Origin: Micromonospora sp. WMMD980
GTDB taxonomy: Bacteria > Actinomycetota > Actinomycetes > Mycobacteriales > Micromonosporaceae
DNA length: 64,000 bases
Reading direction: 5' to 3'
Assembly (NCBI RefSeq): GCF_029626035.1
Contig: NZ_JARUBE010000003.1
Span: forward strand, 5,456,001 to 5,520,000
This document shows, in pieces, positions 1-64,000 of this stretch. How positions within the stretch are numbered: the stretch's first letter is position 1; each line of letters begins with the position of its first letter. A model generated the notes under the pieces. It was not told the origin of the DNA. It saw nothing but the letters and a program-made list of their open reading frames with translations, and ran no database searches. The position numbers and the translations under genes are program-made.

Positions 1-892
1 CGATGACCGGGTAGCCGCCGGTGGTGGGGTGGTCGGCCAGGAAGACCAGCGGTTGGCCGTCCGGCGGCACCTGCACCGCGCCGAGCACCAGGCCCTCGCT
101 CGGCAGTTCGCCGGCCACCGCGCGGGGCAGGGCCGCGCCGGCCAGCCGCGCGCCGACCCGGTTGCTGTCCGTCCCGACGGTGTACGCGCTGCCGAGCAGC
201 CGGTCGAGCGCGGCCGGGGTGAACCAGTCCCGCCGGGGTCCGGGTCGCACGGCCAGCCACACCTCGGTCGGGGGCAGCCGGGTGACGGTGAGGTCCACCG
301 GCGCCGGCGGGCCGGCCGGGGCACCCAGGGGGAGCCGATCCCCGTCGCGCAGCGGTGGGGGCCCCAGGCCGGAAAGGGTGTCGGTGGAGCGGCTGCCGAG
401 CACCGGCTCCACCGCGATCCCGCCGCTGACGGCCAGCCAGGTCCGCACCCCGACGCGGGCCGGCCCGATCCGCAGCACCGCCCCGGCCGGCAGCGACAAC
501 GGCCGGCCCACGTCCCCGGGCCGTCGGACGCGCCCACCGGGCGGCTCGGCGTCGCCGGCCACCGCCGACGGACCGACGCGGGCCGGCGGCGGACCGCCGG
601 GACACCGCTCCGGCCGGACGACTGTCGAGCCCGGGCGGGGTGGGTGCTCGACGTACACGTCGGCCGGGGTTCCGGTGAGCGCGACGGTGACCGCCCGGGT
701 GACTCGCAGCACGCAACCGGTGACCGTGATCTCCAGGCCGGCGGCGTGCTCCGGGTTGCCGACGAGCCGGTTGGCCAGGCGCAGGGCACCCGGGTCGAGC
801 GCGCCGGAGCGGGGAACGCCGAGGTGGGCCCAGGCGGGCCGGCCCTGGTCCTGCACCGTGGTGAGCGCGCCGGCCCGCAGCACCTCGATCAC
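1..892 (-). CDS. pxpC: 5-oxoprolinase subunit PxpC (carboxyltransferase/KipA family), 3' end cut by window
   Basis: Probable C subunit of the ATP-dependent PxpABC 5-oxoprolinase, which opens 5-oxoproline to glutamate. The protein begins VIEVLRAGALTTVQDQGRP and carries the family's early motif with a following HLGVPRSGALD stretch. Later segments include VRTWLAVSGGI and DSNRVGARLAG, both typical of the CT_A_B/KipA fold. About 297 codons are visible and the frame is still open at base 1, so the C-terminus is missing. The GTG start overlaps the pxpB stop in a GTGA tetranucleotide, so the two are translationally coupled. The family is clear; the substrate is assigned from the family and the pxpB neighbour. 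Confidence 0.88.
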   Translation of the reverse strand, partial: MIEVLRAGALTTVQDQGRPAWAHLGVPRSGALDPGALRLANRLVGNPEHAAGLEITVTGCVLRVTRAVTVALTGTPADVYVEHPPRPGSTVVRPERCPGGPPPARVGPSAVAGDAEPPGGRVRRPGDVGRPLSLPAGAVLRIGPARVGVRTWLAVSGGIAVEPVLGSRSTDTLSGLGPPPLRDGDRLPLGAPAGPPAPVDLTVTRLPPTEVWLAVRPGPRRDWFTPAALDRLLGSAYTVGTDSNRVGARLAGAALPRAVAGELPSEGLVLGAVQVPPDGQPLVFLADHPTTGGYPVI

Positions 893-1503
893 GACGCGTC
901 GACCAGCCGGACCCGGGTGCCGGGGGTGAGCCGGGCCGGTGGGTCGGCCCGCACGTCGAAGAGAGCCATCCCGGTCCGCCCGACCAGCAGCCAGCCGCCG
1001 GGCGACGCGGTCGGGTAGATGCCCGCGTACGGGCCGGCGAGCGCGACGGAGCCGGCCGGCACCCGGGTGCGCGGGGTGGCGAGCCGTGGCACGGCCAGCT
1101 CCGGCGGCAGCCCGGCGAGGTAGGCGAAACCGGGCGCGAAGCCGCAGAACGCAACCCGGAACCCGGTGCGCCGCAGCCGGTCGACCACGGCCGGCACGTC
1201 CACGCCCCAGTGGTCGGCGACCGCCGGCAGGTCCGCGCCGTCGTACACGGTGGGCACCCGGACCTCGGCGGTGTCGGCGGCGGACGCGGAGCCGGCGGGG
1301 TGCCAGCCGGCGATCCGCGCGGCGGTCGCCGTCGGGTCGGGCACGCCGTCGAGCAGCACGGTGCGCGCGGCCGGCACGATGTCGACGGCGACCAGGTCGC
1401 CGGCGGCGCGCCGGCGCCACAGCTCGGCACGCCACGCCTCGACCTGGTCGGCGTCGTCGCAGTCGAGCAGCAGGGCGTGCGCCCCGGCGGGTCGGATCCG
1501 CAT
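889..1503 (-). CDS. pxpB: 5-oxoprolinase subunit PxpB (KipI/allophanate hydrolase subunit 1 family)
   Basis: A 204-residue protein of the PxpB/KipI family, partner of PxpC in 5-oxoproline hydrolysis. The diagnostic block lies near residues 115-165: CGFAPGFAYLAGLP, then TPRTRVPAGSVALAG and YPTASPGGW. The ATG at 1503 (MRIRPAG) is the natural start because it opens the conserved N-terminal beta strand; the frame extends further upstream but is low-complexity Arg/Pro there. No pxpA (LamB/YcsF) is in the window, so it would lie beyond base 1 or elsewhere. An older name would be allophanate hydrolase subunit 1; nothing here supports urea metabolism. Confidence 0.9.
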   Translation of the reverse strand: MRIRPAGAHALLLDCDDADQVEAWRAELWRRRAAGDLVAVDIVPAARTVLLDGVPDPTATAARIAGWHPAGSASAADTAEVRVPTVYDGADLPAVADHWGVDVPAVVDRLRRTGFRVAFCGFAPGFAYLAGLPPELAVPRLATPRTRVPAGSVALAGPYAGIYPTASPGGWLLVGRTGMALFDVRADPPARLTPGTRVRLVDAS

Positions 1504-1541
1504 CCGGCCATCCTCGCGCCGCCAAGCGTGACGGTCCACAC

Positions 1542-1553
1542 TACTTGCAAGTA
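1542..1553. promoter_or_regulatory. Palindrome TACTTGCAAGTA between pxpB and the hemolysin III gene
   Basis: A perfect 12-base palindrome lies 38 bases upstream of one start (pxpB) and 25 bases upstream of the other (hemolysin III gene). It is followed by two direct copies of GTAACCT at 1551-1557 and 1566-1572. The position between divergent starts fits an operator. No matching regulator is adjacent, so the bound protein is unknown. Confidence 0.4.
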
Positions 1554-1578
1554 ACCTACGGTGTCGTAACCTGATGAC

Positions 1579-2256
1579 GTGACCACCTCCGCACCGCTCC
1601 GGCTCCGGCCGGTGGACATCGGAAAGCCGCGCATGCGCGGCTGGCTCCACGCGTACGCGTTCTTCGTCGCGCTCGTCTGCGGCATCGTGCTGTGCGCGAT
1701 CGCCGCCACCCGGCCCGGGTGGGCGCCGCTGGTGAGCTGTCTCGTCTACAGCTTCACCGTGTGCGGGCTCTTCGGCACCAGCGCGCTCTACCACCGGCGG
1801 GTCTGGTCCGAGCGCGGATACCAGATCATGCGCCGGATGGACCATTCGATGATCTTCGTGTTCATCGCCGGCACCTACACGCCGTTCTGCGCGCTGCTGC
1901 TGGACACCCGGCCCGCCACGATCATGCTCGGCCTGGTCTGGGGCGGCGCGCTGGCCGGCGTGGCGATCAAGATGATCTGGCCGCACGCGCCGCGCTGGGT
2001 CTCCGCGCCGCTCTACCTGGCGCTCGGCTGGGTGGCCGTGGCGATGTTGCCGCAGATCCTGCACTCCGGCGGCGTCACCGCGCTGGTGCTGCTGAGCGTG
2101 GGCGGCGCGATCTACAGCGTGGGCGCGGTGTTCTACGCGCTCCGCCGACCGAACCCGTGGCCGACCGTCTTCGGCCACCACGAGTTCTTCCACGCGTGCA
2201 CGCTCGTGGCGGCGATCTGCCACCACATCGCGATCTACTTCGCGCTGTTCGCCTGA
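1579..2256 (+). CDS. Hemolysin III / PAQR-family membrane protein
   Basis: A 225-residue integral membrane protein of the hemolysin III (YqfA/PAQR) family. About seven hydrophobic segments are visible. Family motifs are present in order: TSALYHR near residue 70, RRMDHSMIFVFIAGTYTP near residues 87-104, and FGHHEFFHACTL near the C-terminus. The His/Asp residues in these motifs form the metal site of PAQR-type hydrolases. Start is GTG 1579; no strong Shine-Dalgarno is seen. A 12-bp-stem terminator follows. Despite the name, cytolytic activity is not implied; a membrane-lipid or stress role is more likely for the family. Confidence 0.9.
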   Translation: MTTSAPLRLRPVDIGKPRMRGWLHAYAFFVALVCGIVLCAIAATRPGWAPLVSCLVYSFTVCGLFGTSALYHRRVWSERGYQIMRRMDHSMIFVFIAGTYTPFCALLLDTRPATIMLGLVWGGALAGVAIKMIWPHAPRWVSAPLYLALGWVAVAMLPQILHSGGVTALVLLSVGGAIYSVGAVFYALRRPNPWPTVFGHHEFFHACTLVAAICHHIAIYFALFA

Positions 2257-2290
2257 ACCGCCCCGGACTCGATCCGGCCCCGGACGTGCG

Positions 2291-2320
2291 CGAGGGCCCC
2301 GCGCCGTTGCGGGGCCCTCG
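2291..2320. terminator. Hairpin terminator, 12-bp perfect stem
   Basis: CGAGGGCCCCGC pairs perfectly with GCGGGGCCCTCG around the loop GCCGTT. It lies between the convergent hemolysin III gene and the first DUF6458 gene, so it probably works in both directions. Confidence 0.8.
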
Positions 2321-2338
2321 GGTCTGTGGGGGGATGGG

Positions 2339-2629
2339 TCAGGCCGGGTAGCCCGAGCCCGGGCGGCGCACCTCGCGGTACTCCTCACGCACGACCCGGT
2401 CGCCCTGCACCGGCACCACCGGCTCCGCGACGACCTGCTCGCGCACCGGCGCGGCGACCACGCGGCGGCGGCTGTTCCAGAAGTAGAGCGTGGTGAGCAG
2501 GCCGGCGAGCCCGGCGAGCATGAGCACCCAACCCACCACGTTGAGGTTCAGCCATCCCAGGTTGGCGTCGACCGCGAACGCGAAGATCGCGCCGACCGCG
2601 ATGAGGAAGATGCTGGCACCGATGCCCAT
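2339..2629 (-). CDS. DUF6458 family small membrane protein (copy 1)
   Basis: A 96-residue protein with two membrane segments: the N-terminal MGIGASIFLIAVGAIFAFAV and a second near residues 25-50 (VVGWVLMLAGLAGLL), followed by the FWNSRRR boundary and a charged cytoplasmic tail. This is the DUF6458 pattern. The start at 2629 is favoured because a strong AAGGAGG sits 8 bases upstream. A paralogue lies at 3344-3613 on the same strand, with a phosphatase gene between them on the other strand. Function is unknown; a membrane-stress role is only a guess. Confidence 0.85.
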   Translation of the reverse strand: MGIGASIFLIAVGAIFAFAVDANLGWLNLNVVGWVLMLAGLAGLLTTLYFWNSRRRVVAAPVREQVVAEPVVPVQGDRVVREEYREVRRPGSGYPA

Positions 2630-2746
2630 GACGTCGCCTCCTTGGCGTCCTGCTGGCGTTTCCTGCCCGCCGCGGCCATGGATGAGGTAGCGGCACGCAT
2701 CGACATACCCCGGCGCTCTGATCGCCAATCAGGCAAGCTTGGGCGC

Positions 2747-3277
2747 ATGACGGACGGCAGGAACGGGCAGCGCACGTTGGTGCTGCTGCGACACGCCAAG
2801 GCCGAACAGTCCCCGGACGCCCCGGACGCGGAACGGCCGCTGACCGCGCGGGGGCACGCCGACGCCGCCGCGGCCGGCGCCTGGCTGGCCCGCCGCGAGC
2901 TGCTGCCCGACGTGGTGCTCTGCTCGCCGGCCCGGCGCACCCGGCAGACCTGGCACGGCGTGGCGATGGGCATGACGGGCTCCCCGGCCGAGGGCGGCCC
3001 GGCCGGCTCGACCCCGGCGGTGCGATACGAGCCGACCGCCTACCAGGCGCACCCGGACGAGCTGCTGGAACTGGTCCGTGGCGTCGACCCGGCGGCCGGC
3101 ACGGTGCTGCTGATCGCTCACAACCCGGGCATCTCGCTGCTGTCGGCGCTGCTCGCCCCGGAGCGGGCGGATCCGGACGGCCTGCGCACCACCGACATCG
3201 TGGTGCACCGCCCCACCGGGGCGTGGTCCGAACTCTCGCGCGCACCGCTCTCCGCCCGCCACACCGCCCGCGCCTGA
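2747..3277 (+). CDS. SixA-like histidine phosphatase
   Basis: A 176-residue member of the histidine phosphatase superfamily. The catalytic motif LLRHAKAE is at about residues 13-20 (RHxK variant typical of SixA), and the second catalytic histidine is in LLIAHNPGIS near residue 126. SixA enzymes remove phosphate from histidine phosphotransfer proteins; in actinobacteria the substrate is mostly unknown. ATG 2747 is preceded by AAGCTT at -10 distance with little leader, so translation may be nearly leaderless. The gene ends just before a GGGGCCCC repeat element. Confidence 0.88.
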   Translation: MTDGRNGQRTLVLLRHAKAEQSPDAPDAERPLTARGHADAAAAGAWLARRELLPDVVLCSPARRTRQTWHGVAMGMTGSPAEGGPAGSTPAVRYEPTAYQAHPDELLELVRGVDPAAGTVLLIAHNPGISLLSALLAPERADPDGLRTTDIVVHRPTGAWSELSRAPLSARHTARA

Positions 3278-3281
3278 GATG

Positions 3282-3334
3282 TAAGGAGGGGCCCCCTATT
3301 AACGCCTCCGGTAGAGGCGGGGCCCCCTCTTAAC
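3282..3334. repeat. GGGGCCCC interspersed inverted repeat, copy 1
   Basis: The left part TAAGGAGGGGCCCCCTATTA and the right part GGCGGGGCCCCCTCTTAACG flank a small inner hairpin (CGCCTC-loop-GAGGCG). It sits in the gap between the convergent phosphatase and DUF6458 genes. It belongs to the same family as the copies at 9541, 19604, 52174 and 59221. It probably acts as a two-way terminator here. Confidence 0.8.
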
Positions 3335-3343
3335 GGGGCGACG

Positions 3344-3613
3344 TCAGGACGGCGGGGCCGTCGGCGGCGGCGGGTCGGGCGGCGGCGGCATCATCGCGGT
3401 CGGGTGCGAGAGCCGGTTCTCCTCCACGATGAGGGTGCGGGCCCGCTTGCGGCGGTCCTGCCAGAACCACAGCGTGGTCAACAGGACGCCCAGCCCGGCC
3501 AGGATGAAGACCCAGCCGACCGCGCGTAGGTCGATCCACCAGACGTTGGCCCGGATGGCGAAGGTCATGATCGCGCCGAGCGCGATGAGAAAGATGGCGC
3601 TGCCAATGCCCAT
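3344..3613 (-). CDS. DUF6458 family small membrane protein (copy 2)
   Basis: An 89-residue paralogue of the protein at 2339-2629. It shares MGIGSAIFLIALGAIMTFAI, a second hydrophobic segment (VGWVFILAGLGVLLTTLWFW) and a basic boundary (QDRRKRAR), then a proline-rich tail. The two copies are similar across the membrane part and differ in the tail, so they look like an old duplication. No function can be assigned from sequence. Confidence 0.85.
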   Translation of the reverse strand: MGIGSAIFLIALGAIMTFAIRANVWWIDLRAVGWVFILAGLGVLLTTLWFWQDRRKRARTLIVEENRLSHPTAMMPPPPDPPPPTAPPS

Positions 3614-3714
3614 GTGCGCTGCACTCCCCCGTGCGGTGGCCCTTGGGCGTGCTCCGGTCGTGGTCCGCGACGGTTACCCGCCCACCGGCGCGCCTATCCA
3701 CCTGCCGGCCACCA

Positions 3715-3756
3715 ACGACGACGGCCGGCGGGATGTCGTCCGCCGGCCGTCGTCGT
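3715..3756 (-). terminator. Strong hairpin terminator of the fadE gene
   Basis: A perfect 17-bp stem (ACGACGACGGCCGGCGG against its complement) with an 8-base loop lies 45 bases past the stop of the FadE5-like gene on its strand. Confidence 0.8.
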
Positions 3757-3800
3757 GAGGGGGAGAATGATGCTTCAGGGGAGGATCACCCCGGAAGGGG

Positions 3801-5657
3801 TCAGAACGCCTCCTCCGGGAGGTCCATGATCTCCAGGTCGGCGCCCTCGATGATCCGCCGGTCCGCGCCGATGCGGGGCAGCACCTCGCGGGCGAAGAAC
3901 CGGGCCGCCGCCACCTTGCCGGTGTAGAACGCCTTGTCGGTGGTGGAAACCTCACCGCCGAGCGCCTTCAGCGCCACGTCCGCCTGCTTCTGCAGCAGCC
4001 AGCCGACCACCAGGTCACCGATCGCCAGCAGGAACCGGCGGCTGCTCAGGCCGACCTTGTAGAGCGCGCGGGCCTCGCCGGCCTGGGCCTCGCCCAGCCA
4101 GCCGGTCATCACGCCGAGGATGTTCTGGATCTCGGAGAGCGCCTTGCCGAGCGCCTGGCGCTCCTCCTTGAGCTGGCCGTTGCCGGCCTCGGAGGTGATG
4201 TGCTCCTGGATCTCGCCAGCGACCGCCATCAGGGCCTTGCCGTTGTCCCGGACGATCTTCCGGAAGATCAGGTCGAGGCTCTGGATGGCCGTGGTGCCCT
4301 CGTAGAGGGTGTCGATCTTGGCGTCCCGGACGTACTGCTCCAGCGGGTAGTCCTGGAGGAAGCCGGAGCCACCGTACGTCTGGAGCGACTCGTGGCCGAG
4401 CAGCTCGTACGCCCGCTCCGAGCCGACGCCCTTGACCAGCGGCAGGAGCAGGTCGTTGACCCGCTTGGCCAGCTTGGTGGCCTTCTCGTCACCGGCCGCC
4501 TCGGCGATCGCGACCTTGTCCTGCCAGCTCGCGGTGTAGCAGACCAGCGCGCGCAGGCCCTCGGCGTACGACTTCTGCATGAGCAGCGAGCGGCGCACGT
4601 CCGGGTGGTGGGTGATGGTCACCCGGGGGGCGGTCTTGTCGGCCTGCTGGATGAGGTCGGCGCCCTGCACGCGGTTCTTGGCGTACTCCAGCGCGTTCAG
4701 GTAACCGGTGGAGAGCGTGGCGATGGCCTTGGTGCCGACCATCATCCGGGCGTACTCGATGATCATGAACATCTGGCGGATGCCGTCGTGCTTGTCGCCC
4801 AGCAGCCAACCCTTGGCCGGTACGCCGTGCTCGCCGAAGGTCACCTCGCAGGTGTTGGAGACCTTCAGGCCCATCTTGTGCTCGACGTTGGTGGCGTAGA
4901 CGCCGTTGCGCTCGCCCAGCTCGCCGGTCTCGGCGTCGAAGTGGAACTTCGGCACCACGAAGAGGGACAGGCCCTTGGTGCCGGGGCCGCCGACGCCCTC
5001 CACGCCGACCGGGCGGGCCAGCACGTAGTGCACGATGTTGTCGCTCAGGTCGTGCTCACCGGAGGTGATGAAGCGCTTGACGCCCTCGATGTGCCAGGTG
5101 CCGTCCGGCTGCTGGACCGCCCGGGTGCGGCCGGCGCCCACGTCCGAGCCGGCGTCCGGCTCGGTCAGCACCATGGTCGAGCCCCACTGCTTCTCGATGA
5201 AGAGCCGGGCCCACTTCTTCTGCTCGTCGTTGCCCTCGACGTGCAGCACGTGCGCGAAGGACGGGCCGGAGGCGTACATCCAGACCGGGGCGTTGGCGCC
5301 GAGCACCAGCTCGGCCAGCGACCACCAGAGGGCGCGCGGGGCGTTCGTGCCGCCGAGCGCCTCGGGCAGGTCGAGGCGCCAGAACTCGGAGTCCATGAAC
5401 GCCTGGTAGGACTTCTTGAACGACTCCGGCAGCGGCGCGGTGTGCGTGGCCGGGTCGAAGACCGGCGGGTTGCGGTCGCTGTCCGTGTAGCTGGCGGCCA
5501 GGTCCTCGCGGGACAGGCGGTCGACCTCGGAGAGGAAGCTGCGGGCGGTGTCGACGTCCAGATCCGTGTACGGCTCCTGGCCGAACGTCCGGTCCGCCCC
5601 GAATACCTCGAACAGGTTGAACTCGAGGTCCCGAAGGTTGCTCTTGTAGTGGGTCAT
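3801..5657 (-). CDS. FadE5-like acyl-CoA dehydrogenase
   Basis: A 618-residue flavin acyl-CoA dehydrogenase of the long FadE5 type (mycobacterial FadE5 is about 611 residues). The FAD/substrate motif [17 protein letters not shown] is near residues 162-178. The catalytic glutamate is in [14 protein letters not shown], about residue 453. About 160 further residues form the extra C-terminal helical domain of this subfamily. It catalyses the first step of fatty-acid beta-oxidation and passes electrons to ETF. Two palindromes lie directly upstream; one has the same GTTAC-N6-GTAAC design as the site before the EtfD-like gene at 27481-29679, which would take the electrons to the respiratory chain. 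Confidence 0.92.
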
Positions 5658-5684
5658 GCTCGCTGGCCCCGCTTCCGGACAGGT

Positions 5685-5700
5685 GTTACCGATCAGTAAC
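5685..5700. promoter_or_regulatory. Putative operator GTTAC-N6-GTAAC before the fadE gene
   Basis: The 16-base site GTTACCGATCAGTAAC has 5-bp inverted arms and lies 28 bases upstream of the fadE start. The same spacing and arms occur at 29728-29743 before the EtfD-like gene. The TetR-like size and symmetry suggest a fatty-acid regulator; no regulator gene is adjacent. Confidence 0.55.
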
Positions 5701-5711
5701 TCCAGACTGTA

Positions 5712-5729
5712 TTACTCGCCGGTAGGTAA
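5712..5729. promoter_or_regulatory. Second palindrome TTACNNNCCGGNNNGTAA before the fadE gene
   Basis: An 18-base inverted repeat with arms TTAC/GTAA and centre CCGG. It lies 55 bases upstream of the fadE start and next to the 5685 site, so the two may form a double operator. Confidence 0.4.
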
Positions 5730-5773
5730 CGACAAGCCGATCTCGGAAGTGACAGCGATTACACACTTCCGGT

Positions 5774-6901
5774 TCACCCGTCGGCGGCACCGACCTCCCA
5801 GCTCGGCACCGGGGCCGCGGCGGAGCTGCGCGGGCCGGCGTATTCCATCAGGACCAGGGCGATGTCGTCGTCGAGGCGGCCGTGCACCCACTCGACGAGC
5901 GCGGTCTCCAGCGAGGCGAGCCCGTCGCCGACCGTGCCGTGACCGAGCAGCCGCCAGGCCCGGTCGGCGGTCGGGAAGAACTCGCCGTCGCGCCGGGCCT
6001 CGCCCAGCCCGTCGGTGAACAGCAGCAGCCGGTCACCCGGTTCCAGCCGCTCCACCCGGGGCCGGACCACCGGCATGAAGCCGAGCGGCGGCGCGGGCGC
6101 CGGCGGCTCCAGCGGGATCACCTGGCCCCGGCGCAGCAGCAGCGGCGGCGGGTGCCCGCAGTTGACGATGGTGAGCGTGCCGCCGCGCTCCTCGACCAGC
6201 GCGGCGGTGACGAAGTCCTCGTCACCGACGTTGCGGGCCACCGCCCGGTCCAGGTCGGTCACCACCGCGCGCAGGTCGGCCCGCTCGTAGGCGACGTGCC
6301 GGTAGGAGCCGAGCACGATGCTGGCGAGCCGGACCGCGTCCAGGCCCTTCCCGCGCACGTCCCCGATGATCATGCGGACGCCGTACGGGGTGTCCATCAC
6401 CTCGTACAGGTCGCCGCCGATCTCGGCGGTCGCGGTGGAGGAGATGTAGCGCGCGGCCACCGCCAGCGTGCCGACCTGCGGGCCGAGCGGACGCAGCACC
6501 GCCTGCTGGGCCACCGAGGCGAGCCGGGACAGCTCCGCGATCCGTTCCGCCTGTCGCTGCCGCACCGCGGCCGTGGCGGCGGCGATCGCGGTGACCAGCG
6601 CGATGGCGGCCACGCTGACCGCGGTCACCAGCGAGGCGCCCCGTTCGCACATCGCGAAGGCGACGCCGGCCGAGGTCGCCAGCGCCCCGACCGCGAGCAC
6701 CACCCGCCAGTCGGCCAGCGCGGCGGCCAGGACCGGGGCGGCGGCCATCAGCGCGAGGTAGTGCGCCGGCCGGCCGTCACCCGCCTCCACGGCCGAGACG
6801 ATCGCGAGCAGCGCGAGGGCCGCGCCGAGGCCGGCGCGGGATCCGGGGCTCAGCGGGCCGTGGCCCGGCTGGAAGGGTCGAGTGCGTACATCGGACAGCA
6901 T
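5774..6901 (-). CDS. SpoIIE-type PP2C phosphatase with N-terminal membrane domain
   Basis: A 375-residue protein. The first about 115 residues hold several hydrophobic helices, followed by a short linker (QRQAERIAELSRLA) and a PP2C/SpoIIE domain. The metal-site motifs are visible: EIGGDLYEV near residue 160, IIGDVRGKGLDA near 178, and FTDGLGEARR near 305. The C-terminal DDDIALVLMEY is the last family motif. Such proteins dephosphorylate anti-sigma-factor antagonists in partner-switching systems. No kinase or antagonist gene is adjacent, so the partner is unknown. It lies downstream of rlpA on the same strand with a 68-base gap. Confidence 0.88.
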   Translation of the reverse strand: MLSDVRTRPFQPGHGPLSPGSRAGLGAALALLAIVSAVEAGDGRPAHYLALMAAAPVLAAALADWRVVLAVGALATSAGVAFAMCERGASLVTAVSVAAIALVTAIAAATAAVRQRQAERIAELSRLASVAQQAVLRPLGPQVGTLAVAARYISSTATAEIGGDLYEVMDTPYGVRMIIGDVRGKGLDAVRLASIVLGSYRHVAYERADLRAVVTDLDRAVARNVGDEDFVTAALVEERGGTLTIVNCGHPPPLLLRRGQVIPLEPPAPAPPLGFMPVVRPRVERLEPGDRLLLFTDGLGEARRDGEFFPTADRAWRLLGHGTVGDGLASLETALVEWVHGRLDDDIALVLMEYAGPRSSAAAPVPSWEVGAADG

Positions 6902-6969
6902 GCCTGATGGATGTGAGACGGAGAATGAACCTGGCCCGTCCGTCGCGGAAGTTCTGCCTGACGGGCCGG

Positions 6970-7605
6970 TCAGCCCAGCACCTCGTAGCGGACGGCCACC
7001 TCACCGAGACCCGTCGAGGCGATGGCCGCGAACGCGGCGCGGGACAGGTCCAGGCAGCGGCCGTCGATGTACGGGCCACGGTCGTTGATCCGGACCACCA
7101 CGGACTTGCCGTTCGCCGGGTTGGTGACCCGGACCTTCGTGTTGAACGGCAGCGTCTTGTGCGCGGCGGTCAGGGCGTCCGGGTTGAACGTCTCGCCGTT
7201 CGCGGTCATCTGCCCCTCGTCGTAGAAGGACGCGCCGCAGGAGCCGCTGTCCACCACCGTCGGGGCGGCGGTCTTCTTCTTCGTCGCGGTCGGCTTCGGC
7301 GCCGCCGTGCGGGCCTTGCCGCGCGACGCCGCCTGGGTGCGGGTCGGCCGGGCGCTCGGCGTGGCCTTCGGCGACGGGCTGAGACTCGGCGAGGCGGAAG
7401 CGCTCGGCGACGGCGCGGCCGAGGTGGGGGCGAGCGTGCTGGGCAGCGCCTCGACGGCGACCGGCCCGGCCGGGGGCTCGGCGGAGGTGAGTTGCACCGC
7501 GCCGACGGTGCCGCCGACCGCGAGCGCCACGCCGACCGCCGCGGTCGCGGCGATGCCGGCGGGCGAGGAGAACAATCCGCGGGTACGAAGGTGCCTAGCA
7601 GCCAC
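6970..7605 (-). CDS. RlpA-like double-psi beta-barrel cell-wall protein
   Basis: A 211-residue secreted protein. It has a basic N-terminus and a hydrophobic segment (residues about 15-40), a long Ser/Pro/Ala/Lys-rich linker, then a C-terminal double-psi beta-barrel. Barrel motifs include ASFYDEGQMTANGE, ALTAAHKTLPFNTKVRV and INDRGPYIDGRCLDLS; the Asp of NDRGPY is the catalytic residue in lytic RlpA enzymes. A role in peptidoglycan cleavage at the septum is likely. GTG 7605 has GAAAGGA upstream. A weak 8-bp stem at 6933-6967 may end the transcript. Confidence 0.88.
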   Translation of the reverse strand: MAARHLRTRGLFSSPAGIAATAAVGVALAVGGTVGAVQLTSAEPPAGPVAVEALPSTLAPTSAAPSPSASASPSLSPSPKATPSARPTRTQAASRGKARTAAPKPTATKKKTAAPTVVDSGSCGASFYDEGQMTANGETFNPDALTAAHKTLPFNTKVRVTNPANGKSVVVRINDRGPYIDGRCLDLSRAAFAAIASTGLGEVAVRYEVLG

Positions 7606-7762
7606 CGGGCCGTCCTTTCGTCAACTCAACAAACCGGCCCGGACCGTAACGAGAGAAGCACTTCCGAAGTCAACATGATCATGGTGGTATGCCCGCATTT
7701 ACCCTGGTACGTGTAGCCGATCAAGCCATCCACGCTGGGCCGAACGGTGGAAGGTGTGCAGG

Positions 7763-8318
7763 ATGGACCGCGTGCTGAACCGTCGCCTGGTCGAGCTGTT
7801 CCGCTGGACCGATCCTGGGCCGGCCAGCAGCCACCTGGTCAGCGACCTCTCCGGCTGGTGGCGCGACCCCCACGTGCTCGCCGAGGTCGGGCCCGCGCTG
7901 GCCGGCCTGCACCCCGACGCGCGGCCCACCGTGGTGATCGCCCCCGAGGTGACCGGCCTCCTGCTCGGCCCGCTGGTCGCGGTGGCCGCCGGCGCGGGTT
8001 TCCTGCCCGCCCACAAGGCGGGGGGGTGAACGGCGGCGGATCGGGCCGACCCGGTGGGCGGAGACGCCGCCGGACCATCGTGGGCAGCGGCTACGCATCG
8101 GCGTGGACGGCCGCCGGCTCGGCCCTGGTGACCGGGTGCTGCTGGTGGACGACTGGGTCGACACGGGCGCTCAACTCGACGCGCTGCACCGGCTGGTGAC
8201 GAACGCCGCCGCCGAGCCGGTCGGCGCGGTCGCGTTGGTGTCCACCTGCCCGCCCGCCGTGGCCGAGCGACTACGGCTGCGCGCCCTGCTCACCGGCGAC
8301 CAACTCCCCGACGCTTGA
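7763..8318 (+). pseudogene. Phosphoribosyltransferase broken by one extra base in a 7-G run
   Basis: The first 89 codons end at a TGA right after GCGGGGGGG (8020-8026). The next frame continues the same protein: AETPPDHRGQRLRIGVDG and then VLLVDDWVDTGAQLDAL, the PRPP-binding loop of type I phosphoribosyltransferases. Removing one G gives an uninterrupted protein of 184 residues with VVIAPEVTGLLLGPLVA before the break and FLPAHKAGG across it, a layout like adenine phosphoribosyltransferase. The start ATG 7763 has GGAAGG 8 bases upstream. Both halves keep good codon pattern, so this is either a very recent mutation, a phase-variable tract, or a sequencing error. Confidence 0.85.
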
Positions 8319-8351
8319 CCTCGAGCACGCTTGAACCCGGACGATCGCCGG

Positions 8352-9371
8352 ATGGACGACATCCTGGACGAGGCATACCAGCGACTGCATCGCACCGGCC
8401 CCGAGTTCGAGGGTTGGTTGTCCAACCACGGGCCGATGGCCGCCGAGGCGCTGGTCCGGCACGGGCAGGGCGCGCGCGTGCACCGCTGGCTCGACGGCTA
8501 CCTGCGCCGGCTCGACGAGCTGCCCCGAGGGCTGCGACCGATCGACGACTGGCGGGCCGCGCTCGGTGACCCCAAACGGGCCGGCGACTGGCTTGATCAC
8601 TTCGATCGCGAGCTGCGCGAACGACAGTGGCGGGACGTCCTCGGCGAGTGGTGGCCCCGGCTACTGCCCGGCATCGCGGCCGGCGCCACGCACGGCGTGA
8701 TCCGGGTCGGGCACGCGGTGCGGGTGCTGCGTCTCGACGGGGAGACGCCGGACCGCCGCGCCGAACTGGCTCAGGCGCTCGGCTACTGGGCGGCGCGCTG
8801 GCAACCGGTGCCCGGCGCCGGCCCGCTCACCGGCCACTCCGACGTCGCGTCGGCGCTGGCCGGGGTTCCCCGGATCGCCGAACGCACCGGCGGCATCCGG
8901 GAGCGGCTGGGCCGGCTGACCGGCGTACCCGGATGGTCCGACGCGGTCACCGCGCTGCGCCCGCCGGCGGACCCGGACGAGGCCGCGGGCACGCTCGGCG
9001 AGATGGTGCACCGGGCCGCGCTGGACTACCTGCGGTTCGGGCACGGCGAGCCGGTGATGCTGGTGCACGCGGTGACCGCGCCGACCGCCGTGCTGCGTAC
9101 CCTGCCGGCCCTGGATCCGGCGCTGTGGAGGCCGAGCGTCGGTGCGGCCTGGTCCGCGACGGCGGCCGTGACCTCGGTGTACGCCGCACCCGCGCCGGCC
9201 GCCGCGACGCCGGTCGGCGGGTCCGCCGACCCGGACGAGATGTTCGCCCGGGCGGCCCGGCACGGCGACGAACACGTGGTGAAGCTCGCCGACGCGATGC
9301 TGGAGTCCTACGCCACGACGGGTGACCGGCGGGTGCTGGCCGCACCCGCCCACGCCGGCCGGCTGATCTGA
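8352..9371 (+). CDS. Questin oxidase family protein (DUF4243)
   Basis: A 339-residue protein resembling the questin oxidase / DUF4243 family. The N-terminus MDDILDEAYQRLHRTGPEF followed by GWLSNHGPMAAEAL is typical. Other recognisable parts are PRLLPGIAAGATHGVIRVGH near residue 105, and the histidine-rich HGDEHVVKLADAMLE near the C-terminus. The fungal namesake performs a Baeyer-Villiger-type ring opening; the bacterial substrate is unknown. I chose ATG 8352 because it opens the family motif; TTG 8331 is possible. No pathway partner is adjacent. Confidence 0.78.
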   Translation: MDDILDEAYQRLHRTGPEFEGWLSNHGPMAAEALVRHGQGARVHRWLDGYLRRLDELPRGLRPIDDWRAALGDPKRAGDWLDHFDRELRERQWRDVLGEWWPRLLPGIAAGATHGVIRVGHAVRVLRLDGETPDRRAELAQALGYWAARWQPVPGAGPLTGHSDVASALAGVPRIAERTGGIRERLGRLTGVPGWSDAVTALRPPADPDEAAGTLGEMVHRAALDYLRFGHGEPVMLVHAVTAPTAVLRTLPALDPALWRPSVGAAWSATAAVTSVYAAPAPAAATPVGGSADPDEMFARAARHGDEHVVKLADAMLESYATTGDRRVLAAPAHAGRLI

Positions 9372-9385
9372 GTAGCCTCGGCAGG

Positions 9386-9592
9386 ATGTGGCCCCGCATC
9401 GGTGGACTGCGTGCGCTCGCCCTCGGCACCCCGGGCGGGCTGCGCGCCGACCTGAACAACCTCGTGCTCGCCGGCGTGAAGACCGCCACCGCCGGGCTGA
9501 TCGGCGAGTACGCCGAGGAGAACGAGGAGTTGGCGGCACGTAAGGAGGGGCCCCTTCTTAACGCATTCTGCATAAGAAGGGCCCCCTCCTAA
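9386..9592 (+). pseudogene. Truncated ASCH-domain gene fused into a repeat element
   Basis: About 50 residues match the start of ASCH-domain proteins: MWPRIGGLRALALGTPGGL, then NNLVLAGVKTATAGLIGEYAE and ENEEL. Family members continue for about 100 more residues, but here the frame runs directly into the GGGGCCCC element at 9541-9592, which also supplies the TAA stop. The next gene begins 4 bases later on the other strand. The missing part could have been deleted when the element or the neighbouring gene arrived. It has a plausible -10 (TAGCCT) and may still be transcribed. Confidence 0.7.
9541..9592. repeat. GGGGCCCC interspersed inverted repeat, copy 2
   Basis: The clearest copy: a 20-base left arm TAAGGAGGGGCCCCTTCTTA, a 12-base loop, and the right arm TAAGAAGGGCCCCCTCCTAA, which is the complement with two mismatches. 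It forms the 3' end of the truncated ASCH frame and lies 4 bases from the stop of the next convergent gene. Confidence 0.85.
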
Positions 9593-9595
9593 CAC

Positions 9596-10471
9596 CTAGC
9601 GGCGCAGCTCCGGCAGCAGCGCGGCCACCTCGGCCAGCACCGCCTCGTCGCCGGCGTACCAACTGCTGGCTCGGGGCCAGTGCGTCACCACGTCGGTGAA
9701 GCCCAGCCGGGCCGCCCGGGCCACCTGCTCGGCGAACAGGTCGGCGCTGGTCAGCGAGAAGACCGGGGCCGAGTCGAGCGAGAGGTAGCGGTCGAGCGTG
9801 GCCGGATCCCGGCCGGCCTCATCGAGCGTCCGGGTCATCCGTTCGGACAGCTCCGCCACCGTGCCCCACCAGCCCTCCAGGTCGTCGCCGCCGAGGCCGG
9901 TGGTGACCCAGCCCTGCCCGAACCGGGCGACCAGCCGCATCGAGCGGGGCCCGTTCGCCGCCAGCACGAACGGCACCCGGGGCCGCTGGACGCAACCGGG
10001 GTTGTTGCGGGCGTCCACCGCGGCGAACCACTCCCCGCGCCAGGTCGTGCCGTCCTCGCGCAGGATCAGGTCGAGCAGCTCGGTGAACTCGGCGAACCGG
10101 TCCACCCGCTGCCGGGGCGGCAGCGTCTCCCCGCCCAGCACCGCCGAGTCGAAGCCGATGCCGCCCGCGCCGAGCCCGAGCAGCACCCGGCCGCCGGAGA
10201 CGTCGTCCAGCGCGGTGACCTGGCGGGCGAACGCCGCCGGGTGGCGGAAGTTCGGCGAGGCGACGAGCGTGCCGAGGCGGACCCGGGAGGTCACCGTCGC
10301 CGCCGCGGTCAGCGTCGTCCAGGAGTCGAACCAGGGCCCGTCGACCAGGTCACGCCAGCCCAGGTGGTCGTAGGTCCAGGCGTGGTCGAAGCCCCACTCG
10401 TCCGCCTGGGCCCACCGGTGACGCGCCTCCGACCAGCGCTGGTCGGGCAGGATCACGATGCCAATTCGCAT
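9596..10471 (-). CDS. F420-dependent LLM-class oxidoreductase (internal start of the fused frame)
   Basis: If translated alone from ATG 10471, this gives a 291-residue luciferase-like, F420-dependent oxidoreductase (TIGR03560-like). Key parts are GFDHAWTYDHL near residue 30, RVRLGTLVASPNFRHPA near 70, and GGRVLLGLGAGGIGFD near 98, the flavin/F420-binding region. VPFVLAANGPRSMRLVARFGQGW follows near 185. A complete N-terminus suggests this was an independent gene. F420 use and substrate are from the family only. Confidence 0.75.
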   Translation of the reverse strand: MRIGIVILPDQRWSEARHRWAQADEWGFDHAWTYDHLGWRDLVDGPWFDSWTTLTAAATVTSRVRLGTLVASPNFRHPAAFARQVTALDDVSGGRVLLGLGAGGIGFDSAVLGGETLPPRQRVDRFAEFTELLDLILREDGTTWRGEWFAAVDARNNPGCVQRPRVPFVLAANGPRSMRLVARFGQGWVTTGLGGDDLEGWWGTVAELSERMTRTLDEAGRDPATLDRYLSLDSAPVFSLTSADLFAEQVARAARLGFTDVVTHWPRASSWYAGDEAVLAEVAALLPELRR

Positions 10472-11575
10472 GATCGCCAGGGTACGACCCGGGCCGGACA
10501 TGCCGGCCCGGGTCGGTCGATCACCCGCCACGTCGGCCACCACGCAGGCGACGTTGTCCGGCGCGCCCGCCGCGTAGGCCAGCTCGACAAGCTTCCCGAC
10601 GGCGGTCTCCGGGTCGTCCGCCCCGGCCAACGCGGCGTGCAGCGCGCCGGGGGCGACGGTCGCGGAGAGGCCGTCCGAGCAGAGCAGGTAGCGGTCGCCG
10701 GGCAGCGCCGTACGCAGCGCCAGGTCCGCCTCCACCTCGCCGCCCGCGCCCAGCGCCCGGGCCAACAGCGCCCGCTGCGGGTGCGCGCCCGCCTCGGCCG
10801 GGGTGAGCCGCCCCTGGTCGACGAGGGTCTGCACGTACGTGTGGTCCTGGGTGAGCCGGGTCAGCTCGCCGCCGCGCAGCAGGTAAGCCCGGGTGTCCCC
10901 GACGTGCACCAGCGCGAGCCGGGTGCCCCGCCGCACGATCGCGGTGAGTGTGCTCGCCGGCCGGTCGTCGTCGGCGCCCTGGGCGCGTACCGCCCGGTCG
11001 GCCCGGGTCACCGCGTCGGCCAGCGCGGCGAGCAGGTCGGCGGCCGGGGCGTCGGCCCGCTCCAACGGCCGCAGCGCGTCCACCGCGGCGGCGCCGGCGG
11101 CGGCCCCACCCGGACCGCGTACGCCGTCGGCGACCGCGAGCAGCGTGTCGCTCGCGTACGCGGTGTCCTCGTTGGAGTCCCGGACGGCGCCGGTCTCGCA
11201 GCGCGTCGCGTACCGGAAGGTGGTGTTCTCGGACATGGTGCTGCCCCTCTCGGTGAGCTGGTCGACGAGGAGCGCGACGGTCCGGCCGCGGGCGGCGGTG
11301 TCCGCGCTGACCCGCCGCCACCAGGCGTCCAGCGCCTCGGCGGCGTCGTCCGGCGGCAGGGCGCAGACGGTCCGGATCTCCGCCAACGGCATGCCGGCCC
11401 GGCGCAGCGCGGCGATCAGCCGGGCCCGGTCGAGCTGCTCCGGCGCGTAGTAGCGGTAGCCGGAGTGCGGGTCCACGGCGGCCGGCGGCAGCAGCCCGCA
11501 GTCGTCGTACACCCGCAGCGCCTTGGCGGTCAGGCGGGCCGCCCGGGCGAACGCCCCGATGGTCAGCAACCGCAT
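9596..11575 (-). CDS. Continuous MerR - PP2C phosphatase - F420-dependent oxidoreductase frame
   Basis: One open frame of 659 codons encodes three domains. Residues 1-70 are a MerR helix-turn-helix (MRLLTIGAFARAARLTAKAL, YYAPEQLDRARLIAALRRAGMPLAEIR). Residues about 115-355 are a PP2C domain (GAVRDSNEDT, LVHVGDTRAYLLRGGELTRL, YLLCSDGLSATV, GAPDNVACVVADV), close in sequence to the PstP at 39982. The last 291 residues are an F420-dependent luciferase-like oxidoreductase starting MRIGIVILPDQ. No stop separates PP2C from the oxidoreductase, but a 12-bp hairpin sits at the junction. Start ATG 11575 has GAAGGAGG upstream. In the PP2C part, the usual DGMGG loop is changed to ADGVRGPGG. This may be a true triple fusion or two genes whose stop was lost. 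Confidence 0.72.
   Translation of the reverse strand: MRLLTIGAFARAARLTAKALRVYDDCGLLPPAAVDPHSGYRYYAPEQLDRARLIAALRRAGMPLAEIRTVCALPPDDAAEALDAWWRRVSADTAARGRTVALLVDQLTERGSTMSENTTFRYATRCETGAVRDSNEDTAYASDTLLAVADGVRGPGGAAAGAAAVDALRPLERADAPAADLLAALADAVTRADRAVRAQGADDDRPASTLTAIVRRGTRLALVHVGDTRAYLLRGGELTRLTQDHTYVQTLVDQGRLTPAEAGAHPQRALLARALGAGGEVEADLALRTALPGDRYLLCSDGLSATVAPGALHAALAGADDPETAVGKLVELAYAAGAPDNVACVVADVAGDRPTRAGMSGPGRTLAIMRIGIVILPDQRWSEARHRWAQADEWGFDHAWTYDHLGWRDLVDGPWFDSWTTLTAAATVTSRVRLGTLVASPNFRHPAAFARQVTALDDVSGGRVLLGLGAGGIGFDSAVLGGETLPPRQRVDRFAEFTELLDLILREDGTTWRGEWFAAVDARNNPGCVQRPRVPFVLAANGPRSMRLVARFGQGWVTTGLGGDDLEGWWGTVAELSERMTRTLDEAGRDPATLDRYLSLDSAPVFSLTSADLFAEQVARAARLGFTDVVTHWPRASSWYAGDEAVLAEVAALLPELRR
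10486..10514 (-). terminator. Perfect 12-bp hairpin at the PP2C / oxidoreductase junction
   Basis: GACCCGGGCCGG pairs perfectly with CCGGCCCGGGTC around a 5-base loop. It lies about 15 bases before the oxidoreductase ATG, inside the continuous frame. It looks like an intergenic hairpin, which supports two original genes. Confidence 0.5.
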
Positions 11576-11646
11576 CGCGCCCTCCTTCCTCGTGCCGGCC
11601 CCGGTGGCCGGCAGGGACCACGCTGGGCCTTGCCGCAGGGGCCGGG

Positions 11647-12213
11647 TCAAGGCGTGACGGCGGCCAGCTTCGCCAGCATCCGGCCCAGGTGCGGCTCGAC
11701 CGTGCCGGCCGGGGCCGCGGCCACCTCCGCCGGCGGCCACCAGCGGATGCCCCGGAACTCGACCGGGTCGGGGGTGAAACGCTGCCCACGGTCGGCGGTC
11801 AGCACGAACCACAGGCTGACATCGGTGTGCCGCTGCTCGGGCGGGCCGACCGTCTCGGTGACCGTGAGGAACGCCGGGCGCTCGCCGTACGCCGGCGCGA
11901 ACACCGCCGGCACGCCCAACTCCTCGCGCAGCTCGCGACGCACCGTCTCGGCCGGGTGCTCGCCCGGCTCGACGTGACCGCCGCTGGGCAGCCACATGCC
12001 GGCGTTGCGGTGGTCGACGAGGAGCACCGCGCCGTCGGCCGGGTCGCGGAGCAGGAAGTACGCGACCAGGTGCGGCGACGGGGTGCGCGGCTTGACCCGG
12101 CGGAAGACGTCCTCCGTGCCGGCCAGCCAGGCCAGCGCCTCCTCCCGGTGCCGCGCCTCCCGCTCGTCGCCCGGCGTCAACTCCTCGACCAGGGCCCGGA
12201 TCTCGTCCCGCAT
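11647..12213 (-). CDS. NUDIX hydrolase
   Basis: A 188-residue Nudix hydrolase. The Nudix box GGHVEPGEHPAETVRRELRE plus ELG matches GX5EX7REUXEEXGU and is near residues 77-99. The N-terminal about 45 residues form a helical extension (DEIRALVEELTPGDEREARHR) seen in many actinobacterial members. The substrate, a nucleoside diphosphate linked to another group, cannot be read from the sequence. It is upstream of the MerR-PP2C gene on the same strand but separated by about 70 bases. Confidence 0.9.
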   Translation of the reverse strand: MRDEIRALVEELTPGDEREARHREEALAWLAGTEDVFRRVKPRTPSPHLVAYFLLRDPADGAVLLVDHRNAGMWLPSGGHVEPGEHPAETVRRELREELGVPAVFAPAYGERPAFLTVTETVGPPEQRHTDVSLWFVLTADRGQRFTPDPVEFRGIRWWPPAEVAAAPAGTVEPHLGRMLAKLAAVTP

Positions 12214-12245
12214 CCGGCCGATGCTGCCAGCCGGGTACGACCGTG

Positions 12246-13139
12246 TCAGTCCGCCGGGGGCGGGTTGGCGTCGACCGCCGCGCGGACGAACTCGCGTACC
12301 CGGGTGGTGGTGTTGCCGGCCAGCCAGACCGGACCGCGCCGGATCGGCGGCGCGTCGTGGATCGGCACGTAGGCCAGGTCGGGCCGGGCGTGGTACTGCC
12401 GGGTCTGCTCGCCGACCGGCAGCACCCCGCGCCCGAGCGCGACGAGCGCGAGCATCTCGGAGAAGCTGCCGCCGACCGGGCCCTTCGGCACCGGGCGGCC
12501 GGCCGGCGTCCGGTCCGGCGTGCGGTCCCGCTTGAACGCGGCCGACGTCACCGCCGGATACTGGATCACCGGATGGTCGCCGAGCACCTCCAGCGACACC
12601 GACTCCGCGCCGGCCAGCGGGTGACCCGCGGCCACCGCGAGCAGCCGGCGTTCGTGCAGCAGCGCCGGGCCGTTCGCCATCCCGTCGAACGGGTACGAGG
12701 CGATCAGCACGTCGATCGTGCCGTCGACCAGGCTCGACCGGGTGGTGGCCAGCGGGGCCTCGTGAACGTGCACCTCGCAGTCCGGGTGGCGTTCGCTAAA
12801 CCGGGCCACCGCCCGCAGCAGCACCGGGGCGGTCGACTCACCGACGTACGCCACCCGCAGCTCGCCGGTGAGGCCACGCCCGGCGTCCACGGCCCGCCGG
12901 ACCGCTTCCTCGATGCCGGCCACCAGTGGGCGCATCTCCTCGGCCAGGCGCTCACCGATCGGGGTGAGCCGGACCACGCGGCTGGTCCGCTCGAACAGCG
13001 GCGCGCCGATCCGCCGTTCCAGCCTCCGCACCACGTGGCTGGTCCGCCCGGTGGTCACCCGCAGCCGCTCGGCGGTGCGCCCGAAGTGCAGCTCCTCGGC
13101 CAAGGTCAGGAACGCCTCGATCTCGTACCGCTCCAGCAC
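12246..13139 (-). CDS. LysR-family transcriptional regulator
   Basis: A 297-residue LysR regulator. The N-terminal winged helix spans residues 1-60 (VLERYEIEAFLTLAEELHFG, RLRVTTGRTSHVVRRLERRI, LFERTSRVVRLT). The rest is the effector-binding domain, starting LTGELRVAYVGESTAPVLL. I prefer GTG 13139, which opens the first helix and follows GGGAG; a start at 13169 is possible. It is divergent from the VOC gene at 13253 across 113 bases, so it may control that gene. Confidence 0.87.
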   Translation of the reverse strand: MLERYEIEAFLTLAEELHFGRTAERLRVTTGRTSHVVRRLERRIGAPLFERTSRVVRLTPIGERLAEEMRPLVAGIEEAVRRAVDAGRGLTGELRVAYVGESTAPVLLRAVARFSERHPDCEVHVHEAPLATTRSSLVDGTIDVLIASYPFDGMANGPALLHERRLLAVAAGHPLAGAESVSLEVLGDHPVIQYPAVTSAAFKRDRTPDRTPAGRPVPKGPVGGSFSEMLALVALGRGVLPVGEQTRQYHARPDLAYVPIHDAPPIRRGPVWLAGNTTTRVREFVRAAVDANPPPAD

Positions 13140-13252
13140 CCGGCGCTCCCGTCGTTGACCGTCGGGCAACGATGGTAGAGCGATCGCGTCTTGGTCCGGC
13201 CGCCGCCTCCGACCAGGGTTGACGGTGTTCCCAACCTGGTCAGGAGGATCTG

Positions 13253-13639
13253 ATGACGATGCGTGTGACCGGTTTCGACCACCTGGTGCTGGCGGTGGAG
13301 GACGTCGAGCGCTCCCTCGACTTCTACTGCGGCACGCTCGGCCTGGCCCCGGTGCGGGTCGACCGCTGGCGCGCCGGCGAGGTGCCGTTCCCCTCGGTGC
13401 GCGTCGACGCCGGCACCATGATCGACCTGGTGGCCGGCGCGCCGGGCGGGTCCAACGTGGACCACTTCTGCCTGGTGGTGGCGCCGGTCGACTGGGCGGC
13501 GGTGGTGGCGTCCGGGCGGTTCACGGTGCTGACCGGGCCGGTGCCGCGCTTCGGCGCGCGGGGCACCGGCACCTCGATCTACGTCAGCGACCCGGACGGC
13601 AACACGGTCGAACTCCGCAGCTACGACTCGCTAGCCTGA
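13253..13639 (+). CDS. VOC (glyoxalase/dioxygenase-fold) family protein
   Basis: A 128-residue single VOC domain. The paired beta-alpha-beta units are visible: FDHLVLAVEDVERSLDFYCG at residues 8-27, and NVDHFCLVV near 68 followed by SIYVSDPDGNTVELRSY near 107. Metal-ligand candidates are His10, His69-type and Glu in NTVEL. The start has AGGAGG 7 bases upstream. Reaction unknown; members range from lyases to resistance proteins. It lies between a divergent LysR gene and a GNAT gene 4 bases downstream, so it is probably co-transcribed with the latter. Confidence 0.88.
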   Translation: MTMRVTGFDHLVLAVEDVERSLDFYCGTLGLAPVRVDRWRAGEVPFPSVRVDAGTMIDLVAGAPGGSNVDHFCLVVAPVDWAAVVASGRFTVLTGPVPRFGARGTGTSIYVSDPDGNTVELRSYDSLA

Positions 13640-13643
13640 CGCG

Positions 13644-14156
13644 GTGCCACACCTCGAACGCCTCGCCGCCCACCACGCGCCCGCGTTGCTGCGGTTCGAG
13701 CGGGAGAACCGGGCATACTTCGCCCGGTTCGTCGCCGACCGGGGCGACGCGTACTTCGCCGGCTTCGCGGCCCGGCACGCGGCCCTGCTCGACGAGCAGG
13801 AGCGCGGCGTCTGCCACTTCCACCTGCTGGTGGACGACGACGGCAGCGTGCTCGGCCGGTTCAACCTCTTCGACGTGGCCGACGGCGGCGCCGAACTGGG
13901 CTACCGGGTGGCCGAGCACGCCACCGGGCGCGGCGTGGCCCGACGCGGCGTCCAGGCCGTCTGCGACCTGGCCCGGACCGAGTACGGTCTGCGCCGGCTG
14001 GTCGCCTCGGCCGCGCTGGCGAACCCGGCGTCGCTGACGGTGCTGCGGCGCGCCGGCTTCGTGCCGGACGGCGAGGTGGAGGTGGGCGGGAAGCCGGCCG
14101 TGCGGCACGTCCTCGACCTGACCGCTCAGACCTCCACCGGCGGCTCCGCCTGGTAG
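13644..14156 (+). CDS. GNAT family N-acetyltransferase (RimJ-like)
   Basis: A 170-residue GNAT protein. The N-terminus aligns with RimJ/RimL types (LLRFERENRAYFARFV). The acetyl-CoA part is ELGYRVAEHATGRGVARRGV near residues 90-110, the Q/RxxGxG/A-type loop, followed by LRRLVASAALANPASLTVLRRAGF near 120-140. It may acetylate a protein N-terminus, amino sugar or drug. GTG 13644 is preceded by TAGCCT at -10 distance but also lies 4 bases after the VOC stop. Its 3' end overlaps the aminotransferase gene on the other strand by about 30 bases. Confidence 0.88.
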   Translation: MPHLERLAAHHAPALLRFERENRAYFARFVADRGDAYFAGFAARHAALLDEQERGVCHFHLLVDDDGSVLGRFNLFDVADGGAELGYRVAEHATGRGVARRGVQAVCDLARTEYGLRRLVASAALANPASLTVLRRAGFVPDGEVEVGGKPAVRHVLDLTAQTSTGGSAW

Positions 14157-14903
14157 GCCCGGTGCAGCGTGGCCAAGAACTCCTCGGCCTCCGGGAACCG
14201 CACCGGGCCGATCCGGGACACCGGCACCCCTGGTGTCCGAGAGTTCAGCACCGCCGCCCCGGCGAAGCCGGGCAGGTCGTCCCGCGTCACCGGCCGGGTC
14301 CGCTGCGGCACGCCGAGCCGGTCCAACTGCCGCCGGAGGATGCCCATGGTGGTGCCGACCAGCATCGGCGCATCCGGCCAGACCACCGCGTCACCGTCGG
14401 CGAACACCAGGTTCCAGATCGTCGCCTCGGTGAACCGGCCCGTCCGATCCACGAACGCGGCGTCGTCGAAGCCGTCCCGGACCGCCCGGCGGGCGAGGTG
14501 ACTCTTCGCCAGCTCACCGACGTGCTTCACCGCCGGGAGGAACCGCTCGTACTCGTACGCCGCCAGCGCCAGCGGCCCGGCCGGCGGTGACGCGGGGGCA
14601 CGGGTCCGGACCAGCAGGTCCGGTTCGCTCTCGCCGGGATGGATCGTGGCGGTCAGCGTGACGTCCGGCGGGGCCGGCCTGGATGGCGACCCGCATCGCA
14701 GCGCGCACCTGGTCGTCGGGCAGCGCGGTACCGAACAGCTCGTGGGAGGCGTCCCGCAGGCGGGCGAGGTGCAGGTCGAGGCCGCGCACCCGGCGGTCGC
14801 GCACCTGCATCGCGGTGAAGTGGGCGTTGCCGGCGAAGGCGAGCGGCGCCAGGTCGTCGGCGGTCGCCGGCCGGCCGTTGCGGTGTACGGCGAAGAACCC
14901 CAT
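14126..14903 (-). pseudogene. Class IV aminotransferase broken by one extra base in CCCC
   Basis: The start MGFFAVHRNGRPATADDL and following residues up to AAMRVAIQAGP are in one frame; from PPDVTLTATIHPGES onward the protein continues in another. Deleting one base of the four-base run at 14670-14673 joins them into a 258-residue aminotransferase-IV-fold protein. The second half has the PLP-fold marks KHVGELAKSHLARRAV and TEATIWNLVF, and then GTTMGILRR. The fold serves branched-chain aminotransferases and aminodeoxychorismate lyase; which one cannot be decided. Good codon pattern on both sides suggests an error or a very recent mutation. Confidence 0.82.
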
Positions 14904-14912
14904 GCCGGAACT

Positions 14913-15380
14913 CTAGGGGCGGTGATCGCGAGCCCAGGCGCCGAGTCGGGCGGCCAGCTCGTGCAACCGCTGGCGAAACTGATCGCGCAATGCCCGGTCG
15001 GTGCCCGCCAGCACGCCCGCGGGAAGGTCGGCCCAGAACTCCTGAGTGAGGCGGCACGATCCAGGGTCCAGCGGCTCAACGGTGAGCGCACCCCACGTCG
15101 GCGGGTACATCAGACTACGCGTCACCGCGCGGCGGCCCTGTTCCATCTCGATCACCTCGTGCAGAATGCCGAGCCGGCCCTCCGGGGTCCGCTGCACGAA
15201 CGCCTGGATCTCGCCGACCCCGCTACGCCCGGGCAGAGTCACCGCCACTTCCGTCGAGTCGAAGAGCGTGCGGGTGGACGCTGGATCCCACATGAACGAA
15301 AATGCCGTCTCCGCATTCACCGGCAGGTCGACGGTGGTCGTCTCATGGACCCGCACCGGATCGGCCGCCACTCTCATCAT
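14913..15380 (-). CDS. SRPBCC family (START-like) protein
   Basis: About 155 residues with the SRPBCC pattern: a first strand (VRVHETTTVDLPVNAETAFSF), the MWDPASTRTLFDS turn, GEIQAFVQRTPEG strands and a long C-terminal helix (LRDQFRQRLHELAARLGAW). Such proteins bind lipids or polyketide-like ligands, or are cyclase/aromatase-like. No Shine-Dalgarno is clear; ATG 15380 and an upstream ATG at 15422 are both possible. It lies 9 bases upstream of the aminotransferase gene on the same strand. Confidence 0.72.
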   Translation of the reverse strand: MMRVAADPVRVHETTTVDLPVNAETAFSFMWDPASTRTLFDSTEVAVTLPGRSGVGEIQAFVQRTPEGRLGILHEVIEMEQGRRAVTRSLMYPPTWGALTVEPLDPGSCRLTQEFWADLPAGVLAGTDRALRDQFRQRLHELAARLGAWARDHRP

Positions 15381-15540
15381 GCGAAGGCGTATGCGCACGC
15401 CGCATTGTGGCAGACGCGCCATCGAGACTCGGAAACGCCGGACGGGTGGCGACGCCGACCTCGGCCGGTCCGGCCTGGTGGCGCGCCGGAACGAGTACGG
15501 GCGCAGGTGTCCCGCCAGAGGGAGGTGACCTACTAGCCCT

Positions 15541-15807
15541 TCACCCGCGCATCCATGGAAGCAGTCCCGCCCTCGGGAACATCGACCACCAGAGGAGGCA
15601 CACAGGCGGCCAGTAGGTCACGGCGGCGACGGCGAAGTACCACGGGCGCCATCCGTCGAACAAGCCGCGGTAGCCGCTGGCATCGGCCCAGTCGTGCACG
15701 GCCCAGCTCCATAACGCGTAGCCAGCAAGGAAGGAGAGGGAGCAGCCAACTCGTGCTGCTTTTCCGGGTGTACGCCCGCACCAACGGTCCAGTGCCTTCC
15801 GCCCCAC
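15541..15807 (-). CDS. Small membrane protein, unknown function
   Basis: An 88-residue protein not recognised as a family. It has two hydrophobic segments (about 20-40, CSLSFLAGYALWSW; about 52-75, WYFAVAAVTYWPPVCLLWW) and is rich in tryptophan. GTG 15807 is a weak start with no obvious Shine-Dalgarno. Codon use is less GC-biased than the neighbours, in keeping with imported DNA between 15.5 and 17.0 kb. Confidence 0.5.
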   Translation of the reverse strand: MGRKALDRWCGRTPGKAARVGCSLSFLAGYALWSWAVHDWADASGYRGLFDGWRPWYFAVAAVTYWPPVCLLWWSMFPRAGLLPWMRG

Positions 15808-15859
15808 GCGTACATCATGACCCTGCCTTGCAAAGGTCAGAACTGCTGTCAGCCGGTGT

Positions 15860-16510
15860 GTGGGACCTGCCGCTAGTCTGGGGCACCGACGCGGACCGGG
15901 TTACTTGGTGCAGTTGGTGACCTTGACCGTATCCGTGTGGGGCGGTCAGCTGGCCTGGTGGGGAGTTGAGGCCATGATCCGGCGGAATGACCCGCTCGCC
16001 CTGTTGGCAATCGCCATGGGCACGGCGACCGGCATTTTCGTCTGGGTAGCGCCCTCCCACATCCCCTACACCTCCCAGATGCTGCTGCTGCTCCTTGTGC
16101 CGATCGGCACGCTTGTGCTGCTCATGTACCTCGCAGGGCCGGCTGCCTTCGTGGCGGTGACCCGCACGCATGTCGTCGTGGGCAACCCGCTCGTCAGATA
16201 CAGCGTTCCGCGGTCACTGGTCGATGGGGTCCGGATCGATGGGTTTGGCATCGAGCTGCAGGTTTCCGGGCACTCGCCCATTCCGATCGCTGCCCTGACG
16301 CCGGCAGTGGGCGGTCACAACCGGGTGCGTCCAGGCGGGTACCGAACGCGCTTGGACAGGATCGCGGCGCTCTTGGAGCACACGCCGGCGACACTCGTAG
16401 CCGGCACGATGGTGCGCCGGCACCGGTATGTACACCTCGTCCTCTTGACGGTCGACGTGCTGGCTCTGGTCGGGATGGTGTTCTACATCAGCACCGACCC
16501 CCTCAAGTAG
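15860..16510 (+). CDS. Membrane protein, unknown function (lower-GC region)
   Basis: Up to 216 residues, with two membrane segments near residues 50-95 (LLAIAMGTATGIFVWVA; MLLLLLVPIGTLVLLMYLA), a cytoplasmic beta-rich part (VAVTRTHVVVGNPLVRYSV onward) that resembles small PH-like domains, and one more membrane helix at the C-terminus. A TAGTCT box near 15873 suggests that translation really starts lower, at GTG 15908 or 15917. Function not recognised. It is part of the lower-GC remnant next to tRNA-Gly. Confidence 0.55.
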   Translation: MGPAASLGHRRGPGYLVQLVTLTVSVWGGQLAWWGVEAMIRRNDPLALLAIAMGTATGIFVWVAPSHIPYTSQMLLLLLVPIGTLVLLMYLAGPAAFVAVTRTHVVVGNPLVRYSVPRSLVDGVRIDGFGIELQVSGHSPIPIAALTPAVGGHNRVRPGGYRTRLDRIAALLEHTPATLVAGTMVRRHRYVHLVLLTVDVLALVGMVFYISTDPLK

Positions 16511-16822
16511 GAGCGAACCGGCGGGCACAGGCCGGCCGGGCACATCCGGACGACGACAAGGTGGAGCGGCCCACACTATGACCGCGACGCCGACACCGTC
16601 ACAGCCAGCGGCGAGCGATGGCACGCCTGGGAACTCGACAAACCCACCGACCTCGACGTGCCACCCATCGGCCACCGAGTCCTCCACGCCATCTCGGAAC
16701 GCAGGCAGTGGCGCGCCCGGCTCGACGCCGCGAGACGGGCTGCCGACCCGCCTGACGTTCGGCAACTAGCTGCAAGCCCACCGAGAGCGGGGAGGGATGA
16801 CGGTCAGTGGATGAGGTGCTGA
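16511..16822 (+). pseudogene. Remnant frame upstream of the excisionase, no clear start
   Basis: An open frame runs from just after the previous stop to TGA 16822 and overlaps the excisionase start by 16 bases. It reads WSGPHYDRDADTVTASGERW, then HAWELDKPTDLDV and SERRQWRARLDAARRAADPP. No good start codon exists in the first half, so it looks like the C-terminus of a lost larger gene. In actinomycete integrative elements, the gene before xis is often a replication protein; that identity is a guess. Confidence 0.4.
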
Positions 16823-17005
16823 CGGTGGAGGAAGCCGCGCCGCCGATGAAGATGAGCATCCACTACGTGCGGCGGCTGGCCGCGCAGCGGCGCATCGCCT
16901 TTTCACAAGGTCGGCCGCTGCGTGGCCGAGCCCTCGGACAAGGGCAAGAAGGCAGGTGAGAAGCGTGGCCGGTGGATGGCCGGAGGGGCGCTGATGGCCG
17001 GTGGA
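16807..17005 (+). pseudogene. Excisionase (Xis) relic with a frameshift in TTTT
   Basis: GTG 16807, preceded by GGGAGGG, begins VDEVLTVEEAAPPMKMSIHY, then VRRLAAQRRIAF, the helix-turn-helix of actinomycete excisionases. The expected next residues HKVGR are in a different frame; removing one T from TTTT (16900-16903) restores RIAFHKVGRC. After that the sequence loses similarity and runs into tRNA-Gly, with no integrase. It is therefore a decayed end of an integrative element. Confidence 0.65.
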
Positions 17006-17054
17006 ACGTCGAAGACCCTGGCTCGGACTCGCGTCCTGGGCAGGGCCTTCGTGG

Positions 17055-17128
17055 TGGAGCGGGTGACGGGAATCGAACCCGCACTGTCAGCTTGGGAAGC
17101 TGATGTTCTGCCATTGAACTACACCCGC
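17055..17128 (-). tRNA. tRNA-Gly (anticodon CCC)
   Basis: A 74-base gene including an encoded CCA. The acceptor stem is GCGGGTG/CACCCGC, the D-arm contains TAGTTCAATGGCAGA, the anticodon loop is TTCCCAA (CCC, reads GGG), and the T-arm has GTGCGGGTTCGATTCCCGT. Its 3' end points toward the excisionase relic, the usual arrangement at a tRNA attachment site. Confidence 0.95.
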
Positions 17129-17330
17129 AGGCGGCACCACTGTACCTGAGGTCACCATCCCCGTGCACCCAGGCACCCCCGCCGGAGCGGTCCGGCCAGT
17201 TGATCAAGCGATGTTGCATGCCGGCAACATATGGCCGTTCTCAAATTTGTCGATGGGATGTAACGTCTGCTCCACGTTTCCGACCCGGCGTGACACACCC
17301 CCGGTCACGCCGTCAGAAAGAGGTGGGCCC

Positions 17331-18311
17331 ATGGGACTCCGTCCCAACCTGCTGACCCGGCGTACCGCCGGTGTCGCGACGTCGACCCTCGCGCTGCTGC
17401 TCAGCACCGCGGCCGTCGGCGTCGTCCCCGCTGCTTCGGCCTTCTCGGCCGCCCCGGCCGGCGTCTGCGCCGAGCCGGCCGACGCCCACGCCGACGCCCG
17501 CGTCGCCAAGGGCGGCCACGCCAAGCTCGACCCGAACCACCTGACCGCCAAGCAGGTACGCGAGCGCGAGGCCGACCTCGCCACCGCGCAGCGCGAGCGG
17601 GCCAACTTCCGGACCGGCGCGGTCACCCCGTTGGCGACCGTCACCATCCCGGTCGTCGTGCACGTCATCCAGGAGAACAGCACCCGGGCCGGCGGCAACA
17701 TCCCGGACTCGCTGATCAACCAGCAGATCAGCGTGCTCAACCAGTCCTACTCGGGCTCGACGGGCGGCGCGGCCACCGCGTTCTCCTTCCAGCTCGCCAA
17801 GATCAACCGGGTGACCAACCCGTCGTGGTACCCGATCGTGCAGGGCTCCTCGGCGGAGCGGTCGATGAAGACCTCGCTGCGCACGGGCGGCAAGAACACG
17901 CTGAACATGTATCTCGGTGAGCTGAGCGACGGCCTGCTCGGCTGGGCGACGTTCCCGAAGCGCACGCTGGACAAGATGGACGGCGTGGTCGTGCTGAACG
18001 AGTCCCTGCCCGGCGGCACCGCCACCAACTACAACCAGGGCGACACCGGCACCCACGAGATCGGCCACTGGCTGAACCTCTACCACACCTTCCAGGGCGG
18101 CTGCTCGGGCTCGGGTGACAGCGTCTCCGACACCCCGGCCGAGGCCTCCCCGGCGTACGCCTGCCCGACCGGTCGGGACACCTGCTCGGCCACGGGCAAG
18201 GACCCCATCACCAACTTCATGGACTACACCTACGACTCCTGCATGTACCAGTTCACCGCCGGCCAGGCGAGCCGCATGCTCACCGCGTGGAACGCCTACC
18301 GCGCGGCCTGA
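17331..18311 (+). CDS. Secreted M43-family zinc metalloprotease
   Basis: A 326-residue secreted protease. The signal peptide covers about residues 1-38 ([20 protein letters not shown]). After a propeptide-like region, the mature domain begins near [10 protein letters not shown]. The zinc motif [11 protein letters not shown] (HExxHxxxxxH) is near residue 243, and the downstream Met-turn is [11 protein letters not shown]. Paired cysteines in the zinc region fit the cytophagalysin/pappalysin (M43) family. ATG 17331 follows AAAGAGGTG. A terminator lies 20 bases after the stop. The role is likely extracellular protein degradation. Confidence 0.9.
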
Positions 18312-18330
18312 CCTGCCGCACCGCGTACCG

Positions 18331-18362
18331 GTGCCGGCCCTGTCCTCGGACGGGGCCGGCAC
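18331..18362. terminator. Hairpin terminator, 14-bp stem
   Basis: GTGCCGGCCCTGTC pairs with GACGGGGCCGGCAC (one G-T pair) around CTCG. It lies between the convergent protease and PNPOx genes. Confidence 0.75.
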
Positions 18363-18381
18363 CTGTCGTTTGCGGACCCGG

Positions 18382-18930
18382 TCAGGCGGCCGGGCGGCGG
18401 GTGTCGAAGCCGTGCCGGCCGCGTCGACCCTCGGCGACGAGCGGGTCGCGTCGCCGGACCGGCGTGGCGTCGTGCGGGTCGAGCCAGAGCCGCACCTGCG
18501 GCCCGCCGGCACCGGGGCGGGCCACCTGGTCGCGCCGGGTCAGCATCGCCACATCGACGGTGAACTCGAACAACCGCCAATCGCCCTGCGGAGTCGCCCG
18601 GCCGAGCCGGGCCAACCGGGCCACGGCGGCCGGATCGGAAACCGGGCGAGCCCGACCCGCCACGTATGCCTCGTCGTCGCTCTCCTCCGGCGGGAAGGAG
18701 TGCAGCGCGTAGCGGCCGTCGCGTTCGAGGTCGCGGCGCTTCGGCGAGTCGATGACGAAACACCAGAGCCCGTCATCGGTGATCAGCGGGGAGACCGGGT
18801 GCACCCGGGGGCCACCGTCGGCGCGGACCGTGGCGAGGTAGCCGAAGCCCGGCCCGTACTGCTGGAACAGAAGGCGGATCTCGGCGGCGAGGCGGGGCTC
18901 GTCGGCGGCGAATTCGGACCAGGAAGCCAT
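18382..18930 (-). CDS. Pyridoxamine 5'-phosphate oxidase family protein
   Basis: A 182-residue flavin-reductase-like split-barrel protein. Family signs are [20 protein letters not shown] near residues 28-47, [20 protein letters not shown] near 52-71, and [19 protein letters not shown] near 74-92. Such proteins bind FMN, F420 or haem; true PNPOx activity is unlikely because the substrate-binding C-terminal motif is absent. It stands alone and is convergent with the protease gene. Confidence 0.85.
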
Positions 18931-19008
18931 GCCGACATCCTATCGAACAGGTGTACGAGAGCGCAGTCCGACACGCAGGTCACCCGCACCGGTCGCTATG
19001 GTGTTCCG

Positions 19009-19587
19009 ATGCTGCTCTCCGACCGCGACCTGGTCTCCGAGATCAAGGCGGGCACGCTCGCGCTGGAGCCCTTCGAGCCCACGCTGGTGCAGCCGTCCAG
19101 CATCGACGTACGCCTGGACCGGTTGTTCCGGGTCTTCAACAACCATCTCTACACGCACATCGACCCGTCGGTGCAGCAGGACGACCTGACCTCGATGGTG
19201 GAGGTGCCGGAGGGGCAGCCGTTCGTGCTGCACCCGGGCGAGTTCGTGCTCGCGTCCACGCTCGAGGTGATCTCGCTCGGCGAGGAGTTGGCCGGCCGGC
19301 TGGAGGGCAAGTCCTCGCTGGGACGGCTCGGCCTGCTGACGCACTCCACCGCCGGCTTCATCGACCCGGGCTTCTCCGGGCACGTCACATTGGAGCTGTC
19401 CAACGTGGCGAACCTGCCGATCACGCTCTGGCCGGGCATGAAGATCGGTCAGCTGTGCATCTTCCGGCTCTCGTCGCCGGCCGAGCACCCGTACGGCTCG
19501 GCCGTCTACGGCTCGCGCTACCAGGGCCAGCGCGGCCCCACGCCGAGCCGCTCCTGGCAGAGCTGGCGCACCTGGCCGACGCGCTGA
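19009..19587 (+). CDS. dcd: dCTP deaminase (probably bifunctional with dUTPase)
   Basis: A 192-residue trimeric dCTP deaminase, supplying dUMP for thymidylate synthesis. Typical blocks are [18 protein letters not shown] near residue 26, [12 protein letters not shown] near 80, [15 protein letters not shown] near 95-109 and [20 protein letters not shown] near 111-130. The catalytic Glu is in [15 protein letters not shown]. The mycobacterial homologue of this length carries both deaminase and dUTPase activity. TATGGT lies 6 bases before the ATG, so the mRNA may be leaderless. The last residues ([13 protein letters not shown]) are family-variable. Confidence 0.93.
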
Positions 19588-19603
19588 CGCCGCCCGCCGC
19601 CTG

Positions 19604-19654
19604 TTAAAAGGGGCCCCCTGTTATGCGGAATGCGTTAACAGGGGGCCCCTCCTT
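19604..19654. repeat. GGGGCCCC interspersed inverted repeat, copy 3
   Basis: Left arm AAAAGGGGCCCCCTGTTA and right arm TAACAGGGGGCCCCTCCTT around a 12-base loop (TGCGGAATGCGT). It lies between the convergent dcd and NlpC/P60 genes, 5 bases from the latter's stop. Confidence 0.85.
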
Positions 19655-19659
19655 GCACC

Positions 19660-20694
19660 TCAGCCGGGGCGGCCGTAGCTGTTGATGTCGCCGTCGTCGA
19701 CGCGCTTCATCGTGATGGGCTTGCCGGACTGGGAGGCGTGCACCACCCAACCGTCGCCGACGTACATGCCCACATGGTGCAGGTCGCCGTAGTAGAAGAC
19801 CAGGTCGCCGGCGCGCAGCTCGGCGCGGCTGACCCGCCGGGTGACGTTGTGCTGCTGGCGGGCGTTGTGCGGCAGCGAGACGCCGGCCTTCGCCCAGGCG
19901 GCCATGGTCAGGCCGGAGCAGTCGAAGTGGTCCGGGCCGGCGGCGCCCCAGACGTAGATCTTGCCGATCTGGGCGCAGGCGAACTTGACCGCCACTCCGG
20001 CCGCGCCGCCGGGATACCCGGACGGGCAGGGCGCCGGACGCAGCGGGCCGCCACCGCCGTTGCCGTAGACCTTGAGCCGCAGCTTCTGCAGCTTGGCGAT
20101 CTCGGCGTCGATCTGCTTCTTCTTCGCCGCGAGCTGCGCCTCGGTGCGACTGAGGTCGGCGACCATCGCGTCCAGCGGCTTCTTCTTCGCGGCCAGCTCG
20201 TCGCGGAGTTCGGCGATGTCGCGCACCTGCTCCTGCTGGTGGTGCGCGAAGCGGTCGAGCATCTCCAGGCCGCTGACCAGCTCGCTCGGCGAGCGGCTGC
20301 CCAGCAGGGCGTTCACGGTCGAGAGGTTGTCGCCCTTGTACGCGTCGGCGGCGAGCCCGCCGACCTGCCCGAGCGCGGCGTCCACCCGCGCCTGCAGCGG
20401 GGTGATCTGCCTACCGAGCGCGTCGGCCTGCCGGCGCCGCACCGCGAGCTGCTCGCGTACGGCGTTGACCTGCTCGATGACGGGTTCGAGCTTGTTCCAG
20501 TCGCGGTCGATCTGGGCCTCGATCTCGGCGACCGAGGGTTCGGCGTGGGCCGCCGTCGCGCCACCGGTCATGACGACCGCGGCGCCGACCAGTGCGGCGA
20601 GTGTGGTGGTGAAGCGGGACCAGCGGGAACGCGGCACGACCACGGACCGGTCGATCGACCGGCTCGACGTCGGCCGCGGGGCATGGTGTGCCAC
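19660..20694 (-). CDS. Secreted NlpC/P60 endopeptidase under a c-di-AMP riboswitch
   Basis: A 344-residue RipC-type peptidoglycan hydrolase. It has a signal segment (LAALVGAAVVMTGGATAAHA), a long coiled coil (about residues 50-200, with IEAQIDRDWNKLEPVIEQVN), then a C-terminal NlpC/P60 domain with catalytic Cys in HFDCSGLTMAAWAK and His in GDLHHVGMYVGDGW. It should cleave D-Glu-diaminopimelate links in stem peptides. Start GTG 20694 follows GAAGGAG directly downstream of the riboswitch at 20719-20834. A close paralogue at 23176-24186 lacks that switch. Confidence 0.92.
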   Translation of the reverse strand: MAHHAPRPTSSRSIDRSVVVPRSRWSRFTTTLAALVGAAVVMTGGATAAHAEPSVAEIEAQIDRDWNKLEPVIEQVNAVREQLAVRRRQADALGRQITPLQARVDAALGQVGGLAADAYKGDNLSTVNALLGSRSPSELVSGLEMLDRFAHHQQEQVRDIAELRDELAAKKKPLDAMVADLSRTEAQLAAKKKQIDAEIAKLQKLRLKVYGNGGGGPLRPAPCPSGYPGGAAGVAVKFACAQIGKIYVWGAAGPDHFDCSGLTMAAWAKAGVSLPHNARQQHNVTRRVSRAELRAGDLVFYYGDLHHVGMYVGDGWVVHASQSGKPITMKRVDDGDINSYGRPG

Positions 20695-20718
20695 CGGGCG
20701 TCCGTACTCCTTCGTCTG

Positions 20719-20834
20719 ACCGCCTACCGGGTTAGCTGACGGGTTCGGGCGGGAAGGGAGCCGCCCTACCGCAGTGGCTGCGGATTCACCCCAGGTACCT
20801 GGGTCCCCGGTTCGCCCGTGGGCGACTCGGCGGT
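20719..20834 (-). ncRNA. ydaO-yuaA-type c-di-AMP riboswitch
   Basis: On the minus strand, the outer stem pairs ACCGCC (20834-20829) with GGCGGT (20724-20719). The conserved core is visible: CGCCGAGTC at the 5' side, CCGGGGACCCA, GGGGTGAATCCG, and the hallmark CAGCTAACCCGGTAGGCGG at the 3' side. It ends a few bases before the Shine-Dalgarno of the NlpC/P60 gene. In other actinobacteria this class controls cell-wall hydrolases and usually turns expression off when c-di-AMP binds. Confidence 0.92.
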
Positions 20835-21075
20835 GTCGGACCGTCACCGCCCGGGTTGGACGATGAAACTGGCGGCCGACGATTGACCAGAGTAGGTACC
20901 TCCGTTATCGATCCGCAACCCGAACGGCAGTGACACTCCGTACCCAATATCTGACGCGAGACGCGAGTGAAGCTTTCTTTCACGCAACTTTCAACACCGG
21001 AAAGGTATTGACCGACGCGGGTGCCCGGAGTGAGGGTGGGAACGCAGTGACCCCCATCCCTGTCCAGGAGGTTCG
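20835..21075. promoter_or_regulatory. Divergent promoter region, NlpC/P60 and amidase genes
   Basis: About 240 bases of lower GC than the surrounding genes, with AGCTTTCTTTCACGCAACTT near 20971-20990 and GGTATTGACC near 21005. Both divergent cell-wall genes must start transcription here. No convincing paired -35/-10 could be fixed by eye. Confidence 0.4.
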
Positions 21076-23106
21076 ATGCACCTCTCACCCCCGCCGTCGG
21101 GCGGACGGATACTGCTCGCCGCCGCCGTGGCGACCGCGACCGCACTGGCCACCACCGGCCCGGTGATCGCCGCGCCCGCCGCGCCGGCCGTCGGAGACCG
21201 GCAGCAGCAGTACGCCGCCGCGGCGGCCGAGTACGGCGTGCCGCCGAACGTGCTGCTCGGCGTCTCCTACCTGGAGTCCCGTTGGGACGTCCACCCGGGC
21301 CAGCCCAGCACCAGCGGCGGCTACGGCCCGATGCACCTGACCGACGCCACCCACGTGCTCGCCACGCCCGGCAGCGCGCACGTCGACGAGGACGAGGACC
21401 CGCGCGGCGACGACTCGCGCCCGCTCACGCTCGACCCGGCCACGGCCGCCGCGCCGGCCCGGGAGACGCCGCTGCCGACGGCCTCGCTCCAGACGGTCGA
21501 CGCCGCCGCGACGCTCACCGGGCTCGACGCGCAGAAGCTGCGCACCGATCCGGCCGCGAACATCCGTGGCGGCGCGGCGCTGCTCGCCTCGTACCAGAAG
21601 GCACTGGGCGGGCCGGTCGGCGCCGCCAGCGACCCGGCGGCCTGGTACGGCGCGGTGGCCCGCTACTCGGGCGCGGACACCACCGACGCGGCGGCGGCCT
21701 TCGCCGACGAGGTCTACGACCAGCTCGGCCAGGGCGCGACCCGCACCACCGACGACGGGCAGCGGGTCACGCTGGCCGCCACCGCCGCGCGTCCGGACCG
21801 CGCCGCCCTGACCCGGCTCGGGCTGCGGCACGCCACGCGGCCGGACGGGCTGGAATGCCCGGTGCGGCTGGCCTGTGAGTGGATCCCCGCGCCCTACGAG
21901 CAGCTCGGCGCGGACCCGGGCGACTACGGCAACCACGACCTGGGCGACCGGCCCGAGCAGCAGAAGATCGAATACATCGTCATCCACGACACCGAGGGCT
22001 ACTTCGCCCCCAGCGTCGACCTGGTGAAGCGGGCCGACTACCTGGGCTGGCACTACACGCTGCGCTCGGTCGACGGCTACGTGGCGCAGCACATCAACGC
22101 CAAGGACGTCGGCTGGCACGCCGGCAACTGGTACGTCAACGCCAAGTCCATCGGCCTGGAGCACGAGGGCTTCGCCGGGCAGGGCACCTGGTACACCGAG
22201 GCGATGTACCGCAGCTCGGCCAAGCTGGTCCGGTACCTGGCGCACAAGTTCGGCATCCCACTGGACCGGCAGCACATCATCGGCCACGACAACGTGCCCG
22301 GCACCACCGCCGGCACGGTCAAGGGCATGCACTGGGACCCGGGACCCTACTGGGACTGGTCGCACTACTTCGACCTGATGAAGGCGCCGTTCCGGACCAC
22401 CGGCACGTCGCGCACCGGACTGGTCACCATCGACCCCGACTTCGCTGCCAACCGACCGGCGTTCGTCGGCTGCAACCAGCAGCCGCCGGGCGTCCCGACG
22501 CCCACCCCGCCGGCCGAGACCTGCCCGTCGCGCGGCTCCTCGGCGGTCGTGCTGCGGACCGCGCCGAGCGCGGACGCCCCGCTGGTCAACGACCTCGGGC
22601 TGCGCCCGGACGGCACGCCGGACACGATGTACATCTCGGACCACGGTGCCCGCGCCTCCGCCGGGCAGACGTACGCGGTGGCCGGCCGGCAGGGTGACTG
22701 GACGGCGATCTGGTATCTCGGCCAGAAGGCGTGGTTCCAGAACCCGGCCTCGGCGCCCACCGCGAAGTGGGCGACCGGCTTCGTGGTGACGCCGCGGCCC
22801 GGGAAGGCCACGATCCCGGTGTACGGCCGCGCCTACCCGGAGCAGGCCGCCTACCCGGACACCATTCCCTACCAGACCATCTCTCCGCTGCAGTACACGT
22901 TGGCCGCCGGCCAGCGGTACGCGGTCGGCGGCGTGCTGCCCGGCGAGTACTACCGGGCCGTCTCGTTCGACGGCACCGCGCCGGGCGACCGGACCGTGGT
23001 CCGCGGCAAGAACCGCTACGTGCAGGTCCAGTTCGGCCACCGGATCATGTTCGTGAACCTCGCCGACGTGCTGATCCTGCCGTCGCCGGTCGGCGCGCCG
23101 CGATAG
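21076..23106 (+). CDS. Large secreted N-acetylmuramoyl-L-alanine amidase
   Basis: A 676-residue secreted protein. It has a signal peptide (about 1-33), a lysozyme-like/lytic-transglycosylase-like segment (about 40-215: [19 protein letters not shown], and later [12 protein letters not shown]), then an amidase_2 domain (about 290-435). Zinc ligands are the His of YIVIHDTEG, the His of [10 protein letters not shown] and the Asp of WDPGP; EHEGF is the active-site region. A C-terminal part of about 230 residues contains repeated SH3-like strands. It splits the MurNAc-L-Ala bond. ATG 21076 follows CAGGAGG. It is divergent from the riboswitch-controlled hydrolase. Confidence 0.9.
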
Positions 23107-23121
23107 CGCCACCGGCGTGAC

Positions 23122-23155
23122 GAAGGCCCCCGGTCCAGGTGGACCGGGGGCCTTC
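23122..23155. terminator. Bidirectional terminator, 15-bp perfect stem
   Basis: GAAGGCCCCCGGTCC pairs perfectly with GGACCGGGGGCCTTC around AGGT. It lies between the convergent amidase and second NlpC/P60 genes. Confidence 0.85.
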
Positions 23156-23175
23156 TCCGTCGAGGCCGGTGCGGG

Positions 23176-24186
23176 TCAGGCGACCCGGACGAAGCCGGCG
23201 AGCGGTTGGGTGCTGATGCTCGACACCTGGACCGGTTTGCCGGTGCGCGGCGCGTGCACCATCACCCCGTTGCCGAGGTAGAGCCCGACGTGGTGCAGGT
23301 CGCTGCCGAAGAACACCAGGTCGCCCGGTCTGGCGTCGGAGCGGGAGACCCTCCGGCCCTCGTTCCACTGGGCCCCGGTGAAGTGGGTGAGCGAGATGCC
23401 CGCCGCCTTGTAGGCGTACTGCGTCAGGCCGGAGCAGTCGAACGAGTTCGGGCCGGTGGCACCCCACACGTACGGGTCACCGACCTGGGCGCACGCCGTC
23501 TTGATCGCGGTACGCGCGGCACTGCTCACCACCCCGTCGACCGCCGGGCAACCGGCCGGCCGGATCGAGGTCACCGGCAGCATCGCGGTGAGGCGCTTGA
23601 TCTCCGAGTCGATCTGCTTCTTCTGCGAGGCCAGCTGGGCCTCCTGCTTCTTCTCGGTCGCGATGATCTCGTCGAGCTTCTGCTTCTCCCGGTTGTACTT
23701 GTCGCGGGTCGCCAGCACACCGGCGATCTGCCGACGCTGGTCGTCGGCGATCCGGTCCAGCATGACCAACTGCTCGGCCAGCGTGCCCGGCTTGGTGCTC
23801 ACCAGCAGCGCGCCCATCTCCTGCGACGGGCCGCGCATGTAGTAGCGGGCGGCGATGTCACCGACCTTGTTCATGGCCAGCGTCGAGGCCAGCTCCAGCG
23901 GGACCATCTTGTCCCGCAGGGTCGCCGACTTCTTCTGGTTCACCTTGAGCTGGGCGCGAACCTTGTTGTAGTTCTCGATGGTGGGTTCGAGCTTCTCCCA
24001 CTGCTTGTCGATCTGCGCGTCGATCTCGTCCACCGAGGGCGCCGCGTGCGCGGGGGCGGTCAGCATCCCGGCGCCGACCGCGACGGCCGCGACCAGGGTG
24101 ACCAGACGGCGTACCACCCGGTGGAACCCGGCCGGCCGGCCGGGTGGAGCGCTCGGGGCGTGACGTTGGGGGGGCATGGTTGCCAC
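23176..24186 (-). CDS. Secreted NlpC/P60 endopeptidase, paralogue
   Basis: A 336-residue paralogue of the gene at 19660: signal segment (LVTLVAAVAVGAGMLTAPAHA), coiled coil (VDEIDAQIDKQWEKLEPTIE onward), and NlpC/P60 domain with catalytic Cys in SFDCSGLTQYAYKAAG and His in DLHHVGLYLGNGVMVHA. GTG 24186 follows AAAGGAG. Its leader shows none of the c-di-AMP riboswitch motifs, so the two paralogues are probably controlled differently. It should cleave stem peptides during growth or division. Confidence 0.92.
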   Translation of the reverse strand: MATMPPQRHAPSAPPGRPAGFHRVVRRLVTLVAAVAVGAGMLTAPAHAAPSVDEIDAQIDKQWEKLEPTIENYNKVRAQLKVNQKKSATLRDKMVPLELASTLAMNKVGDIAARYYMRGPSQEMGALLVSTKPGTLAEQLVMLDRIADDQRRQIAGVLATRDKYNREKQKLDEIIATEKKQEAQLASQKKQIDSEIKRLTAMLPVTSIRPAGCPAVDGVVSSAARTAIKTACAQVGDPYVWGATGPNSFDCSGLTQYAYKAAGISLTHFTGAQWNEGRRVSRSDARPGDLVFFGSDLHHVGLYLGNGVMVHAPRTGKPVQVSSISTQPLAGFVRVA

Positions 24187-24356
24187 CGGCACGGACTCCT
24201 TTGCAACCGACCGGCGGGCGCCTCGCGAGAGGGAAGATCGAGGCGGACGACCCACAACGGTCGGTGCATCACATTAGGGAAGGCACCCGGGTGGAATCAA
24301 GGCGACCCGTTGTTCAATCACGTGTCCGCAATCAGGTGCACACAAAGGGTATTCAT

Positions 24357-25361
24357 TCACTTGCCCATGATGGCCGTCAATACGTCGTCGAGCGTCACCA
24401 CACCCAGGGGCCGACGACCGTCGCTGACCAGCACCATGTGCCTCCGCTCCCGGCGCATCGCCAGCAGCAGGTCGGCGAGCGTACGGTCCGGCGGCACCAC
24501 GGCCAGCGGCCGGTAGACCTCCGCCGGCACCGGGCCCCGACGGCTCGCGCCGGCGTACCCGAGCACGTCCTTGACGTGCACGAAGCCGAGCACCCGGCGG
24601 GTGGACCGCTGCACCACCGGAAAGCGGGACCGGCCGGTACGGGTCGCCAGCACCTCCAGCGAGGCCGGTGAGACGTCCTCGGCCACGGTGGTCACCGTGG
24701 ACCACGGTTGCAGGGCGTCGGCGGCGGTACGGCTGTGCAGCGCCAGCGCCCCGGTGATCCGGGCGTGCTCCTCGGCGTCCAGCAGCCCCTCGGTGCGCGC
24801 CTGGGAGACCAGCCCGGCCAACTCCTCGGCGGTGAACACCGTCTTCACCGCGTCCGTCGCCTCCACCCGCCACCAGCGCAGCACCTGCCGGGCCGACCAC
24901 TTCATCGCCAGCAGCAGCGGCTTGGTGGCCAGGCAGAACGCGAGCATCGCCGGGCCGAGCCACAGCGCCGAGGGCTCCGGACCGGCGAGCGTGATGTTCT
25001 TCGGCACCATCTCGCCGACCACGGTGTGCAGGAACACCACCACCGCCAGCGCGATCACGAACGCCACCGGGTGCACCGCCGACACCGGCAGGCCGAGCGC
25101 CTCGAACGGCACCTCAAGCAGGTGGGCCAGCGCCGGCTCGGCGATCGCGCCCAGACCGAGCGAACAGACCGTGATGCCGAGTTGCGCGCCGGCGATCATC
25201 AGCGGGATCTGGTTCATCGCGGCGAGCGCCCAGCGGGCCCGCTTCGACGTCGCCGCGAGCGGTTCGATCACGGTGCGGCGGGACGCGATCAGCGCGAACT
25301 CGCTGCCCACGAAGAAGGCGTTGCCGAGGAGCAGCACCAGGGCGACAAGCAGTTCAGGCAC
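24357..25361 (-). CDS. CNNM/TlyC family transporter-like protein with CBS domains
   Basis: A 334-residue member of the CNNM/CorC (HCC) family. An N-terminal DUF21 membrane domain (about 1-150; GNAFFVGSEFALIASRRTV, GAQLGITVCSLGLGAIAEPA, GEMVPKNITL) is followed by two CBS motifs (about 200-330; RSRFPVVQRSTRRVLGFVHV and LVSDGRRPLGVVTLDDVL). The family is linked to magnesium export or homeostasis. It overlaps the end of the upstream CNNM gene by 8 bases, so the pair forms an operon. GTG 25361 is the start that gives this overlap. Confidence 0.9.
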   Translation of the reverse strand: MPELLVALVLLLGNAFFVGSEFALIASRRTVIEPLAATSKRARWALAAMNQIPLMIAGAQLGITVCSLGLGAIAEPALAHLLEVPFEALGLPVSAVHPVAFVIALAVVVFLHTVVGEMVPKNITLAGPEPSALWLGPAMLAFCLATKPLLLAMKWSARQVLRWWRVEATDAVKTVFTAEELAGLVSQARTEGLLDAEEHARITGALALHSRTAADALQPWSTVTTVAEDVSPASLEVLATRTGRSRFPVVQRSTRRVLGFVHVKDVLGYAGASRRGPVPAEVYRPLAVVPPDRTLADLLLAMRRERRHMVLVSDGRRPLGVVTLDDVLTAIMGK

Positions 25362-26728
25362 CGTCGTCGGGCTCCTCGGGGCGCACCACCCGGACCTGCT
25401 CGATCCGGTGCCGGTCGACCTCCACCACGGTGAACTCGTACCCGGCCTCGTCCACCGACTCGCCGGGGACCGGGATGTGGCCGAGCCGGGCCATGAGGAA
25501 GCCGCCGAGCGTCTCGTACGGACCGTCGGGCAGCGGGAAACCGGTCTGCTCGACCAGCTCGTCGGCGCGCAGCACGCCGTCGACCAGGACGGTCCGTTCC
25601 CCGCCCGGCACGGTCAGCTCCACCGGCCCGAGGTCGTCCACCGCGGCCGGGTCGAACTCGTCGGCGATCTCCCCGACCAGCTCCTCGACCAGGTCCTCCA
25701 CGGTCACCACGCCGTCGGTGCCGCCGTACTCGTCGACCACGATGGCCAGGTCCGCGCCGGCGTCCTTGAGCGCGGCCAGCACGCCGTCCAGGTCGAGGCT
25801 CTCCGGGACGTACACCGGTTCCCGGGCGACCGACGCGACCGTGGTGGCGGCGCGGCGGGCCAGCGGCACGCCCAGCGCGTCCGGCACCCCCGCGACCCCG
25901 GTGACCAGGTCGAGCGTCTCCTCGTAGACCGGGAACCGGGTCCGGCCGGTCTGCCGGGACAGGTCCAGGAGTTCGGCGACCGTGGCGGTGGCCCGCAGCG
26001 CGATCACGTCGACCCGCGGGGTCATCGCCTCGGCGGCCCCGCTTGTCGCCGAAGCGGATGGTGCGGCGCAGCAGCATCGCGGTGTCCGGCGGCAGTGCGC
26101 CGGCCCGCGCCGAGATCGCCGCCAGCAGCCCCAGCTCCTCCGGGGAACGGGCGCTGGCCAGCTCCTCCTGCGGCTCCACGCCGAGCCGGCGGACCAACCG
26201 GTTGGCCGAGTCGTTGAGCAGCCGGATCAGCCAGCCGAAGGTGCGGGAGAAGGCGCGCATCGGCGCGGCGGTGGCCAACGCGGCCGGCATCGGGCGGGCC
26301 AGCGCCAGGTTCTTCGGCACCAGCTCACCGAAGAGCATCGAGACGAGCGTGGCCAGGGCCAGGGCGAGCAGCCCGGTGAAGCGGTCCGCGCCACCCAGCG
26401 GGCGCAGCAGCGGCGCGACGAGCCGGGCCAGCGCGGGCTCGGCCAGATAACCGGTGAGCAGCGCGGTGATGGTGATGCCGAGCTGGGCGCCGGAGAGCTG
26501 GAAGGAGAGGTCCCGCAGCGCCCGGCGGACCGTCACGGCCCGGCCGTCCCCCTCGCCGGCCCGCCTGTCGATCTCCGCCCGGTCGACGGTGACCAGGGCG
26601 AACTCGGCCGCGACGAAGAAGGCGTTGCCGGCGGTCAGCAGCACGAAGCCGACCAGGGGCAACAGCGTCAGAACCAGCAGGCCGTCGATGGGCGTGATTG
26701 TGGCACGTGGGCGCCGGTGGCGGGTCAC
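25354..26728 (-). pseudogene. CNNM/TlyC family gene broken by one extra base in GGGG
   Basis: The DUF21 part is intact (GNAFFVAAEFALVTVDRAEI, GAQLGITITALLTGYLAEPA, GELVPKNLALARP). It reads to LLRRTIRFGDKRG and then goes out of frame at the four-base run 26037-26040. The other frame continues AMTPRVDVIALRA, RTRFPVYEETLDLVTG and DEYGGTDGVVTVEDLVEELV, the CBS and CorC_HlyC domains. Deleting one base joins KRAAEAMTPRVDV, giving about 457 residues. It heads the two-gene CNNM operon. The start is uncertain: ATG 26746 would collide with the divergent GPP34 ATG, so GTG 26728 is used. Confidence 0.83.
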
Positions 26729-26744
26729 CCGTACCGTGGCGGGC

Positions 26745-27416
26745 ATGGACGGCCTGCTGCTCACCGACGAACTCGTCCTGCTCGCCTACGACGACGGCGG
26801 CGTCAACCGGCTCGGCCGCCCGCACCTCGACTACGGCCTCGCCGGGGCGGTGCTGCTGGAGCTGGCCCTGGCCCGACGGGTGGAGGTGGCGGACAAGCGG
26901 CTGGTGGTGACCGACCCGAGCCCGACCGGCGTGCCGCTGCTCGACGAGGCGCTGGCCACCGTCGGCTCCGGCCGGCCGCGCAAGCCGAAGGACTGGGTCG
27001 GCAAGCTGGCCAAGGGCCTGCCGGACCGGGTCCTCGACGGGCTGGTCGGCGCGGGGGTGCTGCGCCGGGAGTCCGAGCGGGTGCTGCTCGTCTTCCCGCG
27101 TACCCGCTATCCCTCGCCGACCGGCGCGGAGCCGGTGGCGGAGACGGCGGCCCGGCAGCGGATGACCGCCGCGCTGGTCGGCGACGGGCCGGTCGACGCG
27201 CGGACCGCCGCGCTGCTCACCCTCACCCGGGCCGTCGGCCTGGACCGCAAGCTCTTCCGGGAGCTGCCGAAGGAGCGGGTCAAGGCCCGGTTGACCGAGA
27301 TCGCCACCGGCGACTGGGCGTCCGCCGCCGTGAAGAAGGCGATCGACGAGATGCAGGCCGCGGTGATCCTCGCCACCACGGTGGCCAGCACGACGGCGAT
27401 CACCGCCGGTAACTGA
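26745..27416 (+). CDS. GOLPH3/VPS74 (GPP34) family protein
   Basis: A 223-residue all-helical GPP34 domain. Family motifs are LLLTDELVLLAYDDGGVNRL near residues 4-23 and LDYGLAGAVLLELALARRVE near 28-47, with GLDRKLFRELPKERVKARL near 165-185. Eukaryotic relatives bind phosphatidylinositol-4-phosphate; actinomycete genomes have several copies of unknown role, possibly in secondary metabolism or membrane traffic. The ATG shares bases with a possible start of the divergent CNNM gene. A 17-bp terminator begins right after the stop. Confidence 0.88.
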   Translation: MDGLLLTDELVLLAYDDGGVNRLGRPHLDYGLAGAVLLELALARRVEVADKRLVVTDPSPTGVPLLDEALATVGSGRPRKPKDWVGKLAKGLPDRVLDGLVGAGVLRRESERVLLVFPRTRYPSPTGAEPVAETAARQRMTAALVGDGPVDARTAALLTLTRAVGLDRKLFRELPKERVKARLTEIATGDWASAAVKKAIDEMQAAVILATTVASTTAITAGN

Positions 27417-27455
27417 ACGACGGCGGCGGCACCGCAGGGGTGCCGCCGCCGTCGT
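27417..27455. terminator. Bidirectional terminator, 17-bp perfect stem
   Basis: ACGACGGCGGCGGCACC pairs perfectly with its complement around GCAGG. It lies between convergent GPP34 and EtfD-like genes. Confidence 0.82.
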
Positions 27456-27480
27456 GGTCCGGCTCTCGCCGGGGTACGCC

Positions 27481-29679
27481 TCAGCCGGCCGCCGGCGCGG
27501 TCTCCGGCTCGCCCGCCGGGGCCTCCGGCTTGACCGAGCGCAGCAGCACGCTCGCGACGTCGACCACTTCGACGTCCTCGCCGGCTCCCTTGCCGTTCAC
27601 ACCGTCGTTGAGCATCGTCGAGCAGAACGGGCAGCCGACCGCGATCGTCTTCGCCCCGGTGGACATGGCCTCCTCGACCCGGTCCACGTTGATCCGCTTG
27701 CCGATCTTCTCCTCCATCCACATCCGGGCGCCACCGGCACCGCAGCAGAAGGAGCGCTCGCTGTTGCGCGGCATCTCGGTCAGCTCGCCCTGGATGGAGT
27801 CACCGAGCACCTCGCGCGGCGCGGCGAAGATCCGGTTGTGCCGGCCCAGGTAGCAGGGGTCGTGGTAGGTGACGCCGCCGTCAACCGGCTGCACCGGGGT
27901 GAGCTTGCCCGCGCTGACCAGGTGAGCCAGCAACTGGGTGTGGTGCACGACCTCGAACTCGCCGCCGAGCTGGCCGTACTCGTTGCCGAGCGTGTTGAAG
28001 CAGTGCGGGCAGGTGGCCACGATCTTCCGCTTCGCCTTCTCCCGGCCCTCGAACGCCTCGTTGAGCGTCTCGACGTTCTGCTGGGCCAGCATCTGGAAGA
28101 CGAACTCGTTGCCGATCCGGCGGGCCGGGTCACCGGAGCAGGTCTCGCCCTCGCCGAGGATGGCGAAGCTGACGCCCGCCTCGTTCAGCAGGGTGGCGAC
28201 GGCCCGGGTGGTCTTCTTGGCCCGGTCCTCGAACGCGCCGGCGCAGCCCACCCAGAACAGGTATTCGAAGTCCTCGACCTCGCCGACCCGGGGGACCTCG
28301 AAGCCGAGCCCCTTGGTCCAGTCCTCGCGGGTGTTCTGCGGCGCGCCCCACGGGTTGCCCTTGTTCTCCAGGTTGCGCAGCATCACGCCGGCCTCGGAGG
28401 GGAAGCTCGACTCGATCAGCACCTGGTAGCGGCGCATGTCGACGATGTGGTCGACGTGCTCGATGTCCACCGGGCACTGCTCGACGCAGGCGCCGCAGGT
28501 GGTGCAGGACCAGAGCACGTCCGGGTCGATGACGCCACCCTCCTCGGCGGTGCCGATCAGCGGGCGGTCGGCCTCGGCCATGGCCAGCACGTCCACGCCG
28601 GCCAACTGCTCCTCGGTGCCCCTCTCCTCGCCGGTCAGGTCCTTGCCGCCGCCGGCCAGCAGGTAGGGCGCCTTCGCGTACGCGTGGTCACGCAGGCTCA
28701 GCACCAGCAGCTTCGGCGACAGCGGCTTGCCGGTGTTCCAGGCCGGGCACTGCGACTGGCAGCGGCCGCACTCGGTGCAGGTGCTGAAGTCGAGCAGGCC
28801 CTTCCAGGTGAACTGCTCGACCTGGGCGACACCGAACTGGTCCTTCTCGGGGTCGGCCTCCTCGAAGTCGAGCGGCTTGCCCTCGCTGGTCATCGGGCGC
28901 AGCGGGCCCAGGCCGGATCCGGCCGGCTTCTCCGGGTCACGCTTGAAGAAGATGTTGGGGAAGGCCAGGAAGCGGTGCCAGGCGACGCCCATGGTGACGT
29001 TCAGCGAGATCACGATGAGCCAGGTCATCGAGATCATGATCTTGATGAGTGCGGCCACGCTGACGCCGGCCGACCAGTCCGGCAGCACCGAGCCGACCGC
29101 GTGGCTCAGCGGGGTGGCCCAGACCGGGTACTCGAAGTGGTCGGTGGCGACCTTGAAGCCGCGGATGACGAACCCGAAGATCAGGACCAGCAGCACGACC
29201 CACTCGACGAAGTAGCCCTGCCACATGGTGGAGCCGGTGAACCGGGAGCGGCTCTCCGGCCGGTTGGGGCGGTTACGCAGCCGGATCGCCATCAGCACCA
29301 CGATGCCGACCAGGCCCAGAATGCCGATCCACTCGGTGACCAGGCCGAAGATCGTCCAGTGCCCGACGATCGGCAGCCCGCCGCCCGGCGTGACCACCTC
29401 GAAGTACGCCTCCAGCACCAGCAAGGACAGCACGACGAAGCCGACCATCACGAACCAGTGCGCGGCCCCGACCACGCTCCACTTCAGCATGCGGGTGTGG
29501 CCGGCGGTCTCCACCAGCATCTTCGTCGCGCGCGCACCCTTGCCGCCGAAGCGCTCGGGCGCGGGCTGGCCGAGCCGGATGACGGCGGTCATCTTCGCGA
29601 CCGCACGTACCGCTAGCCACACCGCAACGGCGGTGATGGCGGCCGCGAGGATCGTGGTGACGATCTGGACGCTGCCCAT
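27481..29679 (-). CDS. EtfD-like membrane iron-sulfur oxidoreductase
   Basis: A 732-residue protein. The first about 240 residues form a membrane domain with about six helices. Two ferredoxin-type clusters follow, with cysteines at 301/304/307/311 and 392/395/398/402. Two CCG domains then carry FWVGCAGAFED, TCPHCFNTLGNE, HDPCYLGRHN and SFCCGAGGARMWMEE. This is the layout of mycobacterial EtfD (Rv0338c), which passes electrons from acyl-CoA dehydrogenases through ETF to the quinone pool. The site GTTACTCAGCAGTAAC lies 49 bases upstream and matches the design of the operator before the FadE5-like gene at 3801. Confidence 0.9.
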   Translation of the reverse strand: MGSVQIVTTILAAAITAVAVWLAVRAVAKMTAVIRLGQPAPERFGGKGARATKMLVETAGHTRMLKWSVVGAAHWFVMVGFVVLSLLVLEAYFEVVTPGGGLPIVGHWTIFGLVTEWIGILGLVGIVVLMAIRLRNRPNRPESRSRFTGSTMWQGYFVEWVVLLVLIFGFVIRGFKVATDHFEYPVWATPLSHAVGSVLPDWSAGVSVAALIKIMISMTWLIVISLNVTMGVAWHRFLAFPNIFFKRDPEKPAGSGLGPLRPMTSEGKPLDFEEADPEKDQFGVAQVEQFTWKGLLDFSTCTECGRCQSQCPAWNTGKPLSPKLLVLSLRDHAYAKAPYLLAGGGKDLTGEERGTEEQLAGVDVLAMAEADRPLIGTAEEGGVIDPDVLWSCTTCGACVEQCPVDIEHVDHIVDMRRYQVLIESSFPSEAGVMLRNLENKGNPWGAPQNTREDWTKGLGFEVPRVGEVEDFEYLFWVGCAGAFEDRAKKTTRAVATLLNEAGVSFAILGEGETCSGDPARRIGNEFVFQMLAQQNVETLNEAFEGREKAKRKIVATCPHCFNTLGNEYGQLGGEFEVVHHTQLLAHLVSAGKLTPVQPVDGGVTYHDPCYLGRHNRIFAAPREVLGDSIQGELTEMPRNSERSFCCGAGGARMWMEEKIGKRINVDRVEEAMSTGAKTIAVGCPFCSTMLNDGVNGKGAGEDVEVVDVASVLLRSVKPEAPAGEPETAPAAG

Positions 29680-29727
29680 CGAGTTGGCCTCCCGGTCTGC
29701 TGCTTGTCAGTGCAGCCTACGCGGAAG

Positions 29728-29743
29728 GTTACTCAGCAGTAAC
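29728..29743. promoter_or_regulatory. Putative operator GTTAC-N6-GTAAC before the EtfD-like gene
   Basis: GTTACTCAGCAGTAAC has 6-bp perfect arms around a 4-base centre. The length and outer bases equal those of the site at 5685-5700. It sits in the promoter region of the EtfD-like gene. Confidence 0.55.
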
Positions 29744-29855
29744 GTGAGTCTTCTCGCATCGGCCACGCCGCCCTGCGGACACCTTAGGCGGACCGGCGCC
29801 GGTGCGCCGGGCAGGGGCGGCGTGGCGTGACGTGGAGTGGGGTGGAACCGCGCCG

Positions 29856-30119
29856 TCAGCGCCAGCGGGAGAGCAGGATCAGCGACGAGACCATCGCGCC
29901 GAAGCCCACCGCGAGGTTCCAGTAGCCCCACGAGGCGACCGGGTAGGCCTGCTCGGAGAGGTAGTAGAGCACCAGCCATCCGATACCGACCACGATCAGC
30001 GCGACGGCCGTGACCGGCAGCCAGATCGGGCTAGGCTTGCGCGTCGACGCCGTCGCCGTCGGACGCACGTCCGTCGGCGGGGTGTACACCTTCTTCTTGC
30101 GGACCTGAGACTTGGGCAC
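29856..30119 (-). CDS. crgA: Cell division protein CrgA
   Basis: An 87-residue CrgA protein. The basic N-terminus VPKSQVRKKKVYTPPTDVRP is typical, followed by two membrane helices (PIWLPVTAVALIVVGIGWLV and YWNLAVGFGAMVSSLILLS) separated by LYYLSEQAYPVASWG. CrgA links FtsZ/FtsQ and penicillin-binding proteins at the septum. GTG 30119 follows GGAGAG. The order crgA, DUF881, pabA, pknB is the same as in mycobacteria near the replication origin. Confidence 0.95.
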   Translation of the reverse strand: MPKSQVRKKKVYTPPTDVRPTATASTRKPSPIWLPVTAVALIVVGIGWLVLYYLSEQAYPVASWGYWNLAVGFGAMVSSLILLSRWR

Positions 30120-30348
30120 GACGCTCTCCAGAGGGGGGTACGACCTCGTCCGGCCTGACAACCGGGCGCGAGGGCGACGGTCCATGGCCAATAATGTTCG
30201 ACAGTCAGCGTAGTCCGGAAGGACCGTCCAGGCCACGAATGGGGTCGGGCCGGTGCACGGAGTTACCGAAAAGAGCGGACTTTTCGGGTCGAGCAGAGCG
30301 GTTCGCACCGGTGCGGGCCGGAACGAGACGACGGGAAGGGAACGCCCG

Positions 30349-31155
30349 GTGGAGTACACGTCCGGCGCCGCCTCCTGGCAGAAGGCTCTCCGCCGCGCGG
30401 CGGCGGGCCTGCTGCCCCGACGCGCGCGCCAGCGCCGCCCGGGCTGGTCGATCGGCGTGCCCCTGATCGCCGCCGCGGCCGGGCTCCTGTTCACCACCAC
30501 CGCGACCACCGCCGGCGGCACCTCGCTGCGGGAGGACCGCCGTCCCCAGCTCACCCAACTGATCGAGGACCGACGTGAGCAGGTGGCGGCGAGCGAGGCC
30601 AAGGCCGCCCGGCTGCGCGACGAGGTCGAGCAGCAGACCGAGGCGCTGGCCGGCACCGACGGGCCGGTGAAGACGCAGCGGGACCGGGCCGCCGCGAGCC
30701 GGCAGGCCGCCGGGTTCACCGCGCTCACCGGCACCGGGGTCACCATCGAGCTGAACGACGCCAACTGGGGGCCCGGCCAGCCGCTCCCCAAGGGCGCCAG
30801 CAACGACGACCTCGTCGTGCACCAGGGCGACGTGCAGGCGGTGGTGAACGCGCTCTGGGCCGGCGGCGCGGAAGCCATGTCAATCATGAACGTCCGCGTG
30901 CTCAGCACCAGCGCGGTACGCTGCGTCGGTAACACCCTGCTGCTGCACGGCCGGGTTTACTCCCCTCCTTTCAAGATCGTGGCCATCGGCGATCCCGCCG
31001 AGTTTCAGCGGGCGCTCGCCGCCTCTGAGGGAGTCCGGGTGTTCAAGGAAGTAGCCGACCACTACCAGCTCGGCTACCGCGAGCAGGTCTCCACCGTCAC
31101 CGTGCCGGCGTTCGAGGATTCCACCGCGCTGCAGTCCGCGACGGTGCCGAGGTGA
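30349..31155 (+). CDS. DUF881 family membrane-anchored protein
   Basis: A 268-residue DUF881 protein, like Rv0012. It has one N-terminal membrane helix ([20 protein letters not shown]), a coiled coil (about 65-110, ending [11 protein letters not shown]) and the DUF881 core ([50 protein letters not shown]). The function is unknown; its constant place beside crgA suggests a role in division or cell-wall assembly. GTG 30349 follows GGGAAGGG. Its stop overlaps the sortase start in GTGA. Confidence 0.88.
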
Positions 31156-32768
31156 ACGGCGACGGCCCCGGCGAGCGCGACGGCCGCGGTCGGGCCCGAC
31201 CGGAGGAACCGACCGAGTTCCTGGCAAAGGTGGAGCGCCCGGCACCCCCCAGGGCCGAACGTCCGAGGCCCCCGCTCGATCTGCCCTGGCCGGACGACGG
31301 ACCGGCGCACTCCGCCCCGGCACGCCGCAGCCCCGCCCGACCGCCCGCACCGCCGCCCACGTGGCCGGGCAACCAGGCCCGCCCGCCGAGCGCAGCGTCC
31401 CGCGCCGAGACCTCCCCACCGCCGCGCCACCCCGACCGGCCGTCCGTCGGCCCGGAGCGCCGGGCCGCGGAAGGTCGCGCCGCCGGACCGCCCGCCGCCG
31501 AACCCCGGTGGTCCGCCGGTGCGCCCGGGGTCGCCGCCGGCCGACGGTTCGACTCCCCCGACCGGGGAGCGCCCTCCCGCCCGGCCGACGACCGCATGCC
31601 CGACCGCCGCACCCACCCGGCCGACAACGGCATGCCCGACCGCCGCTCCGGCCCGGATCGTGCCGCCGCGCCCGGCCGGCCCGGCTCCGCAGCGGGCCGA
31701 GGCGGTGGCGTGCGGCCGGCCGCGCCGGGTGACGGACCCACCCACTTCATCCCGCCGGTGACCGAACGATCCGCTCGGCGTGCCGACGCCGCCGAGCGGC
31801 GTCCCGGCGGATCCCGATCGGGTGGCCCGACCGGCCGCGGCCCGGACGGGCCCGCGCCGGCCGATCCCGGGGCGACCGCGGTGCTGCCCGCCGTCACGCG
31901 CCCGCCGGCTGATCCGCGGCTCGACGCCACCGGGCTGATGGGTGCGGTGCCCCCGGTGCCCGACACCGGCGACGACGGCACCGAGCCGCCCGCCGAGCCG
32001 CCGCGACCGCGGCGCGGCGAGCGGGTGGTGCAGCTCCGGCCGGAGCAGACCGGCGAGGGTTACAAGAGCGTCTACTCCGAGCTGACCCGCCCCACCACCG
32101 GCTCCCGGGTGCGCAGGCTCGTCCGGGGTACGGGGGAACTGCTCATCACGTTCGGCCTGGTGGTGCTCCTCTTCGCCGGCTACGAGATCTGGGGCAAGTC
32201 GGTCATCGTCGATGCCCACCAGAGCGACCTGAGCGGCCAGCTCGCCCAGGAGTGGGCGGCGGACCCGACGGTCGGGCCGACGACCGGCCCGAGCACGAAG
32301 CCGAAGCCGCCGGCCGAGGGAAAGCCCGTCGCCGGGCTCTACCTCCCGAAGCTCGACAAGCACTGGGTGGTGGTCGAGGGAGTCACCCCGGACGACATCA
32401 GGTACGCCCCCGGCCACTACCCGGACAGCGCCATGCCCGGCCAGGTGGGCAACTTCTCCGTCGCCGGGCACCGCATCCGCTCCACGTTCTGGCGGCTGGA
32501 CGAGCTGAAGACGGACGACGCGATCGTGGTCGAGACCAAGACCGAATGGCTCGTCTACCGGGTCTACCAGCAGCGCATCGTCAAGCCGTCGCAGGTCGAG
32601 GTGGTCGCGCCGGTGCCGGGCAAGCCGGGCAGCCGAGCGACCGAGAAGCTGCTCACGCTGACCACCTGCAATCCCAAGTTCGACAACTACCAGCGGCTGA
32701 TCATCCACGCCCGCTTCGACCACGCACAGGCGAAGTCGGCGGGCCGACCGGCCGAGCTGGAGGGCTGA
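31152..32768 (+). CDS. Class E sortase with long disordered N-terminus
   Basis: A 538-residue sortase E. The first about 300 residues are Pro/Arg/Ala-rich and low complexity, then one membrane helix ([18 protein letters not shown]) and a sortase domain. The catalytic residues are His440 (FSVAGHRI), Cys506 ([10 protein letters not shown]) and Arg515 (YQRLIIHA). It should attach secreted proteins with an LAXTG-type signal to the cell wall. The cytoplasmic tail is unusually long for the family. The GTG start overlaps the DUF881 stop, and a small membrane gene and pabA follow closely. Confidence 0.92.
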
Positions 32769-32771
32769 CCC

Positions 32772-33053
32772 GTGTACTCGTGGATCTGGCGGAAGCTGCC
32801 GTGGGGGTTGCCCGGCAAGCTGATCGGCTCGACACTGCTGGCCGTGGCGACGGTCGCCCTGCTCTGGCTCGTGGTCTTCCCCTGGGCCGAGCCACTGCTG
32901 CCCTTCGACGACGTGCAGGTCGAGCAGCCCGCCGGTGAGCCGGGCGGCCGCTCCGAAGAGCTCACCGACCCGACCGGGCAACCCGCCGAGGACGAGGAAC
33001 TGCCCTACAGCACCGAGACGAACAACGCCCCGCCCTCCGCCCCGAACAGGTGA
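32772..33053 (+). CDS. Small membrane protein of the sortase-pabA interval
   Basis: A 93-residue protein with one membrane helix (about 16-38, LIGSTLLAVATVALLWLVVF) and an acidic Pro/Glu-rich tail. It starts 4 bases after the sortase stop and ends 5 bases before pabA, so it belongs to the same transcript. It is not a named family to my knowledge. Its position suggests a membrane partner of the sortase, which is an inference. Confidence 0.72.
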   Translation: MYSWIWRKLPWGLPGKLIGSTLLAVATVALLWLVVFPWAEPLLPFDDVQVEQPAGEPGGRSEELTDPTGQPAEDEELPYSTETNNAPPSAPNR

Positions 33054-33057
33054 CCCG

Positions 33058-33708
33058 ATGCGCGTCCTGGTGATCGACAACTACGACTCGTTCGTCTTCA
33101 ACCTGGTGCAATACCTGGGCCAACTCGGCGTGGACTGCGACGTCCGCCGCAACGACGAGATCGACGTGGCCGAGGTCGGCCGGGTCGGCGCGGCCGGGGT
33201 GCTGCTCTCGCCGGGGCCGGGCAGCCCGGACCGCGCCGGCATCTGTCTGGACGTGATCCGCGAGTACGCCGGTAAGCTCCCCCTCTTCGGCGTCTGCCTC
33301 GGCCACCAGGCAATCGGCGAGGCGTTCGGCGCCACCGTGACCCGCGCGCCGGAGCTGCTACACGGCAAGACCTCCGAGGTACGCCATCAGGGCGTCGGCG
33401 TGCTCGCCGGCCTGCCCGACCCGTTCACCGCCACCCGCTACCACTCACTCGCCGTGCTGCCCGAGACGCTCCCCGACGAGTTGGAGGTCACCGGTCGGAC
33501 CGCCTCCGGCGTGGTGATGGCGATGCGGCACCGCACGCTGCCGATCGAGGGCGTCCAGTTCCACCCCGAGTCGGTGCTGACCGAGGGCGGCCATCTGATG
33601 CTGGCGAACTGGCTCGCCGCCTGCGGCTTCCCGGCTGCGCTGGAGCGGGCCCCGGAGCTGGCCGCCGAGGTCGACGCGCGCCGCCGGGCCGCCTTCGCCA
33701 CCGTCTGA
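33058..33708 (+). CDS. pabA: Glutamine amidotransferase of aminodeoxychorismate/anthranilate synthase
   Basis: A 216-residue class I glutamine amidotransferase. The catalytic triad is Cys80 (LFGVCLGHQAIGE), His169 and Glu171 (IEGVQFHPESVLTEGG). The N-terminus MRVLVIDNYDSFVFNLVQYL is typical of PabA/TrpG. It provides ammonia for aminodeoxychorismate (folate) or anthranilate (tryptophan) synthesis. Annotated trpG in mycobacteria at this same position. Neither large subunit is nearby, so it may serve both pathways. Confidence 0.92.
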   Translation: MRVLVIDNYDSFVFNLVQYLGQLGVDCDVRRNDEIDVAEVGRVGAAGVLLSPGPGSPDRAGICLDVIREYAGKLPLFGVCLGHQAIGEAFGATVTRAPELLHGKTSEVRHQGVGVLAGLPDPFTATRYHSLAVLPETLPDELEVTGRTASGVVMAMRHRTLPIEGVQFHPESVLTEGGHLMLANWLAACGFPAALERAPELAAEVDARRRAAFATV

Positions 33709-33718
33709 GCCCCGGAAG

Positions 33719-33761
33719 CGCCAACGTGGCGGCACCCAGAGGGGTGGCCGCCACGTTGGCG
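33719..33761. terminator. Bidirectional terminator, 15-bp perfect stem
   Basis: CGCCAACGTGGCGGC pairs perfectly with GCCGCCACGTTGGCG; the loop holds a second ACCC/GGGT pairing. It lies between convergent pabA and pknB. Confidence 0.82.
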
Positions 33762-33771
33762 TCGAGGACTG

Positions 33772-35589
33772 TCAGCCGTTGCTGCGCGCCGGCGGGACGG
33801 TCGGGAACGGGAAGCCGCCACCTCCGCCGCCCGGTGTGGTCGGCGTCGCGCTGGGGGTCGCGCTCGGCGTGGCGCTGGGGGTTTCCTCGGGCAGCGGCAC
33901 GTCGACCTCGATCGTGACCTGCTCACCCTTGGCCAGGTCCTTGCCGGCGGACGGGTTCTGGCCGCTCACCTTGCCCGCCTGGGCCGGGTCGACCTGTTCA
34001 CCCTCGACCACCCGGACGTCGTAGCCGGCTTCCTTCAGCCGCTTCTTCGCCTGATCCTCGGTGAAGCCGCGAACGTCCGGCACCTTGGTGATGTCGCCCT
34101 TGGACACCTCAAGGGTCACCTCGCTGTTCGGCTTCACCGTGGTGCCGCCCTTGGGTGACACCTTGACGACCTGCCCCGCGGATTCGCTGCTGCTGACGTC
34201 CTTGCGAGCGACTCTCAGCCCCATATTTTCAAGCTGCGCCTTCACAGCCGTGTACTTGCCACCCTCCAGGTCCGTCGGGATGGTGACGTTGTCCGGGCCG
34301 GCGCAGATCTGCACCGTGACGGCGGTGTCCTTCTCCACCCGCTGGCCGAACGGCGGGCTCTGCCCGACCACGGTGCCTTCCTTGCACTCGGCGTTCTTGA
34401 CCTGGGTGCCGGGCACGAAGCGCAGCCCGGCCTGGGTGAGCGCGGCCTGCGCCTCCGCCTGCGTACGGTCCACCAACTGCGGCACGGAGACCTTCTCGGT
34501 GCCGGACTGGTTGAGCCAGAGCGCGGTGCCCAACGCGATCACCGCGAGCACGCCGAGCGCGGCGAACGTGGCGATGACCCAGGAGGAACTCTTGCGCTTG
34601 CGCGGGTCACCGACCCGGGCCGGCGCCTGCTGCCGGGTCTGCGGGCCCATCATCTGGGTCTGCTGCGCCGCCTGGTAGCCGCCCGCTGCGGCCGCCATCG
34701 GCATGGTCTCCTCGGTCGGCATCACCGGGGTGGCCAGCACCGGCCGGCCGGCGGCGGCGCGGAGCAGGTCCGCCCGCATCTCGCCGGCGCTCTGGTAGCG
34801 GTTGAGCGGGTTCTTGGAGAGCGCCTTGAGCACGATGGCGTCGACCGCGGGGTTGACGTCCGGGTTGATCGTGCTCGGCGTCGGCGGCTGCTCCCGCACG
34901 TGCTGGTAGGCGACGCTGACCGGGCTGTCCCCGACGAACGGCGGGTGCCCGCAGAGCAGCTCGAACAGCACGCACCCGGCCGCGTAGACGTCGGACCGGG
35001 CGTCGACCGCCTCGCCGCGCGCCTGCTCGGGGGAGAGGTACTGCGCCGTGCCGATGACCGCGCTGGTCTGCGTCATCGTGGTGGCGCCGCTGGCCAGCGC
35101 CCGGGCGATGCCGAAGTCCATCACCTTGACCTGGCCGGTCTGGGTGAGCATCACGTTGCCGGGCTTGATGTCCCGGTGGATGATGCCGTGCCGGTGGCTG
35201 AACTCCAGCGCCGCGCACATGTCGGCGCAGATCTCCAGCGCCCGGCGCGGCTGGAGCCGCCCCTCGACGCCGAGGACCTCCTTGAGGGTCCGCCCGTTGA
35301 CGAACTCCATCACGATGAACGGAAGCGTCTCGCCGGTGGGCGCGGTCTCCTCGCCGGTGTCGTAGACCGCGACGATGGCCGGGTGGTTGAGCGAGGCGGC
35401 GTTCTGCGCCTCCCGACGAAACCGCATCTGGAAGGTGGCGTCGCGGGCCAGGTCGGCACGGAGCATCTTGATCGCGACGTCCCGCCCGAGCCGGAGATCG
35501 CGGCCGCGGTGCACCTCCGCCATGCCGCCGTAGCCGAGCAGCTCGCCGACCTGGTACCTGCCACCGAGCAGGCGGGCCTGCGCTGTCAT
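33772..35589 (-). CDS. pknB: Serine/threonine kinase PknB with three PASTA domains
   Basis: A 605-residue transmembrane kinase. The kinase domain (about 10-280) shows LLGYGGMAEVHRG, VAIKMLRADL, HRDIKPGNVML and DFGIARALAS. A juxtamembrane linker follows, then one membrane helix (about 345-365, VIATFAALGVLAVIALGTAL). Three PASTA domains bind muropeptides outside (VPQLVDRTQAEAQAALTQAG; TIPTDLEGGKYTAVKAQLEN; VPDVRGFTEDQAKKRLKEAG). Mycobacterial PknB has four. The Ser/Thr/Pro-rich tail is extra. It controls cell-wall growth and is opposed by PstP. Its ATG overlaps the pknA stop (ATGA). Confidence 0.96.
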   Translation of the reverse strand: MTAQARLLGGRYQVGELLGYGGMAEVHRGRDLRLGRDVAIKMLRADLARDATFQMRFRREAQNAASLNHPAIVAVYDTGEETAPTGETLPFIVMEFVNGRTLKEVLGVEGRLQPRRALEICADMCAALEFSHRHGIIHRDIKPGNVMLTQTGQVKVMDFGIARALASGATTMTQTSAVIGTAQYLSPEQARGEAVDARSDVYAAGCVLFELLCGHPPFVGDSPVSVAYQHVREQPPTPSTINPDVNPAVDAIVLKALSKNPLNRYQSAGEMRADLLRAAAGRPVLATPVMPTEETMPMAAAAGGYQAAQQTQMMGPQTRQQAPARVGDPRKRKSSSWVIATFAALGVLAVIALGTALWLNQSGTEKVSVPQLVDRTQAEAQAALTQAGLRFVPGTQVKNAECKEGTVVGQSPPFGQRVEKDTAVTVQICAGPDNVTIPTDLEGGKYTAVKAQLENMGLRVARKDVSSSESAGQVVKVSPKGGTTVKPNSEVTLEVSKGDITKVPDVRGFTEDQAKKRLKEAGYDVRVVEGEQVDPAQAGKVSGQNPSAGKDLAKGEQVTIEVDVPLPEETPSATPSATPSATPTTPGGGGGGFPFPTVPPARSNG

Positions 35590-36956
35590 CGCGTCTCTCG
35601 TCCTTCGCTCGTCGTCGAACCGCCGCCGGCCGGCTGGAGGCGTACCTCACGACGGTACGACGCGCGGACCGGATAGTCGCCCCCGTACGCCCGCACCGCG
35701 CCGGAGGTCACGCTCACACTTGCGGAACCGGGTGCGCCGGCGGCGCCGGCCGCGTACTTCCGGTACCAGAACGAGATCACGCCCGAACAGAGGATGACCA
35801 GCACGGCCACCAGGATCGCGGTGGTCCAGAGCCCGGAGCGCGAGCGGCGGGGCGGCGCCTGCGGCGGCCCGGCCGGCGGGCGAGCGTACCCCAGGGGGTT
35901 GTGCGGGGGGCGTGGTTGCGGAATGGGCGCCGCGCCGCGCGGCCCCACCGGCGGGCGGGCCTGCGGGGCGGGATGCGCGACCATGGTCGGGCGCGGCCCG
36001 ACCGGTGGGCGGGCCGGTGTCACCGGGGGTCGCGGCGGCTGCGGGCGGGGCGCCGCGGTCGGCACCTGCGCCCGCGCGGCGGGCGCGGCCGGCGAGGCGG
36101 GTACGCCGGAGATCGGGCGACCGCCGCGCGCCTGCTGGGAAAGCGCGAGCTTGGCCTGTCGGGCGACGCTCGCCAACGCGGCGGCGCTGGGCCAGCGGGC
36201 CTTCGGATCCTTCGCCATGGCGCGCTCGACGATGGCCCGCACCTGCGGCGGGATGTCTCCGGGTAGAGCCCTCGGGGTGTCCCGGACGTGCTTCATGGCG
36301 ATCTCGAGGGGATTGTCCCCCTCGAAGGGGCGCCGACCGGCCAGGCACTGGTAGGCGACCACGCCGAGCGCGTAGACGTCCGAGGCGGGCGTGGCGACCG
36401 CGCCGGTGGCCTGCTCGGGCGAGATGTAGGACGCGGTGCCCAGCACCGAGCCGGCTGCGGTGAGCTGGCCGACCAACTCCGAGCGGGCGATGCCGAAGTC
36501 GGTGAGCACCAGCGTGCCGTTCGGCCGGACCAGCAGGTTGCCGGGCTTCACGTCGCGGTGCACGATGCCCTTCTCGTGCGCCGCGTGCAACGCGTCGGCG
36601 GCCTGGGCCAGCAGCGCCATGGTGCGGGCCGGGGTGAGCCGGCCGACCCGGCCGAGCGTGGCGGAGAGCGCGTCGCCCTCCACGTACTCCATCACCAGGA
36701 ACGCGATCTGCTGGTCGCTGCCGAAGTCGTAGACGTCGACCACGCCCGGATGGTTGATGGTGGCCATGGTCCGGGCCTCGCCGCGGAACCGCTCGGCGAA
36801 GCCCGGCTCGTCGAGTAGCGCGGGAAGCAGGCTCTTGACCGCGACCGTCCGGCCCAGCACCTGATCGGTGCCGCGCCACACGTCGCCCATGCCACCGCTG
36901 GCGATCCGCTCGTCGAGCCGGTAGCGGTTGCCGAGCTGCACCCCCGGGCTGAGCAC
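35586..36956 (-). CDS. pknA: Serine/threonine kinase PknA
   Basis: A 456-residue kinase with domain at about 10-275: RIASGGMGDVWRGTDQVLG, VAVKSLLPAL, HRDVKPGNLLVRP, DFGIARSELVGQ, and the activation segment TAAGSVLGTASYISPEQATG. A long Pro/Ala/Arg-rich linker follows (about 300-400), then one membrane helix (LWTTAILVAVLVILCSGVI) and a short outer tail of about 50 residues without PASTA domains. PknA partners PknB in control of elongation and division. GTG 36956 starts 1 base after the pbpA stop. Confidence 0.94.
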   Translation of the reverse strand: MLSPGVQLGNRYRLDERIASGGMGDVWRGTDQVLGRTVAVKSLLPALLDEPGFAERFRGEARTMATINHPGVVDVYDFGSDQQIAFLVMEYVEGDALSATLGRVGRLTPARTMALLAQAADALHAAHEKGIVHRDVKPGNLLVRPNGTLVLTDFGIARSELVGQLTAAGSVLGTASYISPEQATGAVATPASDVYALGVVAYQCLAGRRPFEGDNPLEIAMKHVRDTPRALPGDIPPQVRAIVERAMAKDPKARWPSAAALASVARQAKLALSQQARGGRPISGVPASPAAPAARAQVPTAAPRPQPPRPPVTPARPPVGPRPTMVAHPAPQARPPVGPRGAAPIPQPRPPHNPLGYARPPAGPPQAPPRRSRSGLWTTAILVAVLVILCSGVISFWYRKYAAGAAGAPGSASVSVTSGAVRAYGGDYPVRASYRREVRLQPAGGGSTTSEGRETR

Positions 36957-36957
36957 G

Positions 36958-38463
36958 TCAGCGCCTCCCGGAGTCCGCGATGGCCGCCGCCATGATCCGC
37001 CCGGCGATCCGGGCCGCCTCGGCGCTGCCCCCGCTGCCGGCCTGCTCCAGCTCCACGCAGACGGCGGAGAGCGGGGTGCCGTTCCTGTCGAGTGCGAAGC
37101 CGATGAACCAGCCGTGGTCGGGCGTGTCCGGGCCGGACTGGGCGGTGCCGGTCTTGCCACCGACCACGTAGCCGTCGATGTCGGCCCGGCGGCCGGTGCC
37201 CTCCTTCACCACGTTCTGCATCATCGACCGCAGATCGGAGGCGACCTGGCTGCTGACCGGGCGGCGCAGCTCGCGCGGCTTGGCCGCGTCGTAGACCGTG
37301 GTGCGGTCCGGCCCGAGCAACTGCTTGACCAGGTAGGGGCGCATCTGGCTGCCGTCGTTCGCCACCGCGGCGGCGATCAGCGCGCCCTGCAACGGCGTCA
37401 TCCGCACGTTGTTCTGGCCGATCGACGACTGGGCCAGCGCGGCCGGGTCGGTGCTGCCGTCCGGGTTCTGCATGTCGCCGGTGCGGCTGGCCGCCACCGG
37501 CAGGCCGCCCTCGCCGTTCTGGCCGACCGTGAGGTCCTCCTGCTCGAAGCCGAACTGCCGCGCCTTCTCCTTCACCTTGTCCGCGCCGAGGCGCACGCCG
37601 AGCTGCGCGAAGCCGGTGTTGCAGGACTCGGTCACCGCCTCCCGCAGGGTCACCTGCGACTCGGGGCAGATCGACGGCGCCGCGTTCTTGATCGGCGACC
37701 CGGAGGTCGGCGGGGTGTAGCTCGCACCGGCCGGGATCTGGGTCTGCTGGCCGATGCCGTTCTCCAGCGCCGCCGCGGCCATGACGATCTTGAAGGTGGA
37801 GCCGGGCGGCAGCACCTCGGCCAGCGCCCGGTTGGCAAGCGGCCGGTCCTTGTCCTTCTCCAGCGCGTTGTAGGCCCGGTCGGCCTCCGTGCTGGAGTGG
37901 CTCGCCAGCGGGTTCGGGTCGAAGCTCGGCATCGACACCAGCGCCTGCACCGCGCCGGTACGCGGGTCGATCGCGATCGCCGCGCCCTTCTTCGCCCCGA
38001 CCTCGTTGTTGTTGAGCTGCTTGAACGCCGTCTCCTGGGCCCGCTTGGAGAGCGTCAGCAGCACGTTGCCACCACCGGTCTCGTCACCGGTGAACATGTC
38101 CTTGATCCGGTTGGCGATGAGCGCGTCACTGGTGCCGGCGAGGAAGTCGTTCTCCACCCGCTCGATGCCGCTCGCGCTGCCGTTGACCGGCTTCCAGCCG
38201 AGCACGTGCGCGTACATCTCGCCCTCGGGGTAGGTGCGCAGGTACTTCAGCTCGCCGCCGGTCTCCTTGCTCAACGCGTAGGCGGTCCCGCCGACCTCGA
38301 TGTTGCCGCGCTTGCGGTCGTACTCGGCGACCTGGACGCGGCCGTTGTAGTCGCTGGTGCGGTATTCGTCGGCCTTGTAGGCCTGGATCCAGTTGAGGTT
38401 GGCGAAGAGCAACCCGAACAGGATCATCACGACGACACCGACACGGCGCAGGGGTGCGTTCAC
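36958..38463 (-). CDS. pbpA: Penicillin-binding protein PbpA (transpeptidase)
   Basis: A 501-residue class B penicillin-binding protein. One N-terminal membrane helix (VGVVVMILFGLLFANLNWI) anchors it; the transpeptidase domain carries Ser222-x-x-Lys225 (PPGSTFKI), Ser280-Cys-Asn282 (ESCNT) and Lys437-Thr-Gly (GGKTGTAQ). It cross-links peptidoglycan together with the RodA-type polymerase encoded upstream. GTG 38463 overlaps the rodA stop (GTGA). In mycobacteria PbpA is phosphorylated by PknB. Confidence 0.95.
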   Translation of the reverse strand: MNAPLRRVGVVVMILFGLLFANLNWIQAYKADEYRTSDYNGRVQVAEYDRKRGNIEVGGTAYALSKETGGELKYLRTYPEGEMYAHVLGWKPVNGSASGIERVENDFLAGTSDALIANRIKDMFTGDETGGGNVLLTLSKRAQETAFKQLNNNEVGAKKGAAIAIDPRTGAVQALVSMPSFDPNPLASHSSTEADRAYNALEKDKDRPLANRALAEVLPPGSTFKIVMAAAALENGIGQQTQIPAGASYTPPTSGSPIKNAAPSICPESQVTLREAVTESCNTGFAQLGVRLGADKVKEKARQFGFEQEDLTVGQNGEGGLPVAASRTGDMQNPDGSTDPAALAQSSIGQNNVRMTPLQGALIAAAVANDGSQMRPYLVKQLLGPDRTTVYDAAKPRELRRPVSSQVASDLRSMMQNVVKEGTGRRADIDGYVVGGKTGTAQSGPDTPDHGWFIGFALDRNGTPLSAVCVELEQAGSGGSAEAARIAGRIMAAAIADSGRR

Positions 38464-39953
38464 GGCCGGATCACCTCCGTGGGGGCGCCGTGCAACTGCT
38501 CGGGCGGGCCGCCGGCGGGCCGGGCCGCCGAGCCGCCGGCGCCGGTCACCGGCCGGCGGGCGCCGTCGGAGACCCGTAGCAGCACCGCGATCAGCAGCCA
38601 GTTCGCCATCAGCGAGGAGCCGCCGGCGGAGAGGAACGGGGTGGTCTGGCCGGTCAGCGGGATGAGCTTGCTGATGCCGCCGACGATGACGAAGACCTGA
38701 AGGCCCAGCGTGAACGCCAGACCGCCGGCGAGCAGCTTGCCGAACGAGTCCCGCACCGCCAGCGCGGCGCGCAGGCCCCGCTCGACGATCAGCAGATAGA
38801 CCACCAGCAGCGCGGAGAGGCCGAACAGGCCGATCTCCTCACCGATGCCGGCGAAGATGAAGTCGGTCTGCACCTCGGGCAGCAGCGTCGGCTGACCGCC
38901 GCCCGGCCCGGCCCCGAAGAGGCCGCCGGTGCCCAGCGTCAGCAGGCCCTGGACGAGTTGGTAGCCCCGGTCGTACGGCTCGGCGAACGGGTCGAGCCAG
39001 ATCTGCGCCCGGTCGTAGAAGTTGGCGAACGGGCCGCCCACCGTGCTGCCGAGCACATAGGCCAGGTAGGCGCCGCCGAAGAACAGGAGCAGACCGATCA
39101 GCAGCCAACTGACCCGCTCGGTGGCGATGTAGAGCGTCACCACGAACATGCCGAAGTAGAGCAGCGACGTGCCCAGGTCCTTCTCGAAGACCAGCACCAT
39201 GAGGCTGATCAGCCAGACCACCAGGACCGGGCCGAGATCCCGCCCGCGCGGGAAGTCGATGCCGAGCACCCGCCGACTGGCCAGCGAGAGCACCTCACGC
39301 TTGCGCACCAGGTAGTAGGCGAAGAACGTGAGCAGGGCCAGCTTGGCGAACTCACCCGGCTGGATCTGCCCCAACCCGGGCACGATGATCCACAGCTTGG
39401 CACCGTTGATCTCGGAGAACCGGCCGGGCAGCACCGCCGGGATCATCACCAGCACGATGCCGGCCAGCCCCAGCGTGTAGGCGTAGCGGGAGAGCGTGCG
39501 GTGGTCGCGCAGGATCGCCAGCAGCGCGGCGGCGAGCACCACCGAGGCGAGCGTCCAGGCCAGTTGGCGGCCACCGGTGCCGGCGAAGATGGCCAGATCC
39601 TCCCGCTCCGCCGGCGCGGCCTGGGCCAGGTCGAAGCGCCGCAGGAAGCCGACCCCGATGCCGTTGAGCAGCGCCACCGCCGGCAGCAGCGCGGGGTCGG
39701 CGAACGGCGCCAGCCACCGGATCACCAGGTGCAGGCCGAGGAAGACCAGCCCCAGCGCGGCGGCGGGGATCCAGAAATCCCCGGTGATCGTGTCGAGCGC
39801 CTTCGCCTCGATCATCGCCGAATAGGCCGCCACCAGCACCATGGCCAGCAGGAGCAGGGACAACTCGGCGTTACGCCGGGACCGGGCCAGGCGTACGCCG
39901 GACTGCTCGCCCGTCGAGGCGGGCGAGGCTGCCGGTACGGCGGCTGCGGTCAC
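38460..39953 (-). CDS. rodA: RodA/FtsW-type peptidoglycan polymerase
   Basis: A 497-residue SEDS protein with about 12 membrane helices. SEDS marks are NGAKLWIIVPGLGQIQPGEF followed by AKLALL near residues 190-215, VFEKDLGTSLLYFGMF near 245, and TGQTTPFLSAGGSSLMANW near 430-450. It polymerises lipid II into glycan strands and works with PbpA. Residues 1-25 and the last about 40 are Ala/Pro-rich tails. GTG 39953 lies 28 bases after the pstP stop. Confidence 0.95.
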   Translation of the reverse strand: MTAAAVPAASPASTGEQSGVRLARSRRNAELSLLLLAMVLVAAYSAMIEAKALDTITGDFWIPAAALGLVFLGLHLVIRWLAPFADPALLPAVALLNGIGVGFLRRFDLAQAAPAEREDLAIFAGTGGRQLAWTLASVVLAAALLAILRDHRTLSRYAYTLGLAGIVLVMIPAVLPGRFSEINGAKLWIIVPGLGQIQPGEFAKLALLTFFAYYLVRKREVLSLASRRVLGIDFPRGRDLGPVLVVWLISLMVLVFEKDLGTSLLYFGMFVVTLYIATERVSWLLIGLLLFFGGAYLAYVLGSTVGGPFANFYDRAQIWLDPFAEPYDRGYQLVQGLLTLGTGGLFGAGPGGGQPTLLPEVQTDFIFAGIGEEIGLFGLSALLVVYLLIVERGLRAALAVRDSFGKLLAGGLAFTLGLQVFVIVGGISKLIPLTGQTTPFLSAGGSSLMANWLLIAVLLRVSDGARRPVTGAGGSAARPAGGPPEQLHGAPTEVIRP

Positions 39954-39981
39954 GGATGCGTCCTCGGGATCGAGCCGGCGC

Positions 39982-41415
39982 TCACTCCGGCGACCGGCAA
40001 CCGGCGGGATCGGCCGGCGGAACGGTGTCGGAGGGTACGGCGTCGGGCGTGGTGGTCAACGTCGGCACGGGCGTCGGCGTGCCCGCCGCGCGGGTCGGCG
40101 CGACGGGGGTGCCGGTGGCCGCCGGGCTCAGCACGCCGGCGGTCGCCACCGGGCTGGGACCGGGCGTGCCGGGCGTCGGGCTGGGCGGGCAGAGCGGCTT
40201 GAGGTTCGGGTTGGCCGGGTCGTCGCTGGTCAGCTCCGCCAGCCGGCGCTCGGCATCCGGTTCGCTCTTGGCCTGGATGCCCTGCTTCACCCGCTCCTGG
40301 GCGGCCAGCGTCAGGTCGTCGAGCCGGGACCCGCTGCGCTCGTGCACGTCCGACAGGTCGAGCCCGGCGATCTGGCCGGGCACCCCGCGGAAGACCGCGA
40401 GCTGACCGTCGTCGGTGGCGCCGACGTAGTACTGCCGCTGCGTGTAGGTCCAGCCGCCGAAGAGGCCACCACCGACGATCACCGCCAGGGCGAGCGCCAT
40501 CGCCACTGTCCGTAGCGGCCGACGCCGACGCTGCTCCGGCTCGTCGTCACGGTTGTCGGCCGGGTCCTCGGGAGCGGGCGGACGCGGGGCAGACAGCGCC
40601 GAGGCGCGGGCCGCCGGGGTGGAGTCGTCCGCCGACGTCGCCATGCCCCGGTCGCGGGCGGCGGCGCCGCCGACGATCGGGGACGCCTCCACGATGTCCT
40701 GGTCGGTCGCGTCGGCGATGATCACGGTGATGTTGTCCGGGCCGCCGCCGCGCAGCGCGAGCTGCACCAGCCGCTCCACGCACTGCTGCGGGTCGGGGTA
40801 TTCCCGCATCGTGTCGCCGATGGTGTCCGCGCTGACCACGCCGGAGAGGCCGTCGGAGCAGATCAGGTAGCGGTCGCCGGGCAGCACCTGGCGGACGCTG
40901 TACTCCGGGTCGACGTCGCGGCCGTCGAGCGCGCGGGTGAGCAGCGAGCGCTGGGGGTGACTGCTCGCCTCCTCCGCGCTGATCCGGCCCTCGTCGACGA
41001 GCATCTGGACGTAGGTGTCGTCCTTGGTGATCTGCGCGAACTCGCCGTTGCGCAGGAGGTAGGCCCGGGAGTCACCGATGTGGACCATGCCGAGCTTGCT
41101 GCCGGAGAAGAGGGTTGCGGTGAGCGTCGTGCCCATCCCCTCCAGCTGCGGGTTGGCATCCACGGTGTCGCGGAGCTGCTGGTTGGCGGTGCCCACGGCA
41201 GATCGGAGCGCGTCGACCAGGGCGTCACCGGGGACGTCCTCGTCGAGCGGCGCCATGGCACCGATGACGATGTTGCTGGCGACGTCACCGGCGGCCATGC
41301 CGCCCATGCCGTCGGCAACGGCGAGCAGCCGCGGTCCGGCGTAGACGGAATCCTGATTGCCGTCTCGGATCAGACCGCGGTCGCTGTGGGCCGCGTAGCG
41401 CAGGGTCAGAGTCAT
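39982..41415 (-). CDS. pstP: PP2C serine/threonine phosphatase PstP
   Basis: A 477-residue phosphatase that reverses PknA/PknB phosphorylation. The PP2C domain (1-240) contains SDRGLIRDGNQDSVYAG, VADGMGGMAAGDVAS, VHIGDSRAYLLRNGE, YLICSDGLSGVV and GGPDNITVIIADA, with the metal-binding aspartates in place. One membrane helix follows near 310 (VAMALALAVIVGGGLFGGWT) and then an outer domain of about 145 residues ending in a Pro/Thr-rich tail. Its PP2C domain resembles that in the MerR fusion at 9596-11575. Confidence 0.95.
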   Translation of the reverse strand: MTLTLRYAAHSDRGLIRDGNQDSVYAGPRLLAVADGMGGMAAGDVASNIVIGAMAPLDEDVPGDALVDALRSAVGTANQQLRDTVDANPQLEGMGTTLTATLFSGSKLGMVHIGDSRAYLLRNGEFAQITKDDTYVQMLVDEGRISAEEASSHPQRSLLTRALDGRDVDPEYSVRQVLPGDRYLICSDGLSGVVSADTIGDTMREYPDPQQCVERLVQLALRGGGPDNITVIIADATDQDIVEASPIVGGAAARDRGMATSADDSTPAARASALSAPRPPAPEDPADNRDDEPEQRRRRPLRTVAMALALAVIVGGGLFGGWTYTQRQYYVGATDDGQLAVFRGVPGQIAGLDLSDVHERSGSRLDDLTLAAQERVKQGIQAKSEPDAERRLAELTSDDPANPNLKPLCPPSPTPGTPGPSPVATAGVLSPAATGTPVAPTRAAGTPTPVPTLTTTPDAVPSDTVPPADPAGCRSPE

Positions 41416-41900
41416 GGCCGTAATTCGAGGGAAGTGCGGCCGATCCGGATCGGCACGCCGAGGGGGACGGGGGTTGGTCCGGTGACCTTAGCGCGATCGA
41501 GGTAGGTGCCGTTAGTCGATCCGAGGTCCTCCACGTACCACTGCCCGTCGCGCGGGACCAGCCGGGCGTGTCGCGCCGAGGCGTAGTCGTCGGTGATCAC
41601 CAGTGTCGAGTCCTCCGCCCGGCCGATGGTGATCTGGGCCTCCCCGAGGGTGATCCGCGTGCCGGCCAACTGACCGGCGGTGACCACCATCTGGTGGGCG
41701 GCGCGACCCCGCTTGACCTTCGCCGGCTTGCCGCTCGGCTGGCTGGTCGACGCGCCCACCCCCCGTGGCGCGGCCACCAGCCGACCCGACCGGGCCCCCG
41801 CGAAGAGGTCCCGGCGGATCACGCCGACCACCGTGAAGACGAAGATCCACAGCAGGATGAGGAAACCGAACCGGGCGACGGTGATGACGAGCTCCGGCAA
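41412..41900 (-). CDS. fhaB: FHA-domain membrane protein FhaB (FipA)
   Basis: A 162-residue protein: one N-terminal membrane helix (FGFLILLWIFVFTVVGVIRRD), a linker, and a C-terminal FHA domain (about 75-160; ITIGRAEDSTLVITDDYASA, RHARL, VEDLGSTNGTYLD). The arginine, serine and asparagine of the phosphothreonine pocket are present. It binds phosphorylated partners of PknA/PknB. The start appears to be TTG 41900; its stop overlaps the pstP ATG. Confidence 0.93.
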   Translation of the reverse strand: MPELVITVARFGFLILLWIFVFTVVGVIRRDLFAGARSGRLVAAPRGVGASTSQPSGKPAKVKRGRAAHQMVVTAGQLAGTRITLGEAQITIGRAEDSTLVITDDYASARHARLVPRDGQWYVEDLGSTNGTYLDRAKVTGPTPVPLGVPIRIGRTSLELRP

Positions 41901-41906
41901 CGGGGA

Positions 41907-42686
41907 TCAGCCGTCCACGCGGAAGGTCAGCGTCGTGGTGCCGAGCTGGATCATGTCGCCGGGGTTGAGGGCCACCGCCGAGACCCGCTGGCCGTTGACC
42001 ATCGTGCCGTTCGTGGACCCGAGGTCGGTCAGCACGACCTGGCCGCCGTCGAAGTCCAGCCGGGCGTGCCGCCGGGAGATCCCGACGTCGGGCAGGCGCA
42101 GGTTGGCCTGGTCACCGCGACCGATCACGGTCGAGCCCATCTGCAACGGGTAGGTGCGGCCGTCGCCGGAGACCAGCCGCACGTTGCGGCCGCCGCCGTG
42201 GCCGGGCGGGGGGCCGTAGCCGCCGCCCTGGTCGTAGCCCGGGTACGCCGGGCCGGCGTCGTAGCCGCCGCCCTGGTCGTAGCCGCCGGGCGCGGAGACC
42301 GGCGCGACGTCGCCGCCGGTGTAGACCTCGGCGGTCACCCGGAACATGCCGGTGTCCAGCCCCTCACCACGCTCGACCTCGACGATCACGTCGCCGTAGA
42401 CCGTCCAGGCCTGCTCGCCGATGAACTCCGCCTGCGACTGGGCCAACTCCTGGGCCAGCGCGGCGGCGTACGGCGCCAGGCGACTGTGGTCGTAGGGCGA
42501 GAGATCGATCACGTAGCGGTTGGGCACCAACGTGCGCCCACCGGCCAGGATCGCCTTGTGCGCCTCGGCCTCCCGCTGCATGGCGTTGAGGATCTCCACG
42601 GGGTGGACCACCCCTTTGAAGACCTTGGCGAAGGCCCCCTCGACCAGGCCTTCCAGACGCTTCTCGAAGCGTTGCAGCACGCTCAC
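41907..42686 (-). CDS. fhaA: FHA-domain protein FhaA
   Basis: A 259-residue protein. The N-terminal domain (about 1-120, DUF3662; SVLQRFEKRLEGLVEGAFAK, HPVEILNAMQREAEAHKAI) is followed by a Gly/Tyr-rich linker (PGYDQGGGYG repeats) and a C-terminal FHA domain (about 170-258; VIGRGDQANLRLPDVGISRR, HARL, LTDLGSTNGTMVNGQ). Shorter than mycobacterial FhaA mainly in the linker. GTG 42686 follows GAGGAGGAG. First gene of the seven-gene block fhaA to pknB; tRNA-Leu is divergent upstream, as in mycobacteria. Confidence 0.95.
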   Translation of the reverse strand: MSVLQRFEKRLEGLVEGAFAKVFKGVVHPVEILNAMQREAEAHKAILAGGRTLVPNRYVIDLSPYDHSRLAPYAAALAQELAQSQAEFIGEQAWTVYGDVIVEVERGEGLDTGMFRVTAEVYTGGDVAPVSAPGGYDQGGGYDAGPAYPGYDQGGGYGPPPGHGGGRNVRLVSGDGRTYPLQMGSTVIGRGDQANLRLPDVGISRRHARLDFDGGQVVLTDLGSTNGTMVNGQRVSAVALNPGDMIQLGTTTLTFRVDG

Positions 42687-42921
42687 CGGCTCCTCCTCGG
42701 GTCCCGAGGCAATGATGGTATCCGGACACCGCCTCCGCAGCTCACACGCCGCTCGGCCGGCCACCGTCGACCCGTTCGTGACCAGGCCCGCGAGCGTGCT
42801 ACAGTTTCGCCCGCCACGAACGGTGATCGTTCGTGGCGTGACCAGTGGACAGCGTAATATGTCCCGGCACCTGCCGCAGATGGCGGGCACGGGGTGCGAT
42901 ATGGTGTCCCGGTCGTGCCAC

Positions 42922-43007
42922 GGGGATGTGGCGGAATGGCAGACGCGCACGGTTCAGGTCCGTGTGTCCGAAAGGACGTGGGGGTTCAACTCCCCCCATC
43001 CCCACCA
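42922..43007 (+). tRNA. tRNA-Leu (anticodon CAG)
   Basis: An 86-base class II tRNA including CCA. Acceptor GGGGATG/CATCCCC, D-arm GGCGGAATGGCAGACGC, anticodon loop TTCAGGT (CAG), a long variable arm (GTGTCCGAAAGGACG) and T-arm GTGGGGGTTCAACTCCCCCC. Confidence 0.96.
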
Positions 43008-43010
43008 GAA

Positions 43011-43039
43011 CGAGGGCTCCGCAGGCTGCGGGGCCCTCG
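43011..43039 (+). terminator. Terminator after tRNA-Leu, 12-bp stem
   Basis: CGAGGGCTCCGC pairs with GCGGGGCCCTCG (one G-T pair) around AGGCT, starting 4 bases after the tRNA CCA. Confidence 0.78.
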
Positions 43040-43114
43040 CGCCGTATCGGGGCGTACCGGACGTCACGCTATGCTCCGATGGTTTCCCTGCCTCCCATGG
43101 ACCAGGAGTGGCGT

Positions 43115-44188
43115 GTGAGTGTCGCGTTGGTGACCGGTTCCGGCGGTCTGATCGGCTCCGAGGCGGCCCGGCACTTCGCCGGCCTCGGTCTCGACGTGGT
43201 CGGCATCGACAACGACATGCGGCGGTACTTCTTCGGCGAGGACGGCTCGACCGCCTGGAGCCTCGACCGGCTCGCCGCCGACCTCGGGCCCGCCTACACC
43301 CACCACGCCGTGGACATCCGGGACCGGGACGGACTCGAGAAGGTGTTCACCCGCTACGGGCGGGATATCGCCGTGGTGATCCACAGCGCCGCCCAGCCGA
43401 GTCACGACTGGGCCGCCAAGGAGCCCTACACCGACTTCGACGTCAACGCGGGCGGCACGCTCAACGTGCTGGAGAACACCAGGCGACACGCGATCGACGC
43501 GCCGTTCATCCACTGTTCCACCAACAAGGTCTACGGCGACCGGCCGAACACGCTGCCGCTGATCGAGCTGGAGACCCGCTACGAGCTGCCCGAGGACCAC
43601 CACTGGTACGGCGGCATCACCGAGGACATGTCGATCGACGAGTCGCTGCACTCGATCTTCGGCGCCTCGAAGGTCGCCGCCGACGTGATGGTCCAGGAGT
43701 ACGGCCGCTACTTCGACATGAAGACCGCCTGTTTCCGCGGCGGCACACTCACCGGCCCGGCGCACTCGGCGGCCGAGCTGCACGGCTTCCTGGCGTACCT
43801 GATGCGGTGCGTGATGGAGGGCCGGACGTACAACCTCTTCGGCTACAAGGGGAAGATGGTCCGCGACGCCATCCACTCCCACGACGTGCTCACCGCGTTC
43901 GAGGCGTTCTTCCGCGAGCCGCGTTCCGCCCAGGTCTACAACCTCGGCGGCGGCCGACACTCGAACACCTCGCACATCGAGGCGTTCCGGATCGCCCAGG
44001 AGATCACCGGCCGCGAGGCGCGGATCAACTACGTCGAGCAGGCCCGCACCGGCGACCACCAGTGGTACGTCAGCAGCATGGCCCGGTTCGAGGAGCACTA
44101 CCCGGCCTGGAAGATCACCTACGACGTCCCGATGATCCTCCGCGAGATCCACGAGGCGAACGCCGACAAGTGGGTGCCGAAGGCATGA
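43115..44188 (+). CDS. NAD-dependent epimerase, CDP-paratose 2-epimerase-like
   Basis: A 357-residue extended short-chain dehydrogenase. The NAD-binding loop [15 protein letters not shown] is at residues 6-20. [20 protein letters not shown] is near 31-50 and is characteristic of CDP-paratose/tyvelose 2-epimerases. The usual catalytic YxxxK reads [11 protein letters not shown], so Phe stands where Tyr is expected. Start GTG 43115 follows CAGGAG. The ATG of the next gene overlaps the stop. It likely makes a sugar nucleotide for the following glycosyltransferase; the exact substrate is unknown. Confidence 0.85.
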
Positions 44189-44991
44189 CCGCCGACACCA
44201 AGCGCAACGTGCTCGGCGTCGGCGTCGACGCCACCGACTACGCCCGGGCCACCGAGGCGGTGGTCGACGCCGCCCGGGAGCGCCGGCCGCTGGCCCTGAC
44301 CGCGCTGGCCGTGCACGGCGTCATGACGGGCGTGCTCGACCCGGCGCACAACGCCCGGCTCAACTCGTTCGACGTGGTCACCCCGGACGGGCAGCCGGTG
44401 CGCTGGGCGCTCAACCTGCTGCACGGCGCCAACCTCACCGACCGCGTCTACGGCCCGGAACTGACCCTTCGGGTGCTGTCCCGGTTCGCCGACGAAGGGC
44501 TTCCGGTCTATCTCTACGGCTCCACCGAGGAGACCCTGGCCCGGTTGATCCCGGCGCTGGAGCGCCGGTTCCCGGCGCTGAAGATCGCCGGGGTCGAACC
44601 GTCCAAGTTCCGGGCGGCGAACCCCGGTGAGGACGCCGAGATCGCCGAGCGGATCCGCGACAGCGGCGCCCGCCTCGTCCTGGTCGGGCTGGGTTGCCCC
44701 CGGCAGGAGGTCTTCGCCCACGCCATGCGGCCGCTGCTGGACATGCCGCTGATGGCGGTCGGCGCGGCGTTCGACTACCACGCCGGGCTGCTGCGAAACC
44801 CACCGCCGTGGATGCAGCGGGCCGGGCTGGAGTGGTTCTGGCGGCTCGGCCTGGAGCCGAAGCGGCTGTGGCGGCGCTACGTCATCCTCAACCCGGCCTA
44901 CCTGGCCCGGCTCGCGGCGCAGAAGACCGGCGTGTGGCGGGCCACCCCGCCGCCACCGGCCACCGAGCGGCCCGCCACGTTCGACGTCTGA
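44185..44991 (+). CDS. WecG/TagA/CpsF-family glycosyltransferase
   Basis: A 268-residue glycosyltransferase family 26 protein. Motifs include [19 protein letters not shown] near residues 65-84, [10 protein letters not shown] near 92, [12 protein letters not shown] near 112, and [18 protein letters not shown] near 158-175. The [16 protein letters not shown] segment near 215-230 is the membrane-binding C-terminus. Such enzymes add N-acetylmannosamine-like sugars to polyprenyl-linked carriers. The ATG overlaps the epimerase stop (ATGA), so the two genes form an operon for a surface glycan. Confidence 0.9.
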
Positions 44992-45014
44992 CGTCGTCCC
45001 CTACGGGACGACGT
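44991..45014 (+). terminator. Terminator after the epimerase-glycosyltransferase operon
   Basis: ACGTCGTCCC and GGGACGACGT form a perfect 10-bp stem around CTAC, overlapping the last base of the stop codon. Confidence 0.7.
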
Positions 45015-45076
45015 TCCGGGTCGACCGGGGTGCCGTCCCGGATTCGGCGCGCGTCGAAGTGGGCAAGGCTGGGGCC

Positions 45077-45688
45077 ATGGATGACCGTCTCGCCGTGCTG
45101 CTTCCCGTCGCCGCCGTCTGGCTGGCCGCCGCGCTGGTGGCGGAGGGCCTGCCCGGGCTGGACCGCGCGCGGGCGCTGCGTCGGCGTACCGGATGGTTGT
45201 CCGCCCTGGTGCTGACCGGCCTCGCGCTCACCGCGGCGGCCCTGGGCGCGGGCCTGCAGAGCGCCGGTGACACGGCGCTCGATCGGGCCACCGCCGGGCT
45301 CGCCGTCGCGGCGGTGCCGGCCGCGCTCGTCGCCGGCTGCACGGTGCGCCGGATCCGCCGGCTGCGGGCCGGCGCGGGCGCCTTCGCCACCGCGCCGGGA
45401 ACACCGGCGCCGCACGGGCTGCGGGCGGCCGCCGCGCATCCGCTGATCGCGCTTCCGCTCCACGCCACCGCGCTCGCGGTGCTCGCGGCGATGCTCCCGG
45501 CCGTCGGGGTCGACCTGGCCGCCGCGCCGGGCGTGGCCGGACCGGCGATCACGGTCGCGGTCCTCGGCGTCGCCGCGATCGGGGTACGCCACGCGCTGCG
45601 GCACAACCGGCTCGCCGAGCGGGCGTTGCCGCCGGCCGGCGCGGCGCCGGCGGTGTCAGCGCGTGCGGCTCGTGCCCTGCACGTATAG
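45077..45688 (+). CDS. Multi-pass membrane protein, unknown function
   Basis: A 203-residue hydrophobic protein with about five membrane segments (for example AVLLPVAAVWLAAALVAEGL; ALVLTGLALTAAALGAGL; AVAAVPAALVAGC; ALPLHATALAVLAAMLPAV-like; TVAVLGVAAIGV). Basic loops (CTVRRIRRLR) suggest orientation. Not recognised as a named family. ATG 45077 is preceded by CAAGG; an upstream GTG 45059 is possible. Its last 33 bases overlap the convergent gene on the other strand. Confidence 0.65.
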   Translation: MDDRLAVLLPVAAVWLAAALVAEGLPGLDRARALRRRTGWLSALVLTGLALTAAALGAGLQSAGDTALDRATAGLAVAAVPAALVAGCTVRRIRRLRAGAGAFATAPGTPAPHGLRAAAAHPLIALPLHATALAVLAAMLPAVGVDLAAAPGVAGPAITVAVLGVAAIGVRHALRHNRLAERALPPAGAAPAVSARAARALHV

Positions 45689-46060
45689 CAGTTCCAGGAT
45701 CGCCCGGGTCGCCTCGAACCACCGGTCGAGCCAGCCGGGCGGCGGCACGCTGCCCTTCGGGGGCAACTCCAGCAGCAGGCCGCGCAGCAGCGGGTGGTCC
45801 ACCAGGGACTCCTGCCGCTCCATCGGCCACCCGCTGGGCGGGAAGGACGGCTCGGTGAGCGGGTTCGGGTCGAGCGACGGCAGGGAGAGCGCCGGGGCGA
45901 CCTGCTCCGGGGTGCCGGCGTCCCGGCCGGCGAGGTCCTCGCCCTCGCCGGAGACCACCTCGGTCAGGACGGTGTCCCGGCGCGCCCCGCGATACTTGCC
46001 ACCGAACCGCTCCGGCTTGCCCGGACCGTTGGTGAGATTCTCTGAACCGATCGTCGTCAT
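45656..46060 (-). CDS. Hypothetical protein downstream of the XRE/DUF397 pair
   Basis: A 134-residue soluble protein not recognised as a family. It has a polar N-terminus (GSENLTNGPGKPERFGGKYR), an acidic middle and a more hydrophobic C-terminal part (DHPLLRGLLLELPPKG; DRWFEATRAILELLYVQG) that may be a helical domain. It is the third gene on the minus strand after the XRE regulator and DUF397 gene, 150 bases away. Its 3' end overlaps the membrane protein gene on the other strand. Confidence 0.6.
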   Translation of the reverse strand: MTTIGSENLTNGPGKPERFGGKYRGARRDTVLTEVVSGEGEDLAGRDAGTPEQVAPALSLPSLDPNPLTEPSFPPSGWPMERQESLVDHPLLRGLLLELPPKGSVPPPGWLDRWFEATRAILELLYVQGTSRTR

Positions 46061-46210
46061 CCGTCTCGCCTGCCTCGTTCGGTTGCCGATCCGTGCGGTT
46101 CAACGAGGCGGAACGGAACTGGCGACGGGTGACGGCACGCGGCGGTGCGGGGGACGGAACGGTCCCGCCCGGCGACGCTGCCGGGCGGGACCATGCTTCG
46201 GTGGTGCCGA

Positions 46211-46438
46211 TCAGCTCCGACCGAAGGTCTCGCCCCTGGCGCCGGCGACGAAGGCGTGCCAGTCACCCGGGGCGAAGACCAAAGCCGGACCGGCCTTGTC
46301 CTTCGAGTCCCGGACGCCGACCGCCCCGGTCACGTAAGCGACCTCCACGCAGTTGTCGCAGTTCGGCCCGCTCTTCGAGCTCTTGAACCACGTCGCCTGC
46401 GTCAGGTCCACGGGGAACTCCTTGGTCGCCATTTCCAC
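46211..46438 (-). CDS. DUF397 domain protein
   Basis: A 75-residue DUF397 protein with the signature TWFKSSKSGPNCDNCVEVAY near residues 16-35 and GVRDSKD near 41-47. DUF397 proteins are small partners of Scr1-type XRE regulators in actinomycetes and can act like an antitoxin/toxin pair or developmental switch. GTG 46438 follows GAGGAG; it overlaps the end of the XRE gene by 37 bases, which shows tight coupling. Confidence 0.88.
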   Translation of the reverse strand: MEMATKEFPVDLTQATWFKSSKSGPNCDNCVEVAYVTGAVGVRDSKDKAGPALVFAPGDWHAFVAGARGETFGRS

Positions 46439-47283
46439 AGCGGCTCCTCTGCCAGTTTCGCGATGTGTGCGACGGACTCCTCCGGTCGTATGGCCGCTGC
46501 TCGAATGTGATCGAAGATGAAGCTGTACTTCTGCAGTTCGTCGCTCTTCTCCAGGAAGAGCCCACCCGTGGCGTTCTCCGCGTACACGACATCCGGATCA
46601 CTCGGTTCGGGGAAGCTGAGGATCGTGAAGGTCCCGTCCATGCCGGCGTGCGCACCCACCTCGAAGGGCAGGACCTGCACCGTCACGTTCGGCAGTTCGG
46701 CCACCTCCACCAACCGCTTGAGCTGGCCACGCATCACCGCGTCGCCGCCAACCGGCCGGCTCAGCACCGCCTCATCGAGCACCACCCACAGATCGACCGG
46801 ATCGTCCTGCGTCAACAACGACTGACGGCCCAGTCGGACACGCACCCGTTGGTCGATCTGTTCGGCGGTGAAGTCCGGCCGGGCGGCGCGGATCATCGCA
46901 CCGGCGTACTCCTCGGTCTCCAACAGGCCGGGCACGACCTGCTGTTCGTACGCCCGGATCTGGCTGGCCGCGGCCTCCAGGCCGACGTACGCGCCGACCA
47001 GCACCGTGCTGTAGGGGTGCCACCAGCCCTTCTGCCGCGCCTCCCGGGCGATCTGCACCAACTCGTCGCTCTCCGCGCCGACCACCCCGTAGATGCGGAG
47101 CATGTCCCGCACGTCGCGGGGCGTCGCGGTGGTGTGCCCGGTCTCGATGCGGGAGACCTTCGACGCCGAGCACTCCAGTTGCTCGGCGACCGCCTCTATG
47201 GTGATGCCGGCGGCCTCCCGCTGGCGGCGGAGTTCGGCCCCGAGGCGGCGCCGGCGGATGGTCGGGCTGCGCCGTTCGCTCAC
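46402..47283 (-). CDS. XRE-family regulator with DUF5753 (Scr1 type)
   Basis: A 293-residue regulator. The N-terminal helix-turn-helix spans about residues 14-70 (LGAELRRQREAAGITIEAVA, CSASKVSRIETGHTTATPRD). The C-terminal DUF5753 domain (about 95-275) includes EQQVVPGLLETEEYA, LWVVLDEAVLSRPVGGD and VTVQVLPFEVGAHAGMDGTF. It is the usual partner of a downstream DUF397 gene, present here. GTG 47283 follows GAGGAG. Several such pairs per genome is normal in this group. Confidence 0.92.
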   Translation of the reverse strand: MSERRSPTIRRRRLGAELRRQREAAGITIEAVAEQLECSASKVSRIETGHTTATPRDVRDMLRIYGVVGAESDELVQIAREARQKGWWHPYSTVLVGAYVGLEAAASQIRAYEQQVVPGLLETEEYAGAMIRAARPDFTAEQIDQRVRVRLGRQSLLTQDDPVDLWVVLDEAVLSRPVGGDAVMRGQLKRLVEVAELPNVTVQVLPFEVGAHAGMDGTFTILSFPEPSDPDVVYAENATGGLFLEKSDELQKYSFIFDHIRAAAIRPEESVAHIAKLAEEPLWKWRPRSSPWT

Positions 47284-47831
47284 GAGCACTCCTCGGTACG
47301 CGGCTTCGGGGCCGGCGGGCAAGCGTTCGCGGCGGGGGTGGTGCCGGTCGTCGACCGGCCGCGACGGGCGAAACCGGCGTCCAGTGTGCCGTCCCGACAC
47401 CTGAGGCTTCAAGCGTCCCGTTCACGTGTCCCGCTCACCTATCGGCAAAAGTCGACGTGCAACTTGCATGACGCACGTCGCTGATGCACTCTGTCCGTAT
47501 GGCACGGGTTACTCACCGTCTTCGCTTGATCTCCGGGCGTGGTGACACCACGGTTCGTGGGACGGCCGGAGGGGAGCCGTCCCGCGCCGTGAGACCTGCA
47601 CCGGAATGAAGACCCCGCCGCTGCACGCCGGCTCGGCTGCGGCGGCGGGAGCGGTAACCGGGAGCAGCCGGGTGATGGTCGGGTGGCGGTCCGCCACCGT
47701 GGGTACGGCCCGACCAGCACCGCCCCACCGAACCGTCGGTCCACGAGGCAGAACCCCCGTCCCCGGACCGCACCCGACCCCCGTTCAGCCTCGCCGGCCC
47801 CGCCGCCGGCCGAACCTTCCCAGGAGCCCAT
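47284..47831. other. 548-base interval without a confident gene
   Basis: It holds the promoter of the XRE gene on one side and the leader of the 47832 gene on the other. TGCAACTTGCA near 47459 is a short inverted repeat. Open frames exist at 47499-47609 (MARVTHRLRLISGRGDTT) and 47606-47851 (Pro/Arg-rich); the second starts inside the first's stop (ATGA) and runs past the next GTG. They may be leader peptides or chance. Confidence 0.4.
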
Positions 47832-48119
47832 GTGCTTCCCCGCTCCGGTGACGTACTGCACGTGACGCGCGCGGCGAGTGTCCAGTTCCTCCGACCGATC
47901 ATGTTCCGGATGATCCGGGTGCTCGACTGGCCGACCTACGACGGTTGGCTCTGGCTCGACGGCTACGAGTTGAACGCGGCGGGGGACGCGGTCAACCGGC
48001 GGTCGATCTTCGTACAGCAGGAGGGGCTGCGGCAGGTCCAGGCCGCGCCGGTCCCTCGTCAGCACACCGTCCGCACCGCCCGGCGGCCGATCGCACGGAC
48101 CCCGGTACGGGTGGGCTGA
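47832..48119 (+). CDS. Hypothetical protein, conserved-looking 95 residues
   Basis: A 95-residue protein of unknown family. A compact aromatic core (MFRMIRVLDWPTYDGWLWLD) and GYELNAAGDAVNRRSIFVQQ suggest a folded beta-rich domain; the last 25 residues are basic. GTG 47832 has AGGAG 8 bases upstream. The amino-acid pattern is far from random GC-rich noise. It precedes the membrane protein gene at 48218. Confidence 0.62.
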   Translation: MLPRSGDVLHVTRAASVQFLRPIMFRMIRVLDWPTYDGWLWLDGYELNAAGDAVNRRSIFVQQEGLRQVQAAPVPRQHTVRTARRPIARTPVRVG

Positions 48120-48217
48120 CCTCACGATTCCCGGCCGGATGGGCGTACCGCCGCCATAGAATCGGTACGCCCACCCCGGCACGTTCCACCCCGCGCGCCT
48201 CGGACCCTGAACCAGGG

Positions 48218-48652
48218 ATGGTCATGGTCAAACTGTCTGCCGCGCGGCGGCACCGTCGGTCCCGCATCGGCTACGCCCTCGGGCTCCTCGTGTTCCTCGG
48301 GGCCGCGACCGCGCTCGCGCTCGTGGTCCGCCACCCGGCCCTCTCCGCAACCCAGCAGCTGGCCGAGCCCGTACCCGCTCCCGAGATCACCGTGGCCGAG
48401 GGCGACGCCGGCGCGGGCGTCGGGACCGCGCCGGACGAATCCGAACCGGACGAGGACGAGCCGGCGGCCGGTGCCGACGCGGCCATCCCCCCGACCGGCA
48501 CGGCAGGCGTCGGCGCCGGGGCGGGCTCGCTCGCCGAGCCCGCCGGCGACCCGATCGAGCCCGGCCGGTCGCTCTTCTACACCGGTCTGCTCGGACTGGC
48601 CATCTCGCTGGCCGGGCTCGGCCTGGTCGGCACCCGCCGCCGCCAGTGGTGA
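48218..48652 (+). CDS. Membrane-anchored protein with acidic outer region
   Basis: A 144-residue protein. It has a basic start, a membrane helix (GYALGLLVFLGAATALALVV), an acidic Pro/Glu/Asp-rich middle (PDESEPDEDEPAAGADAAIP), and a C-terminal helix (LFYTGLLGLAISLAGLGLV) followed by GTRRRQW. The C-terminal layout resembles a cell-wall sorting signal, but no clear LPXTG or LAXTG box is seen; IPPTGT is the nearest. ATG 48218 or 48224 could be the start. Confidence 0.6.
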   Translation: MVMVKLSAARRHRRSRIGYALGLLVFLGAATALALVVRHPALSATQQLAEPVPAPEITVAEGDAGAGVGTAPDESEPDEDEPAAGADAAIPPTGTAGVGAGAGSLAEPAGDPIEPGRSLFYTGLLGLAISLAGLGLVGTRRRQW

Positions 48653-48655
48653 CCG

Positions 48656-49615
48656 TCAGGGGGTCGCGGTGGTGGTCGGCGTGGAGCCCGAGGTGGTCCG
48701 CGCGGTCGTCGGCGCCCCGGTGGTGGGCGCCGCCGGCTCGGCCACCACGATGGTGACCCGTTCGCCCTCGCCCACCGAGTAACCGGCCTCGGGATCCGTG
48801 GCGATCACCGTGCCGGCCGGCCGGTCCGACGCCCGGCGTCGCACCCGGTAGTCGATGCCGAGCCGGTCCAGTGCCGCCCGGGCGGCCGTCTCCGGGAGCC
48901 CCACCAGCGGCGGCATCGGCACCTCGGCCGCCGCCGTCGTGGTCGGCGGTGTGCTCGGCGGTGAGCTGCTCGGCGACGCGCTCGTCGGCGCGGCGCTCGT
49001 CGGCGCGGAGGTGCTCGGGACCGCCGACGGCGACGCGCCCGGCCCGGAGTCGCGGTCCGCGGCGCGCAGGGCCAGCCAGACCCCGAGCGCGATCAACCCG
49101 ATCAGGACCAGGGCGAGGATGCCCAGCAGGATCGGCATCCACCAGCGGCGGCCGGCCTGCTCGTCGCCGTACCACTCGGCGCCCGGCTCCGGGTAGCCGG
49201 CAGGTCGTGGCGGCGGCACCCCGGCCCGCCCCGACCAGGCCCCACCGCCGACCGGCTCCTGGCGGCTGGTGGCGTCGAGAGGCCGGCCCGTCCCACCGGG
49301 CAGCGGCCGGGTGGCGTCGCCGCCGGGTTGGATCCGCGTCGCGTCCCCACCTCGGTCACCGGGCATCGCCCGCGTGGCGTCCGCGCTGCCGGCGGCGTTG
49401 CGGGGCATCGCCCGCGTCGCGTCCGCGTCCTCGGCGCCGGCCGTCTCGCGGGGCATCGCCCGCGTGGCATCCACGTCCTCGGCGCCGGCCGTGCCGCGGG
49501 GCATCGCCCGCGTCGCGTCCGGGTCGGGCGGGGTGGCGGCGGCGCCCCGGTCCGGCGGCAGCGCCCGGGTCGCGTCCGCGTCACCGGCCGGTGGCTCCTG
49601 ACGGTCGTCGCTCAT
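48656..49615 (-). CDS. PASTA-domain membrane protein with repeated DATRAMP motifs
   Basis: A 319-residue protein in three parts. Residues about 10-120 contain seven copies of DATRxxP (DATRALP, four DATRAMP, DATRIQP, DATRPLP) with short spacers. One membrane helix follows (MPILLGILALVLIGLIALGV, about 160-180), then a Ser/Thr/Pro stretch and one PASTA-like domain (MPPLVGLPETAARAALDRLG, RVRRRASDRPAGTVIATDPE). There is no kinase domain. The repeated threonine motif on the cytoplasmic side could be a target for PknA/PknB and FHA proteins; this is inference. A second PASTA gene follows at 49729. Confidence 0.75.
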   Translation of the reverse strand: MSDDRQEPPAGDADATRALPPDRGAAATPPDPDATRAMPRGTAGAEDVDATRAMPRETAGAEDADATRAMPRNAAGSADATRAMPGDRGGDATRIQPGGDATRPLPGGTGRPLDATSRQEPVGGGAWSGRAGVPPPRPAGYPEPGAEWYGDEQAGRRWWMPILLGILALVLIGLIALGVWLALRAADRDSGPGASPSAVPSTSAPTSAAPTSASPSSSPPSTPPTTTAAAEVPMPPLVGLPETAARAALDRLGIDYRVRRRASDRPAGTVIATDPEAGYSVGEGERVTIVVAEPAAPTTGAPTTARTTSGSTPTTTATP

Positions 49616-49728
49616 GGCACACGTCCTCCCCACCGGGACGGGGCACGCGGCCCTCGAACGTCAAAGGTAGCGGGCCGCGACCAAGCCGGCCGGGATCAGC
49701 GCGCCGGCCCGCCCGGTCGCCCGTGTCG

Positions 49729-50430
49729 TCAGGGTGTCGGTGGGCCGGTGGCCGTCGGCGGGTCGGAGGGCGCGGTGCCACAGGTCAGCGCGATCTGGTC
49801 GTTCCAGCGAGCGGCGCTCCCGGCGGCCGGGTCCTGCGCGGTCACCGCACCCTGGCGGCCGGTTCGGTAGCGGGGATAGAGCCCGGCCTCCACCAGTTCG
49901 TCGGCCGCATCGGAGCAGGACCGGCCGGCCAGGTCGGGCACTGTGACGGCTGGTGCCGGCCCGGCCACCCAGACGGTGACGGTGACACCGCGCCTGACCG
50001 ATGAGCCGGCCCGCGGTGAGGTGCGTTCCACCGACCGGCCCGAGCCGTCGCCGAACACCAGCCGCCAGCCGAGCTTGCGTTCCCGCAGCTCCTGCCGGGC
50101 CCGCTCGAAGTCGGTGCCCACCAGCTCCGGCACCGCGAGACCGGACGGGGTGGTCGACCGCGTGCCGGTCGGGCGGTCCTCGCCGGGCCGGGACCCGGTG
50201 GACGTCGCCTCACCTGCCGGGGAGGACGGAGCAGCCGGTGGTGGCGTCGACTCGGACGAGGCGGTGGGCCGGTCCGGCTCCCCGGCCAGCACCCACCCCC
50301 CGCTGGCACCGATCACCGCCAACAGGAGCGCGGCCAGGCCGCCGCCGACCAGCAGCCGGGTCCGGTCCGGGCCGGCCTCGTCGCCCACCGGCTGCCGATC
50401 GTCAGTCATCGCGTCCACCGCCTCAGTCAT
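49729..50430 (-). CDS. Membrane protein with two PASTA domains
   Basis: A 233-residue protein: short cytoplasmic N-terminus, one helix (LLVGGGLAALLLAVIGASGG, about 30-50), a Ser/Thr/Pro linker, and two PASTA domains (VPELVGTDFERARQELRERK; VPDLAGRSCSDAADELVEAG). A pair of cysteines near residues 190 and 225 may form a disulfide. It could sense muropeptides like PknB but has no catalytic domain. ATG 50430 or 50409 could be the start. It lies upstream of the DATRAMP-repeat protein on the same strand. Confidence 0.72.
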   Translation of the reverse strand: MTEAVDAMTDDRQPVGDEAGPDRTRLLVGGGLAALLLAVIGASGGWVLAGEPDRPTASSESTPPPAAPSSPAGEATSTGSRPGEDRPTGTRSTTPSGLAVPELVGTDFERARQELRERKLGWRLVFGDGSGRSVERTSPRAGSSVRRGVTVTVWVAGPAPAVTVPDLAGRSCSDAADELVEAGLYPRYRTGRQGAVTAQDPAAGSAARWNDQIALTCGTAPSDPPTATGPPTP

Positions 50431-50523
50431 CGGCGACCGTAGCCGGTGCCGCCAAGGCACTCACGCCCGGCCGGCAGCTCCCACGACTCGCCGGGCCGAC
50501 CTCGGGACGCTACGCTGCCCCGC

Positions 50524-52149
50524 ATGGCCAGACGGGGCTGGGGAGGATCGACCGCCGCCGCGCTCGGCGTGGCTGCCGGAGCGGGCGCCGCGCAGCTCGG
50601 CTTCGGCTACGGGCTCGGCATCATCAACTGGGCGCCCACCGGCGCCGTGCGGGTCGAGTCGGCCTGGGTGGCGAGCCTCGCCTGGGCCACCTGGATCGCT
50701 GCGACCTCGGTCGTCGTCGGTGCGGTCTGTGCACAGCGCCTGCGCGGCGGCGACGAACCGGTGGGCACGCTGCCCCGGCTCGGGATCGCGCTCGCCGCAG
50801 GTGTCGGCGCGCTGGTCACCGTGCTGCTGGTGGCGGTGCCGGCGCGAGCGGCCCGGGTGCCGGACACGACCGCGCCGCAGACCGTCGCCGCCGCCTACGC
50901 CGCGGCCGGCCTGGTGCTCGGCGTGCTGTTGGCGACCTGGGCGCTGCACACCCGCGCCGCCGCTACGAACCTGTTGGCCACCACCGGCTGGCTCTGGCTG
51001 CTCGCCGTGGTGTCGGTGGTGGACGGGGTGCTCTCCGGCCGGGGTCTCACCACCGCACAGCTCGGCATCTGGCAGATCAGCGCGGACCGCGCCGGGTTCT
51101 GGATCCGCGACTACTTCTACTGGCCGGGGGCACTGCTCTCGCTGGGCTCCGCCCTGCTGATCGGCGTGCTGGCCGCCCGCCGCGCGGCGCGGTCGCCCCG
51201 GGCACGCGTCGGCGTGACCGCCTCCGGGGCGGCCGGTCCGCTGCTGGTCGCGCTGGCCTACCTGCTGGCCGTGCCGCGGCTGGCCGGGATCGCCGCCGAG
51301 CAGTTGTCGGCCCACCTGATCGCCCCGTACGCGGTGATCGCCGGCGTGGGCGGCTCGGCCCTGGTGGCCGCGCTGGCTCAGCGGTCCGACCGGCGCGCCG
51401 CGGACCGCACGTCGGCGGCCGGGCCCGACCAAAACGGCGGGGACCCGGAGCCGGGCAACGAGAAGCGCGGCTCCGACGAGGCGCGCGGCTCCGACGAGGC
51501 GCGCAGGGCCGCCGAGGAGCGCAGGGCCGCCGAGGAGCGCAGGGCCGCCGAGGAGCCGCTGGCCGGCGGGCAGCAGCCGGCCGGGACGAGGCCGGCCGGG
51601 CGGTTCTTCCGGCGTCGCGCCGCGTCCGCCACCGCGCCGACCTCCGGGAACCGACCGGGCGGCGCGGCCGACGGGACCGGGACGACTGACGTCCCGGCTT
51701 CCACCGGAAGCCGACCGGACAGTGGACGGACTCCGGTGGAGGTGTCGGGTCCGCCCGGCGGGCCGGCGCCTGCGACCGAGCACGACCCGGAGGCGACGGC
51801 AGGCTCAGGCCGCGACGCCCTGACCGGCTCGGGTCGCGACGCGGTACGCGGCCCAGGTCGCGACGCGCCGACCGGCTCGGGCCGCGACGCGGTCACGGCG
51901 GATGAGCAGGGCGGGACGGCGAGCCGCGCCGGACGGGCGTCCGACGGGCAGGCGGGACCGTCGGGCGGGGCCGGGCCGTCGGGCGGGGGCGCGCGGTCGA
52001 CCGCCGCTCGTCGGAGCCGGGCGGTGCCGCAGCAGCGGCAGTCCGACGACGCGCCGCAGGTCAGCACCACCGACCGGGCCGCTGTCGACGAACCGGAGAC
52101 CGGGGACGCCACGGTCGCCGAGCCGAAGAGCCGTCGCCGTACCCGCTGA
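50524..52149 (+). CDS. Membrane protein with repeat-rich cytoplasmic tail
   Basis: A 541-residue protein. The first about 290 residues contain about eight membrane helices (for example TAAALGVAAGAGAAQLGFGY; AAGLVLGVLLATWALHT; LLVALAYLLAV). The tail is low complexity, with EERRAA repeated three times near 335-350 and GSGRDAxTG-type units repeated four times near 430-460, then a basic end (KSRRRTR). No known domain is recognised. The repeats are in-frame DNA repeats that can expand or contract. Confidence 0.68.
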   Translation: MARRGWGGSTAAALGVAAGAGAAQLGFGYGLGIINWAPTGAVRVESAWVASLAWATWIAATSVVVGAVCAQRLRGGDEPVGTLPRLGIALAAGVGALVTVLLVAVPARAARVPDTTAPQTVAAAYAAAGLVLGVLLATWALHTRAAATNLLATTGWLWLLAVVSVVDGVLSGRGLTTAQLGIWQISADRAGFWIRDYFYWPGALLSLGSALLIGVLAARRAARSPRARVGVTASGAAGPLLVALAYLLAVPRLAGIAAEQLSAHLIAPYAVIAGVGGSALVAALAQRSDRRAADRTSAAGPDQNGGDPEPGNEKRGSDEARGSDEARRAAEERRAAEERRAAEEPLAGGQQPAGTRPAGRFFRRRAASATAPTSGNRPGGAADGTGTTDVPASTGSRPDSGRTPVEVSGPPGGPAPATEHDPEATAGSGRDALTGSGRDAVRGPGRDAPTGSGRDAVTADEQGGTASRAGRASDGQAGPSGGAGPSGGGARSTAARRSRAVPQQRQSDDAPQVSTTDRAAVDEPETGDATVAEPKSRRRTR

Positions 52150-52173
52150 TCCCGCCGTTACCCGTGGAGCGCG

Positions 52174-52229
52174 TGTTGAGCGGGGGCCCCGCCTCTACCG
52201 CAGGCGTTAACAAGGGGCCCCGCCTTGCA
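52174..52229. repeat. GGGGCCCC interspersed inverted repeat, copy 4
   Basis: GTTGAGCGGGGGCCCCGCC on the left and AACAAGGGGCCCCGCCTTG on the right, around CTCTACCGCAGGCG. It lies between convergent genes and ends 3 bases before the stop of the GCS2-family gene. Confidence 0.8.
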
Positions 52230-52231
52230 CC

Positions 52232-53710
52232 TCAGTCGACGGGCCAGGTGTGGACGGGCTCGTTGGTGCGTTGAAGCTCGGCGTAGCGCTGGACCATGTG
52301 GTGCAGCGCGGCCGTCCGGTCCATCCCGCGGTGCCGCTCGGCCGCCCACACCGTCTCGGTCTGCCAGACCGCGCCGTTGCGGCCGGTACGGCAGCGCCCC
52401 TCGATCACGCCGAGGAGGCGGTCCCGCTCGGCCGGGGCGACGCCGAACCCGTCCAGCCCTTGCGCGGCCACCGGCAGCAGCGTGTCGAGGACGAGCGTGG
52501 TGACCGGCACGTCGCCGAGCCGGGGCCAGTGCAGCACCGCGTCGATGCCGCGCCGGGCGGCGGCGTGGAAGTTCTCCTCGGCCGAGGAGAACGTGAGCTG
52601 GCTCCAGATGGGGCGTTCCGCCTCGGCGAGGCCGCGGGCGAGGCCGAAGTAGAACGCGGCGTTGGCGAGCATGTCCACCACGGTCGGGCCGGCGGGCAAC
52701 ACCCGGTTCTCCACCCGCAGGTGCGGGCGGTCGTTCATGATGTCGTAGACCGGGCGGTTCCAGCGGTAGACGGTGCCGTTGTGCAGCCGCAGCTCACCGA
52801 GCTGGGGCACGCCGCCGGCGTGCAGCACCTCGACCGGGTCCTCCTCCTCGCAGATCGGCAGCAGCGGCGGGAAGTAGCGGACGTTCTCCTCGAACAGGTC
52901 GAAGATCGAGGTGATCCAGCGCTCGCCGAACCAGACCCGCGGGCGTACGCCCTGGGCCTTCAACTCGTCCGGCCGGGTGTCGGTGGCCTGCTCGAACAGG
53001 GCGATCCGGGTCTCCGCCCAGAGCTGGCGGCCGTAGAGGAACGGCGAGTTGGCGCCGACGGCGACCTGGACGCCGGCGATCGCCTGGGAGGCGTTCCAGT
53101 GGTCGGCGAAGCTGTCCGGCGCGACCTGGAGATGGAACTGGAGGCTGGTGCAGGCCGCCTCGGGCGCGATCGAGTCGGTATGCGTACGCAGCCGCTCGAC
53201 GCCGTTGATGTCCAGCTCGATGTCCTCGCCGCGGGCGCCGACGATCTGGTCGTTGAGCACCCGGTAACGCTCGTCGGTGGAGAGGTTGTCGGCGACCAGG
53301 TGACGCTCGGTGAGGGTAGGCAGGATGCCGACCATCACGATGGTGGCCTCGGACTTGGCGGCCCGCTCGTCGGCGCGGCTGAGGCTGCTGCGCAGATCCT
53401 GCTCGTAGTCGGTGAACCCGGTGCCGTCGATCAGCCGGGGCGACGCGTTCAGTTCGAGGTTGAACCGGCCCAACTCGCTCTGAAAGAGCGGGTCGGCGAT
53501 GTCGGCCAGGATCTGGTCGTTGCGCATGGCCGGCTCGGCGGCGGCGTCGACCAGGTTCAACTCGATCTCCAACCCGGTCATCGGCCGGTCGGCGTCGAAG
53601 CCGAAGTCGTCGAGCATCAACGCGAAGACGTCCAGGCACCGCCGGACCTTCTGCCGGTAGCGGACCCGATCCTCGCGGGAGAAGGCGCCCTGCTCGACGT
53701 CCCTGCCCAT
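52232..53710 (-). CDS. Glutamate-cysteine ligase family (GCS2/YbdK-like) protein
   Basis: A 492-residue protein of the GCS2 superfamily. The N-terminal LEIELNLVDAAAEPAMRN near residues 47-64 and FNLELNASPRLIDG near 82-95 carry acidic ATP-Mg ligands. LQFHLQVAPDSFADHWNAS near 195 and HNGTVYRWNRPVYD near 350 are family-like. It joins glutamate to an amine, cysteine or amino acid; the substrate is not readable. ATG 53710 follows GGGAGG. Actinomycetes have several paralogues including ergothioneine EgtA and mycothiol-unrelated enzymes. Confidence 0.85.
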   Translation of the reverse strand: MGRDVEQGAFSREDRVRYRQKVRRCLDVFALMLDDFGFDADRPMTGLEIELNLVDAAAEPAMRNDQILADIADPLFQSELGRFNLELNASPRLIDGTGFTDYEQDLRSSLSRADERAAKSEATIVMVGILPTLTERHLVADNLSTDERYRVLNDQIVGARGEDIELDINGVERLRTHTDSIAPEAACTSLQFHLQVAPDSFADHWNASQAIAGVQVAVGANSPFLYGRQLWAETRIALFEQATDTRPDELKAQGVRPRVWFGERWITSIFDLFEENVRYFPPLLPICEEEDPVEVLHAGGVPQLGELRLHNGTVYRWNRPVYDIMNDRPHLRVENRVLPAGPTVVDMLANAAFYFGLARGLAEAERPIWSQLTFSSAEENFHAAARRGIDAVLHWPRLGDVPVTTLVLDTLLPVAAQGLDGFGVAPAERDRLLGVIEGRCRTGRNGAVWQTETVWAAERHRGMDRTAALHHMVQRYAELQRTNEPVHTWPVD

Positions 53711-53912
53711 GTGTCCTCCCGGCGCCGGCGCGACGGAACCGTTGGCGTTCCGCAACGCATTGTGAACCATCCACGTGGTCTGCGTAAGTGCGCCCGGCCC
53801 TGGTGGAAGCGCGGTCGGGTGCAGGTCTGCACCTGTACCCCGCCGCGACCTCGCGCATCGCGTGTAAACAGCGAACATCACGTGACAATCCGCACGACCC
53901 CGGATACGCCGG

Positions 53913-53949
53913 CGGGCCCGCCACCGCCGGTGCGACGGTGCGGGCCCGC
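53913..53949 (-). terminator. Hairpin terminator of the YceI gene
   Basis: CGGGCCCGCCACCG pairs with CGGTGCGGGCCCG (one bulge) around a 9-base loop, 16 bases past the YceI stop. Confidence 0.7.
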
Positions 53950-53964
53950 GGGCCTGGCGACGGC

Positions 53965-54546
53965 TCAGCCCTGACGGATGGCCTCGCCCTCGATCTCGAT
54001 CTTGACCTTGCGGCCGACCAGGACGCCACCGGTCTCCAGGGCGACGTTCCAGGTCAGGCCGAAGTCCTCCCGGTCGATCTCGGTGTGCGCGGAGAAGCCG
54101 AAGATGTCCTCCCCGAACGGGCTGCGGCCGACACCCTCGAACTCGACCTCGAGGTCCACCGGACGGGTCACGTCCTTGATGGTCAGCTCGCCGGAGAGCA
54201 CGAACTCGTTGCCCTCCCGGGACTTCACGCCGGTGCTGCGGAACTCCAGCGTCGGGAACTTCTCGACGTCGAGGAACTCCGGGCTGCGCAGGTGGGCGTC
54301 CCGGTCGGCCTGCGCGGTGGTGATGCTGGCGGCCTGGATGCTGGCGGTGACCGTGGAATGCATCGGGTCTTCGGTGACGGTGATGGTGGCGGTGGCGTCG
54401 GCGAAGTCACCGCGTACCTTGCTGACCATCATGTGCCGCCCGACGAAGCCGACCCGCTTGTGTGAGGCGTCCAGGAGGTAGGTGCCGGGGGCCGGGATGG
54501 TGAGACCCTCCCAGTCGCGGGTAACGGCGTCGGTGTTGCTGGTCAT
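53965..54546 (-). CDS. YceI family protein
   Basis: A 193-residue YceI lipocalin-like protein. Motifs: GTYLLDASHKRVGFVGRHMM near 22-41, VRGDFADATATITV near 45-58, DRDAHLRSPEFLDVEKFPTL near 83-102, and VTRPVDLEVEFEGVG near 125-140. YceI proteins bind polyisoprenoid lipids. No signal peptide is seen, so it may be cytoplasmic, as in many actinobacteria. ATG 54546 follows CGGAGGAG. It is divergent from a MarR gene, which probably controls it. Confidence 0.92.
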   Translation of the reverse strand: MTSNTDAVTRDWEGLTIPAPGTYLLDASHKRVGFVGRHMMVSKVRGDFADATATITVTEDPMHSTVTASIQAASITTAQADRDAHLRSPEFLDVEKFPTLEFRSTGVKSREGNEFVLSGELTIKDVTRPVDLEVEFEGVGRSPFGEDIFGFSAHTEIDREDFGLTWNVALETGGVLVGRKVKIEIEGEAIRQG

Positions 54547-54606
54547 GGTGCTCTCCTCCGGAGAAGATTGTTTAGTAGCCCAAAGACTGACTAAGCAACT
54601 ATAGCT

Positions 54607-54628
54607 TTGACAATATTCCTTGTGTCAA
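54607..54628. promoter_or_regulatory. Inverted repeat TTGACA-N10-TGTCAA before the MarR gene
   Basis: Perfect 6-bp arms, 22 bases in all, in an unusually AT-rich stretch between the divergent yceI and marR genes. The left arm is also a consensus -35 box, with TATTGC 17 bases later, so MarR binding here would block its own promoter. Confidence 0.55.
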
Positions 54629-54639
54629 GTATTGCTAGG

Positions 54640-55137
54640 ATGGGTGGCGTGGACCAGAACGTGTTCGACGATCCTCGGATCACCGCCGTCGGCCTCCTCT
54701 ACGAGGCGCACGCCGGGCTCTCCGCCCGGTTCGCCGCCCAGTTCGAGGAGCACGGGCTCTCCCCCGTCGAGTTCGAGGTGCTCACCCGCCTCGCCCGCTC
54801 GCCCAACAACCAGCTGCGGATGACCGACCTCGCGGCGCAGACCTCGCTCTCCACGAGCGGCGTCACCCGGGTGGTCGACCGGATGGAGCGCGACGGCCTG
54901 ATCCGCCGCCGGGCCTGCCCGTCGGACCGGCGCAGCTCGTTCGCGGTGGTCACCGCCGCCGGGCTGGGTCGACTGGACGAGACCCTCCCCGGCCACCTGA
55001 CGATCATCGAGCAGTGGTTCACCGGCCAGCTCGCACCGGCCGAGCTCGCCGGGCTGCTGGACGGGCTGCGCCGGGTGCGGGACGCGGTGCACCCCGGCGC
55101 CACCGCCGGCAGCACCGAACCGGCCGGCACCTCATGA
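54640..55137 (+). CDS. MarR-family transcriptional regulator
   Basis: A 165-residue MarR protein. The winged helix spans about residues 35-100 (LSPVEFEVLTRLARSPNNQL, RMTDLAAQTSLSTSGVTRVV, DRMERDGLIRRRACPSDRRS). The terminal helices form the dimer interface. It most likely represses itself and the divergent yceI gene through the inverted repeat at 54607-54628. ATG 54640 or GTG 54649 may be the start; with TATTGC at 54630-54635, the ATG form would be nearly leaderless. Confidence 0.9.
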   Translation: MGGVDQNVFDDPRITAVGLLYEAHAGLSARFAAQFEEHGLSPVEFEVLTRLARSPNNQLRMTDLAAQTSLSTSGVTRVVDRMERDGLIRRRACPSDRRSSFAVVTAAGLGRLDETLPGHLTIIEQWFTGQLAPAELAGLLDGLRRVRDAVHPGATAGSTEPAGTS

Positions 55138-55263
55138 GCCGCCGTTACCCGTGGGTCACCGGCAGAACGACCGGCAGAACCGGCTTGTCGCGCGGGCAAA
55201 AGACCGTAAGCGCCGACAAAAGGTTCGACGTGTCTGGATAGGCTGCCGAAAGCGGGGGGCACC

Positions 55264-55330
55264 GGGGGTGCTGGCGCGAGCGTGGAGCGAGGGGCAGCAC
55301 CAGGGGGCTACTTCGCTCGCGCCACCCCCG
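55264..55330. repeat. Overlapping hairpins between convergent MarR and XRE-TPR genes
   Basis: GGTGCTG (55267-55273) can pair with CAGCACC (55295-55301), and GGCGCGAGCG (55273-55282) can pair with CGCTCGCGCC (55314-55323). The two share bases and cannot both form. The place suggests a terminator for one or both genes. Confidence 0.45.
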
Positions 55331-55359
55331 CGCCCTCTCGGGAGCCCCACCGGCTCCGG

Positions 55360-57906
55360 TCACGCCCACCGCGCGCGTCCCCGCTGCGCCACCAGGGAAT
55401 AGAGCAACTCCTCCTCCCGGGGCAGCAGACTGACGCCGGTGACCTGCCGCGCCCGGTCCAGCCGGTCCAGCACGGCCACCTCCCCGGTGCTGGCCGCCAA
55501 CCCCACGAGGGCCTCGACCAGATCCCGCCGGTCGGCGGCGCCGGCCGCCGCTTCGGCCGCCGCGGCGAACCACTCCGCCGCCAGCTCCCGATCCCCCCGA
55601 TTCAACGCCACCTGGCCCTCGATCAACGCCCGGAGCGCGTCCCCGGTGCGGACGCCCCGGCCGGCACCGGGCGGATCCCACCGCTCGACCGCCGACGGGC
55701 GACGCGGGCCGGGTACCTGGTTCGACGGCCACAGCTCGGCCACCGCCGCCAACGCCTCGTCGTCCCGCCCCTGGAGCGCGAGCGCCAGACCGACGCCGCC
55801 GATCGTCCGGCGGCGCCGACCCGGGTCACCCAGCTCGACGAGCGCGGCCGCCGCCCGCCGCCCCTGCTCGGCCGCCTCGGCGTAGCGGCCCTCCAGCCGG
55901 GACAGCTCGGCGAGGTCGGCCCGCGCCAGCAACCGGAGCCGCTGGTCCCCGCACTGCGCGGCCAGCCGGTCGACTGTGGCCAGCCGCCGCCGGCCGCCGG
56001 CCAGCTCCCCCACACGTACGTCGTGCCAGGTCAGATGGTGCTGGGCGACCGCCATCTCGCGTACCCGACAGTGCCGGGTGGCCAGCGCCAGCGCCGCCTC
56101 GGCCTGCTCCCGGGCCTCGTCGTGCGCGCCCAGCCCGCGCAGCACCGCGCAGAGCACCGACCGGGCGGACAGCTCCCCGGTCACGTCGCCGGCCTCGGCG
56201 AAGACGGCCAGCGCCGTCCGCGCCGCCGGCAGTTCCTCTGGCCCCGCCCCGTGCTCGGCGGCCAACCGGGCCGAGCCGAGCAGCGCCCAGGCCCGCAGCA
56301 CCGGCGGCGCCCCGGCGGTACGCGGATCGGCCAGCAACCGACGCAGCCAACGGCGGCCCGAGACGTCCCGTCCCCGCAGCCGCCACCACCGAGGCAGCGC
56401 GGCAGCCAGCAACAACGCGATCGCCGGGGCGTCCTCGGCGGCGTACGCCAGCGCGGCGCTGATGTCACCGGTCGCCTCGTCCAGCAGGTGCACGGTGCCC
56501 GGCAGCTCGGCGCCGACCAGGCCGGGCGCGGTGCGCCGGACCAGCCCGGCGATCACCGACGCGTGTCGCAGCCGGATGCCCGCCGTCTCGAACTCCAGAT
56601 CGGCCTGCTCGGCCGCGAAGTCGCGGACCGCGTCCAGAAGCCGGAACCGGAACGGGCCGGCACCCCGGACGCTGAGCAGGCCCAGCTCCCGAAGCCGGTC
56701 CAGCAGCGGAGCCGCATCCCACCGGTGGCCGCCCTCGGCGAGCAGGTCCTCGGCCAGCTCCACCGACCAGCGGTTGCGGAACGCGGACAGCCGGCGCAGC
56801 GCGGCACGGTCGGCGGAGGCGAGCAGGTGATAGCTGGTCGCCACCGCCTCCCGCAAGGTCACCGTGCCGGCGACCGGATCGGCCGGCTCCCAGCCGGGGC
56901 GCACGCCGGCCAGGTCGAGGACGCGGTCGCCGTAGCGGTCCAGCAGCTCGGTGACATCGAGGATGCGGCCCCGCGCGGCCATCAACTCGATCGCCAGGGG
57001 CAGCCCGCCCAGGCGGCGCACCAGCGCGGCGAGTGCCGGCAGCTCGGCCCGGGTGGGTGGCGCGTGCCGAGCCTGGGTGAACCGGGCGGCGAAGAGCGCG
57101 GCGGCGGGCCAGCGGTCCAGTTCGGCGCGGTCCGCGGGATCCATGCCGGCCGGCGGCACGTCGAGCGGCGCGACCGGCCGGACCAGCTCGCCGGAAAGCC
57201 CGACCGGCCGGCGGCCGGTCACCAGCACCCGCAGGCCCGGCGCGGCCTCGGCCAGCGACCGCAGCGCCTCGGCCACCGCTTCGGGCGCCCGGTCGACGGC
57301 GTCGACCAGCAGCAGCGCCGGCCGGTCGGCGAGCCGGCAGGAGAGGTCGGCGAGCCGGTTCACGCCGAACACCGACGTCGAGGCGGCGAGCACGTCGGCG
57401 GCGTCCGAGCCCTCGCCGACCAGCACTCCGGCCACCCCGGCCGGGTGTCGGGCCGCGACCGCGTGGGCGACGGTGAGCGCGAGCGCGGTCTTGCCGACGC
57501 CGGCCAGACCGACCAGGCTCACCACCGGATAAGCGTCGAGCAGGGCGGAGACCTCGGCCGTGTCGCGCTCCCGGCCGAGCAGTGGCATGGGCTGGGGCAG
57601 CGCGACCGGCGTCCCCGGATCGGGTTCGACCTCGACCGGCGCGGCGGCGGCCGGCCGGGCGGCGGCGACGAACTCCCGCCGGGAGGCGCCGGTCAGGCCG
57701 AGCGCGTCGGCGAGTAGATCGACAGTGGTGCGTTGGGGCCGGGTGGCCCGGCCCCGCTCCAGGTCACGGACGGTCCGCACTCCCACGCCCGCCCGGTCGG
57801 CCAGGTCGGCCTGGGTCAGGCCGGCGACGAGCCGATGCCCACGCAACAGATCGGACAGCGGTGTCCGGCCAGCCGGGCCCCGCGAACGATCATGGTCGGG
57901 AGTCAT
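55360..57906 (-). CDS. XRE - ATPase - TPR transcriptional regulator
   Basis: An 848-residue regulator. An N-terminal XRE helix-turn-helix (about 15-75; LSDLLRGHRLVAGLTQADLA, GVGVRTVRDLERGRATRPQR) is followed by an NB-ARC/AAA-type NTPase (about 110-400). Its Walker A is LVGLAGVGKTALAL and Walker B is ALLLVDAVD. The rest is a TPR-like helical array with many Ala/Leu/Arg repeats. This is the layout of actinomycete AfsR-like/LuxR-like signal-transducing ATPases, but the DNA-binding part is XRE, not SARP. The target is unknown. ATG 57906 is the best start; GTG 57942 is possible. Confidence 0.85.
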   Translation of the reverse strand: MTPDHDRSRGPAGRTPLSDLLRGHRLVAGLTQADLADRAGVGVRTVRDLERGRATRPQRTTVDLLADALGLTGASRREFVAAARPAAAAPVEVEPDPGTPVALPQPMPLLGRERDTAEVSALLDAYPVVSLVGLAGVGKTALALTVAHAVAARHPAGVAGVLVGEGSDAADVLAASTSVFGVNRLADLSCRLADRPALLLVDAVDRAPEAVAEALRSLAEAAPGLRVLVTGRRPVGLSGELVRPVAPLDVPPAGMDPADRAELDRWPAAALFAARFTQARHAPPTRAELPALAALVRRLGGLPLAIELMAARGRILDVTELLDRYGDRVLDLAGVRPGWEPADPVAGTVTLREAVATSYHLLASADRAALRRLSAFRNRWSVELAEDLLAEGGHRWDAAPLLDRLRELGLLSVRGAGPFRFRLLDAVRDFAAEQADLEFETAGIRLRHASVIAGLVRRTAPGLVGAELPGTVHLLDEATGDISAALAYAAEDAPAIALLLAAALPRWWRLRGRDVSGRRWLRRLLADPRTAGAPPVLRAWALLGSARLAAEHGAGPEELPAARTALAVFAEAGDVTGELSARSVLCAVLRGLGAHDEAREQAEAALALATRHCRVREMAVAQHHLTWHDVRVGELAGGRRRLATVDRLAAQCGDQRLRLLARADLAELSRLEGRYAEAAEQGRRAAAALVELGDPGRRRRTIGGVGLALALQGRDDEALAAVAELWPSNQVPGPRRPSAVERWDPPGAGRGVRTGDALRALIEGQVALNRGDRELAAEWFAAAAEAAAGAADRRDLVEALVGLAASTGEVAVLDRLDRARQVTGVSLLPREEELLYSLVAQRGRARWA

Positions 57907-58007
57907 GGGCACGAAGAGTACGGACGGGATCCGACGCTCCACAGCCGATCGTCAACCACCCGACCGTATGACGCCGATATCCGACAGACGGCCGAGGCGG
58001 GCGGCGG

Positions 58008-59162
58008 TCACATGCCGAGGTCGCGCGCGATGATCATGCGCTGCACCTCGCTGGTGCCCTCGCCGATCTCCAGGATCTTGGAGTCGCGCCAGAAGCGGGC
58101 GACCGGGTACTCGTTCATGAAGCCGTAGCCGCCGTGGATCTGGGTCGCCTCCCGGGCGTTGTCCACCGCGACGGTGCTGGCGTGCAACTTGGCGATCGCC
58201 GCCTGCCGCTTGAACGGCTCGCCGGCGAGCATCCGGGCGGCCGCGTCGTAGTAGGCCAGCCGGGCGGTGTGCGCCTTCATCTCCATGTCGGCGATCTTGA
58301 ACTGGATCGCCTGGTAGTTGCCGATCGGCTGGCCGAACGCCTGACGCTCCTTGGCGTACTTGATCGACTCGTCGACGCAGCCCTGGGCCAGGCCGACGGC
58401 GAGCGCCGCGATGGCGATCCGGCCCTCGTCCAGGATGCGCAGGAACTGGGCGAAGCCCCGACCGCGCTCGCCGAGCAGGTTGGCCGCCGGCACCCGGCAG
58501 TCGTCGAAGGTCAACTCGTGGGTGTCCGAGGCGGTCCAGCCGACCTTGGAGTAGCCGGGCGCGACGGTGAAGCCGGGCGTGCCGGACGGCACGATGATGG
58601 TGGACAGCTCCTTGCCGCCGTCCGGCCGGGTGCCGGTCACCGCGGTGACGGTGACCATCGCGGTGATGTCGGTGCCGGAGTTGGTGATGAACGCCTTCGA
58701 ACCGTTGATCACCCACTCGTCCGTCGCCTCGTCGAGCACCGCCCGGGTCTGGGTGCCGCCGGCGTCGGAGCCGGTGCCCGGCTCGGTCAGCCCGAAGCCG
58801 GCCAGCGCCTCACCGCTGAGCAGCTTCGGCAGCCAGCGCGCCTTCTGCTCCTCGGTGCCGAAGCGGTAGATCGGCATCGCGCCCAGCGACACCGCCGCCT
58901 CCAGGGTGATCGCCACGCTGGAGTCAACCCGGGCCAACTCCTCCAGGGCCAGGCAGAGCGCGAAGTAGTCACCGCCCATGCCGCCGTGCTCCTCGGCGAA
59001 GGGCAGGCCGAACAGGCCCATCTTGCCCATCTGCCGAATGACCTCGTACGGGAAGGTGTGCTTCTCGTAGTGCTCGGCGATCACCGGGGCGACCACCTCG
59101 CGGGCGAAGTCCCGGACGCTCTCCCGCAGCGCCTGCTGCTCCTCGTCGAGCCGGAAGTCCAT
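58008..59162 (-). CDS. Acyl-CoA dehydrogenase (isovaleryl/short-chain type)
   Basis: A 384-residue flavin dehydrogenase of the standard size. Motifs: MDFRLDEEQQALRESVRDFA at the start, GFGLTEPGTGSDAGGTQTRA near 120-139, ITNSGTDI near 158, and IHGGYGFMNEYPVARFWRD near 340-358. The catalytic Glu is in EIGEGTSEVQRMIIARDLGM at the C-terminus. Neighbours (carboxyltransferase, HMG-CoA lyase, biotin carboxylase) point to leucine breakdown, where isovaleryl-CoA is the substrate. Related butyryl-CoA enzymes cannot be excluded. Confidence 0.9.
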   Translation of the reverse strand: MDFRLDEEQQALRESVRDFAREVVAPVIAEHYEKHTFPYEVIRQMGKMGLFGLPFAEEHGGMGGDYFALCLALEELARVDSSVAITLEAAVSLGAMPIYRFGTEEQKARWLPKLLSGEALAGFGLTEPGTGSDAGGTQTRAVLDEATDEWVINGSKAFITNSGTDITAMVTVTAVTGTRPDGGKELSTIIVPSGTPGFTVAPGYSKVGWTASDTHELTFDDCRVPAANLLGERGRGFAQFLRILDEGRIAIAALAVGLAQGCVDESIKYAKERQAFGQPIGNYQAIQFKIADMEMKAHTARLAYYDAAARMLAGEPFKRQAAIAKLHASTVAVDNAREATQIHGGYGFMNEYPVARFWRDSKILEIGEGTSEVQRMIIARDLGM

Positions 59163-59220
59163 GTCGATCCTCCTGGGAAGGGGCGGGCCGCCGGCGCTCG
59201 TGACACCGGGAGCGGCTGAA

Positions 59221-59277
59221 GCGTTAAGCGGGGCCCCTTCCTCTGCACCAGGCGTTAAGCGGGGGCCCTTCCTTACC
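59221..59277. repeat. GGGGCCCC interspersed inverted repeat, copy 5
   Basis: GCGTTAAGCGGGGCCCCTTC and GCGTTAAGCGGGGGCCCTTC appear as near-direct copies here, both containing the core, around CTCTGCACCAG. It lies between the carboxyltransferase stop and the acyl-CoA dehydrogenase start on the same strand, so it may separate the two transcripts. Confidence 0.78.
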
Positions 59278-59279
59278 GG

Positions 59280-60813
59280 TCAGACGGGGGTGACGCCGTG
59301 GCGACGCGTGGAGAAGTCGCGGTTCTTGGTGCGGGCGGCGGTGAAGCGGCGGACCAGCTCGGCGCGCAGCTCGTGTGGCTCGACGATCGCGTCCACCACC
59401 AGCTCGCTGGCGAGCCGGACGACGTCGATGTCGCGCTCGTACTCCTCGCGCTTCGCGGCGACGAACGCGGCCCCGCTCGGTCTCGTCGGCGATCGCGGCG
59501 ATCTTGTTGGCGTAGACGGCGTTGACCGCGGCCTCGGCGCCCATCACCGCGATCTTCGCGGTGGGCAGCGCGATGGTGGCGTCGGGCTCGAAGCCGGGAC
59601 CGGCCATCGCGTAGAGGCCCGCGCCGTACGCCTTGCGGACCACCACGCAGATCTTCGGCACGGTCGCCTCGGAGATCGCCGTGATCATCTTCGCGCCGTG
59701 CCGGATGATGCCCTGCTTCTCCACCGCGCTGCCGACCATGAAGCCGGGCACGTCGCTGAGGAACAGCAGCGGCACGTTGAACGCGTCGCAGAGCTGCACG
59801 AACCGGGTCGCCTTGTCCGCCGAGTCGACGAAGAGCACGCCGCCCTTGAACATCGAGTTGTTGCCGACCACGCCGACGACCTCGCCGTTCAGCCGGCCGA
59901 AGCCGATGGTCAGCTCCTTGGCCCAGAGCGCCTGGATCTCGAAGAAGCTGCCCTCGTCGACCAGGCCCTTGACGTACCGCCGCATGTCGAACGCCTGCCG
60001 CTCGCTGGCGGGGACCAGCGCGGCCAGGTCAGCCTTCTCGGGCGCCGGCCTCGCCTCGGCGGCCGGCGGCGCCTCGGTCCAGTTGGCCGGCAGGTAGGAC
60101 AGGTAGGTCCGCACCACGTCGAGCGCGTCGGTCTCGGTCTTGCAGAGGAAGTGACCCACGCCGGACTCGGTGCAGTGCACCTTGGCCCCACCCATCGCCT
60201 CCAGCGTGGTCTTCTCGCCGGTGACCATCTCGACCATCCGGTCGGAGCCGAGATACATGCTGGCGTTGCCGTCCACCATGGCCACCACGTCGCAGAACGC
60301 CGGAATGTACGCCCCGCCGGCCGCGCTGGGCCCGAAGAGCGCACAGACCTGCGGGATCGCGCCGGAGGCCCGGACCTGGTTCCAGAAGATCTTGCCGGCG
60401 CCGCGGCGACCCGGGAACAGGTCGACCTGGTCGGTGATCCGGGCGCCCGCGGAGTCGACCAGGTAGACCATCGGCACCTTGGTCGCGTAGGCCCGCTCGA
60501 TGATCCGGATGATCTTCTCGACGGTGCGCGCGCCCCAGCTTCCGGCCTTGACCGTGGAGTCGTTCGCCATCAGGCAGACCGGCCGGCCGTCGATGGTCGC
60601 GGTGCCGGTCACCACCCCGTCGGCGGGCAGCCCGTCGGCCATCGCGTTGGCATAGAGCCCGTCCTCGACGAACGAGCCCTCGTCGACCAGGTGCGCCACC
60701 CGCTCACGGGCGAACAGCTTGCCCTTCGCGGCGTTGGCCGCGTGGTATTTGTCCGCACCGCCGGCACGGGCGCGCTTGCGCAACTGCTCCAGAGCCTCAC
60801 CGTCGAGCGTCAC
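59280..60813 (-). pseudogene. Acyl-CoA carboxylase beta subunit (carboxyltransferase) broken by one extra base in GGGG
   Basis: Residues 1-445 form a complete carboxyltransferase: RERVAHLVDEGSFVEDGLYA, GARITDQVDLFPGRRGAGKI, FGPSAAGGAYIPAFCD, GNNSMFKGGVLFVDSADKAT and DVPGFMVGSAVEKQGIIRHG. After YANKIAAIADETER the frame is lost at the run 59471-59474. The other frame continues FVAAKREEYERDIDVVRLAS, ELVVDAIVEPHELRAELVRR and ends RTKNRDFSTRRHGVTPV at TGA 59280. Deleting one base gives 510 residues. It resembles methylcrotonyl-CoA carboxylase beta. Such a conserved 3' end argues for a sequencing error rather than a dead gene. Confidence 0.87.
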
Positions 60814-60842
60814 GCCGACTCCCTCGCCACCCCACCGACCTG

Positions 60843-60852
60843 AACGATCGTT
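60843..60852. promoter_or_regulatory. Palindrome AACGATCGTT before the carboxyltransferase gene
   Basis: A perfect 10-base palindrome with extended half-matches (TGAACGATCGTTAG) 30 bases upstream of the carboxyltransferase start and 54 bases after the HMG-CoA lyase stop. Size and place fit a TetR-type operator; no regulator gene is adjacent. Confidence 0.5.
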
Positions 60853-60906
60853 AGGCTACCCCACGCCCGCCCCCTCCGGCGACCCCGGCGGGAGCGGGCG
60901 GCGCGG

Positions 60907-61827
60907 TCAGCCCGGCAGCGGGGTGAGGCGGGTACGCGGCCCGGCGCGGAGCACGCCCGACGGGAGCTTCTTGCCGACCAGCCGCTCGGCCAGCTCCGCC
61001 GCCCCGATCAGCGCGTCCAGGTCGATGCCGGTTTCCACGCCCATGTCGTGCAGCATGTGCACGGCCTCCTCGGTGGCCAGGTTGCCGCTGGCCCCCGGCG
61101 CGTACGGGCAGCCGCCGAGGCCGCCGACGCTGGCGTCGAACTCGGTGACGCCCAACTCCATCGCGGTGAGCATGTTGGCCAGCGCGGTGCCCCGGGTGTT
61201 GTGGAAGTGCAGCAGCACCGGCAGGTGGGCGTTGCGGTCCCGGACCGCGGTGACCAGCTCGCGGACCCGCCGGGGCGTGCCCATGCCGGTGGTGTCGCCG
61301 AAGGCGACCCGGTCCGCGCCGTCGCGGGCGACCCGGTCGACGATCCCGGCGACCCGCCGCGGGTCCACGTCACCCTCGTAGGGGCAGCCGAAGCTGGTCG
61401 CCACGATCACCTCGGCGGTCGCGCCCGCGCCGTGCAGCAGGTCGATCAGCTCGGCGATGTCGTCCAGCGACTCCTCCGTCGAGCGGTTCACGTTGCGCCG
61501 GTTGTGCGTGTCGCTGGCCGACACCACCACCTCGATCTCGGTGAAGCCGGCGGCCAGCGCCCGCCGCGCGCCCCGGGTGTTCGGCACCAGCGCCGAGTAG
61601 CGCACCCCGTCGATCTTCTCCGCCCGCTGCCACACCTCGTCGGCGTCAGCCATCTGCGGGATCGCCTTCGGGTGCACGAAGGAGACGGCCTCGATCCGCC
61701 GCCCCCCGGTCCGGGACAGCGCGTCGAGCAGCCGCACCTTGGCGTCGGTCGGGATCGGCTCCTCGTTCTGCAGCCCGTCCCGGGGGCCGACCTCACGGAT
61801 GCTGACGTGGTCCGGCAGTTCCGCCAT
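60907..61827 (-). CDS. Hydroxymethylglutaryl-CoA lyase
   Basis: A 306-residue HMG-CoA lyase, the last step of leucine catabolism (HMG-CoA to acetoacetate and acetyl-CoA). Motifs: VSIREVGPRDGLQNEEPIPT near residues 8-27, SFVHPKAIPQMADADE near 49, HFHNTRGTALANML near 206 and the catalytic-loop Cys in GGLGGCPYAPGASGNLATEE near 234-253. Metal ligands are the Asp of PRDG and the HFHN histidines. It is upstream of the carboxyltransferase gene with a 93-base gap that contains a palindrome. Confidence 0.95.
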   Translation of the reverse strand: MAELPDHVSIREVGPRDGLQNEEPIPTDAKVRLLDALSRTGGRRIEAVSFVHPKAIPQMADADEVWQRAEKIDGVRYSALVPNTRGARRALAAGFTEIEVVVSASDTHNRRNVNRSTEESLDDIAELIDLLHGAGATAEVIVATSFGCPYEGDVDPRRVAGIVDRVARDGADRVAFGDTTGMGTPRRVRELVTAVRDRNAHLPVLLHFHNTRGTALANMLTAMELGVTEFDASVGGLGGCPYAPGASGNLATEEAVHMLHDMGVETGIDLDALIGAAELAERLVGKKLPSGVLRAGPRTRLTPLPG

Positions 61828-62002
61828 AAGGGGTCACCTCGCTGTGACGTCGTTCGTGCCTCATCTTCAAGAAGTGTGTCACCACGACCGGGGGTCGCCT
61901 TGCCGGAGCTCCTCGGATGGTGTCGGATCGGGGCGCAGCCGTTCGTGGAGTTGGTGTGCCGCGGCTGATCGGGCCGCCGCGCGGGATCTTGAGGAGACGA
62001 CC

Positions 62003-62374
62003 ATGACGGAGTACCTGATCGCGTTCAACGACGAATGGGTGCCCGAACACACGGCGGAACAGGCGCGGGAGAAGGACGCGGCGGTCCGGGTGGTGATCGA
62101 GGAGATGCTCGCGGAGGACGTGCTGCTCTTCGCCAACGGCGGGCTCGACCCGTCCACCGTGGTGTGCGGCGTCGAGCCGGTCGACGGCCGGCCGGTCTTC
62201 ACCGACGGCCCGTACGCCGAGACCAAGGAGCACCTCGGCGGCTTCGTCGTCGTGGACGTGGCCGACGACGAGGCGGCGCGACACTGGGCCGGCCGGCTCA
62301 CCACCGCGCTCGACTGGCCCCACGAGGTGCACCGGTTCCGCGGCCCCGGTCAGACCCGGCGCAGCGGCACCTGA
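62003..62374 (+). CDS. YCII/DGPF-domain protein, ECF42 partner
   Basis: A 123-residue YCII-related protein. Typical features are MTEYLIAFNDEWVPEHTAEQ at the start, VEPVDGRPVFTDGPYAETKE near 64-83 with the DGPF-type motif as DGPY, and LGGFVVVDVADDEAARHWAG near 85-104. Genes of this type are found beside ECF42 sigma factors. The stop overlaps the sigma-factor ATG (TGATG), so they are translated together. ATG 62003 follows GAGGAG. The biochemical role is unknown. Confidence 0.9.
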   Translation: MTEYLIAFNDEWVPEHTAEQAREKDAAVRVVIEEMLAEDVLLFANGGLDPSTVVCGVEPVDGRPVFTDGPYAETKEHLGGFVVVDVADDEAARHWAGRLTTALDWPHEVHRFRGPGQTRRSGT

Positions 62375-63636
62375 TGTCCGCCGAGGAAGCGATCACCCGC
62401 GCCCACCGCGAGGAGTGGGCGGGGCTGGTCGCCGGCCTCGCGCGCCGCTTCGGCGACCTGCACGTGGCCGAGGAGGCCACCGCCGAGGCGTTCGCCGCGG
62501 CTGCGGCCCGGTGGCCGGCGGAGGGCGTGCCGCCCAGTCCCGGCGGCTGGCTCGCCACCACCGCGACCCGCAAGGCGATCGACTGGTTCCGGCGCGAGTC
62601 GCAGCGCGACGCCAAACACCGGGCGGCCCGACTGGTGCACGACGACACCCCGCCCCGACCGACCGGCCCGATCGACGACGACCGGCTCAGACTGGTCTTC
62701 ACCTGCTGCGATCCGGCCCTCGCCATGGAGGCCCGGGTGGCACTCACCCTGCGCCTGCTCGGCGGCCTCACCGTCGCCGAGATCGCCCGCGCCTTCCTGG
62801 TCCGGGAGACCACGATGGCGCGCCGGATCACCCGGGCCAAGGACAAGATCCGAGCGGCCGGCATCCCCTACCGGGTGCCGTCGAGGGCCGACATCCGCGA
62901 GCGGCGCGCCGGCGTGCTGGCGGTCGTCTACCTCGTCTTCAACGAGGGCTACCTCGCCGGCGGAGGCGCCGATCCGGTCCGCGTCGACCTCTGCGACCAG
63001 GCCATCCACCTCGGCCGCCTGCTCCGCACCCTGCTTCCGGACGACGGCGAGGTGGCCGGTCTGCTCGCCCTGATGCTCCTCCTCGACGCCCGGCGGCCGG
63101 CACGCGTGTCCGGTGCCGGGGAGCTGGTGACGCTCGCCGAGCAGGACCGCGGCGCCTGGGACCGGGTCCGTGCCGCCGAGGGCAGGGCGCTGGTGCGAGA
63201 GCGGATCGAGGCGCTGGCGGCCGGCGGTGACCCGCCCGGGCGCTACCAGGTGCAGGCCGCGATCAACGCGGTCCACGCGGATGCCCCGACCGCGCGGGAC
63301 ACCAACTGGTCCACGATCCTCGCGCTCTACGACCGGCTGGCGCTGCTCGATCCCTCACCGATCGTGCGGCTCAACCGCGCGGTCGCGGTCGCCGAGGTGG
63401 ACGGCCCCGGGGCCGGGCTGGCCGAGGTCGAACGACTCGCGCCGGTCCTCGACGGCTACCACGCCCTGCACGCCGCCCGCGCCGACCTCCTGCGGCGACT
63501 CGGACGCGACGGCGGCGCGCGGGTGGCGTACGACCGGGCCATCGACCTAGCCGGCAACAGCGCGGAGCGGGCCTACCTCACCCGCCGCCGCGACCAGCTC
63601 GGGCCGGCTCCCCTCCCGACGCCGGGCGGCCGGTAG
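62374..63636 (+). CDS. ECF sigma factor of the ECF42 type with TPR-like C-terminus
   Basis: A 420-residue sigma factor. Sigma region 2 is about residues 8-75 (EEWAGLVAGLARRFGDLHVA, GWLATTATRKAIDWFRRESQ); region 4 is about 110-165 (LRLVFTCCDPALAMEARVAL, LTVAEIARAFLVRETTMARR). The long C-terminal region (about 170-420; NTVTP-free helical array with AVVYLVFNEGYLAGGGADP and NWSTILALYDRLALL) is the helical domain typical of ECF42, which works without an anti-sigma factor. It sits inside the leucine cluster in the opposite orientation. Confidence 0.92.
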   Translation: MSAEEAITRAHREEWAGLVAGLARRFGDLHVAEEATAEAFAAAAARWPAEGVPPSPGGWLATTATRKAIDWFRRESQRDAKHRAARLVHDDTPPRPTGPIDDDRLRLVFTCCDPALAMEARVALTLRLLGGLTVAEIARAFLVRETTMARRITRAKDKIRAAGIPYRVPSRADIRERRAGVLAVVYLVFNEGYLAGGGADPVRVDLCDQAIHLGRLLRTLLPDDGEVAGLLALMLLLDARRPARVSGAGELVTLAEQDRGAWDRVRAAEGRALVRERIEALAAGGDPPGRYQVQAAINAVHADAPTARDTNWSTILALYDRLALLDPSPIVRLNRAVAVAEVDGPGAGLAEVERLAPVLDGYHALHAARADLLRRLGRDGGARVAYDRAIDLAGNSAERAYLTRRRDQLGPAPLPTPGGR

Positions 63637-63664
63637 CGGGCCCGGCCCTCCGGCGCCGGTCGGT

Positions 63665-64000
63665 TCAGCGCATCCGGCCCACGATGCCGGTGTCGTAGTC
63701 GCCGGAGAGGAACTCCGGGTTCTCCAGCAGCTCGGCGAAGAACGGCAGGTTGTTCTTCGGCCCGGCGATCTCGAACCGGGCCACCGCCGCCCGGGCCCGC
63801 TCGACCGCCTGCTCCCGGGTGTCACCGCTGACGATCAGCTTCGCCAGCAGGCTGTCGTAGAACGGGGTGACCGTGTTGCCCGCGACGTAGCCGGAGTCCA
63901 CCCGGACGCCCTCGCCATCGGGCTCCACCCAGGTCCGGATCGCGCCCGGGCCGGGCAGGAACCGCTTCGGGTCCTCGGCATTGACCCGCAGCTCGATCGC
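63665..64000 (-). CDS. Biotin carboxylase subunit, C-terminal part (cut by window)
   Basis: The last 111 residues of an acyl-CoA carboxylase biotin carboxylase. Visible parts include AIELRVNAEDPKRFLPGPG at the window edge, then DSGYVAGNTVTPFYDSLLAK and LIVSGDTREQAVERARAAV, ending GDYDTGIVGRMR. The protein ends after the carboxylase domain, so no fused biotin-carrier domain follows; methylcrotonyl-CoA carboxylase alpha usually has one. The N-terminus lies outside the window. Confidence 0.88.
   Translation of the reverse strand, partial: AIELRVNAEDPKRFLPGPGAIRTWVEPDGEGVRVDSGYVAGNTVTPFYDSLLAKLIVSGDTREQAVERARAAVARFEIAGPKNNLPFFAELLENPEFLSGDYDTGIVGRMR

Follow-up and report, generated by a model that had tools for sequence, protein, structure and literature searches.

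The window analysed here comprises 64,000 nucleotides of Micromonospora sp. WMMD980 (G000:C3:5456001-5520000, in a genome of 6.83 Mb designated G000), and contains five copies of an inverted-repeat element of around 60 bp each. All five had been reported in a first-pass annotation, at positions that differed from ours by only a few bases, and our own gene calls agree with the context it described, in that four copies sit in the gap of a convergent gene pair and the fifth separates two genes of the same orientation (Table 1).

Table 1. The element and its neighbouring features in the window (window coordinates; scores from the covariance model), followed by composite elements (coordinates of contig G000:C3)
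Feature	Position	Strand	Score (bits)	Remarks
Copy A	3276..3338	+	82.4	training copy of the model
Histidine-phosphatase gene, owner of A	2747-3277	+		stop TGA 3275-3277 directly before element
DUF6458 gene, convergent neighbour of A	3344-3613	-		Pfam match
Copy B	9535..9597	+	76.0	best hairpin among the five
Short frame, flank of B	9386-9592	+		runs through left arm
Convergent gene, flank of B	9596-11575	-		
Copy C	19599..19661	-	76.3	
NlpC/P60 gene, owner of C	19660-20643	-		stop TGA 19660-19662 directly before element
dcd gene, convergent neighbour of C	19009-19587	+		
c-di-AMP riboswitch	20705-20842	-		Rfam RF00379
Copy D	52171..52233	-	79.5	
Owner gene of D	52232-53710	-		GCS2 match barely over cut-off; stop TGA 52232-52234 directly before element
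Convergent neighbour of D	50569-52149	+		no Pfam match
Copy E	59219..59281	-	68.2	after TGA 59280-59282, end of carboxyltransferase reading frame
Carboxyl transferase gene	59224-60813	-		domain match stops at residue 452/529
Next gene after E, same strand	58008-59162	-		
Composite element	924554-924633			two opposite copies overlapping or sharing an arm, BIME-like
Composite element	3613173-3613252			as above
Composite element	4459596-4459676			as above
Composite element	6076693-6076773			as above

The short gene flanking copy B is about 256 bp shorter than in the relative G157, its frame then running into the left arm of the element; in the G157 orthologue, the element provides the stop codon, TAA. 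The convergent gene on the other side of copy B joins MerR, PP2C and luciferase-like oxidoreductase domains in one open frame, which some Micromonospora match over its full length and others just in the oxidoreductase part. The riboswitch listed in Table 1 lies upstream of the NlpC/P60 gene. The expected C-terminal end of the carboxyl transferase is found in another frame, and this gene looks frameshifted upstream of copy E, unless the assembly is in error.

One oriented family in the genome

The left arm, with at most one mismatch, was found 253 times in the whole genome, a count in which a symmetric copy can score on both strands, and the reversed control was not found at all. The proposal that the copies belong to a dispersed family, for which about ten copies per genome had been set as the lower limit, is thus borne out by some 250 copies, with hundreds at 3' ends.

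Alignment of 18 copies from a 464-kb sample (the window together with twenty 20-kb stretches of the same genome) produced a single oriented consensus of about 60 bp with 22 invariant columns, GGTGTAAGG-A-GGGGCCCC-YKS-TTAACGCC…GGTAGAG…GGGGCCCC…TTAACACC. Read inward, its ends are GGTGTAAGG and GGTGTTAAG, inverted terminal repeats as found in miniature inverted-repeat transposable elements (MITEs). Of the original description as an inverted repeat, the paired GGGGCCCC cores stand, but the element is directional, its arms differ from one another and pairing beyond the core is often imperfect. When a covariance model trained on these 18 was rerun on the 464 kb, it recovered the same 18, at 68-85 bits, and the remaining 16 matches (16-36 bits) were the opposite strand of these copies, so that the model picked up no partly decayed copy in this sample. 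In the search of the whole genome with the model, all of the best 150 candidates scored were matches. Among the best ~150 copies listed per genome, none falls between positions of about 1.0 and 1.5 Mb on G000:C3 or on G157:C1.

The word GGGGCCCC occurs 536 times in the genome, as compared with 295 for the reversed word. In the 464 kb, 36 of 37 raw pairs of GGGGCCCC-like cores (several pairs per element) were spaced by 29-32 bp, a peak that was absent with four control cores. Neither lone units nor any of five half-motifs tested outside full elements were present in this sample, and four composites sharing an arm are known from the entire genome (Table 1). No Rfam family overlapped the window copies at the gathering score, nor did the interval 3230-3380, around copy A, produce a match at E 1. 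In a larger alignment of 77 copies from the genome, chosen by pattern with at most one left-arm mismatch, 18 of 64 columns are wholly invariant, adjacent triplets show two to four letters, and variants of the left and right arms combine nearly independently.

The two cores pair with each other in the RNA fold of the consensus. Predicted stability is clear for copy B (-34.7 and -40.2 kcal/mol; z -6.4 and -6.0 versus shuffles) and copy C (z around -5) and weak for copy A (z -1.6, -2.2), with copies D (z -2.0, -1.0) and E (z -1.0, 0.2) folding little or no better than shuffles. Covariation between arms is weak in this genome, with columns 23-42 paired in 66% of cases versus 51% expected; the other pairs of the 77 copies were near expectation, and strong RNA-type covariation was absent. 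In another genus of the same family, g32, the left core reads GGGCACC in 8 of the 10 genomes searched, and it is partnered by the complementary word, GGTGCCC, in 327 exact matches from 8 of the 10 genomes (at least three palindromes of G289 entering this count on both strands), as opposed to 66 matches, from 6 of the 10, in which the partner is a non-complementary direct repeat, GGGCACC. Therefore, a core hairpin is favoured about five to one but is not required. Neither core form was found in the g32 genomes G181 and G291. The flanks keep one constant orientation in g32 genomes (G215, G234 and others) with the right arm in complementary or in direct-repeat form.

Gene ends, orthologous slots and distribution

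Using our own gene caller and a frame test (a sense stop within -30 to +40 of AAGG), we found a sense coding frame ending beside the element in 59 of the 77 copies, as compared with 154 of 4,000 random positions in long stretches. Stop codons concentrate at offsets +5 (22 copies), -2 (16), 0 (8) and -20 (4) from AAGG, with rarer cases at 3, 4, 6 and 8 (7 together) and at 16 and 18 (2). At offset +5 a TGA stands immediately before GGTGT, and at -2, 0 and -20 the stop, TAA or TGA, is furnished by the element itself. The other 18 copies had no adjacent sense coding frame by this test, and some of them may follow short genes. In 32 of the 77 copies, an antisense coding frame ended no more than 200 nt away from the right end, versus 440 of 4,000 random positions.

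The element occurs beside 24 of 371 gene ends, counting both genes of a convergent pair. Ordinary hairpins (stem of at least 11, one mismatch allowed) follow 66 of the 347 element-free ends, against 4 of 347 in shuffled sequence, and 41 of these 66 begin 5-19 nt past the stop. Gene-end hairpins in this genome are thus of two visible kinds, the element and the ordinary hairpin. As in intrinsic terminators, a GC hairpin is present directly after the stop codon, its folds being weak in copies A, D and E.

In 46 genomes of the genus, the dcd/NlpC slot (site C) carries the element in 26 (up to four left-arm mismatches) and lacks it in 20; an inverted repeat (stem of at least 10 with one mismatch) was present in 17 of these 20 slots, against 53 of 400 shuffled sequences. 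The filling of the same slots by ordinary hairpins in other species lends indirect support to the earlier suggestion that the element is used as a terminator. One species (L075) has an older hairpin and the element together in one slot, and G001 has an identical slot. At site A, genomes G113 and G150 carry a short hairpin that takes in the stop codon. At site B, the stops of the two genes touch, with no element, in some Micromonospora, and in other close species the element occurs in either orientation. The place that the element occupies at site D in other species is taken in G081 by a long AT-rich palindrome, GATATGCCTC...GAGGCATATC, close to the end of L172; G119 has a diverged form.

Site E has the element in 8 of 17 located genomes and none in 9; together with the unoccupied site B, these are empty orthologous sites in relatives, which the first-pass annotation had named as something that would favour mobility. 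Within the twelve-genome clade around G000, 8 of 10 examined members are occupied, versus none of the 7 located outside it, so that acquisition of the copy probably dates to the base of the clade. In both empty members, G081 and G019, the flanks resemble those of the outgroup, a sign that recombination may have affected this site. In G157, 39 of 40 located orthologous junctions were occupied in the same orientation, in a set biased to shared sites, as many regions were picked for model hits in both genomes; some gaps are ambiguous, and 37 copies of G000 had no located orthologue. The fortieth junction, scored as empty, had a negative gap and came from a region fetched through a model hit in G157.

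Among 151 genomes of the genus, 75 had matches, 52 of them at least ten (13 to 300), and 76 had none. Matches extended to 41 of 200 genomes, and 7 of 44 genera, of the family. In a draw from the phylum, there was a single match in 1 of 394 genomes of other genera, with the reversed control appearing once in each of four genomes, and 16 other members of the order had none with the covariance model and strict filters. The element is therefore patchy within Micromonosporaceae, and was not found outside it among the genomes drawn. Copy number is strongly unlike between close sister species, with copy-rich and copy-poor genomes paired in, for example, G066/G139, G150/G113, G119/G081, G152/G047 and G104/G004. 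On a tree of 46 genomes, a minimum of 12 changes is required to explain richness (at least ten matches) and a minimum of 11 to explain whether the dcd slot is occupied; a test of this tree against shuffled labels says little, because the genomes were hand-picked for close contrasts between rich and poor. Several copy-poor genomes stayed at control level with three mismatches allowed, which suggests that simple decay may not explain every absence; one of them, G139, with a background count, nevertheless holds a relic past the three-mismatch limit, so that decay may yet be the cause.

Constraint and erosion of the sequence

At the five window sites, 1 of 90 fixed left-arm letters, counted by eye, differs from G157, against a background of 11.4% at third codon positions and 7.7% at aligned intergenic bases. 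Likewise, in 33 ungapped pairs from the two genomes (mean flank identity 94.5%) conserved columns differ by 1.6%, a biased lower bound because pairs that were clipped or had more than one mismatch were dropped. The argument for constraint rests, therefore, on the five window sites, the 33-pair set being filtered. Variable columns differ by 23.7% in these pairs, and so change faster than third codon positions, including a consistent shift from CTG/CTC in G000 to CGC in G157, in both arms.

Genome G081 is close to copy-rich relatives, and four of the five copies in 80 kb of its sequence show two to four left-arm mismatches. The fixed letters changed in four G081 copies are 6 of 24 A/T and 3 of 48 G/C, and those changed in ten genomes with the element are 0 of 174 A/T and 7 of 348 G/C; both counts cover all copies found in the compared stretches, excluding one old site. 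They replace an earlier tally in which copies were chosen by eye, four of the nine eroded ones coming from the old site, and which pointed in the same direction (nine eroded copies: 33 of 124 A/T and 12 of 207 G/C; seven intact copies: 6 of 98 A/T and 5 of 165 G/C). Genomes G089, G157 and G018 have the old site intact, and in G081, G022, G139, G158 and G049 it has two left-arm mismatches; its erosion does not track richness, because the copy-rich G119 and G066 are equally affected. In the sister pair G139 and G066, the copy of the former is eroded at a site where that of the latter is intact. Clear erosion is thus limited to the four copies in G081, plus single sites in other genomes. This pattern, mainly from one genome, is what would be expected if the A/T motifs were no longer needed where substitution favours G/C, but a GC bias by itself would also strip out the A/T letters ahead of the others.

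A candidate terminator and its alternatives

The Micromonosporaceae, antibiotic producers with GC-rich genomes, often terminate transcription with no U tract, which raises the question of how their transcripts end. What has to be explained here is a single oriented family, placed at stop codons in most copies, alternating with ordinary hairpins, constrained in sequence, eroded in one relative and patchily distributed. We propose, giving it about an even chance of being correct, that the element is a bidirectional terminator anchored on stop codons, with a putative, dispensable, sequence-specific trans-acting factor that would have been lost repeatedly. Each copy would work as a module at the 3' end of genes, most likely by terminating transcription in both directions with no U tract, a reading supported by their position, the hairpin and the alternation of slots. 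Counting against it are the weak covariation between arms, the 66 g32 matches with non-complementary cores, the poor folds of copies D and E and the weak one of A, the 18 of 77 copies beside which the frame test found no sense coding frame ending, and the erosion of the old site in the copy-rich G119 and G066. In the transcript of the owner gene, the two GGGGCCCC arms would pair into a hairpin that overlaps the stop codon or begins no more than about 12 nt from it; between convergent genes, the reverse strand is predicted to fold too, so that one copy could serve both. Conservation extends to A/T letters that surround the cores (AAGG, TTAAC, TAGAG/TATAG, TTAAC) and pair poorly, and these are eroded in a relative, which points to a putative RNA- or DNA-binding factor that would recognise the element. 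Species keeping this factor would hold tens to 300 copies; in those without it, the A/T letters would drift to G/C and the GC hairpin may remain. The approximately 250 near-identical gene-end elements constitute a natural experiment, since one species has them intact while its sister has lost them or lets them erode; comparing such genomes could help to single out a factor for termination or 3' ends, and the elements are candidate bidirectional terminator parts.

The strongest rival, given that gains occur and copy number changes fast, is a non-autonomous, MITE-like element with inverted ends of about 25 bp, spreading in bursts and adopted as a terminator, which we consider rather unlikely. 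Like MITEs, the element is short, non-coding and dispersed patchily, with similar inverted ends. Gains such as that at site E (8 of 10 examined clade members versus 0 of 7 outside), the older hairpin coexisting with the element in L075 and in the identical slot of G001, and a site B filled either way round in close species and empty in others make mobility possible, though they are not the main signal; a burst of gain would also yield the copy number differences between sister species, and the patchiness (52 of 151 genus genomes with at least ten matches, 76 with none; at least 12 changes on the tree of 46 hand-picked genomes) is in keeping with it. Conversely, 39 of 40 located sites, in a biased set, are common to G157, orientation follows the host gene, and a close relative retains eroded copies at shared sites; free insertion does not predict sense orientation flush with stop codons. 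Comparison by eye revealed no target duplication between filled and empty versions of site E and no clear one at site B, where AGGTG occurs on both sides in locus L035 but equals the element's own end. The empty site E of G081 and G019, with its outgroup-like flank, can have been created by recombination. No partner transposase was found with the one family searched (Y1_Tnp, PF01797), phages and plasmids (one 63-base query each) and viral contigs (one exact pattern) had no match within the limited sensitivity of these searches, and in a search for a parent element flanked by two copies, the intervals between ten inverted pairs in G000, and between pairs in four other genomes, contained nothing or a few called genes. 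Thus, of the mobility suggested in the first-pass annotation, the empty sites and the gains stand, but not mobility as the main account. Both readings could be combined in a mobile terminator landing precisely on stop codons in the sense orientation, with copies kept alike across the genome by a dispensable trans-acting factor; a species that lost the factor would then amount to a natural knock-out, its hundreds of terminators all decaying together into plain GC hairpins; this we regard as a speculative idea, about as improbable as a MITE-like origin.

Somewhat less probable still is a DNA-level recognition site (for nucleoid, gyrase, recombination or DNA-exchange functions), harmless at gene ends and with a secondary hairpin. 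Sequence is indeed more constrained than pairing, and the variable letters shift genome-wide between species, as with CTG/CTC to CGC between G000 and G157, in the manner of a dialect. In Neisseria and Haemophilus, pairs of DNA uptake sequences are used as terminators, the motif occurring also singly and inside genes, in thousands of copies. Our element resembles these as an inverted, sequence-specific motif at gene ends, with a consensus differing between species; however, it is a much longer unit in ~250 copies, not thousands, and lone half-sites, known from uptake sequences, are absent from the 464 kb. Most copies, moreover, touch a stop codon in sense orientation, arm complementarity survives the core change in most g32 matches, and the usual other state of the slot is an ordinary hairpin, all of which argue against a DNA site.

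Actinobacteria also have U-less, or I-shaped, intrinsic terminators, GC hairpins located just past the stop codon with no U run. That the copies are plain terminators of this type, merely sharing a strong GGGGCCCC stem, would agree with their use of the same slots as ordinary hairpins, just after the stop, and with the clearly stable folds of copies B and C and the weak one of A. We nevertheless judge it quite improbable, since the element is one conserved, oriented sequence in hundreds of copies, with its poorly pairing A/T letters constrained, and many sister species lack it and have other hairpins instead, the family being present or absent between sisters.

REP sequences and BIMEs of enterobacteria and pseudomonads are short palindromic units found outside genes, and often after them, in hundreds of copies, with composite arrays and a lineage-specific consensus. 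The same can be said of our element in that it is short, palindromic and dispersed outside genes in hundreds of copies, including some composites with a common arm, but an origin as REP/BIMEs that a RAYT (Y1 tyrosine) transposase mobilises is highly improbable. Profile PF01797 had 0 matches in this genome and was positive in 5 of 14 control genomes, and an origin of this kind is ruled out here as far as that profile can see; furthermore, lone units are absent from the 464 kb. The element, which may have been described already, resembles both REP/BIMEs and U-less terminators, apart from the RAYT result, the absence of lone units from the sample and its tie to stop codons. Unlike REP/BIMEs, it is a two-arm unit of about 60 bp that lies in sense orientation and, in most copies, has its left end anchored at a stop codon.
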